Origin: Onthophagus taurus
Taxonomy: Eukaryota; Arthropoda; Insecta; Coleoptera; Scarabaeidae
Assembly: GCF_036711975.1 (NCBI RefSeq)
Contig: NC_091972.1
Span: 17,179,001-17,243,000, forward strand
Direction of reading: 5' to 3'
DNA: 64,000 bases
The translations under genes and the position numbers were made by a program. Below, in pieces: positions 1 to 64,000 of the stretch. A model generated the notes under the pieces. The model was not told where the DNA came from, did not search any database, and was given only the letters and a program-made list of their open reading frames with translations. The number at the start of each line of letters is the position of its first letter. Position 1 is the stretch's first letter.

Positions 1-1376
1 TTGTACACTCTATTTCTGCTGTGATCTTTGAGGTTCTGTAGTATTTCTCATGTTTTTGTCCTCACTATCAGGTAGTGATCAGAGTTAACGTTGTATATAT
101 GGTAAATTAAAAGTACTCTGCCCTAACAGACAATTATTGAATAAAAATGTGACGTTAATGTTATGTGATTCCTTAATTTTCCTTGATGCGCAGAGAATAG
201 AAAGGGTTCAAAAATCTTGTCCCAGATTTATTTATGGCATACGCCGAGTTTCTGAAGGCTGGGCACATTGTTCCAGTGAATGAATCTGGTTTCAGGGAAG
301 GACATAGCTGTAAAACTGCTCTGAACAATATAGCGGATGACATTGTTACTGCAACTGACTCCAATAGATTGACTCTTCTGGTGGTATTAGATTTCTCCAG
401 AGCATTCGATACTCTAAAGTCTCTAAACCAAGACTTATTAATATCAATTCTTGATCATATTGGGCTTGATTCTGTCGCATTACCTTTTTTCAAAAATTAC
501 CTTAAAGGCAGGATTCAATCAGTCAGTATTGATCAGGTGAAGTCAAGCACTCTACTTCAGATTTGGAGATAAGGTCTTGCAAAGAGTAATTCTTGGCCCT
601 ACACTATTTAAAATTTACACCATATATTTCAATGGCTTTGTTGATTTCTGTAGCGCCCACTATTATGCTGATGATACTCAGATTTATTTGTCCTATTCTG
701 AAGGCCAATTATTATAAGTTTAAACGTGACTTACATGGCACTATCGATGGGGCTCGGGAATACTGCTTATAGATAAACAGGAATAATATCCAGATCATTC
801 TGTTTAGGCCCCGAAGATAAAAGAGAAATTTATTGATGGGTTTTAGATGGGAAATACTCCTATTCCATTGAGTAAATCTGTCAAAAACCTCGGACTGGTC
901 ATGGACGAGGCGTTAAGCTTTAGAGATCACACTAACCAGTTGATTGGTCGAGCGTTAAAATTGATTTACTCTAATCGTTATAGTCTTGACTGGTACAAAA
1001 AAAAAAGCTTTTATGCGACTCTCTGGTATTGTCACACTTTAATTACTATGACAGCATATACGAGGCTTTATATGACAAGCATATAAATTAGTCTTTCTTG
1101 TGCAGAACTGCTCGCTGGTTTTCTTTCAAATCCTCTTGGTACGTTCTATTTCTGCTGCGATCTTTGAGGTTCTGTAGCATTTCTCATGTTTTTGTCCTCA
1201 CTATCATTTAGTGATAGGTAGTGCAAATTAAAAGTAGTCTGCCCTAACATACAATTGTTGAATGAAAAAGCGAAGTTAATGTTATGTGATTCCTTGATTC
1301 TGCTTGATGCGCAGAGAATGACTTGATTTTTGGAAGGGTTCAAAAATCTTGTTTCAGATTTATTTATGGCATACGT
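1..1376 (+). repeat. Direct repeat, about 240 bp, copies at 5-236 and 1,146-1,376
   Basis: The run from 'ctatttctgctg' through 'atttatttatggcatacg' at the window start recurs about 1,140 bp later with scattered substitutions and small indels. The left copy joins directly to the reverse-transcriptase start. The right copy continues into the C-terminal LINE block. This fits a tandem duplication of a LINE segment with a 1.14-kb period, whose first copy begins before the window. Confidence 0.75.
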
Positions 1377-1640
1377 CGTGATGAAAGAATATCGTATATA
1401 TTGGCTAATGCAAATTGGTTAAACATAATAGAGCGTCGTAGACTACATATTGCTTGTCGAATGGTTTCTATTAACTCTAATTACAAACCACCTTACCTTT
1501 ATGAAAGGATCACGTACAGAATTGATGTGCATCATCTAAATTTAAGGCATAAAAAACTTGATTTCTATTCCAAAATATCATACGATTTATTATTGATCTC
1601 TATTACGTCAGAATGCTATCTTGCAACAACAATGAAGTGA
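1..1640 (+). mobile_element. LINE (CR1/Jockey-like) reverse transcriptase relic, frameshifted and partly duplicated
   Basis: Broken reading frames carry reverse-transcriptase signatures in order. The palm start lies at about 237-560, with an ESGFREGHS motif and a VVLDFSRAFDT box holding the first catalytic Asp. A YYADDTQIYLS catalytic box follows at about 660-700, and SVKNLGLVMDEALSF at about 875-925. The C-terminal block VQKSCFRFIYGIRR...ISYILANANWL lies at about 1,335-1,425. Stops and frame changes between the blocks show that it is dead. It probably lies in an upstream intron of the GK5-type gene, whose first exons are not in the window. The assignment to a non-LTR retrotransposon is firm; the exact clade is inference. 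Confidence 0.85.
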
Positions 1641-2949
1641 TCTATCATGTTAACTTTTTGGCCATCTGGGGTTACCCACGATCCCTTGTGGATGTCTTTG
1701 CTCTTAAATCATGTAGTTACAATGACCATATCAAGAGAGACCACTATGTTTATTAGTCTAGTGCTATTATCGGATTATTGGATCTATTGTTGGATTATTT
1801 GTCTAAACTGTGTTATGTATATAAGACTTGCAGCACAATATTTGAATGTTTTGTGCCAAGCATATAAACATCTATTTTATCCTTTTCTTATTAATACCAA
1901 TTGTCCACCTATGTAATACGTAATTTGTTGCGAATTGGTTGCGCTACTTCCGTAATCACTTGGGGACACCAGCTATTGAATCACTTTCCGGTATTTTATC
2001 TGCGCCATCATGGATTTTGAAAGAAATACAGTAACTGATAAAGATGAAGTCTGGCTTAACTAAGCTGAGGTTAACTTTTTTCAACCTAGCTTTGCAAGCT
2101 TTTTTGTTTGTTTTTTGTGTCTTCTTCTTGTTTATCTGACATCTAGTTTTTGCTTTATTACTGCTATCCTACCTTGTTTATGGTGTTTCTTCAAGCATTT
2201 TCTTTGCTTTCTGTTGTTTCTCTAGTTTTTAATTTGATTACGCATTTCTTACTTGTTTCTGACTTTATTTCGTTTTCAACTTTGTTCGAGCATTAAGTTT
2301 CTTTGGATTCTTCAATGTTACTTTTTCTTTATATCATTTTGTTGAACAACTCTTCAATCTCGTTGAGTAGTGCGACCCCATCATATTTAAGCATCTCATT
2401 CAATATTTTATTAATCCATGCAGATTTATGACGTTTTAATTTGATTGTTATCTGTTTTATACTGTATCTGGACATGGATTACTGTTAAGGGGGAGATATA
2501 CATTTAGACACGCAAATATAAGTGCGTTTTCAAAATTTTATCAAAGATGCAATTAATTTTGAACATTTTGTTCATTCACTACTATTCACTTATGCTTTAT
2601 ACTATAAAAATTAATATTCACAATTTCCAAAATCAATCGTTTTAGGGTTACAGCGCGAGTTGCTTTGCTTTAGACGCTCTAGAATTTTTTCAGTGGATAG
2701 AATTACTTCAGGATACATTGAAATTGTTCGCAACATTCATATCTTCTATGTGAACCTAAAAAATTGGAAGAAAATTAATAATTCAGAGAAATACAATGTT
2801 TTTAAAAAAATGTTCTTATTTTTTAAGAAAATTTTGATGAATTATACAACAAAAAAGCACTCACTGTTTATATGTGCAACAAATTTCTGGAAGATTGGAA
2901 GTAGTTTTTGAGATATCGTGATTTTTTAAACAGTAAAAACTAATTTCCA
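1641..2949. other. No gene recognised; AT-rich intron-like DNA
   Basis: T-rich, stop-dense sequence with no recognised protein motif, long repeat or RNA gene. It probably belongs to the intron before the first visible GK5 exon. Confidence 0.5.
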
Positions 2950-3540
2950 AAGACTTGCCTGCTAGTCTGCAATTCCAGAATCATACAATAAACCTTCCAT
3001 TTCTTCATAAAATGAACTTTCCGTGGACAGCGACGTCGCTCTTGCCGAATAATTCGGTGTTCATCCATTTTATCGGCATATATTATAGCTTGCTTGCTAA
3101 TAACAATATTCAATGAATTCATTATTTGTAAAATAGCACTGTGTCCTTCATTAAACCAAGCTAGCCGCAATATCGACAAACGGTGCAGTTGAAACTGTCG
3201 TTAACATCTGACTAGCAAATTATCTTGAGATCGATCTTCATAAATTGCCATGTTTTTGTACATCTGGATGTAGTGGTAGAGGATGCTTCAGTAACTGATC
3301 CGATCCAGAACCTTTCGCTTTTGGCAACTTGCACCAATTCTCAGGTTCTAGCGGACAGTACTAATGATTTGGATATTCATCTGCAACAGTAGTGATAATA
3401 ACTGGCTATTATCGCTTTTATCATATTCTTTGTACTATCTACATTTCTGCAAATAGCGCAGCTGTCAATTTTCCTTTCTCCTCCAAGCTTGTTTCTTCTT
3501 GTGGTTCGGGTTCATAACCAATATGGTTACCTAAGATATT
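2950..3540 (-). mobile_element. Mutator-like transposase C-terminal relic
   Basis: On the minus strand, interrupted frames give a CPLEPENWCKLPKAKGSG block (about 3,370-3,310), then LPLHPDVQKH, then an AWFNEGHSAILQIMNSLNI block (about 3,160-3,100). The order and spacing match the C-terminal part of a multicopy arthropod transposase family that I would place with the Mutator-like transposase domain. Stops and frameshifts interrupt it. No terminal repeats were found. The family is inferred from motif order, not a search. Confidence 0.5.
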
Positions 3541-4252
3541 CTAGGAATATTTTCTCTGGAAATACTTGGAATTTCACTTTAATATTTTAGTATCACATTC
3601 TTAAAATATTTAATAACGTTTTTATGAAAAAAAGTGTTTGAATTTTTTGAAGGTTCTAAATGTATTTTCCCCCTTAACGTTTTTATATGTTAGTTGTAAG
3701 TTTCTGAGTTGCTCACTAGTGTTTTCTTACACCGCGGTAAAGTTTACAAAAGTGTTCTAATCGTTAAGTGCAGTTTTTGTAAATTTCACATTTCTGTGTT
3801 TTACCATATTTCAAAATTTTCTTTGCCCTCTGTTTGTGCATCCTCTTCTTGCAACTTCCCCACCAGTATTTACAACGTTATATTTTAATTCATGTGTGTA
3901 TTTTACTTTTTCTCCAAGTCTCTGTTAGTTTAAAGTTTTTGTTGATGCGTCCATCATTGATTTGACATTAATCTTGTTCGTCTTTTAAACCAGCTCTTTT
4001 CTTATGTGTTACATCTTACTTGTTATTTTTGCCATTAGTAAGTTGTGGTTAGTTGCAGCATTTGTTGATACATTTCTGTTAGTAGCAATGTAATGACTCA
4101 AATGAAATAATGACACTAGATATTTCCCCATAGATAATTTAAAAAAATCAACTATTTTACATCTAACTAATTCAAAAAAATGTTGTGTATTTCACTCAAT
4201 AATTTTTCTAGACCTTAATATATATTTATAATTGATATTTTAATTTTTTTAG
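3541..4252. other. No gene recognised; intron upstream of the first visible GK5 exon
   Basis: AT-rich DNA ending in a polypyrimidine tract and AG at 4,251-4,252, the acceptor of the first visible GK5 exon. Nothing else is recognisable. Confidence 0.6.
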
Positions 4253-5273
4253 ACAGCTGATCAACAAGCAAGCATGTTTGCATCTTGGTATTTGAGTCAA
4301 AATGACATCAAAGTAACTTTAGGTACCGGAACGTTTATCGATTTGAATACAAAAAATGAAGCTCACGCTAGTGTTGGAGGAATTTATCCTCTCGTAGCTT
4401 GGAAATTAGAGAATAAAATTACTTATATGGCTGAAGCGGCATGTAACGATACCGGATCATTAATTCAATGGTTATTAAGTATAGGTTGGTTGCATCTTTT
4501 AGTTTTTAATTTCAACTAATAAAACTAATTTTAATTTAATAAAGGATTAATAAACACCCCGGAAGAAACCTCCTCTTTGGCGCAAGAGGTTGAAAACAGC
4601 GATGGGGTGTATTTTGTTCCAGCTTTTAGCGGATTGGGAGTAAATCATTTTAAATTTTTGATAAAAAATTAAAATTCTTTAAGAAATTTCTATTTTAGCC
4701 ACCAATTTCGGACGATATGGCCGCTTCCGGTTTCTTTGGGGTTAAACCAACGAGCACTAAAGCGCACTTAGTCCGAGCTACGTTAGAAAGTATCGTTTAT
4801 AGAATCATCTTGTCTTTGAACGTTTTAAAATCGGAACGAAACGAAAGCTATAAAAAAATTTGGTAATTACTTTTCACAATAATTTGAAATAATAATCATT
4901 GTAGTGATGTTTGTAAATTTTAGTGTAGACGGTGGAGTATCTAACAACGATTTCGTGTGCCAAATGTTAGCGAATATGTCTGGATTAGAAGTGATTCGTT
5001 TTCGAACGCACGATTTGTCAGTTATCGGAGCTACTTTAATAGCCGGTATTAATGCAGGTTATAAAAGATGCCAACAAGAAATGTTTCGCATTAAAATAAT
5101 TGCTTTATTTAATAGGTATTTGGAATAATAACGAAAATCCAATAAAAACATTCAATAAGGAAACGACGATATTTGAGCCAAATATAAAAGAAAGTCTCAG
5201 GAAAGAATTACACGCTAATTTAGACAATTGGTTAAAAGTGGTGAAGAGATTTAAATCGTGGTATTTGAAGTAA
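4253..5273 (+). CDS. GK5: Glycerol kinase 5-like FGGY carbohydrate kinase, C-terminal half (5 exons, 5' end outside window)
   Basis: ATP-dependent sugar/polyol kinase of the FGGY family. Exons 4,253-4,484, 4,545-4,639, 4,699-4,862, 4,924-5,057 and 5,116-5,273 join in frame with GT/AG sites to give 260 residues and a TAA stop. The C-terminal FGGY lobe is recognisable: VTLGTGTFIDLN (phosphate-binding type), SVGGIYPLVAWK, GVYFVPAFSGLG, SGFFGVKPTSTKAHLVRATLES and VDGGVSNNDFVCQM. The SVGG(I/F)YPL segment points to GK5 rather than classical glycerol kinase. The family is about 530 residues, so roughly the N-terminal half is missing. The first visible exon starts mid-protein, so upstream exons must lie left of the window. 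The stop is 141 bp from the convergent STRAD stop. Substrate is uncertain because GK5 activity is poorly defined. Confidence 0.9.
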
Positions 5274-5316
5274 TGATTAAAATTAATCTTTTTAATTATT
5301 AATTTTTAATAATTTT

Positions 5317-5322
5317 TTTATT
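5317..5322 (-). promoter_or_regulatory. Polyadenylation signal candidate for STRAD
   Basis: AATAAA on the minus strand about 95 bp past the STRAD stop. It lies in the 141-bp gap between convergent genes, so the two 3' UTRs probably abut or overlap. Confidence 0.5.
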
Positions 5323-5414
5323 CATTAAACTTGTAAACTAATCAATAGACAATTTTTATACGCTATTTATAAAGCTTTTTTTTGATCACTCTCTTAAAAT
5401 ACCCAATTCTTTTA

Positions 5415-8400
5415 TCAAAAATCCCAGTCGCAACTATACAATTCTAAGTCAGACATTTTTCTAACACTTTCAATAGTATCCAATTCATCTAAAATAAATT
5501 TAATGTGATTTTAAAATCATTTAGCTTCTTTATTTACCTTTATTATAAGCCACCTTATCACTTAATGGAATAACCGGTGCAAGATATTCAGTTAAATGAG
5601 CGTGTTTTCTATTGAATTTCAAATAAGGATGCGTTAAAAGTTGAGCGGCAGTCGGTCTGTCCATTTCTTCATATTGCATACAAAGTAAAGCTATTTCATG
5701 CAAACCTTCGTTGAATTTTCTCTTCGCCTGACGACTTAAAATTGTCATCACTGCTGAATCTCCTTATATCGAATAAATGATTTAATAAAATTAATTAATT
5801 AAAATAAATGTTTTCTTAATAATAATTTTCTTACCCTGTATATTATGATCATCAAGATGTATCGTAGAACAATCTAATAATTGGGGAATCGATCCTCTAA
5901 CTTTTTCAGTTAACATAACAGTAGTAGACATATCAGCGTAAGGTTCCGCCCCGTTTGCTAACTCACAAATTAAAACGCCAACGCTGTAAATATCCGATCG
6001 CTCGTTGTAACCTCTTAAATTTTGTTGTAACACTTCGGGGCTTAACCAATTCAAATTTCTAACTGTGCTGCTCGGATAAGAATGGATTTTTTGTTGCCAT
6101 TTTCCATTACTGACGATTCCGCAAGCATATCTAAATCCGGTGATACAAGCGTGCCCTTTATCTGATATTAACACATGACTTGCTCTTATTGCTCTATGAA
6201 TAAGCCCTTTTTTGTGTATGTAATCGACCCCATCCAAAACGTCTCGTAAAATCAAAGCTATTGCGTTTTCTGGGAGACCATCAGCAAAGTGATTATTTAA
6301 TAAATCTCTGCATGATCCGTATCCCATCAAAGGGCTAACTACGCACACATCAGAACCCCAAACGTATGAAACAAGATATTTAAGTATATTACTGTGTCTT
6401 AGTTGTTTAGTTAATATGATTTCATACTAAAAATAATAATTTATTTTATTAAAAATAATTAATGTTTAAAATAAAACAAATTTATTTAATAATTATGAAA
6501 ATAAAATTTTTGAGCTTTTGAATTATAACCTGTCAAAATAATTTGTCAATTAAATTGACATTTGGCAATTAACTAATTGCAAATACATAAAGGTTAGGAA
6601 CGAAAGTGAATATTTCATCCGGAGACGAAGGAAGCAATTAAAATGGTCTGCTTACCAGGGTTCGACTGATTTAAATCATTACATTACATTACATAGACTA
6701 CATATCGGGTAGGCGGACCAACCGACCGTGCAGTCTAATGTTCTTAACAAACATTAATACCTTGATCAGTGAAAGGTCATTGAGATCCTTTGAGGAGATA
6801 AACTGCGACCAAAAAATCGAGAATCTGATACGGTTAACAGCAGGGCAGTGGCATAAAACATGTTCAACTGTCTCTGCTTCCTCTGCACATAATCAGCTAA
6901 ACCCAACAAGTTGAGGTGTGCTATTAATCGGCAGTGCCCAGTAAAGACACCCATTACAACTTTTATGCTGCTACGAGCAAGTCGTAAAATATTCCCGAGT
7001 TTGACAGTGGCGATGTTAATAAACACCTTAGCATGTCTCATTCCAGGATAACTGGTCTACAGTAGGCGAAGTCTTTCTTCAGCCCACAATCCAATCCTAT
7101 GTTTGGCCATCGCAAATGATACACCAAGTGCTGGTTCTGGAACCACAAATGCTTTAGAGCTGCCCTCTCATGCTAGCTTATCTGCCGCTTCATTGCCAGC
7201 AACTCCAGAGTGACCCGGGACCCAGATTAGAGAAACTCTGTTATCACAACTCAGTGTGTCTAATGTTCTCTTGCAATCATTACCAGAGTCGACAGCATTT
7301 TCACGGCTTGCACCGCCTGGAGAGCGGCTTAATTATCAGAGAAAACTCGTACTGTCATGTTCTTCACCCCTCTCTCAAGAAGGATTTTAGCACCCATATC
7401 AATAGCATATACTTCCGTCTGGAATACAGTACAGTACGTACCCAGGCTGTAAGCTTGCTTAATTAATAATAATAATAAATGTCTTTACTGCACATACCAT
7501 TGAATACAACAAAAGAAAAAAATATATAATAACAAAAATTGTATCTATACTGTAGATATACTCTAAACTAGAATGTTTAAACAACAATAAATCAATAAAG
7601 TCAGTACCTAACAATACAAAAAAAAACGAAAAGGAAAAAAAATGGCATTGTGCAAAAGGCGGGCTCCAGATAACATCTGTTCAACCAACCTTACCACAAA
7701 CATAAACTTAATATTAATTATACTACACGCGTCCCACCACAACGACAATACAATTTCTCGAAAATTCCTCTCTCTTGCTCTAAACGTTAAAAAAAATACA
7801 TTCATATGATTAACTATGACAAGGCTGCACATTCTCCAGAATGTATCTTTATATAGTGTTTTTTGAAATTATTGATATTCAGTTTTTTGATGATAGGCGG
7901 TAACGTTCCATATGACTTATATATGTGATATGTAAAAGATCTATGAAACAAAGAGGTTCTGTATTTTGGTGGATATATACCATATTTTAATCTTGTTTTA
8001 ATTCTGTCATACTTCCGGATTCCAAAAATGAACCTAAGGCAACTATTTTGAACTTTTTGTATGCTGGATGATACACAGGCGCAATAAAGTTGAAGTGAGA
8101 CAACACAAGTGCAGATAATAATAACCTTCCTCTGGGCGACTAATTTGCAAAACTATGAGAATTGATGCAAATGTTGAATTCAAAATTTTTGAAATGATCA
8201 GAACTCCAAGAAAGGCTGAGTGTTGATGAAAGTATGGTTCCATACTTTGGTAAGCACGGAGAAAAACAATTTTTTAAAGAAAAGCCGATACGATACAGTT
8301 ACAAGATGTGTGTTCAGCGGATAAGAAGAAAATGCGACTACCACAAAAAAGAAAACCACCTATAAAGGAACCAGCATTTGGTGTAGGAGAGTCTGCTGTA

Positions 8401-10433
8401 CTTGGACTGATAAAAGTCCTACCAAAACAAACTAATAACTCATTTACAGGAAAAAGATATGGATGTACGGGAACTATCAAATAAAATAGAATTGAAAAGT
8501 GTCCCATAATGCCTTCAAAAGTGGTAGAAAAGAAGAACAGAGGTGTCTATGACTATTGTACAGATCTTACCAATAAACTAACCGTTACAAGCTGACATGA
8601 TGATAGAACAGTTCTGATAGACAGTACTTATGATTCTATGTTCCCAGAATGTAGAGTGGAAAGGTGAATATCAAAACAGAAAAAAAAGTCTCAATACAAT
8701 AAATTTATGGGCGGTGTGGACAGAATGGATGAGAACATAGACAACTACAGAATTTTCATTAGATCGAAGAATTTTCGCAATTTGTGTCGATATTTCAGTG
8801 CACAATGGATGGCAACTATATAAAAAAGGACTTGGGTAAAAAATGGATTATTTGCATTTTCGAAGAATAGTTGTGCAAACGTATTTACAAAAATTTGGTA
8901 TTCCCCCGGTAGGAGGAGGACGTTTATCTTTCCATAAACTGGCTTCAAGAGTACCAACGCAAGTTCGATTTGAAGAAAGCAACCACTGGATTATCCATGC
9001 AGAAAAACAAAATTGCTGTGCTTTCTGTAAGAAAAAACACGAGATAGCCTTGTCAAAAATGTAAAGTTAATCTGCTTGAATCCTGTTTTGTTCACTTTCA
9101 CACAAGATAATGGACAAAAAATAATTCCAATACATTTATTGTTAAAATTTATGTTGATTTGATTGATTTTATGGAGAAAGTATATGGTCCTGCTCAAAAA
9201 AACTAGAACAAAATAGTATTTTCTCAAAAATAATGCTTAAAGTATGTTACAAAGGATAAAAACTGACACTGGAAACACAAAAACCTAAAAAAAAGTAATT
9301 GGGGCATAAACGGGTTAAACAGTGGTAAAATACCGGTTTTATGGTGATAATTACAAAAAAAATATGCAATAAAACATAATATTCCATTTAAAATAACGTC
9401 TATTTTTGATAGACCAGAAGTGGTGAATATCTTAAGAATATTTATTAAAGCTTTTTAAGTTGTAGTTTTACCTATTTACCTTTAACTAAATTAATTTCTA
9501 TGGTACTTGGTCCGGGGTCTTCTCCATCAGATATCCTAAGCTTGCACTTCTCATGGTGTTCTTTTAAACCTGTGAACTAGTCCTTCTATATTTTTTCCAC
9601 AATTTTTACAAACTGCTCTTCTACCAGTCTTTCCTTTTTCCACTTTTTCTAAGTAATAATACCAAATTTTGTCTTTTTTTCTTCTGGTCATTTTATTTTA
9701 CACACTTCACCTTTTACACACGAGAGAACTAGCAATAAAACACTAATAATCAACCGTTTTGTAATACATAACATTATTCAACAAAAAATTTTAAAAAATC
9801 ACGATTTTTTTTATCATATCATGATTTGAATCATTGATTCTTTTATAAATCATGATTTATTCGAACCCTGGTTACTGAAGACATATATATCTTCTGTGAT
9901 ACAAAAAATTCTTGCTACGGACGAACAGGCTTAGGAATGATGTTTGATGTATTTCATCAATAGACATATCATGATAGAAGTAATTGATGCTGTGTATCGA
10001 TAAGTACCTTACTGTAGTTACATTTTGCCAATTACTAATATATTTTGTTAATAAGTAACAAAATTATAACCACACCCAATCATATACATTGTCAGTTTCT
10101 ATATATCTCATTATTTCCAAGATATTTCATTATACTTGATAGATACAACAAAGAATATCTTAATTAAAACTAAAAAAACAGATTCAGAATAACTCAAAAG
10201 CTCAACTCTTTTATTTATGTCCTAAAAAATAATTAAATCATTTTTTAAATAAAATAACTTACTTCAATTAATGCACTTTCTTCTTTAGCTTTGTCCATAT
10301 TAAACCGTTTAACAGCAACCATTTGCCCCGAGGGCGAATGTTGAGCCAAGTGTACAACTCCGATATCATTGCAACAGTGCCCCAATATAGATATAGTCCT
10401 ATACTCACTGTTTTTTGGCTCGAATTTGACCAT
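5415..10433 (-). CDS. Stlk: STRAD pseudokinase (STE20-related adaptor), complete, 4 exons
   Basis: Adaptor pseudokinase that binds and activates LKB1 with MO25. Exons 10,433-10,263, 6,426-5,835, 5,762-5,538 and 5,488-5,415 join in frame to 353 residues. Exon 1 has a glycine-poor loop and keeps a beta-3 lysine (VAVKRFN, about residue 42). Exon 2 has HRAIRASHVLI where an active kinase has HRD...N, and ITGFR where it has DFG, so catalysis should be absent. WLSPEVLQQNLRGYNERSDIYSVG is the conserved C-lobe helix region. Exon 3 could be read through to a stop at 5,530, but a GTAAAT donor at 5,537 and an AG acceptor at 5,489-5,490 add an exon ending CDWDF. That matches the Trp-Glu-Phe tail that docks MO25. 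Intron 1 (6,427-10,262) is full of transposon relics. Confidence 0.92.
6640..7460 (-). mobile_element. LINE ORF2 C-terminal relic with RNase H motif
   Basis: Minus-strand frames contain GHSGVAGNEAADKLA (about 7,210-7,165), the C-terminal RNase H signature of I/Jockey-type LINEs, followed by AFVVPEPALGVSFAMAKHRI. Further downstream lies a segment with a cysteine-poor C-terminal LINE tail. Stops and a frameshift near 7,050 break it. It sits in STRAD intron 1. Confidence 0.7.
7462..8120 (-). mobile_element. 5'-truncated CR1-like LINE 3' end with TAA-repeat tail
   Basis: One open minus-strand frame from about 8,060 to a stop near 7,822 reads IQKVQNSCLRFIFGIRKYD...IKTRLKYGIYPPKYRTSLFHRSF, a reverse-transcriptase C-terminus. 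A 350-bp 3' UTR follows, ending in a (ATT)n repeat at about 7,462-7,480. The same motif occurs in the LINE at 1-1,640, so both belong to related families. It sits between an RNase H LINE relic and a piggyBac relic, as if inserted there. Confidence 0.7.
8150..9062 (+). mobile_element. piggyBac-like transposase relic
   Basis: Plus-strand frames contain RLSVDESMVPYFGKHGEKQF (about 8,210-8,275), KPIRYSYKM, NRGVYDYCTDLTNKL, TVLIDSTYDSMFPE and MGGVDRMDENIDNYRIFIRS (about 8,706-8,765). These are ordered piggyBac DDD transposase blocks. At least four stops or frameshifts interrupt it. A C-terminal Cys/His-rich tail (CAFCKKKHE) near 9,020-9,050 resembles the piggyBac C-terminal zinc finger. No intact terminal repeats are seen. 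Confidence 0.85.
9063..9479. other. No gene recognised; intron 1 of STRAD
   Basis: AT-rich DNA following the piggyBac relic. The phrase 'ggggcataaacgggttaa' near 9,300 may be the remains of a piggyBac terminus, but I could not pair it with a partner. Confidence 0.4.
9480..9695 (-). mobile_element. BED zinc-finger fragment of a hAT-like transposon
   Basis: Minus-strand ORF from an ATG near 9,692 reads MTRRKKDKIWYYYLEK, then AVCKNCGKNIEGLVHRFKR. This is the Cys-X2-Cys part of a BED finger at the N-terminus of a hAT transposase. It ends at a stop shortly afterwards and no catalytic domain follows. The DNA from 9,696 to 10,262 is AT-rich, with short palindromic ATCATGAT stretches at 9,785-9,855 and no gene. 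Confidence 0.5.
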
Positions 10434-10821
10434 AATGGTTATTATTGATGTTTTATCACATATTTAAACGTTACGATTGTGCTATTTGGACGTTTTTTTA
10501 TTTAAATCTGAGAAAGTTTTTAGTAATACATAACCTTTAATAGTAAATTTTAACATAACCTCAACTTTGTGCGTTTCGATTGATTTCGTTTATGTTTATT
10601 TAAATGGGGGGAAATTTAATTTGAATGAATTAATTGATGGTTAATAATAAAGGTGGTTAATAATTGGGATGTTTTCTTTTTATGATTAGTTTTGTAAGTA
10701 TTAAAATATGGTATCTTTTAAAATAATTGTTGACATTGAGTCAATTGAAACGTAAATAAAAAATAATTTTGATCAATAAAAATTTTATTTTCAAATATTA
10801 ACAATAATTTTTAATTATAAA

Positions 10822-11553
10822 CTATAATTCATCTCTTTCTTCTTGTAAGATTTTCTCCAAGTTTTTTATATCTTCATCGACTTCCTCATTTTCAGTTTCA
10901 TTCTTATCGGTATCTTCGAGAGTATCACAGTATTTAGTTTCTTCAATGCACATTTTATGCTTCACAGTGTCTTTATTATTAATGTAATTTTTAATGATTG
11001 CATCTTCATACATCTCTAAAATTTCTTCGCACTAAAAACATCAAAACATTCTCAATAAAAATCAATTAAAAAAGATAATTAAAACACATACATAATATTT
11101 AAGACTCTTATTTAAATCATCATCTTGTATAAAATCCACTATGGACATATCAGGATTCATACTACCATCAGAAAGAACCATTTTCAATAAAGTTAACTTC
11201 CCGTTTGATTTGTAGGTGGCTCGAACATAATCTTCCATCTTTTCACAAATATCTTCAATAGTTTCAGATAAAGCAACTTCTGATTGAGTTTGGGAAACAG
11301 TTTTTCTCTTCAAATTTCCCTCATGATCTATTTTATAACCACCAATTTCCATTTGTAAATCTGGATCTAATTTGTTTATTGCAACATTTAATTCGTCAAA
11401 TGTAACTTTGCAAACTAAAAAAATTAAATAATAAGTTATTGTTTAAAAGAAATCGCAAAAAAATACTTCACCTAAACATTTTAATTCTCTCACGTCTATC
11501 TTCGCTGAAGCAAATGCGGATAAAAGAAGAATATAAAATAAATATAACAACAT
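10822..11553 (-). CDS. Canopy-family ER saposin-like protein (Seele/CNPY2-like), complete, 3 exons
   Basis: Small secretory-pathway protein; canopy proteins act in ER folding and receptor maturation. Exons 11,553-11,472, 11,414-11,092 and 11,031-10,822 join in frame to 204 residues. The start gives a hydrophobic signal peptide (MLLYLFYILLLSAFASA). The mature part opens with a CxxC (CLVC) created across the first splice junction. MEIGGYKID, DICEKMEDYV, CEEILEMYEDAII and MCIEETKYC follow, giving the six-cysteine canopy spacing. The C-terminus is acidic and ends ERDEL, an ER-retrieval signal of the KDEL/HDEL type. It is 389 bp upstream of STRAD, on the same strand. A minus-strand AATAAA lies about 40 bp after the stop. 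The paralogue within the family is uncertain. Confidence 0.88.
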
Positions 11554-11559
11554 TTTTAA

Positions 11560-13340
11560 GGAAAAAGTATTGTAATCAAGTTTCGACCTGAAAAATCAAG
11601 TTTTATAAGAATTTCTGAGGGGTTTACCTTCAAGATACCTGCATATCTATTCACATTAAACTCTGACACGTTTTACGGTTGCTATTGGTGAATTTCGTTA
11701 AGAATCTTTATTTTGATTGGTTAAATTCTAATAATCATTTTCAATACAATGTGTATATTTCTTATAAATGTTTAAATAATTTTTTTAAGATTATTAAGAT
11801 AAAAAGTAAATTATTGTTAAAATATAATTATTAGCATTAGACTTTAGACTTTTATTAGACATTTGTAATTGGCTTAGTTCTCGATGAGACAACTAGATGG
11901 CTGAGGTTCAAATTCCGTTTTTAAAAAAATAAATTTATCTTCAAAAAGTACAATAAAACAATATTATTTTATTTATATCTTCAATCTCGTCTTTGTTTAT
12001 ACTAATTTTTTTATGAGTTGTTTTTAAGTTGACTTAATAAATTTATGAAGTTATAAATTGTCATTTTGCAGATATGATCTGTCATTTCTTTATCTTGACT
12101 TAAACATAACCTCAAAAGTAAGTTTTTGATGGAAAATGTTGTACAGAACTCAGTAATGTGTTAAAAATCAATAAAATGGGAGATGCCTAAAACAAGTAAA
12201 AATGATGTATTTGTATTTTTTATTTAGATTTTAGCATTTAGATTTTTCCGCCACGAAGTAAAGCTAACAGATGTGCATCATGTGCAAACAACACCAATGC
12301 TGACTTATCTGTAGATATACTTGTCTTGAGTATTTTTCTCGGTAGAAATACGTCCTGAGTTTACTTTGAGACAATGTTAAAGAGTGAAGAACACACAATG
12401 TGCAAAAACCTTATCATCATTAGTTAATTCCAAAATAAGCACATTAATGAAGAAAATAGATTAATAAAATAACTTGAGAGTAGACTACAATGACCTTACA
12501 ACATATTTCTTTTGAATATCAGAGAACATTTTTCACTGGTCTGGCTACTAGCTGCTACTATGGAGACACTTACAAACCATATAATTTAGAACATAAAGAG
12601 AAATGAATGACTGTTTACTGTGCTGACTATCAAAGCAATAACTTTAAATGAGTGCTTTTCACAAGGCCATGTTAATCCATCGCCTCCCATCAAGTAACTG
12701 GTATAAATGTTCATTTAAGGACTGAAAACATTTCTTCTAAACGCAACATAAATATTAAACTACTTATGATAGCACCACAATCACAGCTAATGGCCTCACA
12801 TCCAGGGATCGCCTATCCACCTCTGGGGTAATGTTGTATTGAGAAACGCATGAGTGTTGTCATAGTGTGCAAGAGCGTCATGTTGAAATATTGTTAGCAA
12901 GCCACAAATCACACTAAATCTTCCTCTATACCACATCTCGAGTGGCGTGGGCACACCCTTGCACATCACACTATAAAAACTTGGAGAGTTATCCTATTTG
13001 GTGAAGTTTTCACAATTCTTTCTTGCTTTGTTACTTTCCTGTGACTGGCCAAAAGTACACCATGACTTTATAGACACACTATACGTTATCCGCCAAAGCA
13101 ACAAGATTTCACTTGACTCAAGGAACAGATACTGACACAACTCCTTTCTATTATCTTACAACCTTACCAACTCTCCATTCAGTGCTTTATTTATCTTATT
13201 ATAACACCCTGCATTACTTTCTTTTCATCAACGCATATGATAAGGGTCCACTACGCGATTTACTGATCTCAATTCCACCACTTATAACTTAAAATTGAAA
13301 AACTAGTGAAACGTTGAAAGTACTTTATTGAATTAAAACA
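11560..13340. other. Gene-poor interval; nothing recognised
   Basis: The first 100-200 bp (11,554-11,750) should hold the canopy promoter. Beyond it is stop-dense AT-rich DNA with slightly GC-richer patches near 12,750-13,000. No coding motif, terminal repeat or RNA gene could be supported. Confidence 0.45.
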
Positions 13341-13383
13341 GTGCGACAAATGTTTTGAGCAATTATTGCTCTTCTTCAGGCAC
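13341..13383 (-). ncRNA. Hammerhead-ribozyme-like motif, core-mutated
   Basis: Read on the minus strand: stem I strand GUGC, core CUGAAGA, one extra A, stem II GAGCAA/UUGCUC with a 3-nt loop, then AAAA where GAAA is expected, C-AUUU-G stem III, cleavage triplet GUC, and stem I return GCAC. Stem I (4 of 4) and stem II (6 of 6) are fully paired. The single defect is G12 to A, which should greatly reduce or abolish self-cleavage. Confidence 0.5.
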
Positions 13384-13859
13384 GACTATCAACAACAAAT
13401 GAGAAAAGAATAATTCTTCCTTACCACCAATTGATACGCATCACACCATTTTTATTTATCTCCAAACTTACCCTACCCCCAGGGTAAGCCATGCAAGAAC
13501 TTGGTTTCTAGTAGATTTGGTTGGTTGTGTAGTAACTAAGTTAAGTGGTGTAACTAGCGTTAGATTTTATTCTCCGCTCGAGTCTAGTTTGACAAAGTTA
13601 CCAACATTTTCTCAGTCAGCAGTCTTCACTAATTTCCTTTTTAATTAATTAACAATTCCACTCTCATTGATCTCTCACAGATCTGCAAAGTTTTGTTGTC
13701 TATCAGCTGAGAGTCATTTTCGAAGTAAATTATCTGCGTAGAATCATAGTCCGAGCTCAGAATTGGACCATCATGTCAGGGTTTTGAGATATCTGAGGTT
13801 ATGTACAAGAACTTGCAGCACTATGTTAATATGAATTGGCCTAAGGAGACCCAAACATT

Positions 13860-14460
13860 CTCAAAGATCCATTGATTGCGAAAAAACTGCCCTCGCTGCA
13901 TATCAAATTAGGAATAATGAAGCAGTTCGTAAAGGTGCTTAATAAAAATGGTACTTACAGCCTTATAGATAAATATCTCAACTTGACTGATACCAAAATA
14001 AAAGAAAGGATATTCGTTGAGCCACAGATTCGAGAGTTGATGAAAACTACTGATTTTGAAAATATGATGATTTCGGCTGAAAGAGATGCCTTGACTAGCT
14101 TCAAAGAAGTTGTCAATGGTTTGTTAGGCAATAATAAAGCTGCTAATTATAAGGTGGTATGCTAAAAGACTTCAAAAAATTTGGTTATAACATGAGCGCG
14201 AAGTTGCAGTATTTGCAGTCTCCTGGTTGGTTTCCTGGCAATTTAGGTATAAGCAAAAGAGATTCCATAAAAGTTAAATACAATAAAAATTCGGACTGGA
14301 ATGCCCCCTGCATCTCACAGTACTGATCCATATGCTGGGTTTTAAAATGGCCATAACTTATAATGGAAAAATCGTACAGTACTATTCGAGAGCGCATTTT
14401 GAAGGGCAAGGAAAGTACTATATGATGAAATAGATAAAATACAGCAAAATAATATTGTGC
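13860..14460 (+). mobile_element. Relic of a multicopy arthropod transposon protein (LPSLHIKLGIMKQFVK family)
   Basis: An open frame from 13,872 reads PSLHIKLGIMKQFVKVLNKNG, KIKERIFVEPQIRELMKTTDF and ALTSFKEVVNGLLGNNKAANY up to a stop at 14,163. It continues in other frames (LKDFKKFGYNMSAKLQYL; RAHFEGQGKYYMM) to about 14,430. I recognise this as a family found in many copies in arthropod genomes, probably transposon-encoded; I cannot name its superfamily. A second relic of the family lies at 36,590-37,160 on the other strand. Confidence 0.6.
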
Positions 14461-15100
14461 GTATCACATAACTTCAAAAGCAGCCAAAAAAGCCATTTAA
14501 TAATCCCAAATATTTCAAAATGCTGACGTGAAAAATACAAAACGAGAAAAAGATCTATTTTAGATCTTTTACAGTACATTTATTAACAGAGTTAGTAATT
14601 GCCCATTAATTGATTTAAACTCTATAGATATAGAATCCAAATTGAAATCATACAAAAAAAAAGTTTGTCCATTACTTGGCAGAGTAATTTAAATAACTTA
14701 TGACGAAGTATTACGTTCGAAATCTCATGATTAATTGTTCCATAACATCAAATGTGATATTTTTGTGAAATTTTTTTTAGCATCTTCTCGAAATAGAATA
14801 AGTAATCCCCCATTTATCAATAACTTGTATGCTAATATTCGTTACTTTTACATTATAACTTTAATTTCTTTTTGCACTGTTTCAATTTATTTAAAGAAAA
14901 TAAATTACACAACAGAACTGACCCAAAACATAGATTATTATTGAATTCTATTTATAATAGAACCGTTTTATGACGTTAAATTGAACAATTTTAATTTTTA
15001 CGGACTTTTGTATTATTATATTTCCTTTTTTTTTATAATTATTTTTTTAAATTTTTTTTGTGGATAAAAATAAAATTTAAAATTAGCGCGTTAAAAAGTG
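14461..15100. other. No gene recognised; AT-rich DNA
   Basis: Stop-dense and strongly AT-rich. It forms the left border of the GC-richer island that follows. Confidence 0.5.
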
Positions 15101-16690
15101 TGCCATCTGGTTTGTTTACAGCAAACTAATAACAGCCGCTCACAGAATCGGGTCGCTTGCATTTTGACGTAAACGAGGGGAGTTGGGTAGAAATTGTTTT
15201 TAATAAATTTCAAAATTTAATGTAATAACATAAGTAAAACTAGTTAAAATCGAATTTGTAGTGTATTTAAGTGTTGGGTGTAATGAAATAAAGTAATTTT
15301 AAAAATGGGATCATGAATAGTAAAGCGTTAGTTTGGGTAACCGGGCCGTACCATTAGAATGGGCTCGTCCAAACAAGCTTCTGATATTTTCGAGCAGGCA
15401 GTCGCCAATCGGTCATTGGACAGGGAGGTTGTCAACAGAATGTGTCAGATTTTTACTTTGATGAATTTTAGTGTAAAGTCGATTTTTTTACGCGAAAAGT
15501 GTCCCGTCTCGAGAGCGCACCGCGGCGGACCCGCCGCAGTTGGAAAATTCGAAAGTGCCGCACGCCCAGGACGTTTATGAGGTAACTGACATATTTTTAA
15601 GTCCTAATTGCCGACCGTCCCGCGATCTGCCCCCCGTAAACACCCGGGGCCCTAGTTTTCCCTATTTTCGACGTACTGCGAAGAAGTCGTCATCGTGGTT
15701 TTCGCCGAGTCGCGCTCACCTAAAAATCTACCTGTTCCAAATTTAGTCATTGTTCTAACCAGGTAGGGGGTCGCAAGAAACGATCTTGCCGATTTGTTTT
15801 TTATTCGGGGAGGAACGGTTTTTATTCGGCATCGATAAAGAAAAAAAACGGTGCCCCTCGATTCCGACGTTTTTAACGTAGCTGGTGTTTGTAATATTTA
15901 GCGACGTTGCGGATGCTTGACCTGGCAACGGTGCAAAGCATGTTATAAAAGATACCGAGATTGTGTTGTTGTAAACTTGGCAACGTCGCTTTGTGTTTGG
16001 TGTGGTAGAAACCTTTTTTTTTTGTTGATTTATTATATAAAAATCGTTTTTTAATTCATATTTATTTAAAAAAAAATTCTTTGTCGCGTTGCGTTGTTTT
16101 AAAATTTATCGAAAATTTATTTTAATCCAAATAAAATAAATGAATAAAGACAAAACAACAAAGAAAAACAAAAGATTTTTTAAAAATCATGGTGGTTAAA
16201 ATCATGATCAGGCGTACCGTGTATAGTAATTGTAAGTACGGTATAGGAATTGTGCGTTATACACGTCGTTGTATCATCTCTGTTGCCTTGACTATCTCCG
16301 TCTCCTACTATTGTCCTATCGATCTGACTACGTCCAATGAGGAGCTGGATTTTGCGATCGCGGGAGCGGCGTTGTCAGACTTGGTGTAGTGCGCAACGAC
16401 ACACTCTGACAAAGGTAATGGTGGCTGCGTATGCTTACCGCCTGGTTAGAGTGAGATAGGTTCCGCGTTAAACGAACGAGCGAAAAGGATCGAAATACAA
16501 GGAGCGGGATTTGAGGCGGCGTTGTCGGTTCGTTCGACGTTTACGAATGAGGCCCGTACTGAGCTGTGTGTCTGTCGCGTCTCCTTTAAGAAAACCGGGA
16601 CGACGATTGTGCGCTGGGCTTTGATAGCTTTTGGTTCTATATATATATTTTTTGTTTCGTTTTGGTTTGGTTCACCCTTTCGAGTTTCGA
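15100..16690. promoter_or_regulatory. GC-richer, repeat-free island; candidate distal promoter / 5' non-coding exons
   Basis: Unlike its surroundings, this stretch has many CpG dinucleotides (dense at 15,490-15,720, 15,860-16,000 and 16,200-16,630), no transposon motif and a purine/pyrimidine texture typical of promoters and first exons. A good donor (GAG|GTAACT) lies near 15,581. The first Sin3A coding exon at 25,436 starts at a splice acceptor, so at least one 5' exon exists upstream. This island is one candidate for it. Small open frames here (15,359-15,580; 16,189-16,389; 16,522-16,857) match nothing I know. Confidence 0.35.
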
Positions 16691-17429
16691 AGTTGTATCT
16701 ATTATGGTTATTGTTGGTTGTTGTAAGTTGGGTTGGGTTTGGTTTGGTTTTTTTGGGAGGAGGAAAAGGTGGAAAAAGGTGGCCATCTTGGCGGTTCCGC
16801 CTGAATTTAGACGTAGTTAGAATGTGTAACGAAGTTGAGTTACTTTTTTTTTATTGACAGTTTTTGTTGGCAAGGTTGATTATTTACCTACCAGTTTTTT
16901 GTGATGCGGTTTATTCTAGATTTTAGTTTTAAAATTTAAGAAAGTTTAAGAAATTTCACAACAAAAATCAAGAATGTTAATAATTGTTTAGTTTATCATT
17001 TAGATATTAGCATATCTTAGTTTTAAGGATACTTTATAATCATTCGCCGCAGTGGTTCCCAAACTATTTTTATTGGCAGCGCCTTTTTCAGTTAAAATAT
17101 TTTTATTAACTAAAAGGATGATTATTCGTAAGTAAGAGTTAAAAATAAATAAACTTTCTTTATGGTCACCTCATTTCATTTTTAACCTTGATTTTTGCTA
17201 TACATTCGAAAACACAAAAAATGGTGTTAAAATTGAAATCCAAAATTCTTTCAATTCCAAATTTTGCATTCAAACTTATCAAGTCTTCTTGTGCAGAAAT
17301 AAATTTAGACGTAGTACTTAAATGCATCTTGAATTCAAGCATACTTATCAAGTTTTTCATTTTGATAGATCACGAAGCCTTGCACATGAAGTTAGAGATG
17401 TGTTTGGAGGAGGTATTGTTATAGAAAGG

Positions 17430-17890
17430 TATAAATGGGTATTTTCAGGTGTCATTTGGTGACAATAAAACTTATTTAATAGCTTGCAGGATCCCTTGCG
17501 CTTGATAATCTCTGCTAGGCGCTTTTACATAGATTTTACCAGCTTTGATGTTTCTTCCTTCAGACGTCCTTCAGCATTGCTTTTGAAGTTCTGTCATGCT
17601 GCTGAAACTTATCTTAGAAAATCACCTTTTCCCAGAAATCTAGCGGCTTATTTATGTGTTCATTGGCAAAAGCAATTCATTTCTGTCAATTTGATGACTG
17701 ATAGCCAGTTTGCTTCAGAATTTTGCACACAGTATCACTACAAATGGTTTTCTGACATGTTTCCTGGATGTTTTTTGCCATTTTGGAAGGCGTAAGTTTT
17801 AGATTTTGCTGCACTTTTTAATGATGTGGCGTTTTTCTCTTAGTTGGCTTAGACGGGCATCCTGAAAGCCGTTTCGAAGCAGTCGATTTA
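17430..17890 (-). mobile_element. Tc1-like transposase relic
   Basis: Minus-strand frames contain ANEHINKPLDFWEKVIF (the run-up to the first catalytic Asp in Tc1 transposases), DTVCKILKQTGYQSSN and a C-terminal RLAEIIKRKGSCKLF. These are in the expected order but broken by several stops. It lies within the first unit of the 1.23-kb duplication. Confidence 0.6.
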
Positions 17891-18672
17891 TAATTTTTAA
17901 TAACTCTGGATTATAGAATGAGTTCTACTACTTCGTTATTGTTGGTTGTTGTAAGTTGGGTTTGTTTTTTTTTGGAAGGAGGAAAAGGTGGAAAAAGGTG
18001 GCCACCTTGGCAGTTCTGCCTGAATTTAGACATAGTTAGAATGTGTAACGAAGTTGAGTTACTTTTTTTTTATTGACAGTTTTTGTTGGCAAGGTTGATT
18101 ATTTAGTTTTTTTGTGACGGTTTATTCTAGATTTTAAAAATTTAAGAAATTTCACAACAAAAATCAAGAATGTTAATAATTGTTTAGTTTATCATTTAGA
18201 TATTAACATATCTTAGTTTTAAGATATACCTTTTTTTAGTTAAAATATTTTTATTTCGCCATACCCTAACTAAAAGGATGATTATTCGTAAGTAAGAGTT
18301 AAAAATAAACTTTCTTTATGGTCACCCTCATTTCATTTTTAACCTTGATTTTTGCTATACATTTGCTTTTTATTACAGCAATCGCCGATAACGCAGTTTC
18401 GCACAAACACATTAAAAATTGTGTTAAAATCAGCTGAACCTTAAGATTTAGAAGGGTATTTTTCATTGAAATCCAAAATTCTTTCAATTCCTAATGTTGC
18501 ATTCAAACTTATCACAACTCTTCTTGTGCAGCAATAAGTTTAGATGGAGTACTTAAATCAAGCATACTTATCAAACTTTTCATTTTGATTGATCACGAAG
18601 CCTTGCACATGAAGTTAGAGATGTGTTTGGAGGAGGTATTGTTATAAATAGGTATAAATGGCTATTTTCAGG

Positions 18673-19630
18673 TCTCGAAAAATACAAGAGATTTATGGCT
18701 GTGTAATCAGGTTGTTCTGACATGCACATTTTCTCCACCATTATCATTGCTTAAAACTTGCTCTTGTTGTAATTCATCCCTTTAAAAGTCACAAAATAAG
18801 ATTTGTTGTACAGTTTTCTTGAAATCAGCAGCGTACCGTAGTGAGTTATAAACATGGTCTAAAGTTCCGTTAGTTCGCAATTCTTCAACAGTGTTTATTA
18901 TTCTTTCTTGTAATTGTTGAATGGTGATAATTTCTACTTAATATACTAAATTTTTTAATGTACCCCACAAAAAAAGTCTAGTGAGTGAGGATACCTTGCA
19001 TTAAAATGGTCATTTAACCAGACAACAACTCTTCTGGCTGTTTATGGATATGCACCACATGTTGGTTCCAAAATATCTCCCAGCTGTGCCAACATATTAT
19101 CCATGATATTTTCCACTATGTTTTCCAATAGATTTAGATAGCCGTCTGAATTTAATCTGTGATCGATGAACACAGATATGTTTCTATTGAAGATAGCACT
19201 CCAAACATTTACACTAAACCTTTACTGCGAAGCCTTGACTCTCTACTGAGTACAGTGATTGTTATGCACATTATTGACACCATCTCTTGTAAAAGTTGCT
19301 TCGTCAGACCAAACAATTAAATTAAAAAAATTTGGATTTTGCCTATGCTGTTGTAAGAATCATTCACAAAATTGAACCCTTATTCCTTGGTCACCTGGTT
19401 GCAAATTTTGCACTAGCTGATGGTGAAGACTTGGACAAAGTCCAAGTCTTCTGGTAACTCTTCTTATGCTTATCGAAGATTCATCAGTAATTCCATCAAT
19501 AAGGACTTCCTATGTCTGTGCATTGGTGCAAACACGTGGACCTTTTCCATTTCCATTGCAGAAACCATAAACAAAAATAATGATGAACATATGAAACATG
19601 CATCAGAAAAAGTTAACGTACATTGTACAT
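18673..19630 (-). mobile_element. Mariner-superfamily DDE transposase relic
   Basis: Minus-strand frames read WSDEATFTRDGVNNVHNNH (about 19,310-19,255, holding the first catalytic Asp), then FSVNVWSAIFNRN and DGYLNLLENIVENIMDNML. Stops interrupt it. These blocks match the intact-frame element at 26,755-27,924 and the relic at 62,480-62,770, so three copies of one family are present. It interrupts the second unit of the tandem duplication. Confidence 0.7.
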
Positions 19631-19984
19631 AAAAGTTCATCTGGTGACAATAAAACTTATAACTTATTTATCCCTTGCGCTTGATAATCTCTGCTAGGCG
19701 CTTTGGCATAGATTTATAATTTTTAATAACTCTGGATTATAGAATGAGTACTACTACTTCAGCAATTTCGAAAAGCCCAAATATGTGCTCCTGTTTTTTA
19801 CTAAATTTTGTTCGAAGCGAAATAGGGAAAATCCCGTACTTTATGTTGTACGTTAATTGTTTCTGTAGTGGCGATCGCACAATTTTTGAATATTTATCGA
19901 TAAATCCATTGGCGCCATAGTAAATATGTTACAATCATATTTAAAGGATTAATTAATTTTGTGACTCGATAATTACCTTAAAAA

Positions 19985-20059
19985 AAATTCTTACGATTTT
20001 TAGTATTCGTAGACAAAGCAGTTTTCTTTGTCTACGAATACTAAAAATCGTAAGAATTT
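19985..20059. repeat. Perfect 34-bp inverted repeat with 7-nt loop
   Basis: Left arm 19,985-20,018 and right arm 20,026-20,059 are exact reverse complements, separated by CAGTTTT. No mismatch in 34 bp suggests recent origin, for example by template switching, or selection. It could form a stable RNA hairpin, but unlike a typical pre-miRNA it has no bulges. Confidence 0.95.
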
Positions 20060-22650
20060 CTCATTTAGCCCTTTTTCTGACTGGTGTATCTATATACCAA
20101 TGAGGTGGTATTATAGTCGGAAATCTTCCTGCAAGAAGTAAGGTCTGCAAAAAAGTTAATTTTGCGCAACTACTATATTGAAAATAAAATTAACACTCAA
20201 AACTTCATTCGCTTTTCTTATCCATAGCTGATTAAGTTTTTTTATAAAAGCTGATATTTGCATGCATTTTTCCATGCAGAGAGAAAGTATAAGAATTCAA
20301 CATTATATGGATATAGTGGATATTTTGTACACTCCATGTTTGAGAAGTCCATGCTTGGCTTTGGTTACTTTGAACAGCTTCATATAGAATTGTACGTAAA
20401 ACTCTCGTTTCTTATTTTCTTATTAGAATTTTTTTTAATTCTCCTGTAGATGTCTGAATCCAATAGGGGTTCATTTTGTCCGCGTATTCATTTCTGTCCA
20501 TCTTACTACGTAAAGCTCTATCACCAATTGTAGAGTTGGAATTCAATTTTCTGCTTCAACTTATTCAGACGTAATTTCTTCTTTTTGCACTCGAATTGAG
20601 CAAACTGCAATGATTACTCTTTCTGTGCATTTGTCGTACTAATGACCCCTAAGTATTTTAATTTGTGCTTTTTCGGGTTTTCTAGAATTCTGGTTCTGTC
20701 TTCTTCAACTATGTCCCAGCACTACCGTAATAGCGCCCATTAATTATGAAAACTAACACAAACATAGTTATTATAATCTTCTCCACTTGACGTTGCAAAA
20801 TTACTGAATGTAATGTATTGATTTATTGATTCTTGAGTAATACGTAGTGTTTCAAAAATATTTGGAGTTACAGGTTATAAACCAAAATTTTTAAGAAACT
20901 GCCATCGTTTGAAATGATATTGTTTTGTATTAGCTTTATAAATAACCAGAGCATTTATTGCGATTTTTACCTGTTTCTAATAACACTGTAATTCGCGACA
21001 TCTAATCTACTATATCTCCTTTTGTTGAATTAACGAAATCAATGATCCAATTTTTCCAAATTTGCCAAAAACGTTTTTAATAATATTCTGAGTTAATTTT
21101 TGTTATTTAATAAATAAATAACATGTTGTACTTAATTTGTTATTAATATTACATATAACGGGTTATTTAGTCTATCACATATTATTTTTTGTATAAACTG
21201 TAATAACCAAGGTTTATCCTGTTTTGACGTGTGGTACATAGTGTTTTGAGATATGGTTACTGATAAGAAAAGAACCCGCAGAAACTTTAATTTTATCAAC
21301 ATTAACGATTTTTAGTAACGGTAGTGTTGATATAAAAGATATTATGGTAAGATAAATTATATTATTTCATGTTGATATCGATAAGTTTATGAAAGTAGCT
21401 CTAAACACTTCTTTTTTGTTTTTATTCTATGTTGGTTGGCGCTGACTTTATAAACTACCATGAAAGTAGATATCTTTCAGAAGGAATTAAGAAATAAATA
21501 AGTGAGATGCATTTGAATATTATAGTAGAAGAAATAAGTTTGAAAAGAGTTACAGGAGTTACAGGAGTTACAGGATCAGGACATCGATGATTTAAAAGAA
21601 AGAATTCAGCAAGAGATAAGATAAATTGAACCGGAAACGATTGATAGAGCCATGTTAAGTAGTTAACGGAGAACGGTTTGAAAGTCTTATCAAACAACAA
21701 CAGTCATTTGTAAATAAATCAATTTTCTCACTTACTGTACTTGATAAAAATAAATTACTCCGCCGTTTCTTATTATCGAATAAAAATTGTGCCCCTTCAC
21801 GAGAACTTTTTTTCAACACTGTATATTCCGTGCTGGTTTCAAGCTTCAAGGCTTATCTTCAGAATTGGTAAACGGTGTGTAAGTATCTTCACGCACTTAA
21901 AATGGAGAAACGAGAAAAAATATTCATTGTTTAGTTCCATTTGCTAAATTTAGTTCCAATATATAAGAATTGAATGAAAATGACGAAATAATTGATTCTG
22001 CTCTTACTTTCCATTCTGTCTTTATTCTACTTTTGTAGGCTTTCTTTTCTGCATTTCTTCCTCTTCACCAGACTGTTCATTATGCTTTCGTTTCATCTTG
22101 GTAGTTTTGCATACTTTGAATTCTTCATCTGCTCCTCTTTTTGTGTTTCATGTGTCTACGTTATAATATTAAAGTCTGAACGTCTGATGTTTTGCAAGCT
22201 TCCATTCTGACTCCATTTTTTAATTCAACTTATTGTAGCAATCCATTTCTAGATAATTCCATTTTCCTATAATCTGTGATTTTGTTCTGACTAGACATTC
22301 CGAGTCTCTTCATATTTAGTACACTTTTCATTCTACATCTGTTCAGCAAATTCTGCGTTCTGTATTTGGTTCTCTGTAACAGACTTTACATTTTCAGTAT
22401 TTGTGTCCAAGGACGTTATTATATATTTTGCACCTATATCTGTTTAGAAGCGTCTGCATTTTACCAATATTGCTCTATATTTATTTTTAATTGTAACGAA
22501 AATGCATCAACCTCAACTATGGTAGTGCCACCAGGAAGAATACCATGTTGTACTACGTGACGCATAAGTCATTATTCTATTGTAAGATGTTATAATTTTT
22601 GCAAATAGCAGCAAATGTCAATTCTGCTTTGATATTTATGAAGTAAATAG
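20060..22650. other. Gene-poor interval with a doubtful LINE scrap
   Basis: Mostly AT-rich with no host gene. On the minus strand at about 20,730-20,530 the frame reads ILENPKKHKLKYLGV and continues with a lysine-rich tail, resembling the C-terminal part of an RTE-type reverse transcriptase, but the match is weak. A short triplicated 'acaggagtt' lies at 21,547-21,576. The rest (21,990-22,560) is T-rich and unrecognised. A weak, degenerate hammerhead-like core may lie near 21,835-21,870 on the minus strand. Confidence 0.4.
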
Positions 22651-22659
22651 ATAAAAAAT

Positions 22660-23205
22660 ACATGTCAACAAATCATGGATCGATACCAATTGGGCGTTTA
22701 GCCGCTTACCTTAAAGAGTTTGGAACAACACGAGATGCTACCAGGTCTGGCTTGCCCCGGATCAGCCTTTCTGCTGAGATTATCTCGGCTGTGGCCAAAT
22801 GCTACAGAGCCATGCTTAACGACTTTTTTGTTCCTCAATTGGATGAATTGAGACTAGAGAACATGTGCTTCCAATAGGATGGAGCAACGGCGCATACTGC
22901 ACTGGCCACAACCGAGATTCTGAAAGCTACATTTCCGGATCATCTTATCTCTCGTTTTGGAAATTTGCACTGGCCGGTAAGATCGCCTGATTTAACCGTT
23001 CCAAATTTCTTTTTGTGGGTTTTTTTGATGTCACGAGTCTATGTTAACTCTCAGACTCTTATAGCCTTCAAAGAAAATATCCGACAAGAATGCGAGAACC
23101 TATTGCTCGAAGTTCTCTCAAGAGTGATGGAAAATCATAACTGGGACCGTGTGGTCATCAATTCTGGCGGCGGCCACTGGGCCGTTATCATTTCCTCGAC
23201 TTAAT
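22660..23205 (+). mobile_element. Mariner-like transposon, internally deleted relic
   Basis: An N-terminal helix-turn-helix part (TTRDATRSGLPRISLS, about 22,727-22,775) is followed after a deletion by the catalytic C-terminal part: a QxDGATAHTA-type second-Asp block with a stop in it (about 22,875-22,905) and WPVRSPDLTVPNFFLWVFL (about 22,972-23,030) with the third acidic position region. A GGHW tail ends the frame near 23,200. The first catalytic Asp region is missing, so it cannot be active. Confidence 0.75.
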
Positions 23206-24950
23206 CAAAAAAAATTAAGACATCAAATAAACAATCCAAAAGCAAAACCAAAGTTTTTCATTCATAAAAACAGAACATTTGACAACTTTTGTGTCATCTT
23301 GTAGTATTTGACAGTATTGTATCTTGTAGTATTGCAGTATTTGTAGTATTGGACAATTCCAAGAAACTCCACCATAACAAGTTCTTCTATTACATCCGAC
23401 GAGCAGTAGTAATAATTAAAGCAGTAGTAATGATTTGATGAGAATAATGATAATTGACTTTATTACATTAGATGCTGAACAAGATAAAATCAGTGGAAAT
23501 ACTTCATCTGTTATATCTGTATAAATGAGAGCACCAAACCCGGCAATGTTTTAGCTAAAGTATTAAGCCTTTTCATTTGCTAATGATGTATTATGATTAA
23601 TAATGGTAATTAAACTGAATATGTTTCGATATCAATTATGCAAAAACCATAAAATTTTATTGAGTATCTGTGTATTTGCGGCAGCCATAATTAAAAAACT
23701 TATTTGTTGCACTTCCAAAACATATTAAAGAAATTAAAAATATAGAAATAAAGTTTTTAACAGAATGGCAAAAGACTTAAAGTATCTATTTACACCACTT
23801 CAAAATTGGAAATCCATAACAAGAACAAGAAAACGATAGAAAGACAGTATGGAGTATCAATAAGTTATGAAATAAATGTATTGGCTATGATACTTTTATA
23901 CTAACCTATAAAGACATACAAAATTTTTTCTTGTAGACATTTACAATGAGCATATTACAATATATTATGGTACTTATGTCATTGGTATATATCATTGATT
24001 GTGAGTCATTAATGAACATAGCAAAACTACTAAATATTTTTATAGCACTCGATTTATAACCATTTTAATGTATTATATTCTACTCAAATAAAATTAAAAA
24101 ATACATTAACAACTTGCAAACTTCGTATTTCATTTTCATCATTGCGTAGAAATGTTTAGTGCTACAACAAACTTAGAAGAAGTTTTACTAAAGTACTCGA
24201 AAATATTTAAATTTCATTTCAAAATTCATGTTTAAACATTGAATTACACAATGTTAGCAATATAAATGTTCTAGTACAACCTAATATTACACAATTTATT
24301 TATTTTTTAATTTATTTAGTAACTCATATTATTAAGCGAATATAAACCGTTCAATATGGCATCTTTTTTTTATTAATTTATCCACCATAGTGGGGAGGGA
24401 AATATTGAAAAAATAAAGTAATATTTAATTCCGGTTGTTTCCAGCGGAACAATGCAAGTTTGTTTTCTCAAGAAAACGACTAGAAAACATCCGTAACAAT
24501 ATGGTCCTGAAAATTTCTATGTTTGGAGTGCAATATCGTACGCATCTCATACTATTTTTCGGATACGTGATACGACCAGTAAGTTGAAATACCGTGAAAG
24601 TTGTTGATGTAAGGTGGGGAAAGATGTTAATTAGTTTTAGGATTTAATGTTTTTAAAAGCTTCGATTGGTTGATTTTTAAATTACACACAAGGTCATTGG
24701 TGAAAGTCGCTTGGAAAGCATATTAATAAAGTGGACGTTTATGAGATTACGTGGTTGGTATTTGCCATTTCTTCGGCGATGTTTATTAACGTTTATGGCA
24801 ATAATAAAAGATAGGTGTACGTAATTTAAATTGGAATTAGAAGTTTGGAATTAAAAATGAGCTTAGTTTAGATTAATGGAGATGTGGGTTTATTTATTTG
24901 GAAATTCCTATGAGATGAAATTTTGCGCTTGTTATTAGAGGAGCTCTTAT
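23206..24950. other. No gene recognised
   Basis: AT-rich DNA. A short direct-repeat patch of 'tgtagtattg' units lies at 23,300-23,360. No coding or RNA feature could be supported. Confidence 0.5.
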
Positions 24951-24959
24951 TTTCTATGA

Positions 24960-25435
24960 GTCTTGTATGATTATTTGCGGCTTAAAATGAGTAAGTCTGC
25001 GAGAACGCGGACCGTGTGCCCGGGTTTGGAACGAGCCGAGACGTATCTTTTATTTCACTTCAACGCCCAGTAGTAGTAAATCGTCTCGCCGAGTTTTGTA
25101 TATAAATGTAGTGGGCGTGTTCAATCGTTGATCAGCTGAACTGCACAGCAGTCCTTTTTAATAAACCAATAATTGTTTTTAACAACTTTATGAACAAGTT
25201 ACGTTCAAGTTATCTTTATAAAAATTATTCTCATCAATGTAATATTAAAGAGCTTTATTAATATTTACTTCTATGTTATCTTATTATTAGAACAACATTG
25301 TTTATGAGGGGGTGTATTGATAAAAATAAAATAAAACTTTGTAACATCGAAAATTGTACTGTTATTACTTATGAATCTTATTAATTGGAATATCTTTTTA
25401 AGCGATTCATTTAAAATAGTGTTTTTTATTTGCAG
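24960..25435 (+). promoter_or_regulatory. Candidate proximal promoter of Sin3A, ending at the splice acceptor of the first coding exon
   Basis: A CpG-containing patch (24,990-25,095) precedes a TATATAAA box at about 25,099-25,107 and an initiator-like sequence some 30 bp downstream. Sequence then returns to AT-rich. A strong polypyrimidine tract and AG at 25,434-25,435 precede the first coding exon. If transcription starts here, the 5' exon and intron would both have to fit in about 300 bp, so the island at 15,100-16,690 is the competing choice. Confidence 0.4.
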
Positions 25436-25443
25436 CCGTCTCG

Positions 25444-25449
25444 ATGTAA
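25444..25449 (+). promoter_or_regulatory. Start-stop minimal uORF (ATGTAA) before the Sin3A start
   Basis: In the 20-nt 5' UTR part of the first coding exon, ATG is followed at once by TAA, 6 nt before the Sin3A ATG at 25,456. Start-stop uORFs are known in other genes to stall ribosomes. Being in the coding exon itself, it would be in every transcript that uses the 25,435 acceptor. Confidence 0.8.
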
Positions 25450-25455
25450 ATTGAA

Positions 25456-28400
25456 ATGAAACGTCTGCGCGTGGATGAAACAGTGCAGGAAGGCAGTGGT
25501 CCACCGTTATCTGGTAACAACTTATATCGCTCATCGATACCGAACACAACATCGGCTATAGCCTATTCAGGTGCCGGAACAATAAAAGTGGTTGGAAGCG
25601 AAGGCATGCAGTCTAGTTTGTACCCTCCGACCCCGCCAGTAAGTTACGGTGTGATGCCGACGGCGGCCGTTCCGCACTCTGGCAAGGGTCAGACAATCCA
25701 GCCGCTCTCAGTGGGAGGCCACGCTGCTCAAATAAGGAACAAGGGCGCTTCGCCTCCTTCAGCCGTTCCCCAAGTACCGGTACAAGGCGGACATCAAGGG
25801 CCGGCCCAGCAACCGACGCCGCCGTCACAACAGCAGCAAGGGCAGCAGCAATCACCCGGCAGTAATTTTCAAAGACTCAAAGTCGAGGACGCGCTATCGT
25901 ACCTTGACTCGGTCAAATATAAATTTGGCGATAAGCCGCAGGTTTACAACGATTTTCTGGATATTATGAAAGAATTTAAGAATCAATCCATTGACACGCC
26001 GGGTGTTATCCAACGAGTATCGAACCTCTTCAACGGATTCCCCGATTTAATAGACGGTTTCAACACGTTTTTGCCGCCTGGATATAAAATTGATGTGCAA
26101 AAAAACGATCGCGGCTACGCTTTTCAAGTGTCTGTGAGTGTCCCTAGACCTACTGGTACCATGGTTTCTGAGCCTGTTCAAAAAACTGCTATGATACTAA
26201 CAGGTTCAGGAATTATCCATAGCAATATACCGAATCCGGGAGGACAGCAACCAGTTTCCGGACCTGTATCCTCGAACGCCGCCCTCCCGGCACATTCCCA
26301 GCCCTTGTCACTGTCCTCACAGCACGTTTCCTCTATTCCTCCCCAGGCTCCCCCACATTCCAATCCCGTTTTACAACAGCAACACCACGCGACCGCTGGA
26401 GCTCCGTCTGCTGTTTACGGAAACGCCGTCACTCCTACTCTACAATCAGCAGCCACCCAGCAACCCCACCATCTCAATTTAAACAGCAATGGCAACAATT
26501 CAACACCTTCTGTGCAACAACAGCATCATCATCACCACCATCACCATCATCATCAATCCCAACAGCAACCTCATCATCATAACAACACGTTGCAATTTTC
26601 TGCCGCGCAAGCTGCTGTCAATCAAGCTCTACAAGGTGGACATACCGAAGCACCCCAAAATCAACCTGTTGAATTTAATCATGCCATCAATTATGTTAAT
26701 AAAATTAAGGTAAGCTAAATGTTGCTCTTTAGTATACAATTAAAACATTATATACTGGGTGATTTATTAGCTCATCATCAAACTTTGACATATGATAATT
26801 AATCCAATTAAAAAAATGTTAATGAATTGAATTTAAAATGAATTTACGAAATTAGAACACTTTAAAGTTTTAATTTTTATATCATAATTAACTACATTTT
26901 TTTTAAAACACAAATATTACAAATATTGTTCAAAATAGCCTCCCTCTGCTCGAATACATGCTTCACAACGACGAATTAAAGAGCTCTTCAGCCAAATTAA
27001 AATGTCTGGTTGATTTCTTATTTCAGTAGCAGCGATTTGTATTCTGTTTAATAATTGTTGTCGTGTGTTAATTTGCACTTGATACACAATTTGTTTCATT
27101 TCACCACCCCATAAGTAGAAATCCAATGGATTAAGGTCAGGGGATCTAGGTGGCCAAGCAAATGGACCATTATTACCAATCCACTTGTTTGGAAAATATT
27201 GGTTTAACCACTCGACAACTACTCTTTCGCGATAAGGTGGGGCACCATCGTGCTGGTACCACATATTTTGAATTACATTAAGAGGTATATCTTCAAGTAA
27301 ATCAAAAAGTGTATTGTTCAAAAAAAATCTGTAATTTACAGCGTTCAAACGTCCATCAAGTACATGCACACCTAGTAAATTGTTGTTAAATATTCCACCC
27401 CATACGTTGATGCTGAAACGTTGTTGAAATTTCCTTGGTCTAATCGCATGCGGATTTTGTTCATTATAGTAATTATCAATGACAGCATTAATTACAGCTT
27501 CTTCGTCCTCTACATTAACTACATGCGGTCGAATAGCTTTTGCTAGAGCAAGATTACCTGTTTCTCGAAGTCTTCTGAAAGAATCGCTAAAAACTGAATA
27601 ATATGGCAAATGACGCTGTGGAAATCTTTCTTGATATTCTTGTACTGAAATTATATCAGCATACTTTTCAGTGCTATAAGCGTACATTTTGAGGTTCTTC
27701 TTGTATATAACAATTAAACCTTACAGCAAACTGACATATTACAATGACAACTTTGTTTTTGTTGAATGTTTGATTTTACTGACTATTAATAAATTCGCTA
27801 CAGAAAACTTTAAAGTGTTATAATTTCGTAAATAAATAGGACATATGTTCATTAACATTCTTGTTTGGTAATTGGATTAGCTATCATATGTCAAAGTTTG
27901 AGGGTGAGCTAATAAATCACCCTGTATAGTAACAAAAAACTGTATTTAGAGTTTATTATATTTAGTATTTCCTGAGTTTAAATACGTAATTAAATGACCT
28001 TGAACAAAAACATTTTATTGTGTTTCTTCCAATTGGTTTATTACTTCATGAAATCATAAAAATATATAATCTTAATGGTTAGGGAAGAATTTTTTATTTT
28101 TTAGATATTTGATTTTAGGCAACTCCAAGATACTTTTAAAATATTATTAGTATTAAATTTTGTTTTCAGAATCGTTTTCAAGGTCAACCAGATAAATATA
28201 AAAGATTTTTGGAAATATTGCACACATATCAGAAAGAGCAAAGAACCTTAAAAGAGTCCTCCCAAGGTGTGGGTGGTGGAAAACATCTAACAGAACAAGA
28301 AGTTTACAGTCAAGTAGCAAAACTTTTTGAGAATCAAAGCGATCTTTTAGCGGAGTTTGGTCAATTTTTACCGGACGCAACGAGTCACATAAACCCGCCC

Positions 28401-31400
28401 GCGATGGCAGATCATCAACAGAATAGCTTTAAAAAGCAGCCGCTAAAACCATATGGTCACCATAGCGATCGTATCATCGATCGTATTATACCCCATCATA
28501 AACCGAGCCATCTTTCTTCAAACCAATTGAAAAGATCGCCGCCTTATCCAAATTTATTAAGCAGAGACGCTCCTTTACCGAAGAAACACAAACTCTCATC
28601 GTCGTGTAGAGATGTTACAATCGCCGAAGCTGGCAAATATTGCACATTAAACGATTACGCTTTCTTTGATAAAGTCCGAAAAGCCGTTCGTTCGCAAGAT
28701 GTTTACAACAACTTTTTACGATGTTTAGTGATTTTCAATCAAGAGATCGTTTCGAAAAGTGAACTTGTCCAACTTGTCACGCCGTTTTTATCGAAATTTC
28801 CTGAATTAATGAAATGGTTTAGAGATTTCGTTGGTCAAACGGACGTCGAAAACATACCTTATAATGTTACAAGAACGGAAAGGCCTGTAGGAGAACATAC
28901 ATTGGACATTGATTATTCTACTGCCAAACGTTTAGGTACGAGTTATTGCGTAATTCCACCGTCCCAGGAAGGTTTGAAATTCTCGGGTCGAACGCAGTTA
29001 TGTCACGAAGTGTTAAACAATCAGTGGGTGTCGTTTCCGTCTTGGGCTGAAGACAATTCTTTTGTTGGATCGCGAAAAAATCAATACGAAGAATACATGT
29101 ATAGGTGTGAAGATGAACGATTCGAATTGGACGTTGTTATTGAAACGAACGCTTCAACGATTAGAGTTTTAGAAGGAGTGTCTAAAAAACTTAGTCGAAT
29201 GAGCCCTGAAGAAATTGCAAAATACCGTCTTGATGATTGTTTGGGGGGACATTCGCCAATATTACATCAAAGGGCTTTAAGACGTATTTATGGGGACAAA
29301 GCACAAGATATTATTGACGGTTTAAAACGGAGTCCTGGCGTAGCTGTGCCCGTAGTTTTAAGGCGATTGAAGGCGAAAGAAGAGGAATGGAGGGAAGCGC
29401 AAAAGGGATTTAATAAAATTTGGAGAGATCAAAACGAGAAATATTATTTGAAAAGCTTGGATTATCAGGGCATCAACTTTAAACAGAACGACGTTAAAGC
29501 GCTTCGATCAAAAAATCTTTTTAACGAAATTGAAACGTTGTTTGAAGAGGTAAATTAATTCAATTTTAAACAATTTTGTTTATTTATTAGATTTTTTTTC
29601 CTTAGCGAAATGAACAAAACGACGAGAGTTCGTGTAAACCAATTGTTGGTCCCCATTTGGTGTTTCATTATCGAGATAGGACAATCCTTGATGATGCAGC
29701 TAATTTGTTAATTCACCATGTTAAGCGGCAAACGGGAATTCAGAAGGGGGAGAAACGGAGGATTAAACATATTTTACGCCAGTTTGTGCCTGATTTGTTC
29801 TTCCATCCACGACAGCAACTTAGTGATGATGAAAGAGAAGAAGACGGTAAGTTTATTTTAATATTTGATTCTTATTTGATTTTCAATTTCTTTTTGCGTT
29901 TAGATGATGATAAGGAAGATGGCGATGAAAGTCCTAGAGGATCAGTTGGAAATAATGAGAAACGCAATAGTCCAGGAAAATCTCCAGGATGCGCGGATGG
30001 TGATATAATCTTTTCCAACATTGATATTAAAGAAGAACAATTGCCTTTACATGCACAAACTGATGATCCTGTAAGTAAATGATAATGGTTTTTATCGCAT
30101 CATTTGATCTAAGCAAGTTTCGTTAAATTAATTTTCTTAGAAATTTGTACAAGACATGATGCAAAATTAATAAATGCAGGCTAGAGTGAAGGGTTTATTG
30201 ATTTATGATTTTCTCTTCTCATTCACCTGCAACAGTTTAATGTTAAACGTTTGTTTTGTATATTTAATAAATTTCGTGTGTGTATTAACGTAAAAATACG
30301 AATATTAAATGTTAAATTCAGAATTTTACGCAACAGTTATTATTTAAATTTTAATTTCAATGTGACCAATCCTAAAAAGATAAAATTCAGATATCAGAAT
30401 ACTCCAATTGCTAATTTAATTGAGAGCATGGTATTATAAATATTGCACGTTAATAAGAGAATATAATAATGGGAAAGTAAAACACAAATGATAAATCTTT
30501 TTGTGAAAGGAGAAATATGTCACGATAATAATCTCTATCTAATCTTTTCTCTGATTTGTTGTTTAACTTTTTGAGGTATGCTAATAAACTTAGAGGCATA
30601 AAAATTTAAAATTTTAAAGCAGTGTGTTAATTACTCTTTATTAATGGTGGAACTTTATTCTACTTAACACCAATTTAATTTTTTGAAAATTAAAAATTGA
30701 ATTGGTTGTTATGTGATAAGTGGTTAATAAAAGAAAATAATCTACAATTACTTTCATTATAGTTTTAATTTTTTATGCAGTTAAGAATACTAAAGAAGTT
30801 TCTGCAACATTTTTGTTTATACAGGGTGAATTATAAAAAGTATTGAATCTCATCAATTGAGACGCGTGATTGAATGCAAATTCAAAGTAACGATTGAAAA
30901 AACAAGGAGTTAATTAATGTTTTGAAGAAAGCAAAATGGTAACACTAAATCATAGAATAAGTGTCTACTCAAACATTGAGGAAATGTCCCAGAAAATGCC
31001 CTATATAAGAAGAATCATATTTTATGTCAGAGTTAAAACCTGCCTCACCAAAACAAATCAATTACAGGAATAAATATTTCAAGAAATTTGGAATATTAAA
31101 CTCAATATCAGAATGAAAGACTTTATACAAGAGGAGAAAATGGACAAAAATAAACTTTTCTTCCTTCCAAAAACTATTATCAGAGATAAGCTTTACACCA
31201 ATGCTTAGCGACAATCAAAACAAAATTTCTAGTATTTTTTGAAACATTTAATTATTAATGTTATCACACTCATCCTAAGATGTACCCTTTAAAAGATATC
31301 ATTAAAATCTAGATAAACAATCATCACAAGTTTCTCCTGTAATGTTATGTTTACACTGTCTGGTATTGGGGTTGCATGTTTTTGAGTATCCATTACAGTC

Positions 31401-34400
31401 ATTACAACATTTTTCTGGGCGATTAGAAACGTTGATGTTTTGTAATCTAACGTAATCGTAATCGCAAGATTCATATGAAAAATCTGTGTATCCTGAAGGA
31501 CAAGAACATTTTAAACATTGTAAAGTGAACGTTTAAATTAGACATTTTTTTTGAATGTCAATCTAAGCTTCTTCAACAGCAACTTTAATTTGTTCTATGA
31601 GAAATTTAGCTCTTAATGTTAATGATGTTGATGATATGAGCTAATAAGTGATTAATATTGTTGCTTTCATTTCATTAAGGACAGTTAAGGGCTTTTCTTA
31701 AAAGATTCTTTCTTAAAAAATAGTGATATAACGGAAACGCAAATTTGTGATTCTTACATAATTCCTCCGCACATTTTGCACGAATGTAGTTACTTTACTG
31801 ATTTCGTAGATAATACTGAAAGCATCAATTACATTTTTAATTATTTATTTAATAATTAACATGATATGGACACAATGCACTTATTTAGAAAACATTTTCT
31901 AAATTCATCCAATCCTTAAAGTTGTCTTTCGTCGTATTTCTATTATTTTTAATATTAATGTTCTTATCCTGGCCAGTTTCATGTTGTTCTAACCCAACTG
32001 TATATAATATATCATCATCAGAGACGTTCATTTCCTGAGTTTATTGTCTCTTCTTTGTAACAATTATGGCATAGATAAGTAGCGTCTTCATTAGGAATAT
32101 AAATTCGATTACATTTTAGAACGCATTTTTTATGGAAACTTTGTTTACATTCCTCATACTTCAAGTTAGTCTTATTTTGACACATTTTTCCGCAAACAAA
32201 ACATTTCAGTTTAATATCTTTTTTCGTGATTGTCGTCTTCCTTTTCCCATTAAGCTTCTTCTTAGAGCTTCTTGTCGTTCTGTTTCTATTTGTAATACTC
32301 TTTGTGTGCCTTCATGTTTTGGCGAATTTGATAAGGTGAAGTAATTGCCAAAGAAACCTGATATGACCTGTCAGACTCTCTTTATGCCCTGAATGTTTGA
32401 TTTTAAAATCAAGTGTTGATTTGGGCACATTATATTTGTTGGTAATATCTCCTAGAGAAGAACAGCATCTAATCGCCTATTGACGATTTTTGATAATCTT
32501 TAAGAAAAAATTAAACATTTAGTGTTCGGCTGTTGTCCAATAACTATTTTGTCTTACAATTTTATAATTACAGCTGTTGAGCGCAGTGTCCAATGATTAA
32601 CAATCCACACTGATTATAATACAGTTATTGGAAATTGGAACAGTTTACTCTTTTAAGTTAGAAACGCTAAACTGACTATGTTGCACCATTTTATATACCA
32701 TAAGCTATATTTTGGCATAACTTACCTTATGTTTCACAATCAACCTCACAAAAAAAGACAAACCTTTCAAAACTTTTATCAAAATTATTTACAGTATCAC
32801 CGACGATATTCAGGTTAACTTAACCTGTCATATTTCGTCAACTGTGATACATAAACTTGCGCAAAGTTCTTGTTTTTAAAAAATAAATCTGTGCTACCCA
32901 ATAACTGTCACTTTTCAATAATTGTATGGTTTACCCTACTTATATATTTTTGTTATACAGCAACTTTTCGAATTTTCTTTCTTTGGTAAACTAATATTTC
33001 GTCCTCCTTACATTATATCCAAGAATGACACTTTCAATAAATATATTATTTTCTTCATTCTCACAGATTTTTAAAGTATTTTTACAATTGGCAATTTGGT
33101 GTATTTTTCTTCTCCAACTCTTGCTTTTTTCAGAAATTTGTGAACATTGTTATACATTTTATATATTTATATACATATTTTTAAAATTTTTTAGAATTAA
33201 AGACTTTCTGAATTCAATTGAAGCGCAAAACACTTTGAAAATCAAAGTTAAGATTCCCGCTTCAAAACTGACTCCCTAAATTGACGAAGAAATGTATGAA
33301 AGTCCTTGACAGTATAATTTACTTGGTCAAGTAGCTTGGAAGACAAGGAATTCAGAATTATGGAACCAATTAATTTTTATAGATGAATCAAAATGTAATA
33401 TATTTACTTCCAATGCTTTGTTCTATGTTTGTTCAATTTGATATTTTGGGTTTTCATGTATTTGTTGAGAATTATGGATAAATTAACCTCTTAATTCTAA
33501 AATAACGTGTTACAAAGTGACGCAAGAAGAATCTTGTAAAGACTTATTTAGAAAAGTCACTACAGTCGTAATTTAAAGTACGTCTGATACTTGACTGTCT
33601 CAAAACTATTTATTCATAAATAGACGAGATCACAGACTCTCATATGATAAGTTTCATGTTGCAATCTCTATATTCTGCAAAGTCTACATACATTTTGTTG
33701 CTGTCATGAGTGTTGTTATTATGAATATCTCCGTAATTAGAAGATGTTCTTAATTATCATATGCATATAAAATATATTCATTGACGGATGTGTCAACATG
33801 CCATGAGTTATTAAAGTTGAATGACAATCATCAATATCATGACTATCATCAATAAAGCCCAGACCATCTAGTATTCTTGTTGCTCTTTGCTGCAGAGAAA
33901 AAAGTAGTGCAATCCAGGTAATCAATCCAATAAGAAGATAAATATTGCTACCAATTCTGCTTTCTTCAAGATTGATTAAAGTACTATATCTAAGATTTTG
34001 GTATCAGTAGGATTATCAAAATATGTGTCACATTGATCAAAGTGTTTATGGCATCATGAATCACAGAATGAGTAGCAGAAATTCGTTAATATCCTCAAAT
34101 CAAGTATCTAAATCAGAGCAAGAAACAATTCTTTCTAAAACCACGTTACTTATGGTGTAATACATAATTGATTTCTAAAAAAATTTACTTTTATGTTATA
34201 AATAGCTCGTTTATAATTCTTGATAGAAAACGGGAAGAACACAAATAATTGGACGAATAGTTTTTGAGATCCTAATTCCTGTTAAGAAAGTTCAAGCAAT
34301 TGGGAATTGCAATTTGAATAAAAATTATTTTCAATTCAATTGTATTCACAACTAAATTTAACAGACTGGCGATTAATATACATAGTTTATACATCAACAC

Positions 34401-37400
34401 AAATTCTTAAGAGAAAAAAACACCTCAATTATGCTATTTGCTATCAATTAATTTTTTAAATATTTTGTATAAATTTGTAACTAGGAAATTTTTGTAAATA
34501 ACAAAAGCCTGTATATAAATTAGCATAAATTAGCCCGTATTATTATTACTGCAAAACATCACAAAATTGTTAATAAAAGAACGTAATAATATTGTAACGA
34601 TGTTTCATGGTTAACATGACATCACGCTATCCAAGACATGAATGACTGGATATGTAAAAAATGTTGCTACAACAACAATAGAGATAACGTAACAATTTTG
34701 ATAAATAATTACAGTTTTTATAATGAGTTGATAAATAATGTAGAATAATACAGTAGTACTATAATGTGTATCTTTATGCACAGTGCTATCATTACTAACA
34801 TATATAATAAACATTTATGATACGATCATAAACAACGTTTTAAAATTTTAAACGCATATTTTTATTCCCATTCATCTATGATTCTTTTGTACTATTTATG
34901 AAATACTTGGAACACCCATGAGTCATCTCTTTTTTAAACCACATTTTGTTTTATTTGAATCATATTAGGTTTTCCCCACTTTTTTAAAATTTCTATTATT
35001 ATTTAATTTATTTTTGGTGTTAATCCTCATTTTAAATATTATTCTTTTTTACAGGAAGAAGCATACACATTATTCATGGCAAGTAACAACTGGTACCTCT
35101 TTTTAAGGCTACACGTGATTTTATGCGAGCGTTTAGCAAAAATATACGAACGAGCCGTTTTTCTAGCAGACGAAGAATCGAAACAAAAAAATAATCGAAA
35201 AGAAAGTACGGCGGTTGCGTTAAGATTAAAACCAAAACCGCAAATAGAAGTGGAAGATTATTATCCTGCGTTTTTGGATATGGTTAAAAATTTGTTAGAT
35301 GGTAATATGGAATCCTCGATGTATGAAGATACGCTTCGAGAAATGTTTGGTATTCACGCGTACATTGCTTTCACGTTGGATAAAGTCGTTTCGTACGCCG
35401 TTAGGCAGCTACAACATTGCGTGACGGAAAGAACGGCCGTTGCTTGTATGGAAATGTTTCAAAAAGAACAGAAACGAAGTGGGGCTGGCGGACCATGCTC
35501 TACAGCTCACAGGAGGTTTCATCAAGAATTAGCGTATCAAAGGGCGATAGAAAAAGTCCAAGATGAAAATTGTTTTAAAATTTACATCTACAAAAAAGAT
35601 TGTAAGTTAACCATTGAAATGATCGATACCGAAACGGAGGAACCCAAAAAACTAGAAGAAGCGAAAAAATGGAGTTCGTACAAAGATAAATTTGTGGAAT
35701 GTTCGAGTACAATCAACAGGCGATTACCGTTATATCTCAATCGAAATTTGAAAAAGTATAAGAACCGGCATTTCCGCACGCGGAATAACATAATTTGCAA
35801 TGATATTAACGACATTAAGATCGAGAGAAGGGACGACGAGTTGAGCGTTAGTAATAAACGACAGTCGGATGGCGGCGAAAAAAGGGATAATAAGAGGTTG
35901 GAGCCTTATGAAGAACTCGAAAAAAAATTAAACGAGAGGTTGCCTTCGGAAAGGAATCAAACAGATCATCCGGGATATGTTGTTTCTGATGATACCCAGT
36001 GCAGGTTGGATTCTGCTAATGCGGAAGTTACGTATACTGCTGATAAAGGAAGTATACTTTATAAGTATGGAGCGTTTGGAAGAGCTAAAGAGGTGGGTAA
36101 TTTTATTGACTTAAAATAAATTGTTTTAATTTTTTTAAGATTTGGAATATTGTTTAATTAGACTCTTATTTTTTTGAAAATTCATGGCAAATTTATTTGA
36201 AATTGCGAATACTTATTGAAACTTCTTTATGTTAATACGTTTCGCAAGTTGGGGTCACTTTGCATTCTTGTTTTTACTTTAATGCATACTGTTTTTCAAT
36301 GAGATTTCAAGCGTGTTGCGAATTATAACAAATCCTACAACAGTTTTCTTTATTGAACAGTTACTGGATTATATAATTAAAGTATTTTACAAATAATCAT
36401 CATTTTGAGATACATCTTGATTAAATAGAGATTAGTAAATTTTTAAATTATGTGTTTTTAACCTATTTTTTTCTCCACAACTTCCACAGTTGTGATGTCA
36501 CTGGTGTTAAGCAATAATGAAGACTTTTCTTTTTGATTTATTATATTTATCGTCTTCATTAAATCCACATTTAGCGTTTTATTTAGGTGTGTAAATTTAC
36601 TGATATCTTTGAAGTTTCTTTCTTTGTTGTTGTCATGGTAGTTTCAAATTGTTTATCCTTCATAAACTGGCGAATATCTGCGCCAATAAAAATTTCCTTG
36701 TCAGAGAAATCTGCACCTTTTTGCACAAGTTTAAAAAAATCGAAATCTTTTGGAATAGCCTTAACAAACTACTTGCATATAAAACAGTATACTTTTTCTG
36801 GGTTAGTTAAGCTGTTCCGAATCACTTTCTTAGTCCCTGGCTCAAGATTTTGTTTTTTCAGCCATTCCTTTTTGATCCAATGTTGTTATTTTTATGGAAA
36901 TAACTTTCAAATCACCCCAAATGGTCCAATTATGAAGAAGGACAGCTAAATTTGCTCATCAATCCAGGAAGATCAGAACAAAATACCAGCTTCTCCATTT
37001 CCTCAAAGTACTTAACTTAAGTACTTAAGTTGTATTCAAAGGCAGTATGACAGATGAAATTTTCTCAGGATTAGCTTTTGATTTCATAATAAGATATGAA
37101 AGTAACAACCATCAGAGTATTTGGCTTCTTCCATGTTATCTTCTGCCTCTTTTTTCGGTGCCATATCAGCTAGACTTTGTATCTATCTCCTCTAAGATGG
37201 CCTAGATATGATATCTTTCTTATCTTAATAGTTTTAAATAATTCACAAACGACAGTTGCTCTATTTAACACTGCATCATTGGTCTACATGGCTGTCCAGG
37301 ATATTCAGACCATTCTTTAATGCAACATCTGAAATGCTTCCAGGCTATTGATCGCGACAGCCTTTAGAGTCCAGATCTCAGCCCTATACAGGTGTCCGGA

Positions 37401-40400
37401 AATGAAAATGAAATGAAATAAAAACAAATTAAAAAAAAATATTAAAGTCCTCTAGCTGCTAAACTAAGCAATTTGTATATAGATAAGTTGAGTTAAATCA
37501 TCATATTTTTGCTCAAGGTACTTGTGGTCTTCCATAGTACACATCATTTTTGGACACCTGTATAACAACACTGACCTGACATAACCTTGATCATTCTTTG
37601 ACGCAATTTTTGGTTCAAGTTATTATTATTGCTACCCTCTCGTCACAACGATCTATAAGATCGATTGTAACTTAACTTTTCCAAATGTTTATTGTAAATC
37701 TAGGTCCTTGATGAACCTTAGTATTACTCAAAGGTCTTGTTATTTCATATCACTAGGTGTTAGGTGAACTTTCTGGCGACACATTCACACAGTACATGTT
37801 CAGCGGTCTTTGACTCGTCGTTGTAAAGTCGACAAGTTTGACCCTCAGCTTGTCCAATGTTGAAGAGGTGGTACTTTACGTAGGGCCAGTCAGGAGACCT
37901 GAGAGCGACTTTAGATCCTCTTCGCAGAGGCATAAAACCTCTTTTGTTTTCTTTTGGGACGAAATTATACTTTTCGCCTATCTGTATCCTGGAAGTTCTT
38001 TCCAGTGCAAGACTACCTTTGAGGAGACCTCCTTATTTATTACCTGTTTTAAGTGTGGTTTTTTTGTAGTCCACAGCCAGGCTTGCGTCAAATAAAGGGC
38101 GTCCTAGCTACATCTTTGCACCTTCAGCTTGTCCAATATTGAAGAGGTGGTACTTTAGTGGCATAGGGCCTGTCAGGAAACCAGCGAGCGACTTTAGCTT
38201 CTCTTGCTGAGGCATAAAACCTCTTTGGTTTTCTTTTGCGTTTTTTATCTGTATCCTGAAAGTTCTTTGCAGTACAAGACTACCTTTGAGGAGACCTTCC
38301 ATCTATTGAGTTTTTTTAATAGTCTACAGCCAGGTTTGGGTCCAATAAAGGGCGTCCTGGCTGCATCTTAGACCAGTTTGTCCACCTTTTTAGTGTCTTT
38401 AACGTCTTCGTGACCTGGAACCCACCATAGAGTAACTTCATTGTAAGTTGTTACAGAAGAATGATTTCATTGTTAGAATAGTTGCGGGAGCTGTTTCAAT
38501 TCTACGGTTAATCTCTTTACCTGGATTTAGTTGTTCCGTGAAATAGCGTCCAAGATATCTGAATTGGAAAACTCTCTCATTGTTTTGTTGGTACATGTGT
38601 ACAGAGTGTTAATTAATTATCGTGACGTCATCTTTGCAAGTATGCAACCAATATCACAGTATAGGTATTGCAATACGCGATTTGCGTATTTGGTTGCATA
38701 CTTGCAATGATGACGGTGGGTACGATAATTAATTAACACAGTGTAGGGAAGTATCATCGTGCGGTTGGCGATTGAATATCATAAATTTTGTCATAGTAAC
38801 ATTCATTTTTAGAACTTTTTCTTGTTCTGTCACATTTACATCCAAATAACCACCATTTTTTGTGTTAAAATCATCAGATTTAGGTATTTTTCCTTTTTTT
38901 AAGTTGGCAATCTTATATGAATATGATTTTAGGATTAATTATAAATGTTTTTTTTTATAAAAACTTATTTCTATCTGCTTTACTTTTTGAAGTACAACAT
39001 TTTTTGTGTCATAATCGTCATATTTAGGTAATTTTTGCTTTTATCCATACTAAGTTGGCAAAATTGATCTATGGATTAAAACCAATTTTTGAATATGATT
39101 TTTAGGTTCTTTATTAATTTTTTTTTATGTAAAAAAATATTTCTATCTGCTTTACTTTTTGACCTAGACCATTTTTTGTGTTAAAATCATCAGATTTAGG
39201 TATTTTTCCTTTTTAACCACATTAAGTTGGCGATCTTAATCGGAGAGTTAAAACTTATTGTTGAATATGATTTTAGGATTAATTATAAATGTTTTTTATA
39301 TAAAAACTTATTGCTAGCCGCTCTACTTTTTGAACTACAACATTTTTTGTGTTAAAATCATCAGATTTAGGTATTTTTCCTTTTTAACCACATTAAGTTG
39401 GCGATCTTAATCGGAGAGTTAAAACTTATTGTTGAATATGATTTTAGGATTAATTATAAATGTTTTTTATATAAAAACATATTTCTATCTGCTTTACTTT
39501 TTGACCTAGACCATTTTTTGTGTTAAAATCATCAGATTTAGGTAATTTTTGCTTTTGTCTCTACTGAGTTGGCAAAATTGATCTCTGAATTAAAATCAAT
39601 TTTTGATTATGAATTTAGGTTCATTATAAATGTTTTTTAATATAAAAACTTATTTTTATCTGCTTTTATTTATTTCTACCGAATTGTGATGGTGAAAATA
39701 GGTTATTTCTTTCGAAATAACTAGCAGTTCAGATTTTTATAATCTTTGATAAGATCGGTAGCAGAGAAATGGGCCTATAGCTTCCTCTGTCCAGCGGATC
39801 ACCCTTCTTGAAAATGGGTACCACAAGTGCCATTTTAAGAACATCAGGAAAACAATGCTCCTCCAAACAGATATTAATTAATTTAGTGAGTGGAGATACA
39901 ATGATGTTCTTTATACACTTAATAATTCCTACTTCGCTTCTTATGGTTTCCTCCTTCGCACAGAACAACTTTAATTTGGTTCATTTTTATGTAAAATGCA
40001 CCGTTTTCGAAATAATCGCTTGTCTCACATTAAATGGACCATCCTGTATATCTCTGCTCTTGTTTTAGTATCCTGATGGTTGTTTTGTGGTTCCATTATA
40101 TATTTTTGGTCTTGTGTCTCTCCATATCATAGTAAAGTGTTGTAAAGTGTTCTTTCACATCTCTTTTCTGATTTTGAAGTTTTTTTCTCCTTTGTTGGTT
40201 CTTTAACCTCTGGTGTATAGTAGGCTGTTCTTATTATTCCACTAATGTTTACTTTGCGCTTTCCTATTCATATCCAACCATTACTATATTAAACTTTAAT
40301 TTGTTCCAGATTTTTATCATCTTCTTCTATGTTATGAGTGGAAGAGGCGTGATGTTGCAATCTCTCTCGCTACAGATCTTTTACATTTTTCCTCTGCTAT

Positions 40401-41159
40401 GCTCTCAATGTTTGATTTTTGTCTACATAATTCAGTTTATTTTTATTGCGAATCGTTGTTTACACAGCTCCAGTTTATGGTCATTTCCTATGTTTGTTGA
40501 ACTTAACGTTCTCGTGTCAATTATGTTTGTTGGTTGAACAGACAAGTTTACATAATTCCTTGTTTTCATTCATTTCCGATAATTTCATCTAAAAATAATT
40601 TTTCTCTTGCATGAATTTGATTATATCTGGGGCGTACGCACAAATTCAGTATTCAATCGTTTCCATATTGTTATTTATCGATGTTATCTTTGTTTTAGTA
40701 TCTTTACCTCCAAAAATCTTATTCCTTTTCCTTGCCATAATTGTTTTATTCTAAGCCATACACTCCAAGGCTTGTTTGTTACCCTTCGAATAATTCCTTC
40801 CTATAGGCGGAGATAATAAATCTTAAACAGAAAATACCTAACAATAAATATATTTTTCTTTGATATAAAATATTGTATAAATATTTATTTATTTATATAT
40901 TTTTTTTGTAAAAATATAGACTCATGCAGCTGTGACGAAACGACTGGCGGTGCAGTTCCACGCGTGGCTAAAGAAGTGGGTCAGTTCGAACGTCACGGAT
41001 GTGCAATTGAAACAGTGTACGGATTGGTTTATGGGTCGTGGCGAGAATGTGGTCCCGAACAGGACGCGAATACAAACGAATAACGATTACACTCGCACGC
41101 CGTACGCGGTCTACAATAAGTATCACGTGGAAAGGCTCAAGGATGACTCCGCTACGTGA
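25456..41159 (+). CDS. Sin3A: Sin3A transcriptional corepressor, complete coding region, 6 coding exons
   Basis: Nuclear scaffold of the Sin3/Rpd3 histone deacetylase complex. Exons 25,456-26,709, 28,170-29,549, 29,606-29,846, 29,904-30,070, 35,055-36,092 and 40,920-41,159 join in frame to 1,439 residues. PAH1 is about residues 138-214 ([20 protein letters not shown]). PAH2 spans the first splice junction (about 405-495; [29 protein letters not shown]). PAH3 is about 572-640. The histone-deacetylase interaction domain begins near 660 ([19 protein letters not shown]). The fifth exon carries the conserved Sin3 C-terminal domain ([18 protein letters not shown]). A Gln/His-rich linker with ten consecutive His lies between PAH1 and PAH2. 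Introns 1, 4 and 5 (1.5, 5.0 and 4.8 kb) hold transposons; introns 2 and 3 are 56-57 bp. The start follows a splice acceptor at 25,435 and a start-stop uORF. Confidence 0.97.
26755..27924 (-). mobile_element. Mariner-superfamily transposon with TIRs and TA target duplication, in Sin3A intron 1
   Basis: Terminal inverted repeats begin c(t/a)gggtgatttattagctc and stay similar for about 75 bp, then again further in to about 140 bp. TA flanks both ends (26,753-26,754 and 27,925-27,926). A 256-residue frame (27,687-26,917) has an N-terminal helix-turn-helix part, a QHDGAPPY block (second Asp) and [16 protein letters not shown] (third Asp region). Compared with the relic at 18,673-19,630, the block around the first catalytic Asp (DEATF) is absent and the frame joins directly from the HTH region to [13 protein letters not shown]. 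The frame is open, yet the catalytic triad is incomplete. Confidence 0.9.
30071..31290. other. Sin3A intron 4, left part; possible mariner end
   Basis: AT-rich intron. 'tatacagggtgaattataaa' at 30,821-30,840 looks like a mariner-type terminus, but I found no partner end. Nothing else recognised. Confidence 0.4.
31302..31532 (-). pseudogene. Orphan laminin-type EGF-like reading frame, antisense in Sin3A intron 4
   Basis: An uninterrupted minus-strand frame encodes 76 residues with twelve cysteines, including [18 protein letters not shown] and [15 protein letters not shown], then [15 protein letters not shown]. The second half fits the CxxC-x6-C-x6-C-x8-C-x2-C layout of a laminin-type EGF module. 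It lacks an ATG at its start and has no clear AG acceptor just upstream or GT donor before the stop. It may therefore be a stray exon copy, a degenerate gene piece or a module in a transposon. I do not recognise the parent protein. Confidence 0.45.
31900..32520 (-). mobile_element. pogo-like element relic: pipsqueak-type HTH joined to a PHD-like finger
   Basis: Minus-strand frames give [20 protein letters not shown] (about 32,450-32,390), the psq helix-turn-helix of pogo/Tigger transposases. About 150 bp later come an Arg/Lys-rich segment and [20 protein letters not shown], then SFHKKCV and [10 protein letters not shown] (about 32,205-32,050), a PHD-like zinc finger of the kind some insect pogo-like elements carry at the C-terminus. 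The DDE domain that should lie between is missing. Confidence 0.6.
33220..33450 (+). mobile_element. Tc1-like transposase fragment
   Basis: Plus-strand frames read [28 protein letters not shown] (about 33,340-33,420), the DESKF-type block around the first catalytic Asp in Tc1 transposases. Only this part survives. It is in Sin3A intron 4. Confidence 0.6.
33451..35054. other. Sin3A intron 4, right part; nothing recognised
   Basis: AT-rich intron ending in a polypyrimidine tract and ACAG at 35,051-35,054. No coding motif or long repeat could be supported. Confidence 0.5.
36590..37160 (-). mobile_element. Second relic of the LPSLHIKLG-family transposon protein
   Basis: Minus-strand frames read GDLKVISI (about 36,925), [23 protein letters not shown] (about 36,840-36,770) and [18 protein letters not shown], then [19 protein letters not shown] (about 36,690-36,635). 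The (F/E)xG/E...IRxxMKxxxF segment parallels that in the 13,860-14,460 relic, so they belong to one family. It lies in Sin3A intron 5. The flank 36,093-36,589 shows nothing recognisable. Confidence 0.5.
37780..38560 (-). mobile_element. LINE RNase H / C-terminal relic with an internal ~280-bp tandem duplication
   Basis: Minus-strand frames contain a WVPGHEDV RNase H signature (about 38,420-38,395) and, at the downstream end, [20 protein letters not shown] (about 37,830-37,770), a typical LINE ORF2 C-terminal Cys motif. Units 37,845-38,123 and 38,124-38,372 are direct repeats (both contain 'aagaggtggtactttа'-like and 'gactacctttgaggagacct' segments). Confidence 0.6.
38606..38739. mobile_element. 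Foldback MITE (134 bp) with ~50-bp inverted repeats
   Basis: The ends are 'gtgttaattaattatcgt' and its reverse complement. The inverted arms also share 'tgcaagtatgcaaccaa'. A related copy is at 45,029-45,159 and a lone end at 45,676-45,698. Confidence 0.85.
38850..39665. repeat. Tandem array of ~172-bp units, about 4.7 copies, in Sin3A intron 5
   Basis: The phrase 'ttttttgtgttaaaatcatc' (with variants) recurs with TGTG at 38,861, 39,005, 39,177, 39,349 and 39,520, giving spacings of 144, 172, 172 and 171 bp. The two central units are almost identical and the outer ones are more divergent, as expected for unequal exchange. Confidence 0.9.
39729..40060 (-). mobile_element. LINE reverse-transcriptase fragment plus an unrelated repeat end
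   Basis: The minus-strand frame 39,968-39,729 reads [33 protein letters not shown], then [13 protein letters not shown], the N-terminal fingers region of a non-LTR reverse transcriptase. Immediately right, 39,970-40,060 on the plus strand shares 'aataatcgcttgtctcac' and 'aaatggacca' with 63,020-63,060, so a second repeat family ends here. The stretch 40,061-40,919 is T-rich and holds nothing recognisable. Confidence 0.65.
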
Positions 41160-42620
41160 AACGTGATTTAGAAAAGTGCCGAACTTAGACGTGTTTAATT
41201 ATTATTATTATTAAAAAAAGAATATTATTACTACGAAGTTTAAAGTGAGAAGTTCCTGTGATGGGATACGATTATTATAATTATGATAATTGTGTATATG
41301 ATGATGATGATGGTAATTTTTGTGTTTGAATTTTGCGGGATTTGTTTTTAAATTGATTACGACGTTTGATCTCTACCACCAGCTCACTTTTATTGCTTCC
41401 CCCCATTCGATTTTTTTGTTCTCTGACGGTTGTTTCAAAATATTTCTTTGGTCTTAATTTACTTTTGAACACAATCTCATTATTAGCGTAATAGTAATGT
41501 TTAAATAATTTAATTCAGCTTCGATTTAAGAAAATATTGATACATGGTTTTTTAAAATACGCGTGTAAATTGTTTATGATCATTTAATTTATTTTTTACG
41601 TTTCGTACAAGAAGTGCTTATAATACAATGTTGATGAATTTGTTTAATAAGGTCTAAAACTGTTTATTATAAATTACACCTTTATTGTTCTCCTCTTTGT
41701 TTAAGGAATCCTTAAAGTTCATTTAATGTCGTTAAGATTTTTCTCTGTGTTTGTATCACCTTTTTTTTAGAATTACACCTTTTAACTTTTATTGTTAAAA
41801 ATAGTACAAATGTTACGTTTTCTGTTGCTTAAAAAAATTTTACAGAATTGTACTTTGATTGATCATCGAACGTGATGTTTTTTTAAGTTTTCATCTTTAT
41901 TTCGTTCATTTATTTCAAAGCTAGTGTGTCTAAGCGGTTAATTTTTCATGTTTCTTTGTAATTTAAAAGTTTGAAAAATGATAATCGCATTTATGTTGAC
42001 ATATCTGTTTGCTCTTGTATTATTACGCGCGGATATTTGAGTCCACATATTATATTTATTGAACTCAGGCACTGTCAAAACGCGAAACGATTTGTATATT
42101 AATATCAAAGTAATATATTTAAAAAAAAAGTACAAAAGTATATTTTTATATTGAATAGATGTGAAAATATATTGTGTTGAAGATATGTCAGCATCCGCAT
42201 TCTAATATTAATATAATACCCCTCTCTTTATGATCCTCCTAAAACTTCCCTGTGTAAATAGTGTGAATAAGTGTTGAAAGTTTTTCGACGAAATAGATAA
42301 TAAATAATTATTATTAGAAATGCGAAAATAATCAAATAGGATTTCTTATTATTATTATTAAAGGAATTGATGGAAAAACATTCCACATTATTTTTGTTGT
42401 ATTTTACTTTGTATTGCTAATATAAACCAACGTTTAAAATGACTGCTAGGTGTAGTAATACTCTCGTTCTTTGTATATATTATATAAAAAGTAATTGATG
42501 ATGGAAGAATATAAATACGGTTTGGTTATTTTCGCATCGAGTGCCCGCCCGCCTGCGCCAGCCTGCCTGTATCGCTCACCTTTGTAAATATTAATAAAAT
42601 CAATTGTAGATACGGTCCCT
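41160..42620 (+). other. Probable Sin3A 3' UTR
   Basis: AT-rich, transposon-free sequence directly after the Sin3A stop. It holds ATTATT tracts and an AATAAA candidate near 42,594. The 3' end is not otherwise defined. 42,621-42,960 contains nothing recognisable. Confidence 0.45.
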
Positions 42621-42964
42621 CTCGCCCAAATTCCCCCAGTCAAGTGAGCAGTGATTGTTCAAATTTTTAAATTTAAAAAATGCATAAAACATTGTACACT
42701 GTAAATATTTCATTTATAAACTATTATTCTTAATGAACGACTTTTATTTATACCAATACATATTTAATATGAAACATTTTACTACTTAAAAATTTTCAAT
42801 TCATTTTTTATTTAAGTTACAGCTTTTGGAAGAGAGATAAATCTGCAAAGATTTTCTATATGCAACCATATTGAACAACGCTGACTGAAGATGACTGAAT
42901 TTAATAGTATTTATTAGTGGTGGAACGGATATCTTCTTTGCTTTGGCTGGATATTGAAAACCTA

Positions 42965-43130
42965 TTACTTAGTACTCCACCATTCACAGGAATTAGTATC
43001 TCTGTTAGGTGTTGGATAGTGCAGATAATAATCAAGTTCAACCGCAATAGGACTTTTTTCATTTAATACAACTTTATTTATATCAGGCTTGTCATTAGCA
43101 ACCTCACTGAAACAATTCCAAAACAATATA
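42965..43130 (-). mobile_element. hAT transposase C-terminal fragment
   Basis: The minus-strand frame reads PDINKVVLNEKSPIAVELDYYL, then DTNSCEWWSTK and a stop. The E..Y...(D)...WW pattern is the hAT dimerisation-region ending. It is cut at 43,130, where another repeat beginning 'cagggtgagtcagaaagaat' starts. Confidence 0.5.
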
Positions 43131-43576
43131 CAGGGTGAGTCAGAAAGAATGGGAAATCCGAATACCGGAGACACTAGACACCAAAATATGACGATTTAAC
43201 CTAACTTGTCTTATACAAATGTCGGTGGTTTTTAATACAGAGGTTGTTGAAAGTTAAATTTTTATTTCGAAATTTCTTGATAATTTTGAAGGTTTTTGTA
43301 CTATTAACATAAAATTTGGTAGTTAGATGTTTTCGAGCATGAGAAATACGAATTTGATATTTGTTTTGTGATTACTCGTAGAGGGCGCTAGATACACACT
43401 GTACGTTTGAGATATCAAGTCATGACTATTTTGTCAGTTGAGGTATGGTGAATTAAAACCAGAATTAAGTTTTAAAAATTCCTATAAAATCCATTTCTTG
43501 GAATATGAGTTTGACAATTTCCCAAAGTGTTAATAAGAGCGAAGTTATGAGAATTATCCATGTTGTAAGTAAAATG

Positions 43577-44062
43577 AAATTTGAATATAAAAATAAAACA
43601 CAATTTATGAACCTTACACTTGCAGAGATTATTTAATTTATATCGGAACCGGTTTCGAAGTTTATAACTTCATCTTCAGCCGAAAATGTCAGAAAGTGAA
43701 GCCAACAGGTATAATCATTTGAAATTTGAAATGCTGAAAGTTTTTGAAATGTTGAAATATTTTTAATATTTTAACAGCCAGAATATAAAATATGTGTCGT
43801 TAAAAGTTAAAATTCAAAATGGAGGAGACATTAAAAAGCGTGGTGCGTTATAACAAAATTACAATGAAATGAATCGAAAATGATGGTTAAATATAAAATT
43901 CCTTGAACAATTATAGCAAATGAGGTATTAAAGGTTAGATGTGACCATTTTGGCGGAGCGAAAAGAGAGACTTGAAATCTCTCTTCTCACCGGCTCCGAT
44001 ATAAATTAAATAATCTCTGCAAGTGTAAGGTTCATAAATTGTGTTTTATTTTCATATTCAAA
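43577..44062. mobile_element. Foldback element (486 bp) with ~75-bp inverted repeats and one hammerhead motif
   Basis: The arms 'tttgaatat(a/g)aaaataaaac' through 'atttatatcgga(a/g)ccgg' are nearly perfect inverted copies. Just inside the left arm lies a hammerhead-like core on the minus strand. At the same place in the right arm there is a different AGAGAGA/TCTCTCT hairpin instead. It is inserted in the 370-bp tandem repeat. Confidence 0.85.
43643..43683 (-). ncRNA. Hammerhead ribozyme (type I), candidate
   Basis: On the minus strand: UCGG, CUGAAGA, extra U, stem II GAAGUU/AACUUC with a 3-nt loop, GAAA, C-CG-G stem III, cleavage triplet GUU, CCGA. Stem I pairs 4 of 4 and stem II 6 of 6, and every core base is present. 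Predicted self-cleavage is after the last U of GUU (plus-strand coordinate 43,647). Stem III is only A-U plus C-G around two bases, so a dimeric form may be the active one. Confidence 0.7.
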
Positions 44063-45028
44063 GTTAATAAGAGTGTCCTCTTTCCAATGAACCAACCCGT
44101 TTTGAAAAGTAACTTTTAGTTTTTGAGAAAACAATGTTTGAAGTTTTGATAAAATTTTCGATTTTGCAATTTATAATAAAATTATAAATTTTAAAATAGA
44201 TAATATTCAAAATTCGCTATAAAATTAATTTCTTGAAGGATCCTTGTGGAAATATCACCAATTATTAATTAAACTATCCTCTTCTTAATGCAACAAGCCG
44301 TTTTGAAAAATCACTTTTAGTTCTTGAGAAATAAATTTTTGAATAATCGACAATTTTTACGAATTTTGCAATTTTCGCCGATTATGTTTTAAAAATTCGT
44401 ATAAAATCCAGTTCTTGGAATATGAGTATGAAAATTTCCCAAAGTGTTAATAAAAGTGTCTTTTTTCCAATGAACCAACAAGTTTTGAAAAATAACTTTT
44501 AGTTTTTGAGAAAATAATATTTGAAGTTTTGATAAAATTTTCGATATTGCAGTAATTTTCATCGATAACTTTCAAAATGCGCTATAAAATTAATTTCTTG
44601 AAGGATCCTTGTGGAAATATCACCAATTATTAATTAAAGTACCCTCTTTTTAATGCAATAAGCCGTTTTGAAAAATTACTTTCAGTTTTTGAGGAATAAA
44701 TTTTTGAAATGATCGACAATTTTTTCGAATTTTGCAATTTTCGCTGATAAAGTTTTAAAAATTCATATAAAATCGATTTCTTGGAATATAAGTATGAAGA
44801 CTTCCCAAAGTGTTAATAAAAGTGTCCTCTTTCCAATTAACCAATCCGTTTTGAAAAGTAACTTTTAGTTTTTGAGAAAACAATAATTTGAAGGTTTGTT
44901 AAAATTATCGATGAAAATTGCAACATCAAAAATTGTCCCACATAAAGGACAGTTCAAGTAGATAGTGGTTTCGTTACTATGGTTACCGCATTCATAACTA
45001 TATTGCGAGTTGTAATTATTCATTATCG

Positions 45029-45698
45029 TACCCGACGTCATCATTGCAAGTATGCAACCAATACCACAACATTGGTATTGCAATACGCGATTAGCGTATT
45101 CAGATATACTCAGTGTGATATTGGTTGCATACTTGCAATGATAACATTGGGTACGATCAAGGTTTGTAAAGCGTATTGTACCAGGTTGGCCAGACTCAAC
45201 CTTTTCAATGAACGAAAATATTCCCCCCTTAGATGCCCTCATCGTGACGTCACCAGATCCAGCCGTAATACACAGTAATACGATTTGTTTTTTTCATTGT
45301 TATTTCGGTTATTTTATATAATAAAATAGTTTTTTTTTGTTTATTACTGGTTTTTATTGTTGAACATTTATAATTAGTGTTAAGAAACTTTCTAATAATT
45401 TCAATACCAAGGTAATTATTTACAGATAAACCATGATTTATTATAACCCCATATCAAAATTTGTAATTTTAGATGCCCGTTTCATGTGCAATTAAAAATT
45501 GTCGTTCGAATTATGTTGTATCAACAGTTATAGGTTTAAATATGTATATCGTTTTATTTGAATTAACTTTTTAAATGAAAAGTATGAATCGTTAAAAAAA
45601 ATCAAATGTGTTTAAAGGAAAAATCAATAAAATTAAACAAATGTTGAATAAAAACAATACGCTTTACAAACCTTGGGGTACGATAATTAATTAACACA
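45029..45698. mobile_element. Composite foldback elements related to the 38,606 MITE
   Basis: 45,029-45,159 has arms sharing 'tgcaagtatgcaaccaata' and its complement, with 'atcgtaccc' ends. From 45,147 a second inverted pair, 'aaggtttgtaaagcgtattg' (45,158-45,178) and its complement (45,656-45,676), encloses about 480 bp and ends in 'ggtacgataattaattaaca'. This suggests one member nested beside or inside another. Confidence 0.7.
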
Positions 45699-45807
45699 CT
45701 GCACATACTTTTGAAAAAAAAATTTTTTAATAAAAACAACTTACTTTTACAATATTTATTAATTTTCAAATAAATCATGATATAAAAATGGTTATAAAAG
45801 AAATCAT

Positions 45808-47639
45808 TTACGGTAATTTAAATTGTCTTTGTAGATCCGAAATATATTTATGTGGAACTTTATGTTCTTTCAAATATTCAATCTTTTCGTTCATCGTTTC
45901 TTTAAGTTTCAGTGATCTAAGGTCTTGTTCTAAACGGAGCGCTTCGCCCTCCTTAAATTTCAGTTGGTGCATACAAATCCTTTCGCGTTCTTTTTCGTTA
46001 ATTTGTTTAAGCAATTCTTTTCGGTGTTTAACAGCCGCCATATGTTTACTTGCCTTCGAATCTCGTTCAATTTCATATAATTTTTGCTGTACTTTAGCAA
46101 CCTAAAAAATAATAAAATAAGAATTTATAAATTTCCTTTTTTTAACAAATTTACTTCATGAAATTCTTGTTCGTCTCTTTCCAATTCTAACGCTTGAGCT
46201 CTACGAATTTCATCAATTTGTTTTCTTCTACCTTCAACTAATTCTTGATCTTTAGCCTTTTTCTTTTCAATGGCCGCTTTAGCCTCTTCCCTCCATTTCT
46301 TTTCGGTTTCTTCTTGAATTCGTCGCGCGTTCAATTCGTCTTGAGCGGCTTGAAGCTCCATAGCACCCTGTTGACTAGCCATCATCCTCGCGATTTCTTT
46401 TTCTTTCGCAGCTTTTAACGCCGCTAATTCCGCTTCCCTAGCATCTTCTCTTTCACGTTTTTTTCTCAAAAATTCTTGAAGTCTCATTTCTTGTATTCGT
46501 TCTTCTTCTATTCGAACTTTCTTAAAAACTTCCAAATTTTCGTTTGCCACAACTAACTCAGCTTGAGCTTTCTTTTGAGCAAGTTCTTTTTGCCTCAACT
46601 TTTCAGCATCTTCTTTTTGCATTGCAATCACTGCTTTATTTATTAAACGACTTTCTTCTTCCAACTTTTCAGCTTCAACCAGTTTTTGCAAATAATTTTC
46701 TTTTAGTTGTTGATTAATTTGATTTACGAATTTTTTCATTTCAGCAGCTTCTTTTTCATGTTTCTCTTCATCTGCTTTTATGGCTCGTTGTCTTTCTTGT
46801 TCAACCATGGCGTCTAATCTTTTTTCTTCCGCTTCCCACTCTTCTTTGATTTTCTACAAAAAAAGATTGTTATTCAAGGTGTACCTTGTTGGGGATCATT
46901 TTTACAATTTTTTCCTTAACTTGAGCCTCTCTTATCACCATACATTTACAAGCAAGAATAGCACTATTCATCTCTTTTATTTCTTCTTCTTGTTCCTGGC
47001 GTAATTTCTGCGCTCTTTGAAGAAGATAATTATTTTTAGCATTCGCATCATCTTCAACCTAAATTGGGGAACAATTTGTATTTATTACTCTATAATAAAA
47101 ATAAAGATATGATTCCAAATTTGGCACCTTGCCTAATTTCCCCATTTTTAAATTTTGATCTATTTGCGCTTTCGCTAAACGATCTTTACGAAGTTGGCTC
47201 TCAGTTTGTATGCGGATCTTTTCCGCCTCAGCTTTTTCGATCATTGCTTGTTTTCCCGCTTTTGTCACCACCTATTGAATTATATTAAAACTAACACAAA
47301 ATTTTTTGTACATTCACCAACTTATCCTTACATGTCCTTGTTTAACAAGCCTATCAAATTCTGATTGTGGAATTATAGCCGGAATATCGAGCGGATCTTT
47401 GTTAGGTACAATTAATTCTCGAGTTCCATCCGGTTCATGTATGCTAACCATTATTTTGCCTTCTGTAGCTTTTGCAGGTTTATAATGAATATATTGATCA
47501 TGAAGTTTATGGTTGCATTCTGATGGTCTATGTCAAGAAATATGTTGTACTAATTAAAATGATAAAGAATGTTCACTTACTTATGATCACCCTTGTTTCT
47601 GAAAGGTTTCTTAATCGCTTTCAGATTTTTGCTGGCCAT
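45808..47639 (-). CDS. CFAP45: CFAP45, cilia- and flagella-associated protein 45, complete, 6 exons
   Basis: Coiled-coil protein inside axonemal doublet microtubules. Exons 47,639-47,581, 47,527-47,332, 47,271-47,128, 47,058-46,906, 46,853-46,155 and 46,101-45,808 join in frame to 514 residues, close to the usual about 550. After a basic N-terminus and a GTRELIVPNKDPLDIP segment (the family's conserved ELIVP...D block), the rest is charged helix: EEEIKEMNSAILACK, EEKRLDAMVEQERQRAI, ELAALKAAKEKEIARMM, DELNARRIQEETEKKWREE and a C-terminal VPHKYISDLQRQFKLP. No membrane or signal sequence is present. A minus-strand AATAAA lies about 50 bp after the stop. It is divergent from the USP gene. In an insect, expression would be expected mainly in testis and ciliated sensory neurons (inference). 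Confidence 0.93.
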
Positions 47640-48479
47640 TACTTTTACTTGAAAATTAATTAAAAATGTTGTATATTAAAGAGAAAGCTCGGCGAATGTG
47701 AAATAAAATAGAATATTGATAAAATAAGCAAATTTTGCTATAGAAACTAAATATAAATTTAGTTCGTAACACATCTAAAAGATGGCGGTGAAATTAACGA
47801 AATTAATTTTAATAATTTATTTATAAAAAGAAACACCGTCTAATTTAAATAAACGGATAAAATACTAATTTTGTTTAAAAAAATAATAAAATTAATGTTA
47901 CAAAACATTTTTTATTCTAACTTGATCGATATTCCCGATATAGCGCAATTAAAAATTGATCATGTTATTTTATATGAGCTATACATAAATAGCGTATTAA
48001 CGAACGTATCCATTACACGATTTTTGACATTTTTAAACATACAAATGACAGAAAATGATTTGACGTCAGTGCAGTAAAACTGTAAGAAATTTGTAAAAGC
48101 GAAGATGTAATTTCAAAAAGAATATAATACGTATTTATCTCGGACTGACTCTCGACCGGATTAACATTTCCTTCCGATATTTATGTGACACCGCGAAATA
48201 TCGTTTTGTCAGGTGAGCATAGAACAAATCAAAAACACAATTTTTTTTAATCGGGCGCTTTTCATCATCGGGACGTCCTCTTTTTTTCATGTTTTGTGTC
48301 TTATCAGTGTCATTGGGGATTCGCCACGAAAGTTATTAAAATTTACGTAACGATAACCGTGCGTTTTTCACGGTGGGATTCGGTTTTTCCACGTAAAATT
48401 ATTCGATTTGTAGGTTATGTTTACTTTCGCTTGTTAAAAAATTAATTTCACATTTTTATGCTTTATCATTGTAGCGTAA
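47640..48479. promoter_or_regulatory. Shared upstream region of CFAP45 (-) and the USP gene (+), including the USP 5' UTR exon
   Basis: An 840-bp transposon-free gap between divergent starts. 'aagatggcgg' at 47,778-47,787 matches the YY1-type AAGATGGCGGC motif. CpG-containing sequence at 48,140-48,400 probably includes the USP first exon. An acceptor AG at 48,472-48,473 precedes the coding start, so a 5' intron is likely. Which motif drives which gene is unknown. Confidence 0.5.
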
Positions 48480-51400
48480 ATGTCCTGCAAAGTTGCGTAC
48501 TCGCAAACGTCATGTCCACACCTGAGGACCACCACTGATATTCCATTACATGAATTACTAAAACATGCCGAGGTAAGTCAATAAAAAATAAATTTAGAAT
48601 GAAATTTAATTAAAGTATAATACACCATAAAATTTTACTGGTTAATATTGTTTATTTATTGCTTGTTTTTGCCTTTAATTGCACAATAAAATAATTGGTT
48701 ATTTTTTCATTTAATTTATTAGAAAATCCAATGTGCGGATTGTGAATGTACGGGGCCCAACCTGTGGATATGTTTACAACATGATTGTTTGAAGATTGGA
48801 TGTTCTGAACAGTCAAATGACCACAACACTTTACATAATGCGGTAAGATTAATTAAGTTTTAATCAATTTATATGAATCATTTTATTTTTATTGAGAAAA
48901 AACCTGCAAATAATTACATATAGGTAGGCTTCTAAAGAAGTTTCTAGAAAGGGTTAGAAGCTTCAATGTGACTCTGAAAAACCACCATAAACTCGCATAG
49001 GGAAATTTAATTAAAGGTATTTCCTGATTTCTTGTAGATTCTAGCATTATGGTATCTTTCACTCCTGCAAAAAACGTCCTTTAAGAATGTCTTTGCAAAT
49101 ATCAAAGTTATAATTCACCTCTATATGATCTCCTATCTGAGCAAGGTTTGTACACAGGGTCGCTTATATCTATGGAAATGGTCAGTTATCTATTAAATTA
49201 AGATAGCTAGCAAAAAATGTTAAGATACAAATTAAGTATACAGGGTCAGTCAAAACGTTATAACGAGACAAAGTTACGTATTCTTTAATGGAACAGTCTG
49301 TATATTATTCCATATTTCAGTTCATCTCGAAATTCTACCCAAAATTCATGTAAATTCAATACAACTTTGTTTCGTCATAACTTTTTGACTGACCCTGTAT
49401 ACTTAATTTGTCTGTATTGTAATAGATTTAAAAAAACATTAAAACTTTTGTATCTTAACATTTTTTGCTAGCTATCTTACTTTAAGAGATAACAGACCGT
49501 TTTCCATACATATCAGCGACCTGTATAAGAGTCATTACGTCATTGGCGACAAATAATACAGGGAAATAATTCAAATTTTTAAAATAATTGATGTAATTGA
49601 ATTACTTTAATATATTTAGTGTGGTATATAATTAAGTGCGGTAGTAAAACGGAATTATTTTCCGTTTTCAACTTAATTTTTGATATAAATTCACTTATAA
49701 AATAATTGAGGGAAAGTAAAGTACAAATTGATTTATGTTATACTTGAGAAGACGTTTCAACTCCCACTAAACATGACCTTGAGGTTGCGCGCGCAATCCG
49801 TCCCCACTTACGTCACGAGAATATATAGATTTTTTTAAATGGAACACCTTGTATATTTTATCATATTATGAATACAGCTAAATTTGTTTATACAACCGTA
49901 TATGTTACTATTTCACAACGTTCATTGTTCCTGAGATCTTTTTAAAAACTATGTAAAAACAACATTTTTTCCCATTTTGCTTGAAACTACGCCAGACAAT
50001 AGTCAAAGCCAGTAGGTAGATGATAGTATCCAAAGATATTAGATACACTATACAGCGTGTTTATAAAGCTTAGTTACTTTTGATGTTTTTCAAATGGCTT
50101 TTTCTTAAGTTTTTTAAATGGAACATCCTGTGCTGATTGAATTGCCCAGCAAGTTTCCTTTAATTAATGATAAGTATGTCATAAGTCAAACTTTATTAGT
50201 TTTCCTGATATTTAGAATTTAAAGAAAAATGTGTAATAAAATGTCATTATTGTACTTAACAAAGTGACAGAATGTAACTGTAAACTATAAACAATTACTA
50301 AACGTTGCTCAACAAGTAGGTATTAATTTAATTAGTACTTAGAAGTTCAAAATGCCGCCAATTCCTCTTCTACAACCATTAATGCGCTGTATAAAAGATC
50401 TTGAGGTATCTCTTAACATGTGCCTCTTCTTTTCTCTAAAGTCGTAAATTATATGGCAGAACAATTGCATATTTTATTACTTGCATCTGTTTAAATCTCA
50501 TAAAGTACCAAGTCAAGTTAAAATTTGGTATATGGCAGCAAAATTATTTTACATTATAAAATATTAATCAAATAATAAAAGGAAGAACAAAAAATCTGAT
50601 AAAAGTAGACAGAATATAATATTAAGTACAATAACGCATATTTTATTACACATTCTGTAAATTCTAAATATCAGGAAAACTACTAAAGTTAGATATATGA
50701 CATACTTATCATTAATTAAAGGTAACTTGATAGGCAATTCAACTAGCACACAATATACAGAGTGTTTCATTTAAAAATCTTCTGAAAAAGGCATTTGAAA
50801 AACATCAAAAGTAACTAAGCTTTATGAACACGCTGTATAGCGTATCTAATATCTCTGGATACTATCATCTACCTACTGGCTTTGACTATTATCTGACATA
50901 GTTTCAAGGCAAAATTAGAAAAAATGTTGTTTTTACATCGTTTTTAAAGAGATCCTGCAATGGACACATTTTGGAAATACAATTGAATATCTCAGGAACT
51001 ATGACCGTTATGAATTAGTAACATATACGGTTGTATAAACAAATTTAATTGTATTCATAATATGATAAAATATACAGGATGTTACATTTAAAAACATCTA
51101 TATTCTCCGTTACACCTAAATGGAACCACCTGTATAACTGAAAATAATTTTACGTAATAGAAAGTGGTGAGTCAAACATTTTGCATAAAATATTTTTTTC
51201 CTTCTCAAACGGTTTAGCAACTATCGTCCGCCAGGATACTAATAACTCACCTGTATATAAATCTTGCTTAAATCTCAGGCTTGTTCCGCCGACCTCAAGC
51301 TTCCCGGGGTCCAGCAACTTCCATCTTCGACCTCTCCTGCTTTTCGTTCATTCCTCAATCGAAATTGGACTCTGCCAGAGCTGATGTATAGGCACTAATT

Positions 51401-54400
51401 CATTACATTCTCTTCACCAATTTACAGAATGAAGTCAAGGTCGGTTTGCGGCTGAGATACACAACCTCAATGTAGTTTTATTTTTATGGATTTTGATGTA
51501 TTTTCTTCACTAATTTAGAAACTCAAGCCAAGGTCGCTTTGCGGCACACTATTTTCATCGTAGTTTATCTTTATGGAAGGGATAAAATTCTCCATATTTC
51601 TCAATAAAATATATAAAAATATAGAAAAAGTAAAAACTTTTTATGAGAAATAATTAAATATTAAAATTTATTATTAAAGAGCAGACATGTTTCGAAACGA
51701 TTGTTTCATCTTCAGTACTTTAAAATATATGCAAAATGATGGAAAAAATACAAAAATATAAATAACTTGGGAATACCTTAGTAAATTTTAAAAAAAAAAT
51801 TTTAAAAAATTTTTAAACAACTTGTAAACAAGTTTATTTCCAATATTTCTAAATGTTTTATTTTCATTTTTAACAAAAAGAAAACCTATATAGAAATAAT
51901 TTCATTTTTTAAGAAAATTTGTTATAAAAATTTACTAAGATATTCCCAATTTATTTATATTTTTGTATTTTTTCCATCATTTTGCATATATTTTAAAGTA
52001 CTGAAGATGAAACAATCGTTTCGAAACATGTCTGCTCTTTAATAATAAATTTTAATATTTAATTATTTCTCACAAAAAGTTCTTACTTTTTCTATATTTT
52101 TATTTATCTTTATGGGTTTTGATGTATTCTCTTCAATAATTTCATCACATTTTAACTTTACGATTTCTGATGCGTTTTCTTTATCGGTTGAGAGAATAAA
52201 GCCGAGGCACACTATCTTCGTCATAGTTTATATTTATGGGTTTAAATGCACTAATTTAAAATTGAAAACTGAAGACGAGGTTGCTTTCCGGCCGAGGCAC
52301 TACCTCCATTCCACTTTAATGTTACAGGTTTCTATGCAGTTTCTTAATAGCTTTAGAGAATAAACTCCAGATCGCTTCGCGGCCGAGACACACAATCTTC
52401 ATTGTAGTTTATCTTTATAGGTTTTGATATATTCTCTTTACCGATTTAAAAACCAAAGAGGAAGTCGCATTACCTCTGCCACATTTTAACTTAACGGGTT
52501 CTAATGCAGCTTCTTTATCGTTTGAATATTCTTATTTGTTGTAGTAGTCACTTCTTGATGAAACATTTTTATAACTAATGGTAGTTTATAAAACGCCTTG
52601 GCTATTACACTGTGTATTTATTAGATTAAATCTGACAATTGCTTTGGTTATTACACCGTTCTCAAAGTTTATCTTAAAACTAACCCAAGTAAGCACATGT
52701 TTTCCAATCTAGCTCTTAAGTTGGGTGGTTGGAATGGTTGCAAAATGTTTATTACGGTGTTAATAAAGGGTCTGTTGGCAAAATCTAATTGTGTGTTGGT
52801 GATTGTTTGGTTTTGCTTTTTAAATTTTTTAATTTCTAGATTTCTAACATCTAAGCGTTTACTTTTCGTTACATTATGTATTAACCTAGGGTTGTCCATA
52901 TCAGGAAAGTTATTATTTTCTATGCAGTGTTCCGCAATACCAGTACTTCTTACATTGTGCAGTACTGATCTTTTATGTTAAGTGATTCGTTTTTTGATGC
53001 TTCTCCCGCTTTGTCCTATATAGACAGCGTCACAATCTTTTCATTTAATGCTATATACTCCAGATTAGTCCAGTTTATTTAATTTATCTTATCTCAACAT
53101 TGTACTGAAATTTGTTTAATTTACCCAGACTGTTTCAATATTTAATTGTTTTAGTATTTTGTTATACAGGGTGTTTCTGTAAGTTGTGGTATAATTTTAA
53201 TCAGAAATACTAGAGTCAAAATGATGACGATTCGTGTAAAAATTTTTGATCTAAACCCATAAATAGCTATGATATGGATCTTCAAGTTAAGAGATCCGAA
53301 AACTGTAAAAATGTTCAGAGAACTTGTTCTATTATAAATACGCATACTTTTTCATAAAAATTTTACAATTTTAACATTTTTACAGTTTTCAATTTTAAAT
53401 TGTTCAATTCTAATTTGTTTTTGTCCAACTTTATTTTATTGTGATAGTGTTTTACATTGTTACATCTTTACATATTGGAATGTTCATCACTTTAATTTTT
53501 TGACATTGCTTCTGAGGATGACTTACTAGTCGAAACATGTAAAGCTACAAAATAAATACAATAATCAGTATACATAAGTACAAAGAAAACATCTTTATTT
53601 TATTTTTATTGTTATTATTATTTTTAAGATTTGAATGTCTTGGATACTTATCCAAGAGTTAATCTGTAAAGTCCGTGGTTAGAGTAACCTTTTTAGCTTA
53701 AGGAACAAAACATCGCAATACCTACGTCAGATAATGAAGTCCATACTCATTCAGTTATAGTTCCTCAATGGCTTCAAGTTTATCCTTCGTTTGAATTTGT
53801 TTTTATTTTCGATTCCATCAAGGCCATGATGAGCCTTATTCAAACAGGAAGTCGGCTTGTTTACGTTTTTATGCCAAGCATTCTCTCTGATTATTAAAAA
53901 TTCAATAGTTATTTAGTTTAATTTAACATTCGATCAAATTGTGATAAAATCTTATAACATTCGTTTAAATTTAAGTGGAAATGTAAATTTCTATTTACTC
54001 GAAAAAAAATTTTTCTTTTCACAGTTTTTTCATAAATATAGAAAGTTCATTTCACTTTTTAATTAATTTTTCCATTCATTTCAAACCTAACCTTCATCAT
54101 GTAAATTGATCTTTTCGTGTAATTTGTTTTAAACGCATTCTAATATTGTCTTTTTTTTAAATTTTGTAGTCAAATCCATCACATTGCGTTCACATGAACT
54201 TAACAACCCATAGAATTTGGTGTTATGAATGCAAACGCGAAGTATTTTTAAGATCTTCTCGAAATGGCGAAACAAACATCGAAGGTAATGGAGATCAAGA
54301 TCCTAAAAATCACCACCAATTCGCCTCGCAAACCGATGATTTCCGTTGGAGGATTGGCAATGGTGGGTTTGATCGTGTCGTTGGTATGGGGGGTGATACC

Positions 54401-57400
54401 TCCGAATCAAGCGACGCCGAAGATAGTTCAATTGTCCCAACACCATCATCATCAAAGCCTCAAGGTTTAGTGGGTCTACAAAATATCGGAAACACTTGTT
54501 ATTTAAATGCAGCGCTCCAAGCGCTAAGTAATACAACCCCTTTAACAAAGTTTTTTCTCGACTGCGCTTCAACGGTGTTAATTCTTTCCGATGGTCGTAA
54601 ACCGGGGTTATCAAGAACATATCAAATGTTAGTTAAAGATATGTGGTTAAACAAAAATGGAGGTTATATTAACCCTCAAGGGATTTTGTATGGTATCCGA
54701 AACGTTTATCCAATGTTTAGAGGTTATCAACAACATGATACGCAAGAATTTTTAAGAAATTTTATGGATCAATTGCACGAAGAGTTGAAGCAGGTTGCGG
54801 TGCCGGATGTTAATCCTTTGGATTTGGATATGTTAAGTGGTTTGGTGACGGAAGATACGGCGGTGGTGGGGGGTGCTCTTGGGACGAATAATAATTACGA
54901 TTCAATTGAATCGAGCGAGGGGGAGTATGAAACGTGCGATTCGGGTGTTAGTGAACGGTCGAGTTTAAGCGATGATAATGAGAGACCTACAACTGCCACT
55001 CAAGGAGCATCTAGCATTCCAAAGAGGCGATCATCGAGATCGATGAGCCCTAGTCGAAGATTAAGAGCCAAATTAGCCAATAGTGTAATTGGTAATTATG
55101 AAAATTTATTTTTTTTATTGATTTTTAAGAAAATTTAAGAGTTGCAGTTTTATCAGATATTAATAATTGTTTAGTTATTTTAGATTAGGTTGATAATGAT
55201 AACCTAAGCTGTGTTAATCCTTAGCATTAAGTTACAAATACCAACTGGAAGAATGGCGTCTTTCTATAGATGCTTCTAAACTAAGTTTGAAAGTTGTCCT
55301 TGTACATCTACCCCAAAAATGATCCTGTTTCAAGATGATACTCAAGTCACTGAAAGTTCTTCAAAATCTAGCTCCATGCTATTTAAATCAAACTCCACTT
55401 ACCTTGACTAATATATGGCAGTAACTACTGAGGGGGCATGGTTTGACTGTTAGCGTAAAATTTACGTGTAACATGTCTAGATGATCTGTTTGCTAAGTGG
55501 GTCTTCACCCAGAACTGTCAAACCACGCCCACTCCGTAGTTATTGCTATAGCAGTGGTGTTAGACGCAAATTTGACGCTAACAGTCAAACTAGGCTCCCT
55601 AATAATTACTGCCATTGTAGTCGACTTGGGGTTTGTCGTGATACTATTTCTTTATTTAGTCTGTCGTGAAAAGACATTGTTTGCCCTAACTAAGAATAAT
55701 CTTCTGCATAAGTAATATTAAAATTACCAATATATCTTGGGATTTCTTCTATATTTGACGTAATTTTGATCTTTAGCAAGTTTATGTTTTACCTGGTTTC
55801 TTTAGAAGCATTATAAAGTGCGTTTAGCTGATCCTGCAACTGGTTCGCACTATTTGCAAATACGACAATACCATTTGCGTACCACCAGGGAACATCACAA
55901 TTAACATCAAGTAGGCTAGGAAATTTTAAGGCGGCCATAACAGGTGTAAGTTGTTTTAGTACCCATATCTGTCAAAAGTTCCGTTAGCTACAAATTCATC
56001 AGTTAGGTTTCATTAATTATGCGTAGAAAGTCATATGATTGATTGCGTTCATATGGTTTTTTAGGTATACAGTTTCTAAAGCTGTTTACATCACTATGCT
56101 TGGCCTGCCTTATTAGTTTGGGTAACACCTGTCGTTTCCAACTCCTGCCCTTCAGTCATCTTAGGTCCTCCTACATATTGTCCATAAATCTTATTTTCGA
56201 CCTTCCAACCGCTCTTCTACCCACAGGTGCACGGTGATCAAATATAATTCTTGTGGTATTTTTTATGTCCATTCTGATTATATGGCCAATCCATCTCAAC
56301 CATTTTCCACTTTGATAAATTTAACTATCTCTGGTTGCAATGTTGAAGAAACAACTCGAAGTTGAAGAACAGCGCCATATTTCTTTTAAGCAGTTTTCTC
56401 AGGCTTGGATTATTCTTTTCCTTATTTCAGATAATTCATCTCTATCTTGTCATTCCCAACTTCTAAATATTCTGGTTTGTTTCCACCACCAGCATTTGCC
56501 ACTCTATACTTGATCTTTGTAATATTTATCTTCCCCGCTCCATTTGTAACCTTATAAAGGTTAACCTCGTTTTCTGTTCTCCCTATAACATCAATGTCAT
56601 CGGCAAATGCCAAGATCTGCGTTGACTTGTTGAGTCCTGTATCTCGTACTATACTTTACACATCTCTCTGTCTTCTATCTTTTTGATAGATATCCTTGTG
56701 TTCTTTCTTTACAGGAATTCTTCTTGAGAGTTCAACATAGCATTACTAGTATATGAGGAGGTGCATTGAACTGCGACATGTTTTTGTTTTAACAAATTTT
56801 ATTCAAAACTAGTCCTTTTTCTGGTCATATACTATATGCGGATTCAGTGAGAACCACAAAATCAGAACCATATGAATACGCATAGTTGTCGGTTCCGGAT
56901 CCTGACGTACGGCTACTAAATCCGACTCGGTCCTGAAAGGGTTAAAATTGATTTTTTTCTATTTATAAGCTCCGCGTCTGATATGCTTCTAAAATTCGTC
57001 ACATAGAGCATAAATCAATGTGGAAAAGGGAATGAGAGTGGTCGTGTTCACTTTAATTCTACAATTTGAGAAAATGTGCATTATCACAGTTTATACCATT
57101 TTGAAAAGAATTAAAGATTTAATTTAATAAATTAATTTATGTTTTAAAATAACATTACTTAAATGTCGGCCATTATTATTAATACAGTCTCTTGTACAAT
57201 CTCTTGCGGAATTGCAGTGATTTCTTGACTTATGGCTTTCTTTAGTTCATCCAAATTTTGTGGACGATGTTTAGTCTGTCATTGTTGGTTTTGTCAGCCT
57301 AATAAGTTTGGCAGCGATCCCCATGTTATACATGAACTTATATTGTACATTGTATACTGTCGTACGCCTGACGAAAATCAACAAAGATGTTGTAGACATC

Positions 57401-60400
57401 CACATTGTGCTCCCAAGCTTTCCTCAGTACTTGTTTCACCGCGAAGATCTGATCGGTGGTTGATCTGCCCTGCCTGAAGCCCGCCTGGTATTTACCAATC
57501 AGGGTTTCTGTAATAGGCTTCAATCTGTTGTTCAGGATCCGCGTCAGCACCTTATACAGCAGCGATATCCCTCGATAATTAGAGCATCTCAGCTTGTCGC
57601 CCTTTTATGTATGGGACATATTATGCCCCTTTTCCACTCGTCGGGTATCGCAACCGTCTGGACAGTTGGCGTCCGCCGTATTTAAGGATTTCAGCAGATA
57701 TTCCGTCAATTCCAGGAGCCTTATTGTTCTTCATGGCCCCTAGGGCTTCTTCAATTTGTTCCGTTGTCGGGATCACCACAGCCTGGTCGATTTCCATTGT
57801 TTGTTCTCCTGTTGAAAGTTCCTATCCCAAATCCGACTACATATCCAAATCCAGACCTTACTTACAATTAGTGTTCAACAGGTCTACGAAGAAGTGTTTC
57901 CAGCCCGATTCGTTTCTGCACAGGGTTGTGCTTGGTTTGTATCCCTACCTCAGCTGTTTAAGATATTTGTACGCTTTCCTCGTGTCGTGCGCCTCGTAAT
58001 GCTTTTCCATTTCGAGTATTAAGTTGTTTTCATAATCCCTCTTCCTCTTTCTACATATTCTGTCCGCTTGTCTTCGGCTTTCCTGAAAGATCCTTCTATT
58101 TTCCCTTGTTTGCAACGCAATGTAGTTCCGATGGGTTTGATTTCCACTTTGGCTTTCAAGTCGTCGATGACGATTTTGATATCATTCGATGGGGTGGCAT
58201 TGTATGTTCTTTCTAGTTGGTAAAACTGAGCGTTTAACAATGTCACATTGAAGAAACGGGTCTTTACTCTTATCTTGCATATTCGCTCATTAACTGCTTG
58301 GAAGTCGATAATATTGGGTTTAATCCTGTTATCACTCCAAATTCCCTTGTTCCTTTCCACTGTAGAAGATCGCGTGCGTTTTTGTGTCCCTCGCCCCAGA
58401 GCCTAGCCACCTTGTTTTTTCTTGTATGGCTGTTATTGGAAGCTTGTATTTGATTATTTCGTTTAATAGAGTTTGATGGGCTCCGCATTTGTTAAGTGTT
58501 CTTACATTCCATGTTCCAATTGCAAAATCCATATTTTGTAGTTTACATAACAAAACTCCACTTATAATTTGATAATAAATGTATTACAAAAAAACATTAA
58601 ATGTACTAATAAGGTTCTAAAATATATTTATATAAGTCTTTGCATGACAGATTAAAGTTGGTTTTTATTTGTAATTTTGCCTTCACACTTTTCATATCTA
58701 ATCTGTTTCAATTCTTGCTGCATGTATTTCCGCGCAAGGAAAACATTCTTTCAGCCTGTACATTGGAGACTGGGATCGAAAACGCAAACTGAAGTAGTTT
58801 GCAAAAAAAAATGGTTTTCATTAATTTCATCTGGTGTTGACTTTAGAATGCGCATGGGACTTTAGACCACGTGTCGAGGACTTTAGCATTTTACTTACAC
58901 TCCTTTTCCGCAATTACTTTAGATTTAATTGGTTTGAGGACAGAATACTCCTCATATAATACATCTAGGTCGACATTTATATTTAACTGAGATACAGTTT
59001 TAACCAAGTCTTTGTACTGGATTGGATTCTTCAGTGTCAATTTTTGCAATAAGTAAAAGCTATTAGTGTTAGTTTCTGCTTCAGTATTAGTTGGTTGTCG
59101 AAGTGCACATTCATACCAAAGAAAGCATCTTCAAGACGTTGCTTCAGTTTTTGCCTTAAACGGTCCATAATTCTGTACACATTGCATATTAGCGGTTTGC
59201 ACCTTCAAGTTGAGTACAGCTTCTTGAAAAATTGTCAGGACATGGTGATAAAACGCCAAATATATTTCTGCATCCAACACATCTTCGTTGGTATTTTCGG
59301 TACCCGAACCAGATTCTGCGCCAGTGGTATTCTTGAAATATTTGAGAATGTGTATTGGGCAGTCGTCAGATTCATTTACGAAGTATTTTTTCACAGCCGT
59401 CAGATTTTTGTAGAGTCGTTCTATTGCTGAATGCAACATTTAACCATCGAGTGGTCACATGTCGAAGCAAGCGCGAGTATTCTATATCCATGAACTGAAA
59501 CACCTCCTTTAGCTCACCTGTTTTCTTTGCGTGACTTGCAAAATACGAGAACGTTTTTGTCACCAAGCTTTCGATGTTAAAGTCCATTTCTTGAGAACTT
59601 GCAGAACTTGTTATGCTCGATGCTTTGGTCCTTCCTAATTTCATGTCACCAGCAATTTTGGAGTCTGGATATATGATAGGAGCCAGTTTAGATGTGCAGT
59701 CTAACGAAAGGTAAGATTGTCCATGCACTATGTTATGATAAACGTTTGTAAGATTCTCTGCAGGAATTTTCTTCGATGATGATGTGTCCGCTTGGGATCC
59801 AAAAAACTTCGCAATAGATTGGTTGGTTTTCACCTGTTTGACGTATTCTTTGCAACATAACATGTGCGTAACCGAAATAAGGGACGGTGTTCTGTCCCGT
59901 ATTGTTATATTAAACATACGGGACGTGGTTTCTGTCTGATTTTAAGGCTGAAAAACGGGACGTCCCGTGAAATACGGGACAGCTGGCAAGCCTACCCTGA
60001 GCCCAACCTCCTGTCGGAGGGGTCCCCCTCTCTCGTTTGCCCTGACCCTGCGTCCCACCTGGGTTGAAACCACGGTCTTTAGCTGGATTGCTCAGATTTC
60101 TAGGTTTTACCACGCAGAGGTGAGGGATTGAGTAGGAGCGGCTATATGACCATAGCTGCAACCTCGTCGTGTATCACGCGTGATCTACCCCTTTGAACCC
60201 AAAAAAGAGTCAACCTAACCTAAAAATTTAATAAAATTTGATTAAACCTTATTACAAAATTATTCTTTGATATCAATTAAACTTAACGTTCTTAAATACT
60301 TTTATTATTTAATTTTCAGAAATTCAACCATCTTCATCACCTTCTTCTTTAACCAATAACAACAAAAAACAAATAAAATACAAATCAATAATATCGGATA

Positions 60401-60768
60401 TATTCGACGGTAAACTGTTATCAACCGTACAATGTTTGACGTGCAACCGTGTTTCCAGCCGTATTGAAACCTTTCAAGATCTTTCGTTACCGATACCGTC
60501 TCGAGATCATCTCGCCGTAATCCATGGACGGAACGTTGTCGCTGCGACTCCTGGCGTCGGTTCAACAACTTGTTCCGAAGCGGTACTTCCGGTGGATAAT
60601 GGTTGGATTACGTGGATCGTAACGTGGTTAAAATCATGGTTTTATGGCCCAACAATCACACTGCACGATTGTCTCGCGGCGTTTTTCAGTACTGATGAAC
60701 TTAAAGGAGATAATATGTATAGTTGTGAAAGATGTAATAAGTTAAGGAATGGTATTAAATATAGTAAG
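48480..60768 (+). CDS. Usp20-33: USP20/USP33-type ubiquitin-specific protease, 5' part (4 exons, 3' end outside window)
   Basis: Cysteine deubiquitinase. Exons 48,480-48,572, 48,723-48,842, 54,170-55,091 and 60,320-60,768 join in frame to 528 residues. The N-terminal ZnF-UBP shows [30 protein letters not shown] and [17 protein letters not shown]. The catalytic Cys box [18 protein letters not shown] puts the nucleophile at about Cys181, and [20 protein letters not shown] follows. An acidic/Ser-rich insert lies before the last exon ([13 protein letters not shown]...[12 protein letters not shown]). Exon 4 gives [20 protein letters not shown] and [18 protein letters not shown], the paired CxxC zinc ribbon. 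[13 protein letters not shown] and the ZnF-UBP identify the USP20/33 branch. The His/Asp box and DUSP domains must lie past 64,000. Introns of 5.3 and 5.2 kb are filled with repeats. Confidence 0.93.
49150..49527. mobile_element. Foldback element with nested inverted repeats
   Basis: The outer arms run from 'acagggtcgcttatatctatgg' inward and return at 49,505-49,525. 'agatagctagcaaaaaatgttaagatacaa' is shared by both arms. A second, inner inverted pair contains 'tatacagggtcagtcaaaac' (49,237-) and its complement ending about 49,402. Confidence 0.8.
49817..51108. mobile_element. Large foldback element, arms ~445-495 bp, loop ~350 bp
   Basis: The left arm (49,817-50,263) and right arm (50,616-51,108) are inverted copies for most of their length, for example 'ttatacaaccgtatatgtta', 'tagtcaaagccagtaggtag' and 'ttaattaatgataagtatgt'. 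No coding potential was found in arms or loop. It is in USP intron 2 and would give a very long double-stranded region in the pre-mRNA. Confidence 0.9.
51680..51719 (-). ncRNA. Hammerhead ribozyme (type I), candidate, left arm
   Basis: Same sequence as the plus-strand copy at 51,997-52,036, read on the minus strand: AGUA, CUGAAGA, extra U, GAAAC/GUUUC stem II, GAAA, C-AU-G, GUC, UGCU. All core bases are present. Confidence 0.7.
51997..52036 (+). ncRNA. Hammerhead ribozyme (type I), candidate, right arm
   Basis: Stem I AGUA (51,997-52,000) pairs with UGCU (52,033-52,036, one G-U). The core CUGAAGA is at 52,001-52,007, the extra U at 52,008, stem II 52,009-52,013 with 52,018-52,022, GAAA 52,023-52,026, and stem III A-U/C-G around AU. 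GUC at 52,030-52,032 puts the predicted cut after 52,032. Confidence 0.7.
52650..53060 (-). mobile_element. Penelope-like element relic, GIY-YIG endonuclease domain
   Basis: The minus-strand frame reads SGVYSIK, a stop in place of Cys, then [38 protein letters not shown] and later [20 protein letters not shown](x)I..C..C...YIGQ(T/S)GR is the signature of the GIY-YIG domain at the C-terminus of Penelope-like elements. At least two stops interrupt it. No reverse-transcriptase part remains. Confidence 0.75.
53508..53545 (+). ncRNA. Hammerhead ribozyme (type I), candidate
   Basis: Stem I GCUU (53,508-53,511) pairs with AAGC (53,542-53,545). Core CUGAGGA is at 53,512-53,518, then extra U. Stem II is GACU/AGUC with loop UACU. 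GAAA is at 53,532-53,535, stem III A-U/C-G around AU, and the cleavage triplet GUA at 53,539-53,541. All core bases are present and both stems are fully paired. It lies 450 bp from the Penelope relic but on the opposite strand. Confidence 0.75.
55416..55614. mobile_element. MITE, 199 bp, ~50-bp inverted ends
   Basis: The ends 'tggcagtaa(c/t)ta(c/t)t' and 'tttgactgttagcg' are in inverted copies about 80-85% alike, with 'aaatttgcgt'/'aaatttacgt' at the inner boundary. There is no ORF. It sits in USP intron 3, 325 bp after the exon. The DNA from 55,615 to 56,039 shows nothing recognisable. Confidence 0.75.
56040..58553 (-). mobile_element. RTE-type LINE relic (APE endonuclease, reverse transcriptase, C-terminal block)
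   Basis: Minus-strand blocks in order: endonuclease start [20 protein letters not shown] (about 58,515-58,460); [13 protein letters not shown] fingers [20 protein letters not shown] and [16 protein letters not shown] (about 57,540-57,430); [13 protein letters not shown] (first Asp, about 57,370); [13 protein letters not shown] (catalytic ADD, about 56,615-56,580); and the C-terminal [12 protein letters not shown]...LKGRSWKR block (about 56,200-56,130). It is full of stops and frameshifts, and interrupted at about 56,700-57,300 by another transposon fragment. Confidence 0.85.
57140..57290 (-). mobile_element. Mariner-like transposase C-terminal fragment inside the RTE LINE
   Basis: The minus-strand frame [27 protein letters not shown] is the usual 'P..L.eLk..I..ei..Ip' C-terminal pattern of mariner-type transposases. 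It lies between the RT fingers and the ADD box of the LINE, so it was inserted later. Its upstream partner parts are not visible. Confidence 0.5.
58680..59920 (-). mobile_element. hAT-superfamily transposase relic (central and C-terminal)
   Basis: Frame 59,917-59,372 reads [38 protein letters not shown] and [20 protein letters not shown]. The RLLRH..TRWL block is typical of the hAT-like family with DUF4371-type relatives. It continues after a frameshift (59,439-59,131: [17 protein letters not shown] and ILKYFKN). Stops break it further downstream. It sits in USP intron 3. Confidence 0.65.
59935..60225 (-). repeat. GC-rich repeat-like segment, possible tRNA-derived SINE
   Basis: Much richer in G+C than its surroundings, with sharp edges. 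A GGTTTCAACCC (minus strand, about 60,059-60,069) resembles a Pol III B box and lies some distance after a weak A-box-like TGCGTGGTAAAACC. The internal 'acgggacgtcccgt' is palindromic. I could not define ends or a tail, so the SINE call is tentative. Confidence 0.25.
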
Positions 60769-60784
60769 GTGGGTGATTCAAATT

Positions 60785-61850
60785 AGGAAATGCAATACCG
60801 TTAAAAATTTCAATACCGGTATTTCGGTATTTTCGCTTTTAGAACCGGTAAAATACCGATATTACTAAAACTTTAAAAAAAGTAAACGAAATTGAAATTT
60901 ACTTACAAGCGTGTCAATCATGAAATTAAACGTCGCGTCTGCAACCAAAAGATTAGAATCTTTTCTGCACAGTGCTTCGACTCCTATTTTAATTGGTGAC
61001 AATGCATCGATGGTTTCAGAAATTAATAGAAACTTCTCTTCGAAAAAGACTATGTTTGAGTTCAAATCAATTAATGCTTTTTGGATACAATACCGTAATT
61101 GTTAAAACCTTTTCAACATAACAAGTAAACTATTCCAACGTGTTATGACATCTAATTGCAAATTCAATTCTTTTCCAAATTGTAGTTTTAGATATTTTTG
61201 TAAATATTGATCATTTTTTGTTTGGAGATCTTTTGAAAATTTTAATGACTCTTCTAATTTTTGTTACCAGCGGAAATAAATTACTATAATTTAAATTTAT
61301 TTCAGTGTCAACAAATCCAAACTCTAGGACAACACCATCATCTTATTCTTTTTATTTTCTTTATTGTCAGTTTCTATGTCATTGTTGTCATCTACATCAC
61401 TATCACAATCGCTAGATTGAGATTCAATTGTTTCAATTTCAACATTAACAGTTGCTAAATCGGAGTTGTTTTTGTAAAAGACTTCTCTAACAGCTAGATG
61501 GATGCCATGTGTAAAACATAACTGATGTTCGACATCAATTAAATGTTCGAGTTTTACCATAACTGACGCACCATCTGTCAATATATAAACAACGTCATTT
61601 GTTAAGTTGAGATCATATTCTTGTAATTTTGTTTTCAAAATCAAAATGATTTTGGTAGATCATTATATCTCCTAACATGTAGCCCTTTTCTTACATCCTC
61701 CAAAGAGCAGAAAATTCTAAATGGCATCCCATCACGCGCAACTATACGAGCCAGGATTTTACATAACTGTTCCTTCTTTTGATTTTGAGAATAATGACTT
61801 AATTTTCTGTAGCTTTTGACTAGAAGAAGACTAACAGCCTTCACGAGTGC
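60785..61850 (-). mobile_element. hAT-superfamily transposase relic in the intron after USP exon 4
   Basis: Minus-strand frames in order: ILARIVARDGMPFRIFCS (about 61,775-61,720), YILTDGASVMVKLEHL (about 61,590-61,540), HQLCFTHGIHLAVREVFYK (about 61,525-61,470) and later SPIKIGVEALCRKDSNLLVAD (about 60,995-60,935). HxLC.aHgi and the TDGAxVM block are hAT catalytic-core motifs. Frameshifts separate them. Right-hand DNA 61,851-62,254 shows nothing recognisable. Confidence 0.8.
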
Positions 61851-62479
61851 GGGAAGTTAGCCCCCCAATTTTTGGTTTTTAAATTTTTCGTCCTAGATTG
61901 TTCTAGAGTTGTTCTATATTGTTCCAAAGCGGCAAATAGAAAAAATAGAACCTCGGCGAGAAAAATCGAAAAAACGGTTTTTTGACTAGCCCCTCATTTT
62001 TGGAAAAATCACATTTTCTTTGTTGTTCTGGGTTATTCTAGTTATTGTTCTAGAAAACCAAAATTATGGGACACAGCATTACGAAGTTATAACTAAAAAT
62101 AGGTTTGGCTGCCAAAATGTCTAGTTGATTGCTGTGACCATAGTTTTTCTATTTTCAATTCCATATTACAAATATATACTTATTATACCTAAAGCAATCT
62201 GGAACAGCTATTATTGTCACTAGAACAAGTCTATCTCAAACTTTGCTGATTCAAATTGTTCTAGGTGTTTTACGTCTAAACTATGTAAAAAAAGGTTTTT
62301 CTGGTTACACGGACATTAATTTTGCAAAATCATATCTTCTTAAAAATACAGGAAAATGCAGACCTAAAAAGAAAAATGATAAATCAACAGATGAATAATC
62401 CACCTATTCGATCAGAAAACAAAAACACACTATTTATATTAAAAACTAAATATCCAGCAAAATGCAGTTATATTACATT

Positions 62480-62770
62480 TTTTCCCATATACAGCCCCAT
62501 TCAGCATACAAAGTATGGACCAATCAATTTATCACCAATTATGCCACACCAAACACTAACCGACCATGGTCGTTGATGTTCTAATTCACGCAACCATCTC
62601 GGATTTTCAACGCTCCAATAGTGCATGTTATGTCTATTGACTTATCCTTTCTTTGTAAAAGTAGAGTCATGCGAGAATAGCACGTTACCAAAGAAATTGA
62701 TGTCCAACCGCATTCGTTCTTGTGCCCATTGACAAAATATTAATCGATTTTCAAAATCATTCTAAGAATG
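62480..62770 (-). mobile_element. Mariner-superfamily transposase fragment inside the foldback
   Basis: Minus-strand frames read FCQWAQERMRLDINFFGNVLFSHDSTFT, VNRHNMHYWSVENPRWLREL, then HQRPWSVSVWCGIIGDKLIG. This is the same family as the copies at 18,673 and 26,755, including the segment with the first catalytic Asp that the 26,755 element lacks. It has stops and is truncated. Confidence 0.7.
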
Positions 62771-63057
62771 AAAAACTAAAGACAATGTATCGAAGCGGGT
62801 AGGAAAATGTTTAAAAATCCATAAAGCTTATTTGTTCTAGCTAGATTATAAACGTTAGTTAATTGTTTCTGAAGAAGTTTCAATTTTTTTTCAAAAGACG
62901 TTTTGCCGTTGTACCGGCAAAACCACACAGTAAAATTAATGAATTACTTGCCATTAAAAAAATTGGTCGTGACCTTCATACAACCTTGAAAATAAGGTCA
63001 AGATCAAAAAATGAACCGTTTTCGAGATAATCGCTTGTCTCACGTTAAATGGACCAA

Positions 63058-63785
63058 CCTGTATATAAATACAGGGGTGCGTCAAATGTCTGGAATATAG
63101 CCAACAACATCGCCATTTGTGGTTTTAAAGAGAAATGTTTCAAATAAAAAATTCTTTATTAATTATGGCGCATTTTTGACGTTACTTGTTAGTTTACATT
63201 GTTCTTTGTTTCGTTGCTATGGCAACCAACATTGTTATTTTAAATGATTAAAATAATATCTAAATAAATTTATAGAGGATAAGTCCCTCTATGCGATGAA
63301 CATATCGAACCATATGGTTGTATAAGAAAAAATGCGTTTTTTGAAAGTATTAAATCAGCTGATTACAATGAAAGTAGGCGCCGATATAACGCCGTTGACA
63401 GCTTTAAATGTCAAAAAAATTACAGTTTCAACAATTATCAATAATTAATAATGTATGGTCATTGGCAACTGTCTTCGGTCATCAACTTTTTGTTTAAACT
63501 GTCAGTTTTTTGACATTTAAAGCTGTCAACGGCGTTATTTCGACGACTTTTAAAAAACGTATTTTTTTCTCGATATTTTTCTTATACAACCATATGATTT
63601 GATATGTTTATCGCATAGAGGGACTTATCGTCTATCAAAGTATGCAAAAAAATGTATGCATCCCATTTAAAATAACAATGTTGGTTGCCATAGCAACGAA
63701 ACAAAAACAATACAAACAATCATTTAAAACCACAAATGGCGAAGTTATTGGCTATATTCCAGACATTTGACACACACTGTATATC
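63058..63785. mobile_element. Foldback element, arms ~330 bp
   Basis: The arms share 'tgtctggaatatagccaa', 'gccatttgtggttttaaa', 'gttgctatggcaaccaacat', 'gataagtccctctatgcgat' and 'gacatttaaagctgtcaacg' in inverted order, around a short AT-rich centre near 63,430-63,470. There is no ORF. Confidence 0.9.
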
Positions 63786-64000
63786 TCTGTGTGGGTGGGA
63801 CACAGAGATATTTAGTTTTTAATACATAATGTATAATACAAATAGTGTATTTTTGTTTGCTGATCGATTAGTTGGATTATTCATTTGTTGATTTATTATT
63901 TTTCTTGTTAGGTCTGCATTTTGCATTTAGGTCTGAATTAATGTCCGTGTAACCAGAAAAACCTTTTTTTTTCTAGTTTAAACGTAAAACACATCTAGAA

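Follow-up and report, generated by a model that had tools for sequence, protein, structure and literature searches.

Minimal, dimer-type hammerhead ribozymes of type I have reportedly been found in Penelope-like elements (PLEs), in work by Cervera and de la Pena in 2014 and by Lunse, Weinberg and Breaker in 2017. Their type I order, minimal stem III and location in the flanking pseudo-LTRs (pLTRs), as far as parts of PMC7761336, PMC6155905 and PMC7229834 describe them, are shared with motifs in the 64-kb window analysed here (the whole stretch of DNA under study). A 2020 review calls the in vivo activity and the role of PLE hammerheads a mystery (PMC7761336, in part). We consider it very probable that the window motifs represent the minimal type I hammerhead ribozymes that PLEs carry in their pLTRs, a class inferred to be self-cleaving. 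The motifs and their foldbacks are leftovers of old PLE insertions and new members of an established system.

A descriptor scan of both strands of the window, in which one extra base before stem II was permitted and an AAAA core was also allowed, returned exactly five hammerhead-type motifs, at the same positions as the five copies at four loci of the initial annotation. Two of them, at 51680-51719 (minus strand) and 51997-52036 (plus strand), are identical and lie in the left and right arms of a single insertion, foldback A, so that there are three independent loci with an intact core and one with a damaged core. Both have AGUA/UGCU as stem I, with one U-G pair, an extra U, ACAUGU as stem III and the triplet GUC. 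The motif of foldback B (43643-43683, minus strand) combines stem I UCGG/CCGA, an extra U, a 6-bp stem II, stem III ACCGGU and the triplet GUU, while the motif at 53508-53545 (plus strand) has stem I GCUU/AAGC, the core variant CUGAGGA, an extra U, stem III ACAUGU and the triplet GUA. The damaged motif at 13341-13383 (minus strand) has stem I GUGC/GCAC, stem III ACAUUUGU and AAAA in place of GAAA. The CUGANGA/GAAA core had been claimed for all four loci; it is complete in four of the five motifs, i.e., at three independent loci with an extra base in each, and the claim does not hold for the 13-kb copy.

Stem I is 4 bp long in all five motifs, and the pairing of 16 of 16 stem-I positions across the four loci, with one U-G, came out the same when recomputed. 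All five also have an extra base between A9 and stem II (U in four, A in one). Stem III is palindromic as ACAUGU or ACCGGU and imperfectly so as ACAUUUGU at 13 kb; it is too short for stable hairpin closure in a monomer, and such a very short stem III is suited to dimer formation. The extra base and the palindromic stem III had been overlooked earlier, as had the remains of a PLE endonuclease close to three of the five copies.

Could AT-rich inverted repeats yield such motifs by chance? A loose search for the core only does give chance matches (8 found vs 4.26 expected), but the full descriptor behaves differently. Four GAAA-core motifs were observed in the window, compared with two in total across 800 Markov-2 simulations and with a mean of 0.007 (maximum 1) when 600 permuted decoy cores were sought in the real window. 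When AAAA was also allowed, the five observed motifs compare with a mean of 0.05 and a maximum of 2 in 150 simulations. At the genome level, the pattern CTGANGATG-N(6-16)-CGAAACNNGT has 3,220 matches, compared with a single match when it is read backwards. Chance is thereby refuted as an origin, with a probability that we regard as negligible, and inverted-repeat noise is excluded, as the initial annotation had argued.

Public covariance models gave a different picture. No hammerhead was found with Rfam at gathering or E ≤ 10 thresholds, in the whole window or in a 2-kb slice, which is the outcome that the initial annotation had itself named as refuting its proposal. This result is a test of the models, which are uncalibrated on minimal PLE hammerheads, and not of a property that defines the fold. 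The top miRNA-like Rfam matches coincide with hairpin or foldback repeats. When a covariance model was trained on three of the loci, it recovered the held-out 13-kb locus with an E-value of 0.0018, the next best match having 0.2.

The compensatory variation proposed for the stems was borne out. In a structure-free alignment of the three intact-core window loci, all four stem-I pairs change on both sides. Of 76 distinct loops, 63 have a stem II of 3 bp or more, whereas swapping the 3′ halves gives a mean of 19.7 and a maximum of 30. Stem pairing is thus conserved despite sequence change, as in type I hammerheads. Across 24 distinct motifs from 50 loci, in an alignment fitted to the structure, the share of pair cells that form is 98.2%, and covariation scores 0.677, vs 0.195 after shuffling. 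The number of pairs with two-sided changes in these 24 motifs (7 vs 5.8 shuffled) does not go beyond shuffling, as 107 of 500 shuffles were as high. Folding predictions that leave out tertiary and core contacts make the dimer hammerhead more stable than two monomers for each of the five motifs (four distinct), yet 1.7-5.1 kcal/mol less stable than the best dimer fold, which speaks against the ribozyme reading.

The link to PLEs, which the initial annotation had drawn, is confirmed by a fixed place of the motif beside PLE coding sequence in the same genome. The assembly surveyed comprises 291 Mb and the 3,220 matches are exact-pattern copies; the reversed pattern and the constant offset to endonuclease loci served as controls in place of random regions. 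In keeping with a dimer design, 89 of the 100 matches listed have a palindrome as their stem-III sequence ACNNGU, as against 25 under random choice of the two bases and independence of the copies, and CCGG accounts for 1,458 of the 3,220 pattern matches. PLEs whose open frames span 812-837 codons carry the motif, which in one tandem array (L058) is repeated at intervals of 2,973 bp next to 837-codon frames. The motif was found in 17 of 20 regions examined, which had been selected for PLE or foldback matches. A same-strand motif accompanies 18 of 29 PLE endonuclease loci, with the nearest copy 528-835 nt downstream; nine of these 18 are near-identical members of one family. The other 11 have no model match within 1.5 kb on each side, and one of these (L043) has a descriptor match. 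A PLE endonuclease match also has foldback-B-like sequence 457 nt beyond it, on the same strand. No PLE endonuclease was found in the viral contigs, prokaryote genomes and phages searched. Six viral-contig stretches with the pattern (1 + 5) were set aside as probable chance matches; one of them (L001), inspected in part, looks phage-like.

Within the window, a degenerate PLE GIY-YIG endonuclease region with five in-frame stops lies at 52732-53154 (minus strand). It matches PF01541 with an E-value of 0.001, below the cut-off of that model, and P0001 (PF01541) with an E-value of 4.1e-27 and 50% identity; a further match has 1.5e-36. The GIY-YIG domain of a PLE insertion is therefore represented at 52.7-53.2 kb, and the foldbacks (526 and 523 bp) carry no endonuclease. 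The motif at 53508-53545 is probably the inverted 5′ pLTR of a truncated PLE to which this relic belongs. A close relative of it occurs in a PLE locus (L075), and the motif class, as well as close relatives of the 52.0-kb and 53.5-kb motifs, shows the pLTR location typical of PLEs. The possibility that the relic adjoins the remains of a 3′ pLTR like that at 53.5 kb was considered and rejected, since the alignment was not significant (102 of 500 shuffles did as well).

The 13-kb motif is a remnant of an old repeat family with a broken core. Three of the five relatives examined (L078, L080 and L081) have GAAA, for which reason the AAAA core looks derived; GAAA has been lost in L079, and L082 spans the downstream part only. 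Around the 13-kb and 43-kb motifs, reading all six frames by eye revealed no recognisable PLE coding sequence. A DDE transposase-like stretch, also identified by eye, adjoins the 13-kb copy.

As annotated initially, three of the five copies (the 43643, 51680 and 51997 motifs) lie within ORF-less foldbacks. Foldback A (51577-52102) is a 526-bp insertion with head-to-head inverted pLTR arms, 51606-51809 and 51907 to its end, that are 94% complementary, and a tail at about 51577-51605. It is flanked by 13-bp target-site duplications, TTTATCTTTATGG at 51564-51576 on the left and 52103-52115 on the right (both plus strand). Foldback B (43540-44062) is a 523-bp insertion with inverted pLTR arms at 43574-43653 and about 43989-44062, a tail at about 43540-43573 and 11-bp target-site duplications, GTTAATAAGAG at 43529-43539 on the left and 44063-44073 on the right (both plus strand). 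Its second arm starts roughly where the stem-III palindrome begins and has ACCGGC vs ACCGGT in the other arm; its flanks rejoin without gaps into one 183-bp unit of an array. Genome matches, each foldback included, number at least 116 for foldback A (40 scored of 207 candidates) and at least 102 for foldback B (40 scored of 87). The likeness between the two tails rests on AT-rich sequence, in an alignment that takes in part of the arms. Both foldbacks thus unite inverted pLTRs, target duplications and a one-sided tail, and because these features match the PLE insertions described in part of PMC3846280, we take them to be the usual inverted ends of PLE insertions. ORF-less foldbacks had been suggested as a less familiar host for hammerheads; this is not upheld, as both are single target-duplicated insertions with that PLE anatomy.

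Alternatively, the foldbacks might belong to a mobile family of their own, non-autonomous and copied as a unit, in which selection maintains the ribozymes, as an inverted counterpart of retrozymes. Ten head-to-head motif pairs, only 80-319 bp apart, occur among the 100 matches listed. The whole inter-motif region is common to foldback A, L008 and L010, in alignments that barely reach past the foldback. However, no arm-specific change is common to the copies outside the innermost ~35 aligned columns, a lack that fits formation from one template per insertion as well as it fits the copying of a perfect palindrome. The arms of L008 are 100% identical, and L018 and L019 align over ~2.5 kb, probably by segmental duplication. 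We regard a separate family as unlikely. It also seems to us rather improbable that PLE proteins mobilise, as a unit, a self-contained non-autonomous class of short head-to-head elements that lack ORFs and bear two divergent dimer-type hammerheads, the stem-III palindrome serving both as dimer contact and as a self-priming palindrome that creates the inverted junction.

If the motifs are PLE ribozymes, two copies on one tandem-PLE transcript could form a double hammerhead by pairing via their stem-III palindromes and swapping stem-I strands. Cleavage after the NUH triplet would then free element RNA of unit length for reverse transcription. On this reading, the window copies would be decayed or truncated insertions, one motif adjoining a 5′-truncated element and one old copy having a broken core, and the head-to-head pLTR pairs may arise within one insertion event. 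The transcript of foldback A is predicted to form a long hairpin (-247.1 kcal/mol, z -34.6) that hides both motifs, so self-cleavage as a cis dimer is improbable for such foldback copies. For a PLE ribozyme from Anolis, part of PMC11167929 describes cleavage only with protein added, mutants without effect on insertion in vitro, and no reads starting or ending at the presumed cut site. These Anolis findings, as given in that part, count against a self-cleavage role.

Retrozymes, whether of the plant kind (LTR, type III) or the metazoan kind (non-LTR, type I), are likewise ORF-less elements with hammerheads. Canonical metazoan retrozymes, i.e., small tandem repeats with type I hammerheads expressed as circular RNAs, would place the type I motif in ORF-less DNA as seen here, and they co-occur with PLEs in the animals studied (PMC7229834, in part). 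Yet retrozyme copies are direct repeats (PMC7761336, in part) and those of the window are inverted; no tandem repeat found there has the motif as its unit, and the 183-bp array served foldback B as insertion target and does not carry the motif. Most invertebrate retrozymes form a stable helix III (PMC7761336, in part), whereas stem III is minimal here, and PLEs of the same genome have the same motif class. A retrozyme origin is thus highly unlikely.

The head-to-head Penelope structures of Adineta vaga, as described in part of PMC3846280, resemble the foldbacks in their inverted pLTRs, short target duplications and palindromic junctions, as well as in a one-sided tail of ~31 bp and solo pLTR pairs. 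The target duplications are 11 and 13 bp here vs 8-10 bp in that part of the source, and the paper does not mention hammerheads. The near-constant extra base after A9 is likewise not mentioned for minimal PLE hammerheads in the parts of PMC7761336, PMC6155905 and PMC7229834 considered. The plus-strand viroid hammerhead of CChMVd does have one extra nucleotide between A9 and stem II and tolerates it (PMC3705267, in part); there it is A and here mostly U, and that ribozyme belongs to a viroid and is no part of a retroelement. With minimal PLE hammerheads this genome shares thousands of dispersed copies, and tandem copies suited to a double hammerhead (PMC7761336, PMC6155905 and PMC7229834, in part). 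Catalytic-RNA-like motifs and foldbacks can be explained as one known retroelement system, and the 291-Mb assembly, with its motif copies, long PLE frames and tandem arrays, is well suited to studying the role of PLE hammerheads.

A type I hammerhead descriptor, run on both strands with 0–2 extra bases permitted before stem II, matched exactly five motifs in the window, at 13341–13383 (−), 43643–43683 (−), 51680–51719 (−), 51997–52036 (+) and 53508–53545 (+), the positions already reported in the initial annotation. The shared core proposed there, CUGANGA with GAAA, is present in four of the five (the 43-, 51.7-, 52.0- and 53.5-kb motifs), whereas AAAA replaces GAAA in the 13-kb copy. Each of the five motifs fits the descriptor only with a single additional base after A9 and before stem II (U in four, A in one), and each has a stem I of 4 bp. 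Stem I reads GUGC/GCAC, UCGG/CCGA, AGUA/UGCU (one U-G) and GCUU/AAGC at the four loci, and the claimed pairing holds at 16 of 16 positions, the U-G included. Stem III is a perfect palindrome, ACAUGU or ACCGGU, too tight for a stable hairpin loop; in the 13-kb copy it is an imperfect palindrome (ACAUUUGU). The 51.7- and 52.0-kb motifs are identical and lie on the two arms of one inverted repeat, foldback A (51,577–52,102, 526 bp), so the independent loci are three intact and one damaged. A structure-free alignment of the three intact window loci shows all four stem-I pairs changed on both sides, in agreement with the compensatory variation first suggested.

Chance was assessed in several ways. 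The window scan gave four GAAA-core motifs, against two altogether in 800 Markov-2 simulations and a mean of 0.007 (maximum 1) when 600 decoy cores with permuted letters were tried on the real window. Searching loosely for just the two core pieces gave 8 matches where 4.26 are expected, which does not exceed chance. When a covariance model was trained solely on the 43-, 52- and 53.5-kb motifs, it matched the left-out 13-kb motif with an E-value of 0.0018, the next-best match having 0.2. The Rfam models, a check recommended in the annotation, reported no hammerhead at the thresholds applied, and their power for this minimal subtype is uncalibrated, as there was no positive control. The 13-kb copy has only a few, diverged relatives (8 matches, one of them its own). 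Among the five fetched, GAAA is kept in L078, L080 and L081 and lost in L079; L080 has an altered first core piece, L082 contains the downstream part only, and L081 has a perfect stem III (ACATATGT). The AAAA core in the window is best explained by decay.

In the host assembly (290.8 Mb, 33 contigs) the pattern CTGANGATG-N(6-16)-CGAAACNNGT has 3,220 matches, and the same pattern read backwards has one. The first 100 matches listed include 89 with a palindromic ACNNGT (57 CCGG, 21 CTAG, 11 CATG) and 86 with a paired stem II of 3 bp or more; the CCGG class accounts for 1,458 of the 3,220. Among the matches listed, 63 of 76 distinct loops form a stem II of at least 3 bp, compared with a mean of 19.7 (maximum 30) when 3′ halves were swapped between the loops. 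Covariation was scored on 24 distinct motifs, representing 58 matches at 50 loci, some overlapping and the window among them. In this set, whose alignment was fitted to the model and whose motifs are kin, 98.2% of pair cells are formed and the covariation score is 0.677 versus 0.195 shuffled; pairs with two-sided change number 7 versus 5.8, a value matched in 107 of 500 shuffles.

The motif is associated with Penelope-like elements (PLEs), whose endonuclease sequences are many in this genome (150 of 2,320 candidates scored). Among the best 29 endonuclease loci elsewhere in the genome, 18 have a same-strand motif, the nearest 528–835 nt downstream, and nine of these 18 belong to one near-identical family. 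It is also present in 17 of 20 scanned regions, which were selected for PLE or foldback matches. The motif class is shared with PLE copies whose stop-to-stop frames, by our own reading, span 812–837 codons; for some of these copies the search output gives frames of up to 897 codons. The motif recurs at 2,973-bp intervals in the tandem array L058, and head-to-head, outward-pointing motifs occur in L059 and L061. Together, L058 and L059 (G000:C1:31636500-31653500) show tandem PLE units with frames of 837 codons and, after them, an inverted copy in head-to-head orientation. Near relatives of the window motifs are likewise found in a PLE setting: in L057 a 478-codon PLE fragment is flanked by outward-pointing motifs one stem-I base different from the 52-kb motif, within pseudo-LTRs (pLTRs) 81–83% identical to the arms of foldback A, and in L075 a motif related to that at 53.5 kb lies 3′ of a PLE frame. 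A degenerate PLE endonuclease with five in-frame stops lies at 52,732–53,154 (−) in the window. Sequence like the hammerhead-side arm of foldback B, which holds the 43-kb motif, occurs on contig C6, 457 nt past a PLE endonuclease match on the same strand; the descriptor found no motif in this stretch as fetched (L083).

Other elements were also noted. A DDE_3/DUF4817-like transposase fragment (26917–27720 (−), both matches below Pfam cut-offs) lies between 65-bp inverted repeats at 26751–27928, and this element sits between long frames at 25450–26718 and 28140–30082, the latter with a Sin3 match. Positions 1–1380 hold a partial tandem duplication, spaced about 1.13 kb, around a weak reverse-transcriptase fragment match. 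Two related hairpin elements (38624–38740 and 45011–45157) with sub-threshold Rfam miRNA-precursor matches are probably foldback elements. The scan found no hammerhead motif in the large nested foldbacks at 49823–51103 and 62265–63992.

Beyond structure, location and insertion anatomy, which are directly visible, we infer double-hammerhead action. Two motifs on a tandem PLE transcript would pair via the palindromic stem III into a double hammerhead, and this would cut a unit-length RNA out of the transcript. For each of the five motifs the dimer hammerhead fold is predicted to be more stable than two monomers, but 1.7–5.1 kcal/mol less stable than the best dimer fold predicted. Passages of two reviews describe PLE hammerheads as minimal versions without helix III (PMC6155905), or as usually without its non-conserved part and possibly self-cleaving via dimers, their role being called unknown (PMC7761336). 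Sections of a study of an Anolis PLE (PMC11167929) report cleavage only when protein was present and in vitro insertion unaffected by ribozyme mutation; the ORF is said there to begin at stem II with G8 preceding the start codon, which would imply the same extra U. For a viroid hammerhead, part of another study (PMC3705267) states that an extra A here moderately slows trans-cleaving and that an extra U is 3–4-fold faster than the A. Cleavage of foldbacks as cis-dimers is unlikely, since the transcript of foldback A is predicted to form a single hairpin (−247.1 kcal/mol) in which the two motifs pair with each other.

Foldback A and foldback B (43,540–44,062, 523 bp) are flanked by exact duplications of 13 and 11 bp, respectively. 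With either insert removed, the rejoined flanks can be aligned right across the junction to a nearby unit of a tandem array; for B this alignment is gap-free over 171 nt. The target of B is a 183-bp array (366-bp higher-order unit) at 44199–44912 and 43411–43539; a second array, of 171 bp, occupies 38918–39666. Each foldback has about 30–35 nt of extra sequence at one end only. These ends are alike (1 of 1000 shuffle pairs was as good), although the sequence compared is AT-rich and takes in part of the arms. The second arm of B (43989–44062) starts at or close to the first base of the palindrome in stem III, where it meets unrelated DNA, and the inverted junction looks as if it had formed at the ribozyme's palindrome.

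The region between the motifs is common to foldback A and to L008 and L010 elsewhere in the genome, and pairwise alignments of the three scarcely extend past the foldback. The arms of L008 are 100% identical, and no arm-specific changes common to several copies were found outside the innermost ∼35 aligned columns. These data fit arms that are both made on a single template each time the element inserts, and are compatible also with copying of a perfect palindrome. Among the matches listed, 18 of 26 neighbouring pairs at most 5 kb apart are head-to-head; 10 of the 18 are spaced 80–319 bp, so the short head-to-head pair is common across the 8.2 Mb listed, and the remaining 8 are, by eye, all more than 900 bp apart.

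Minimal dimer-type PLE hammerheads, dispersed by the thousands in animal genomes, are already published, reportedly by Cervera and de la Pena in 2014 and Lunse et al. in 2017. Among the papers listed by searches of an open-licence library, we found none that joins hammerheads and PLE foldbacks, which is weak evidence of absence. The anatomy of foldbacks A and B is that given for PLEs of Adineta vaga in portions of an earlier study (PMC3846280), namely an adjacent inverted pLTR, 8–10-bp target duplications in some copies, an optional one-sided 31-bp tail, solo pLTR pairs, and head-to-head repeats whose junctions are palindromic.
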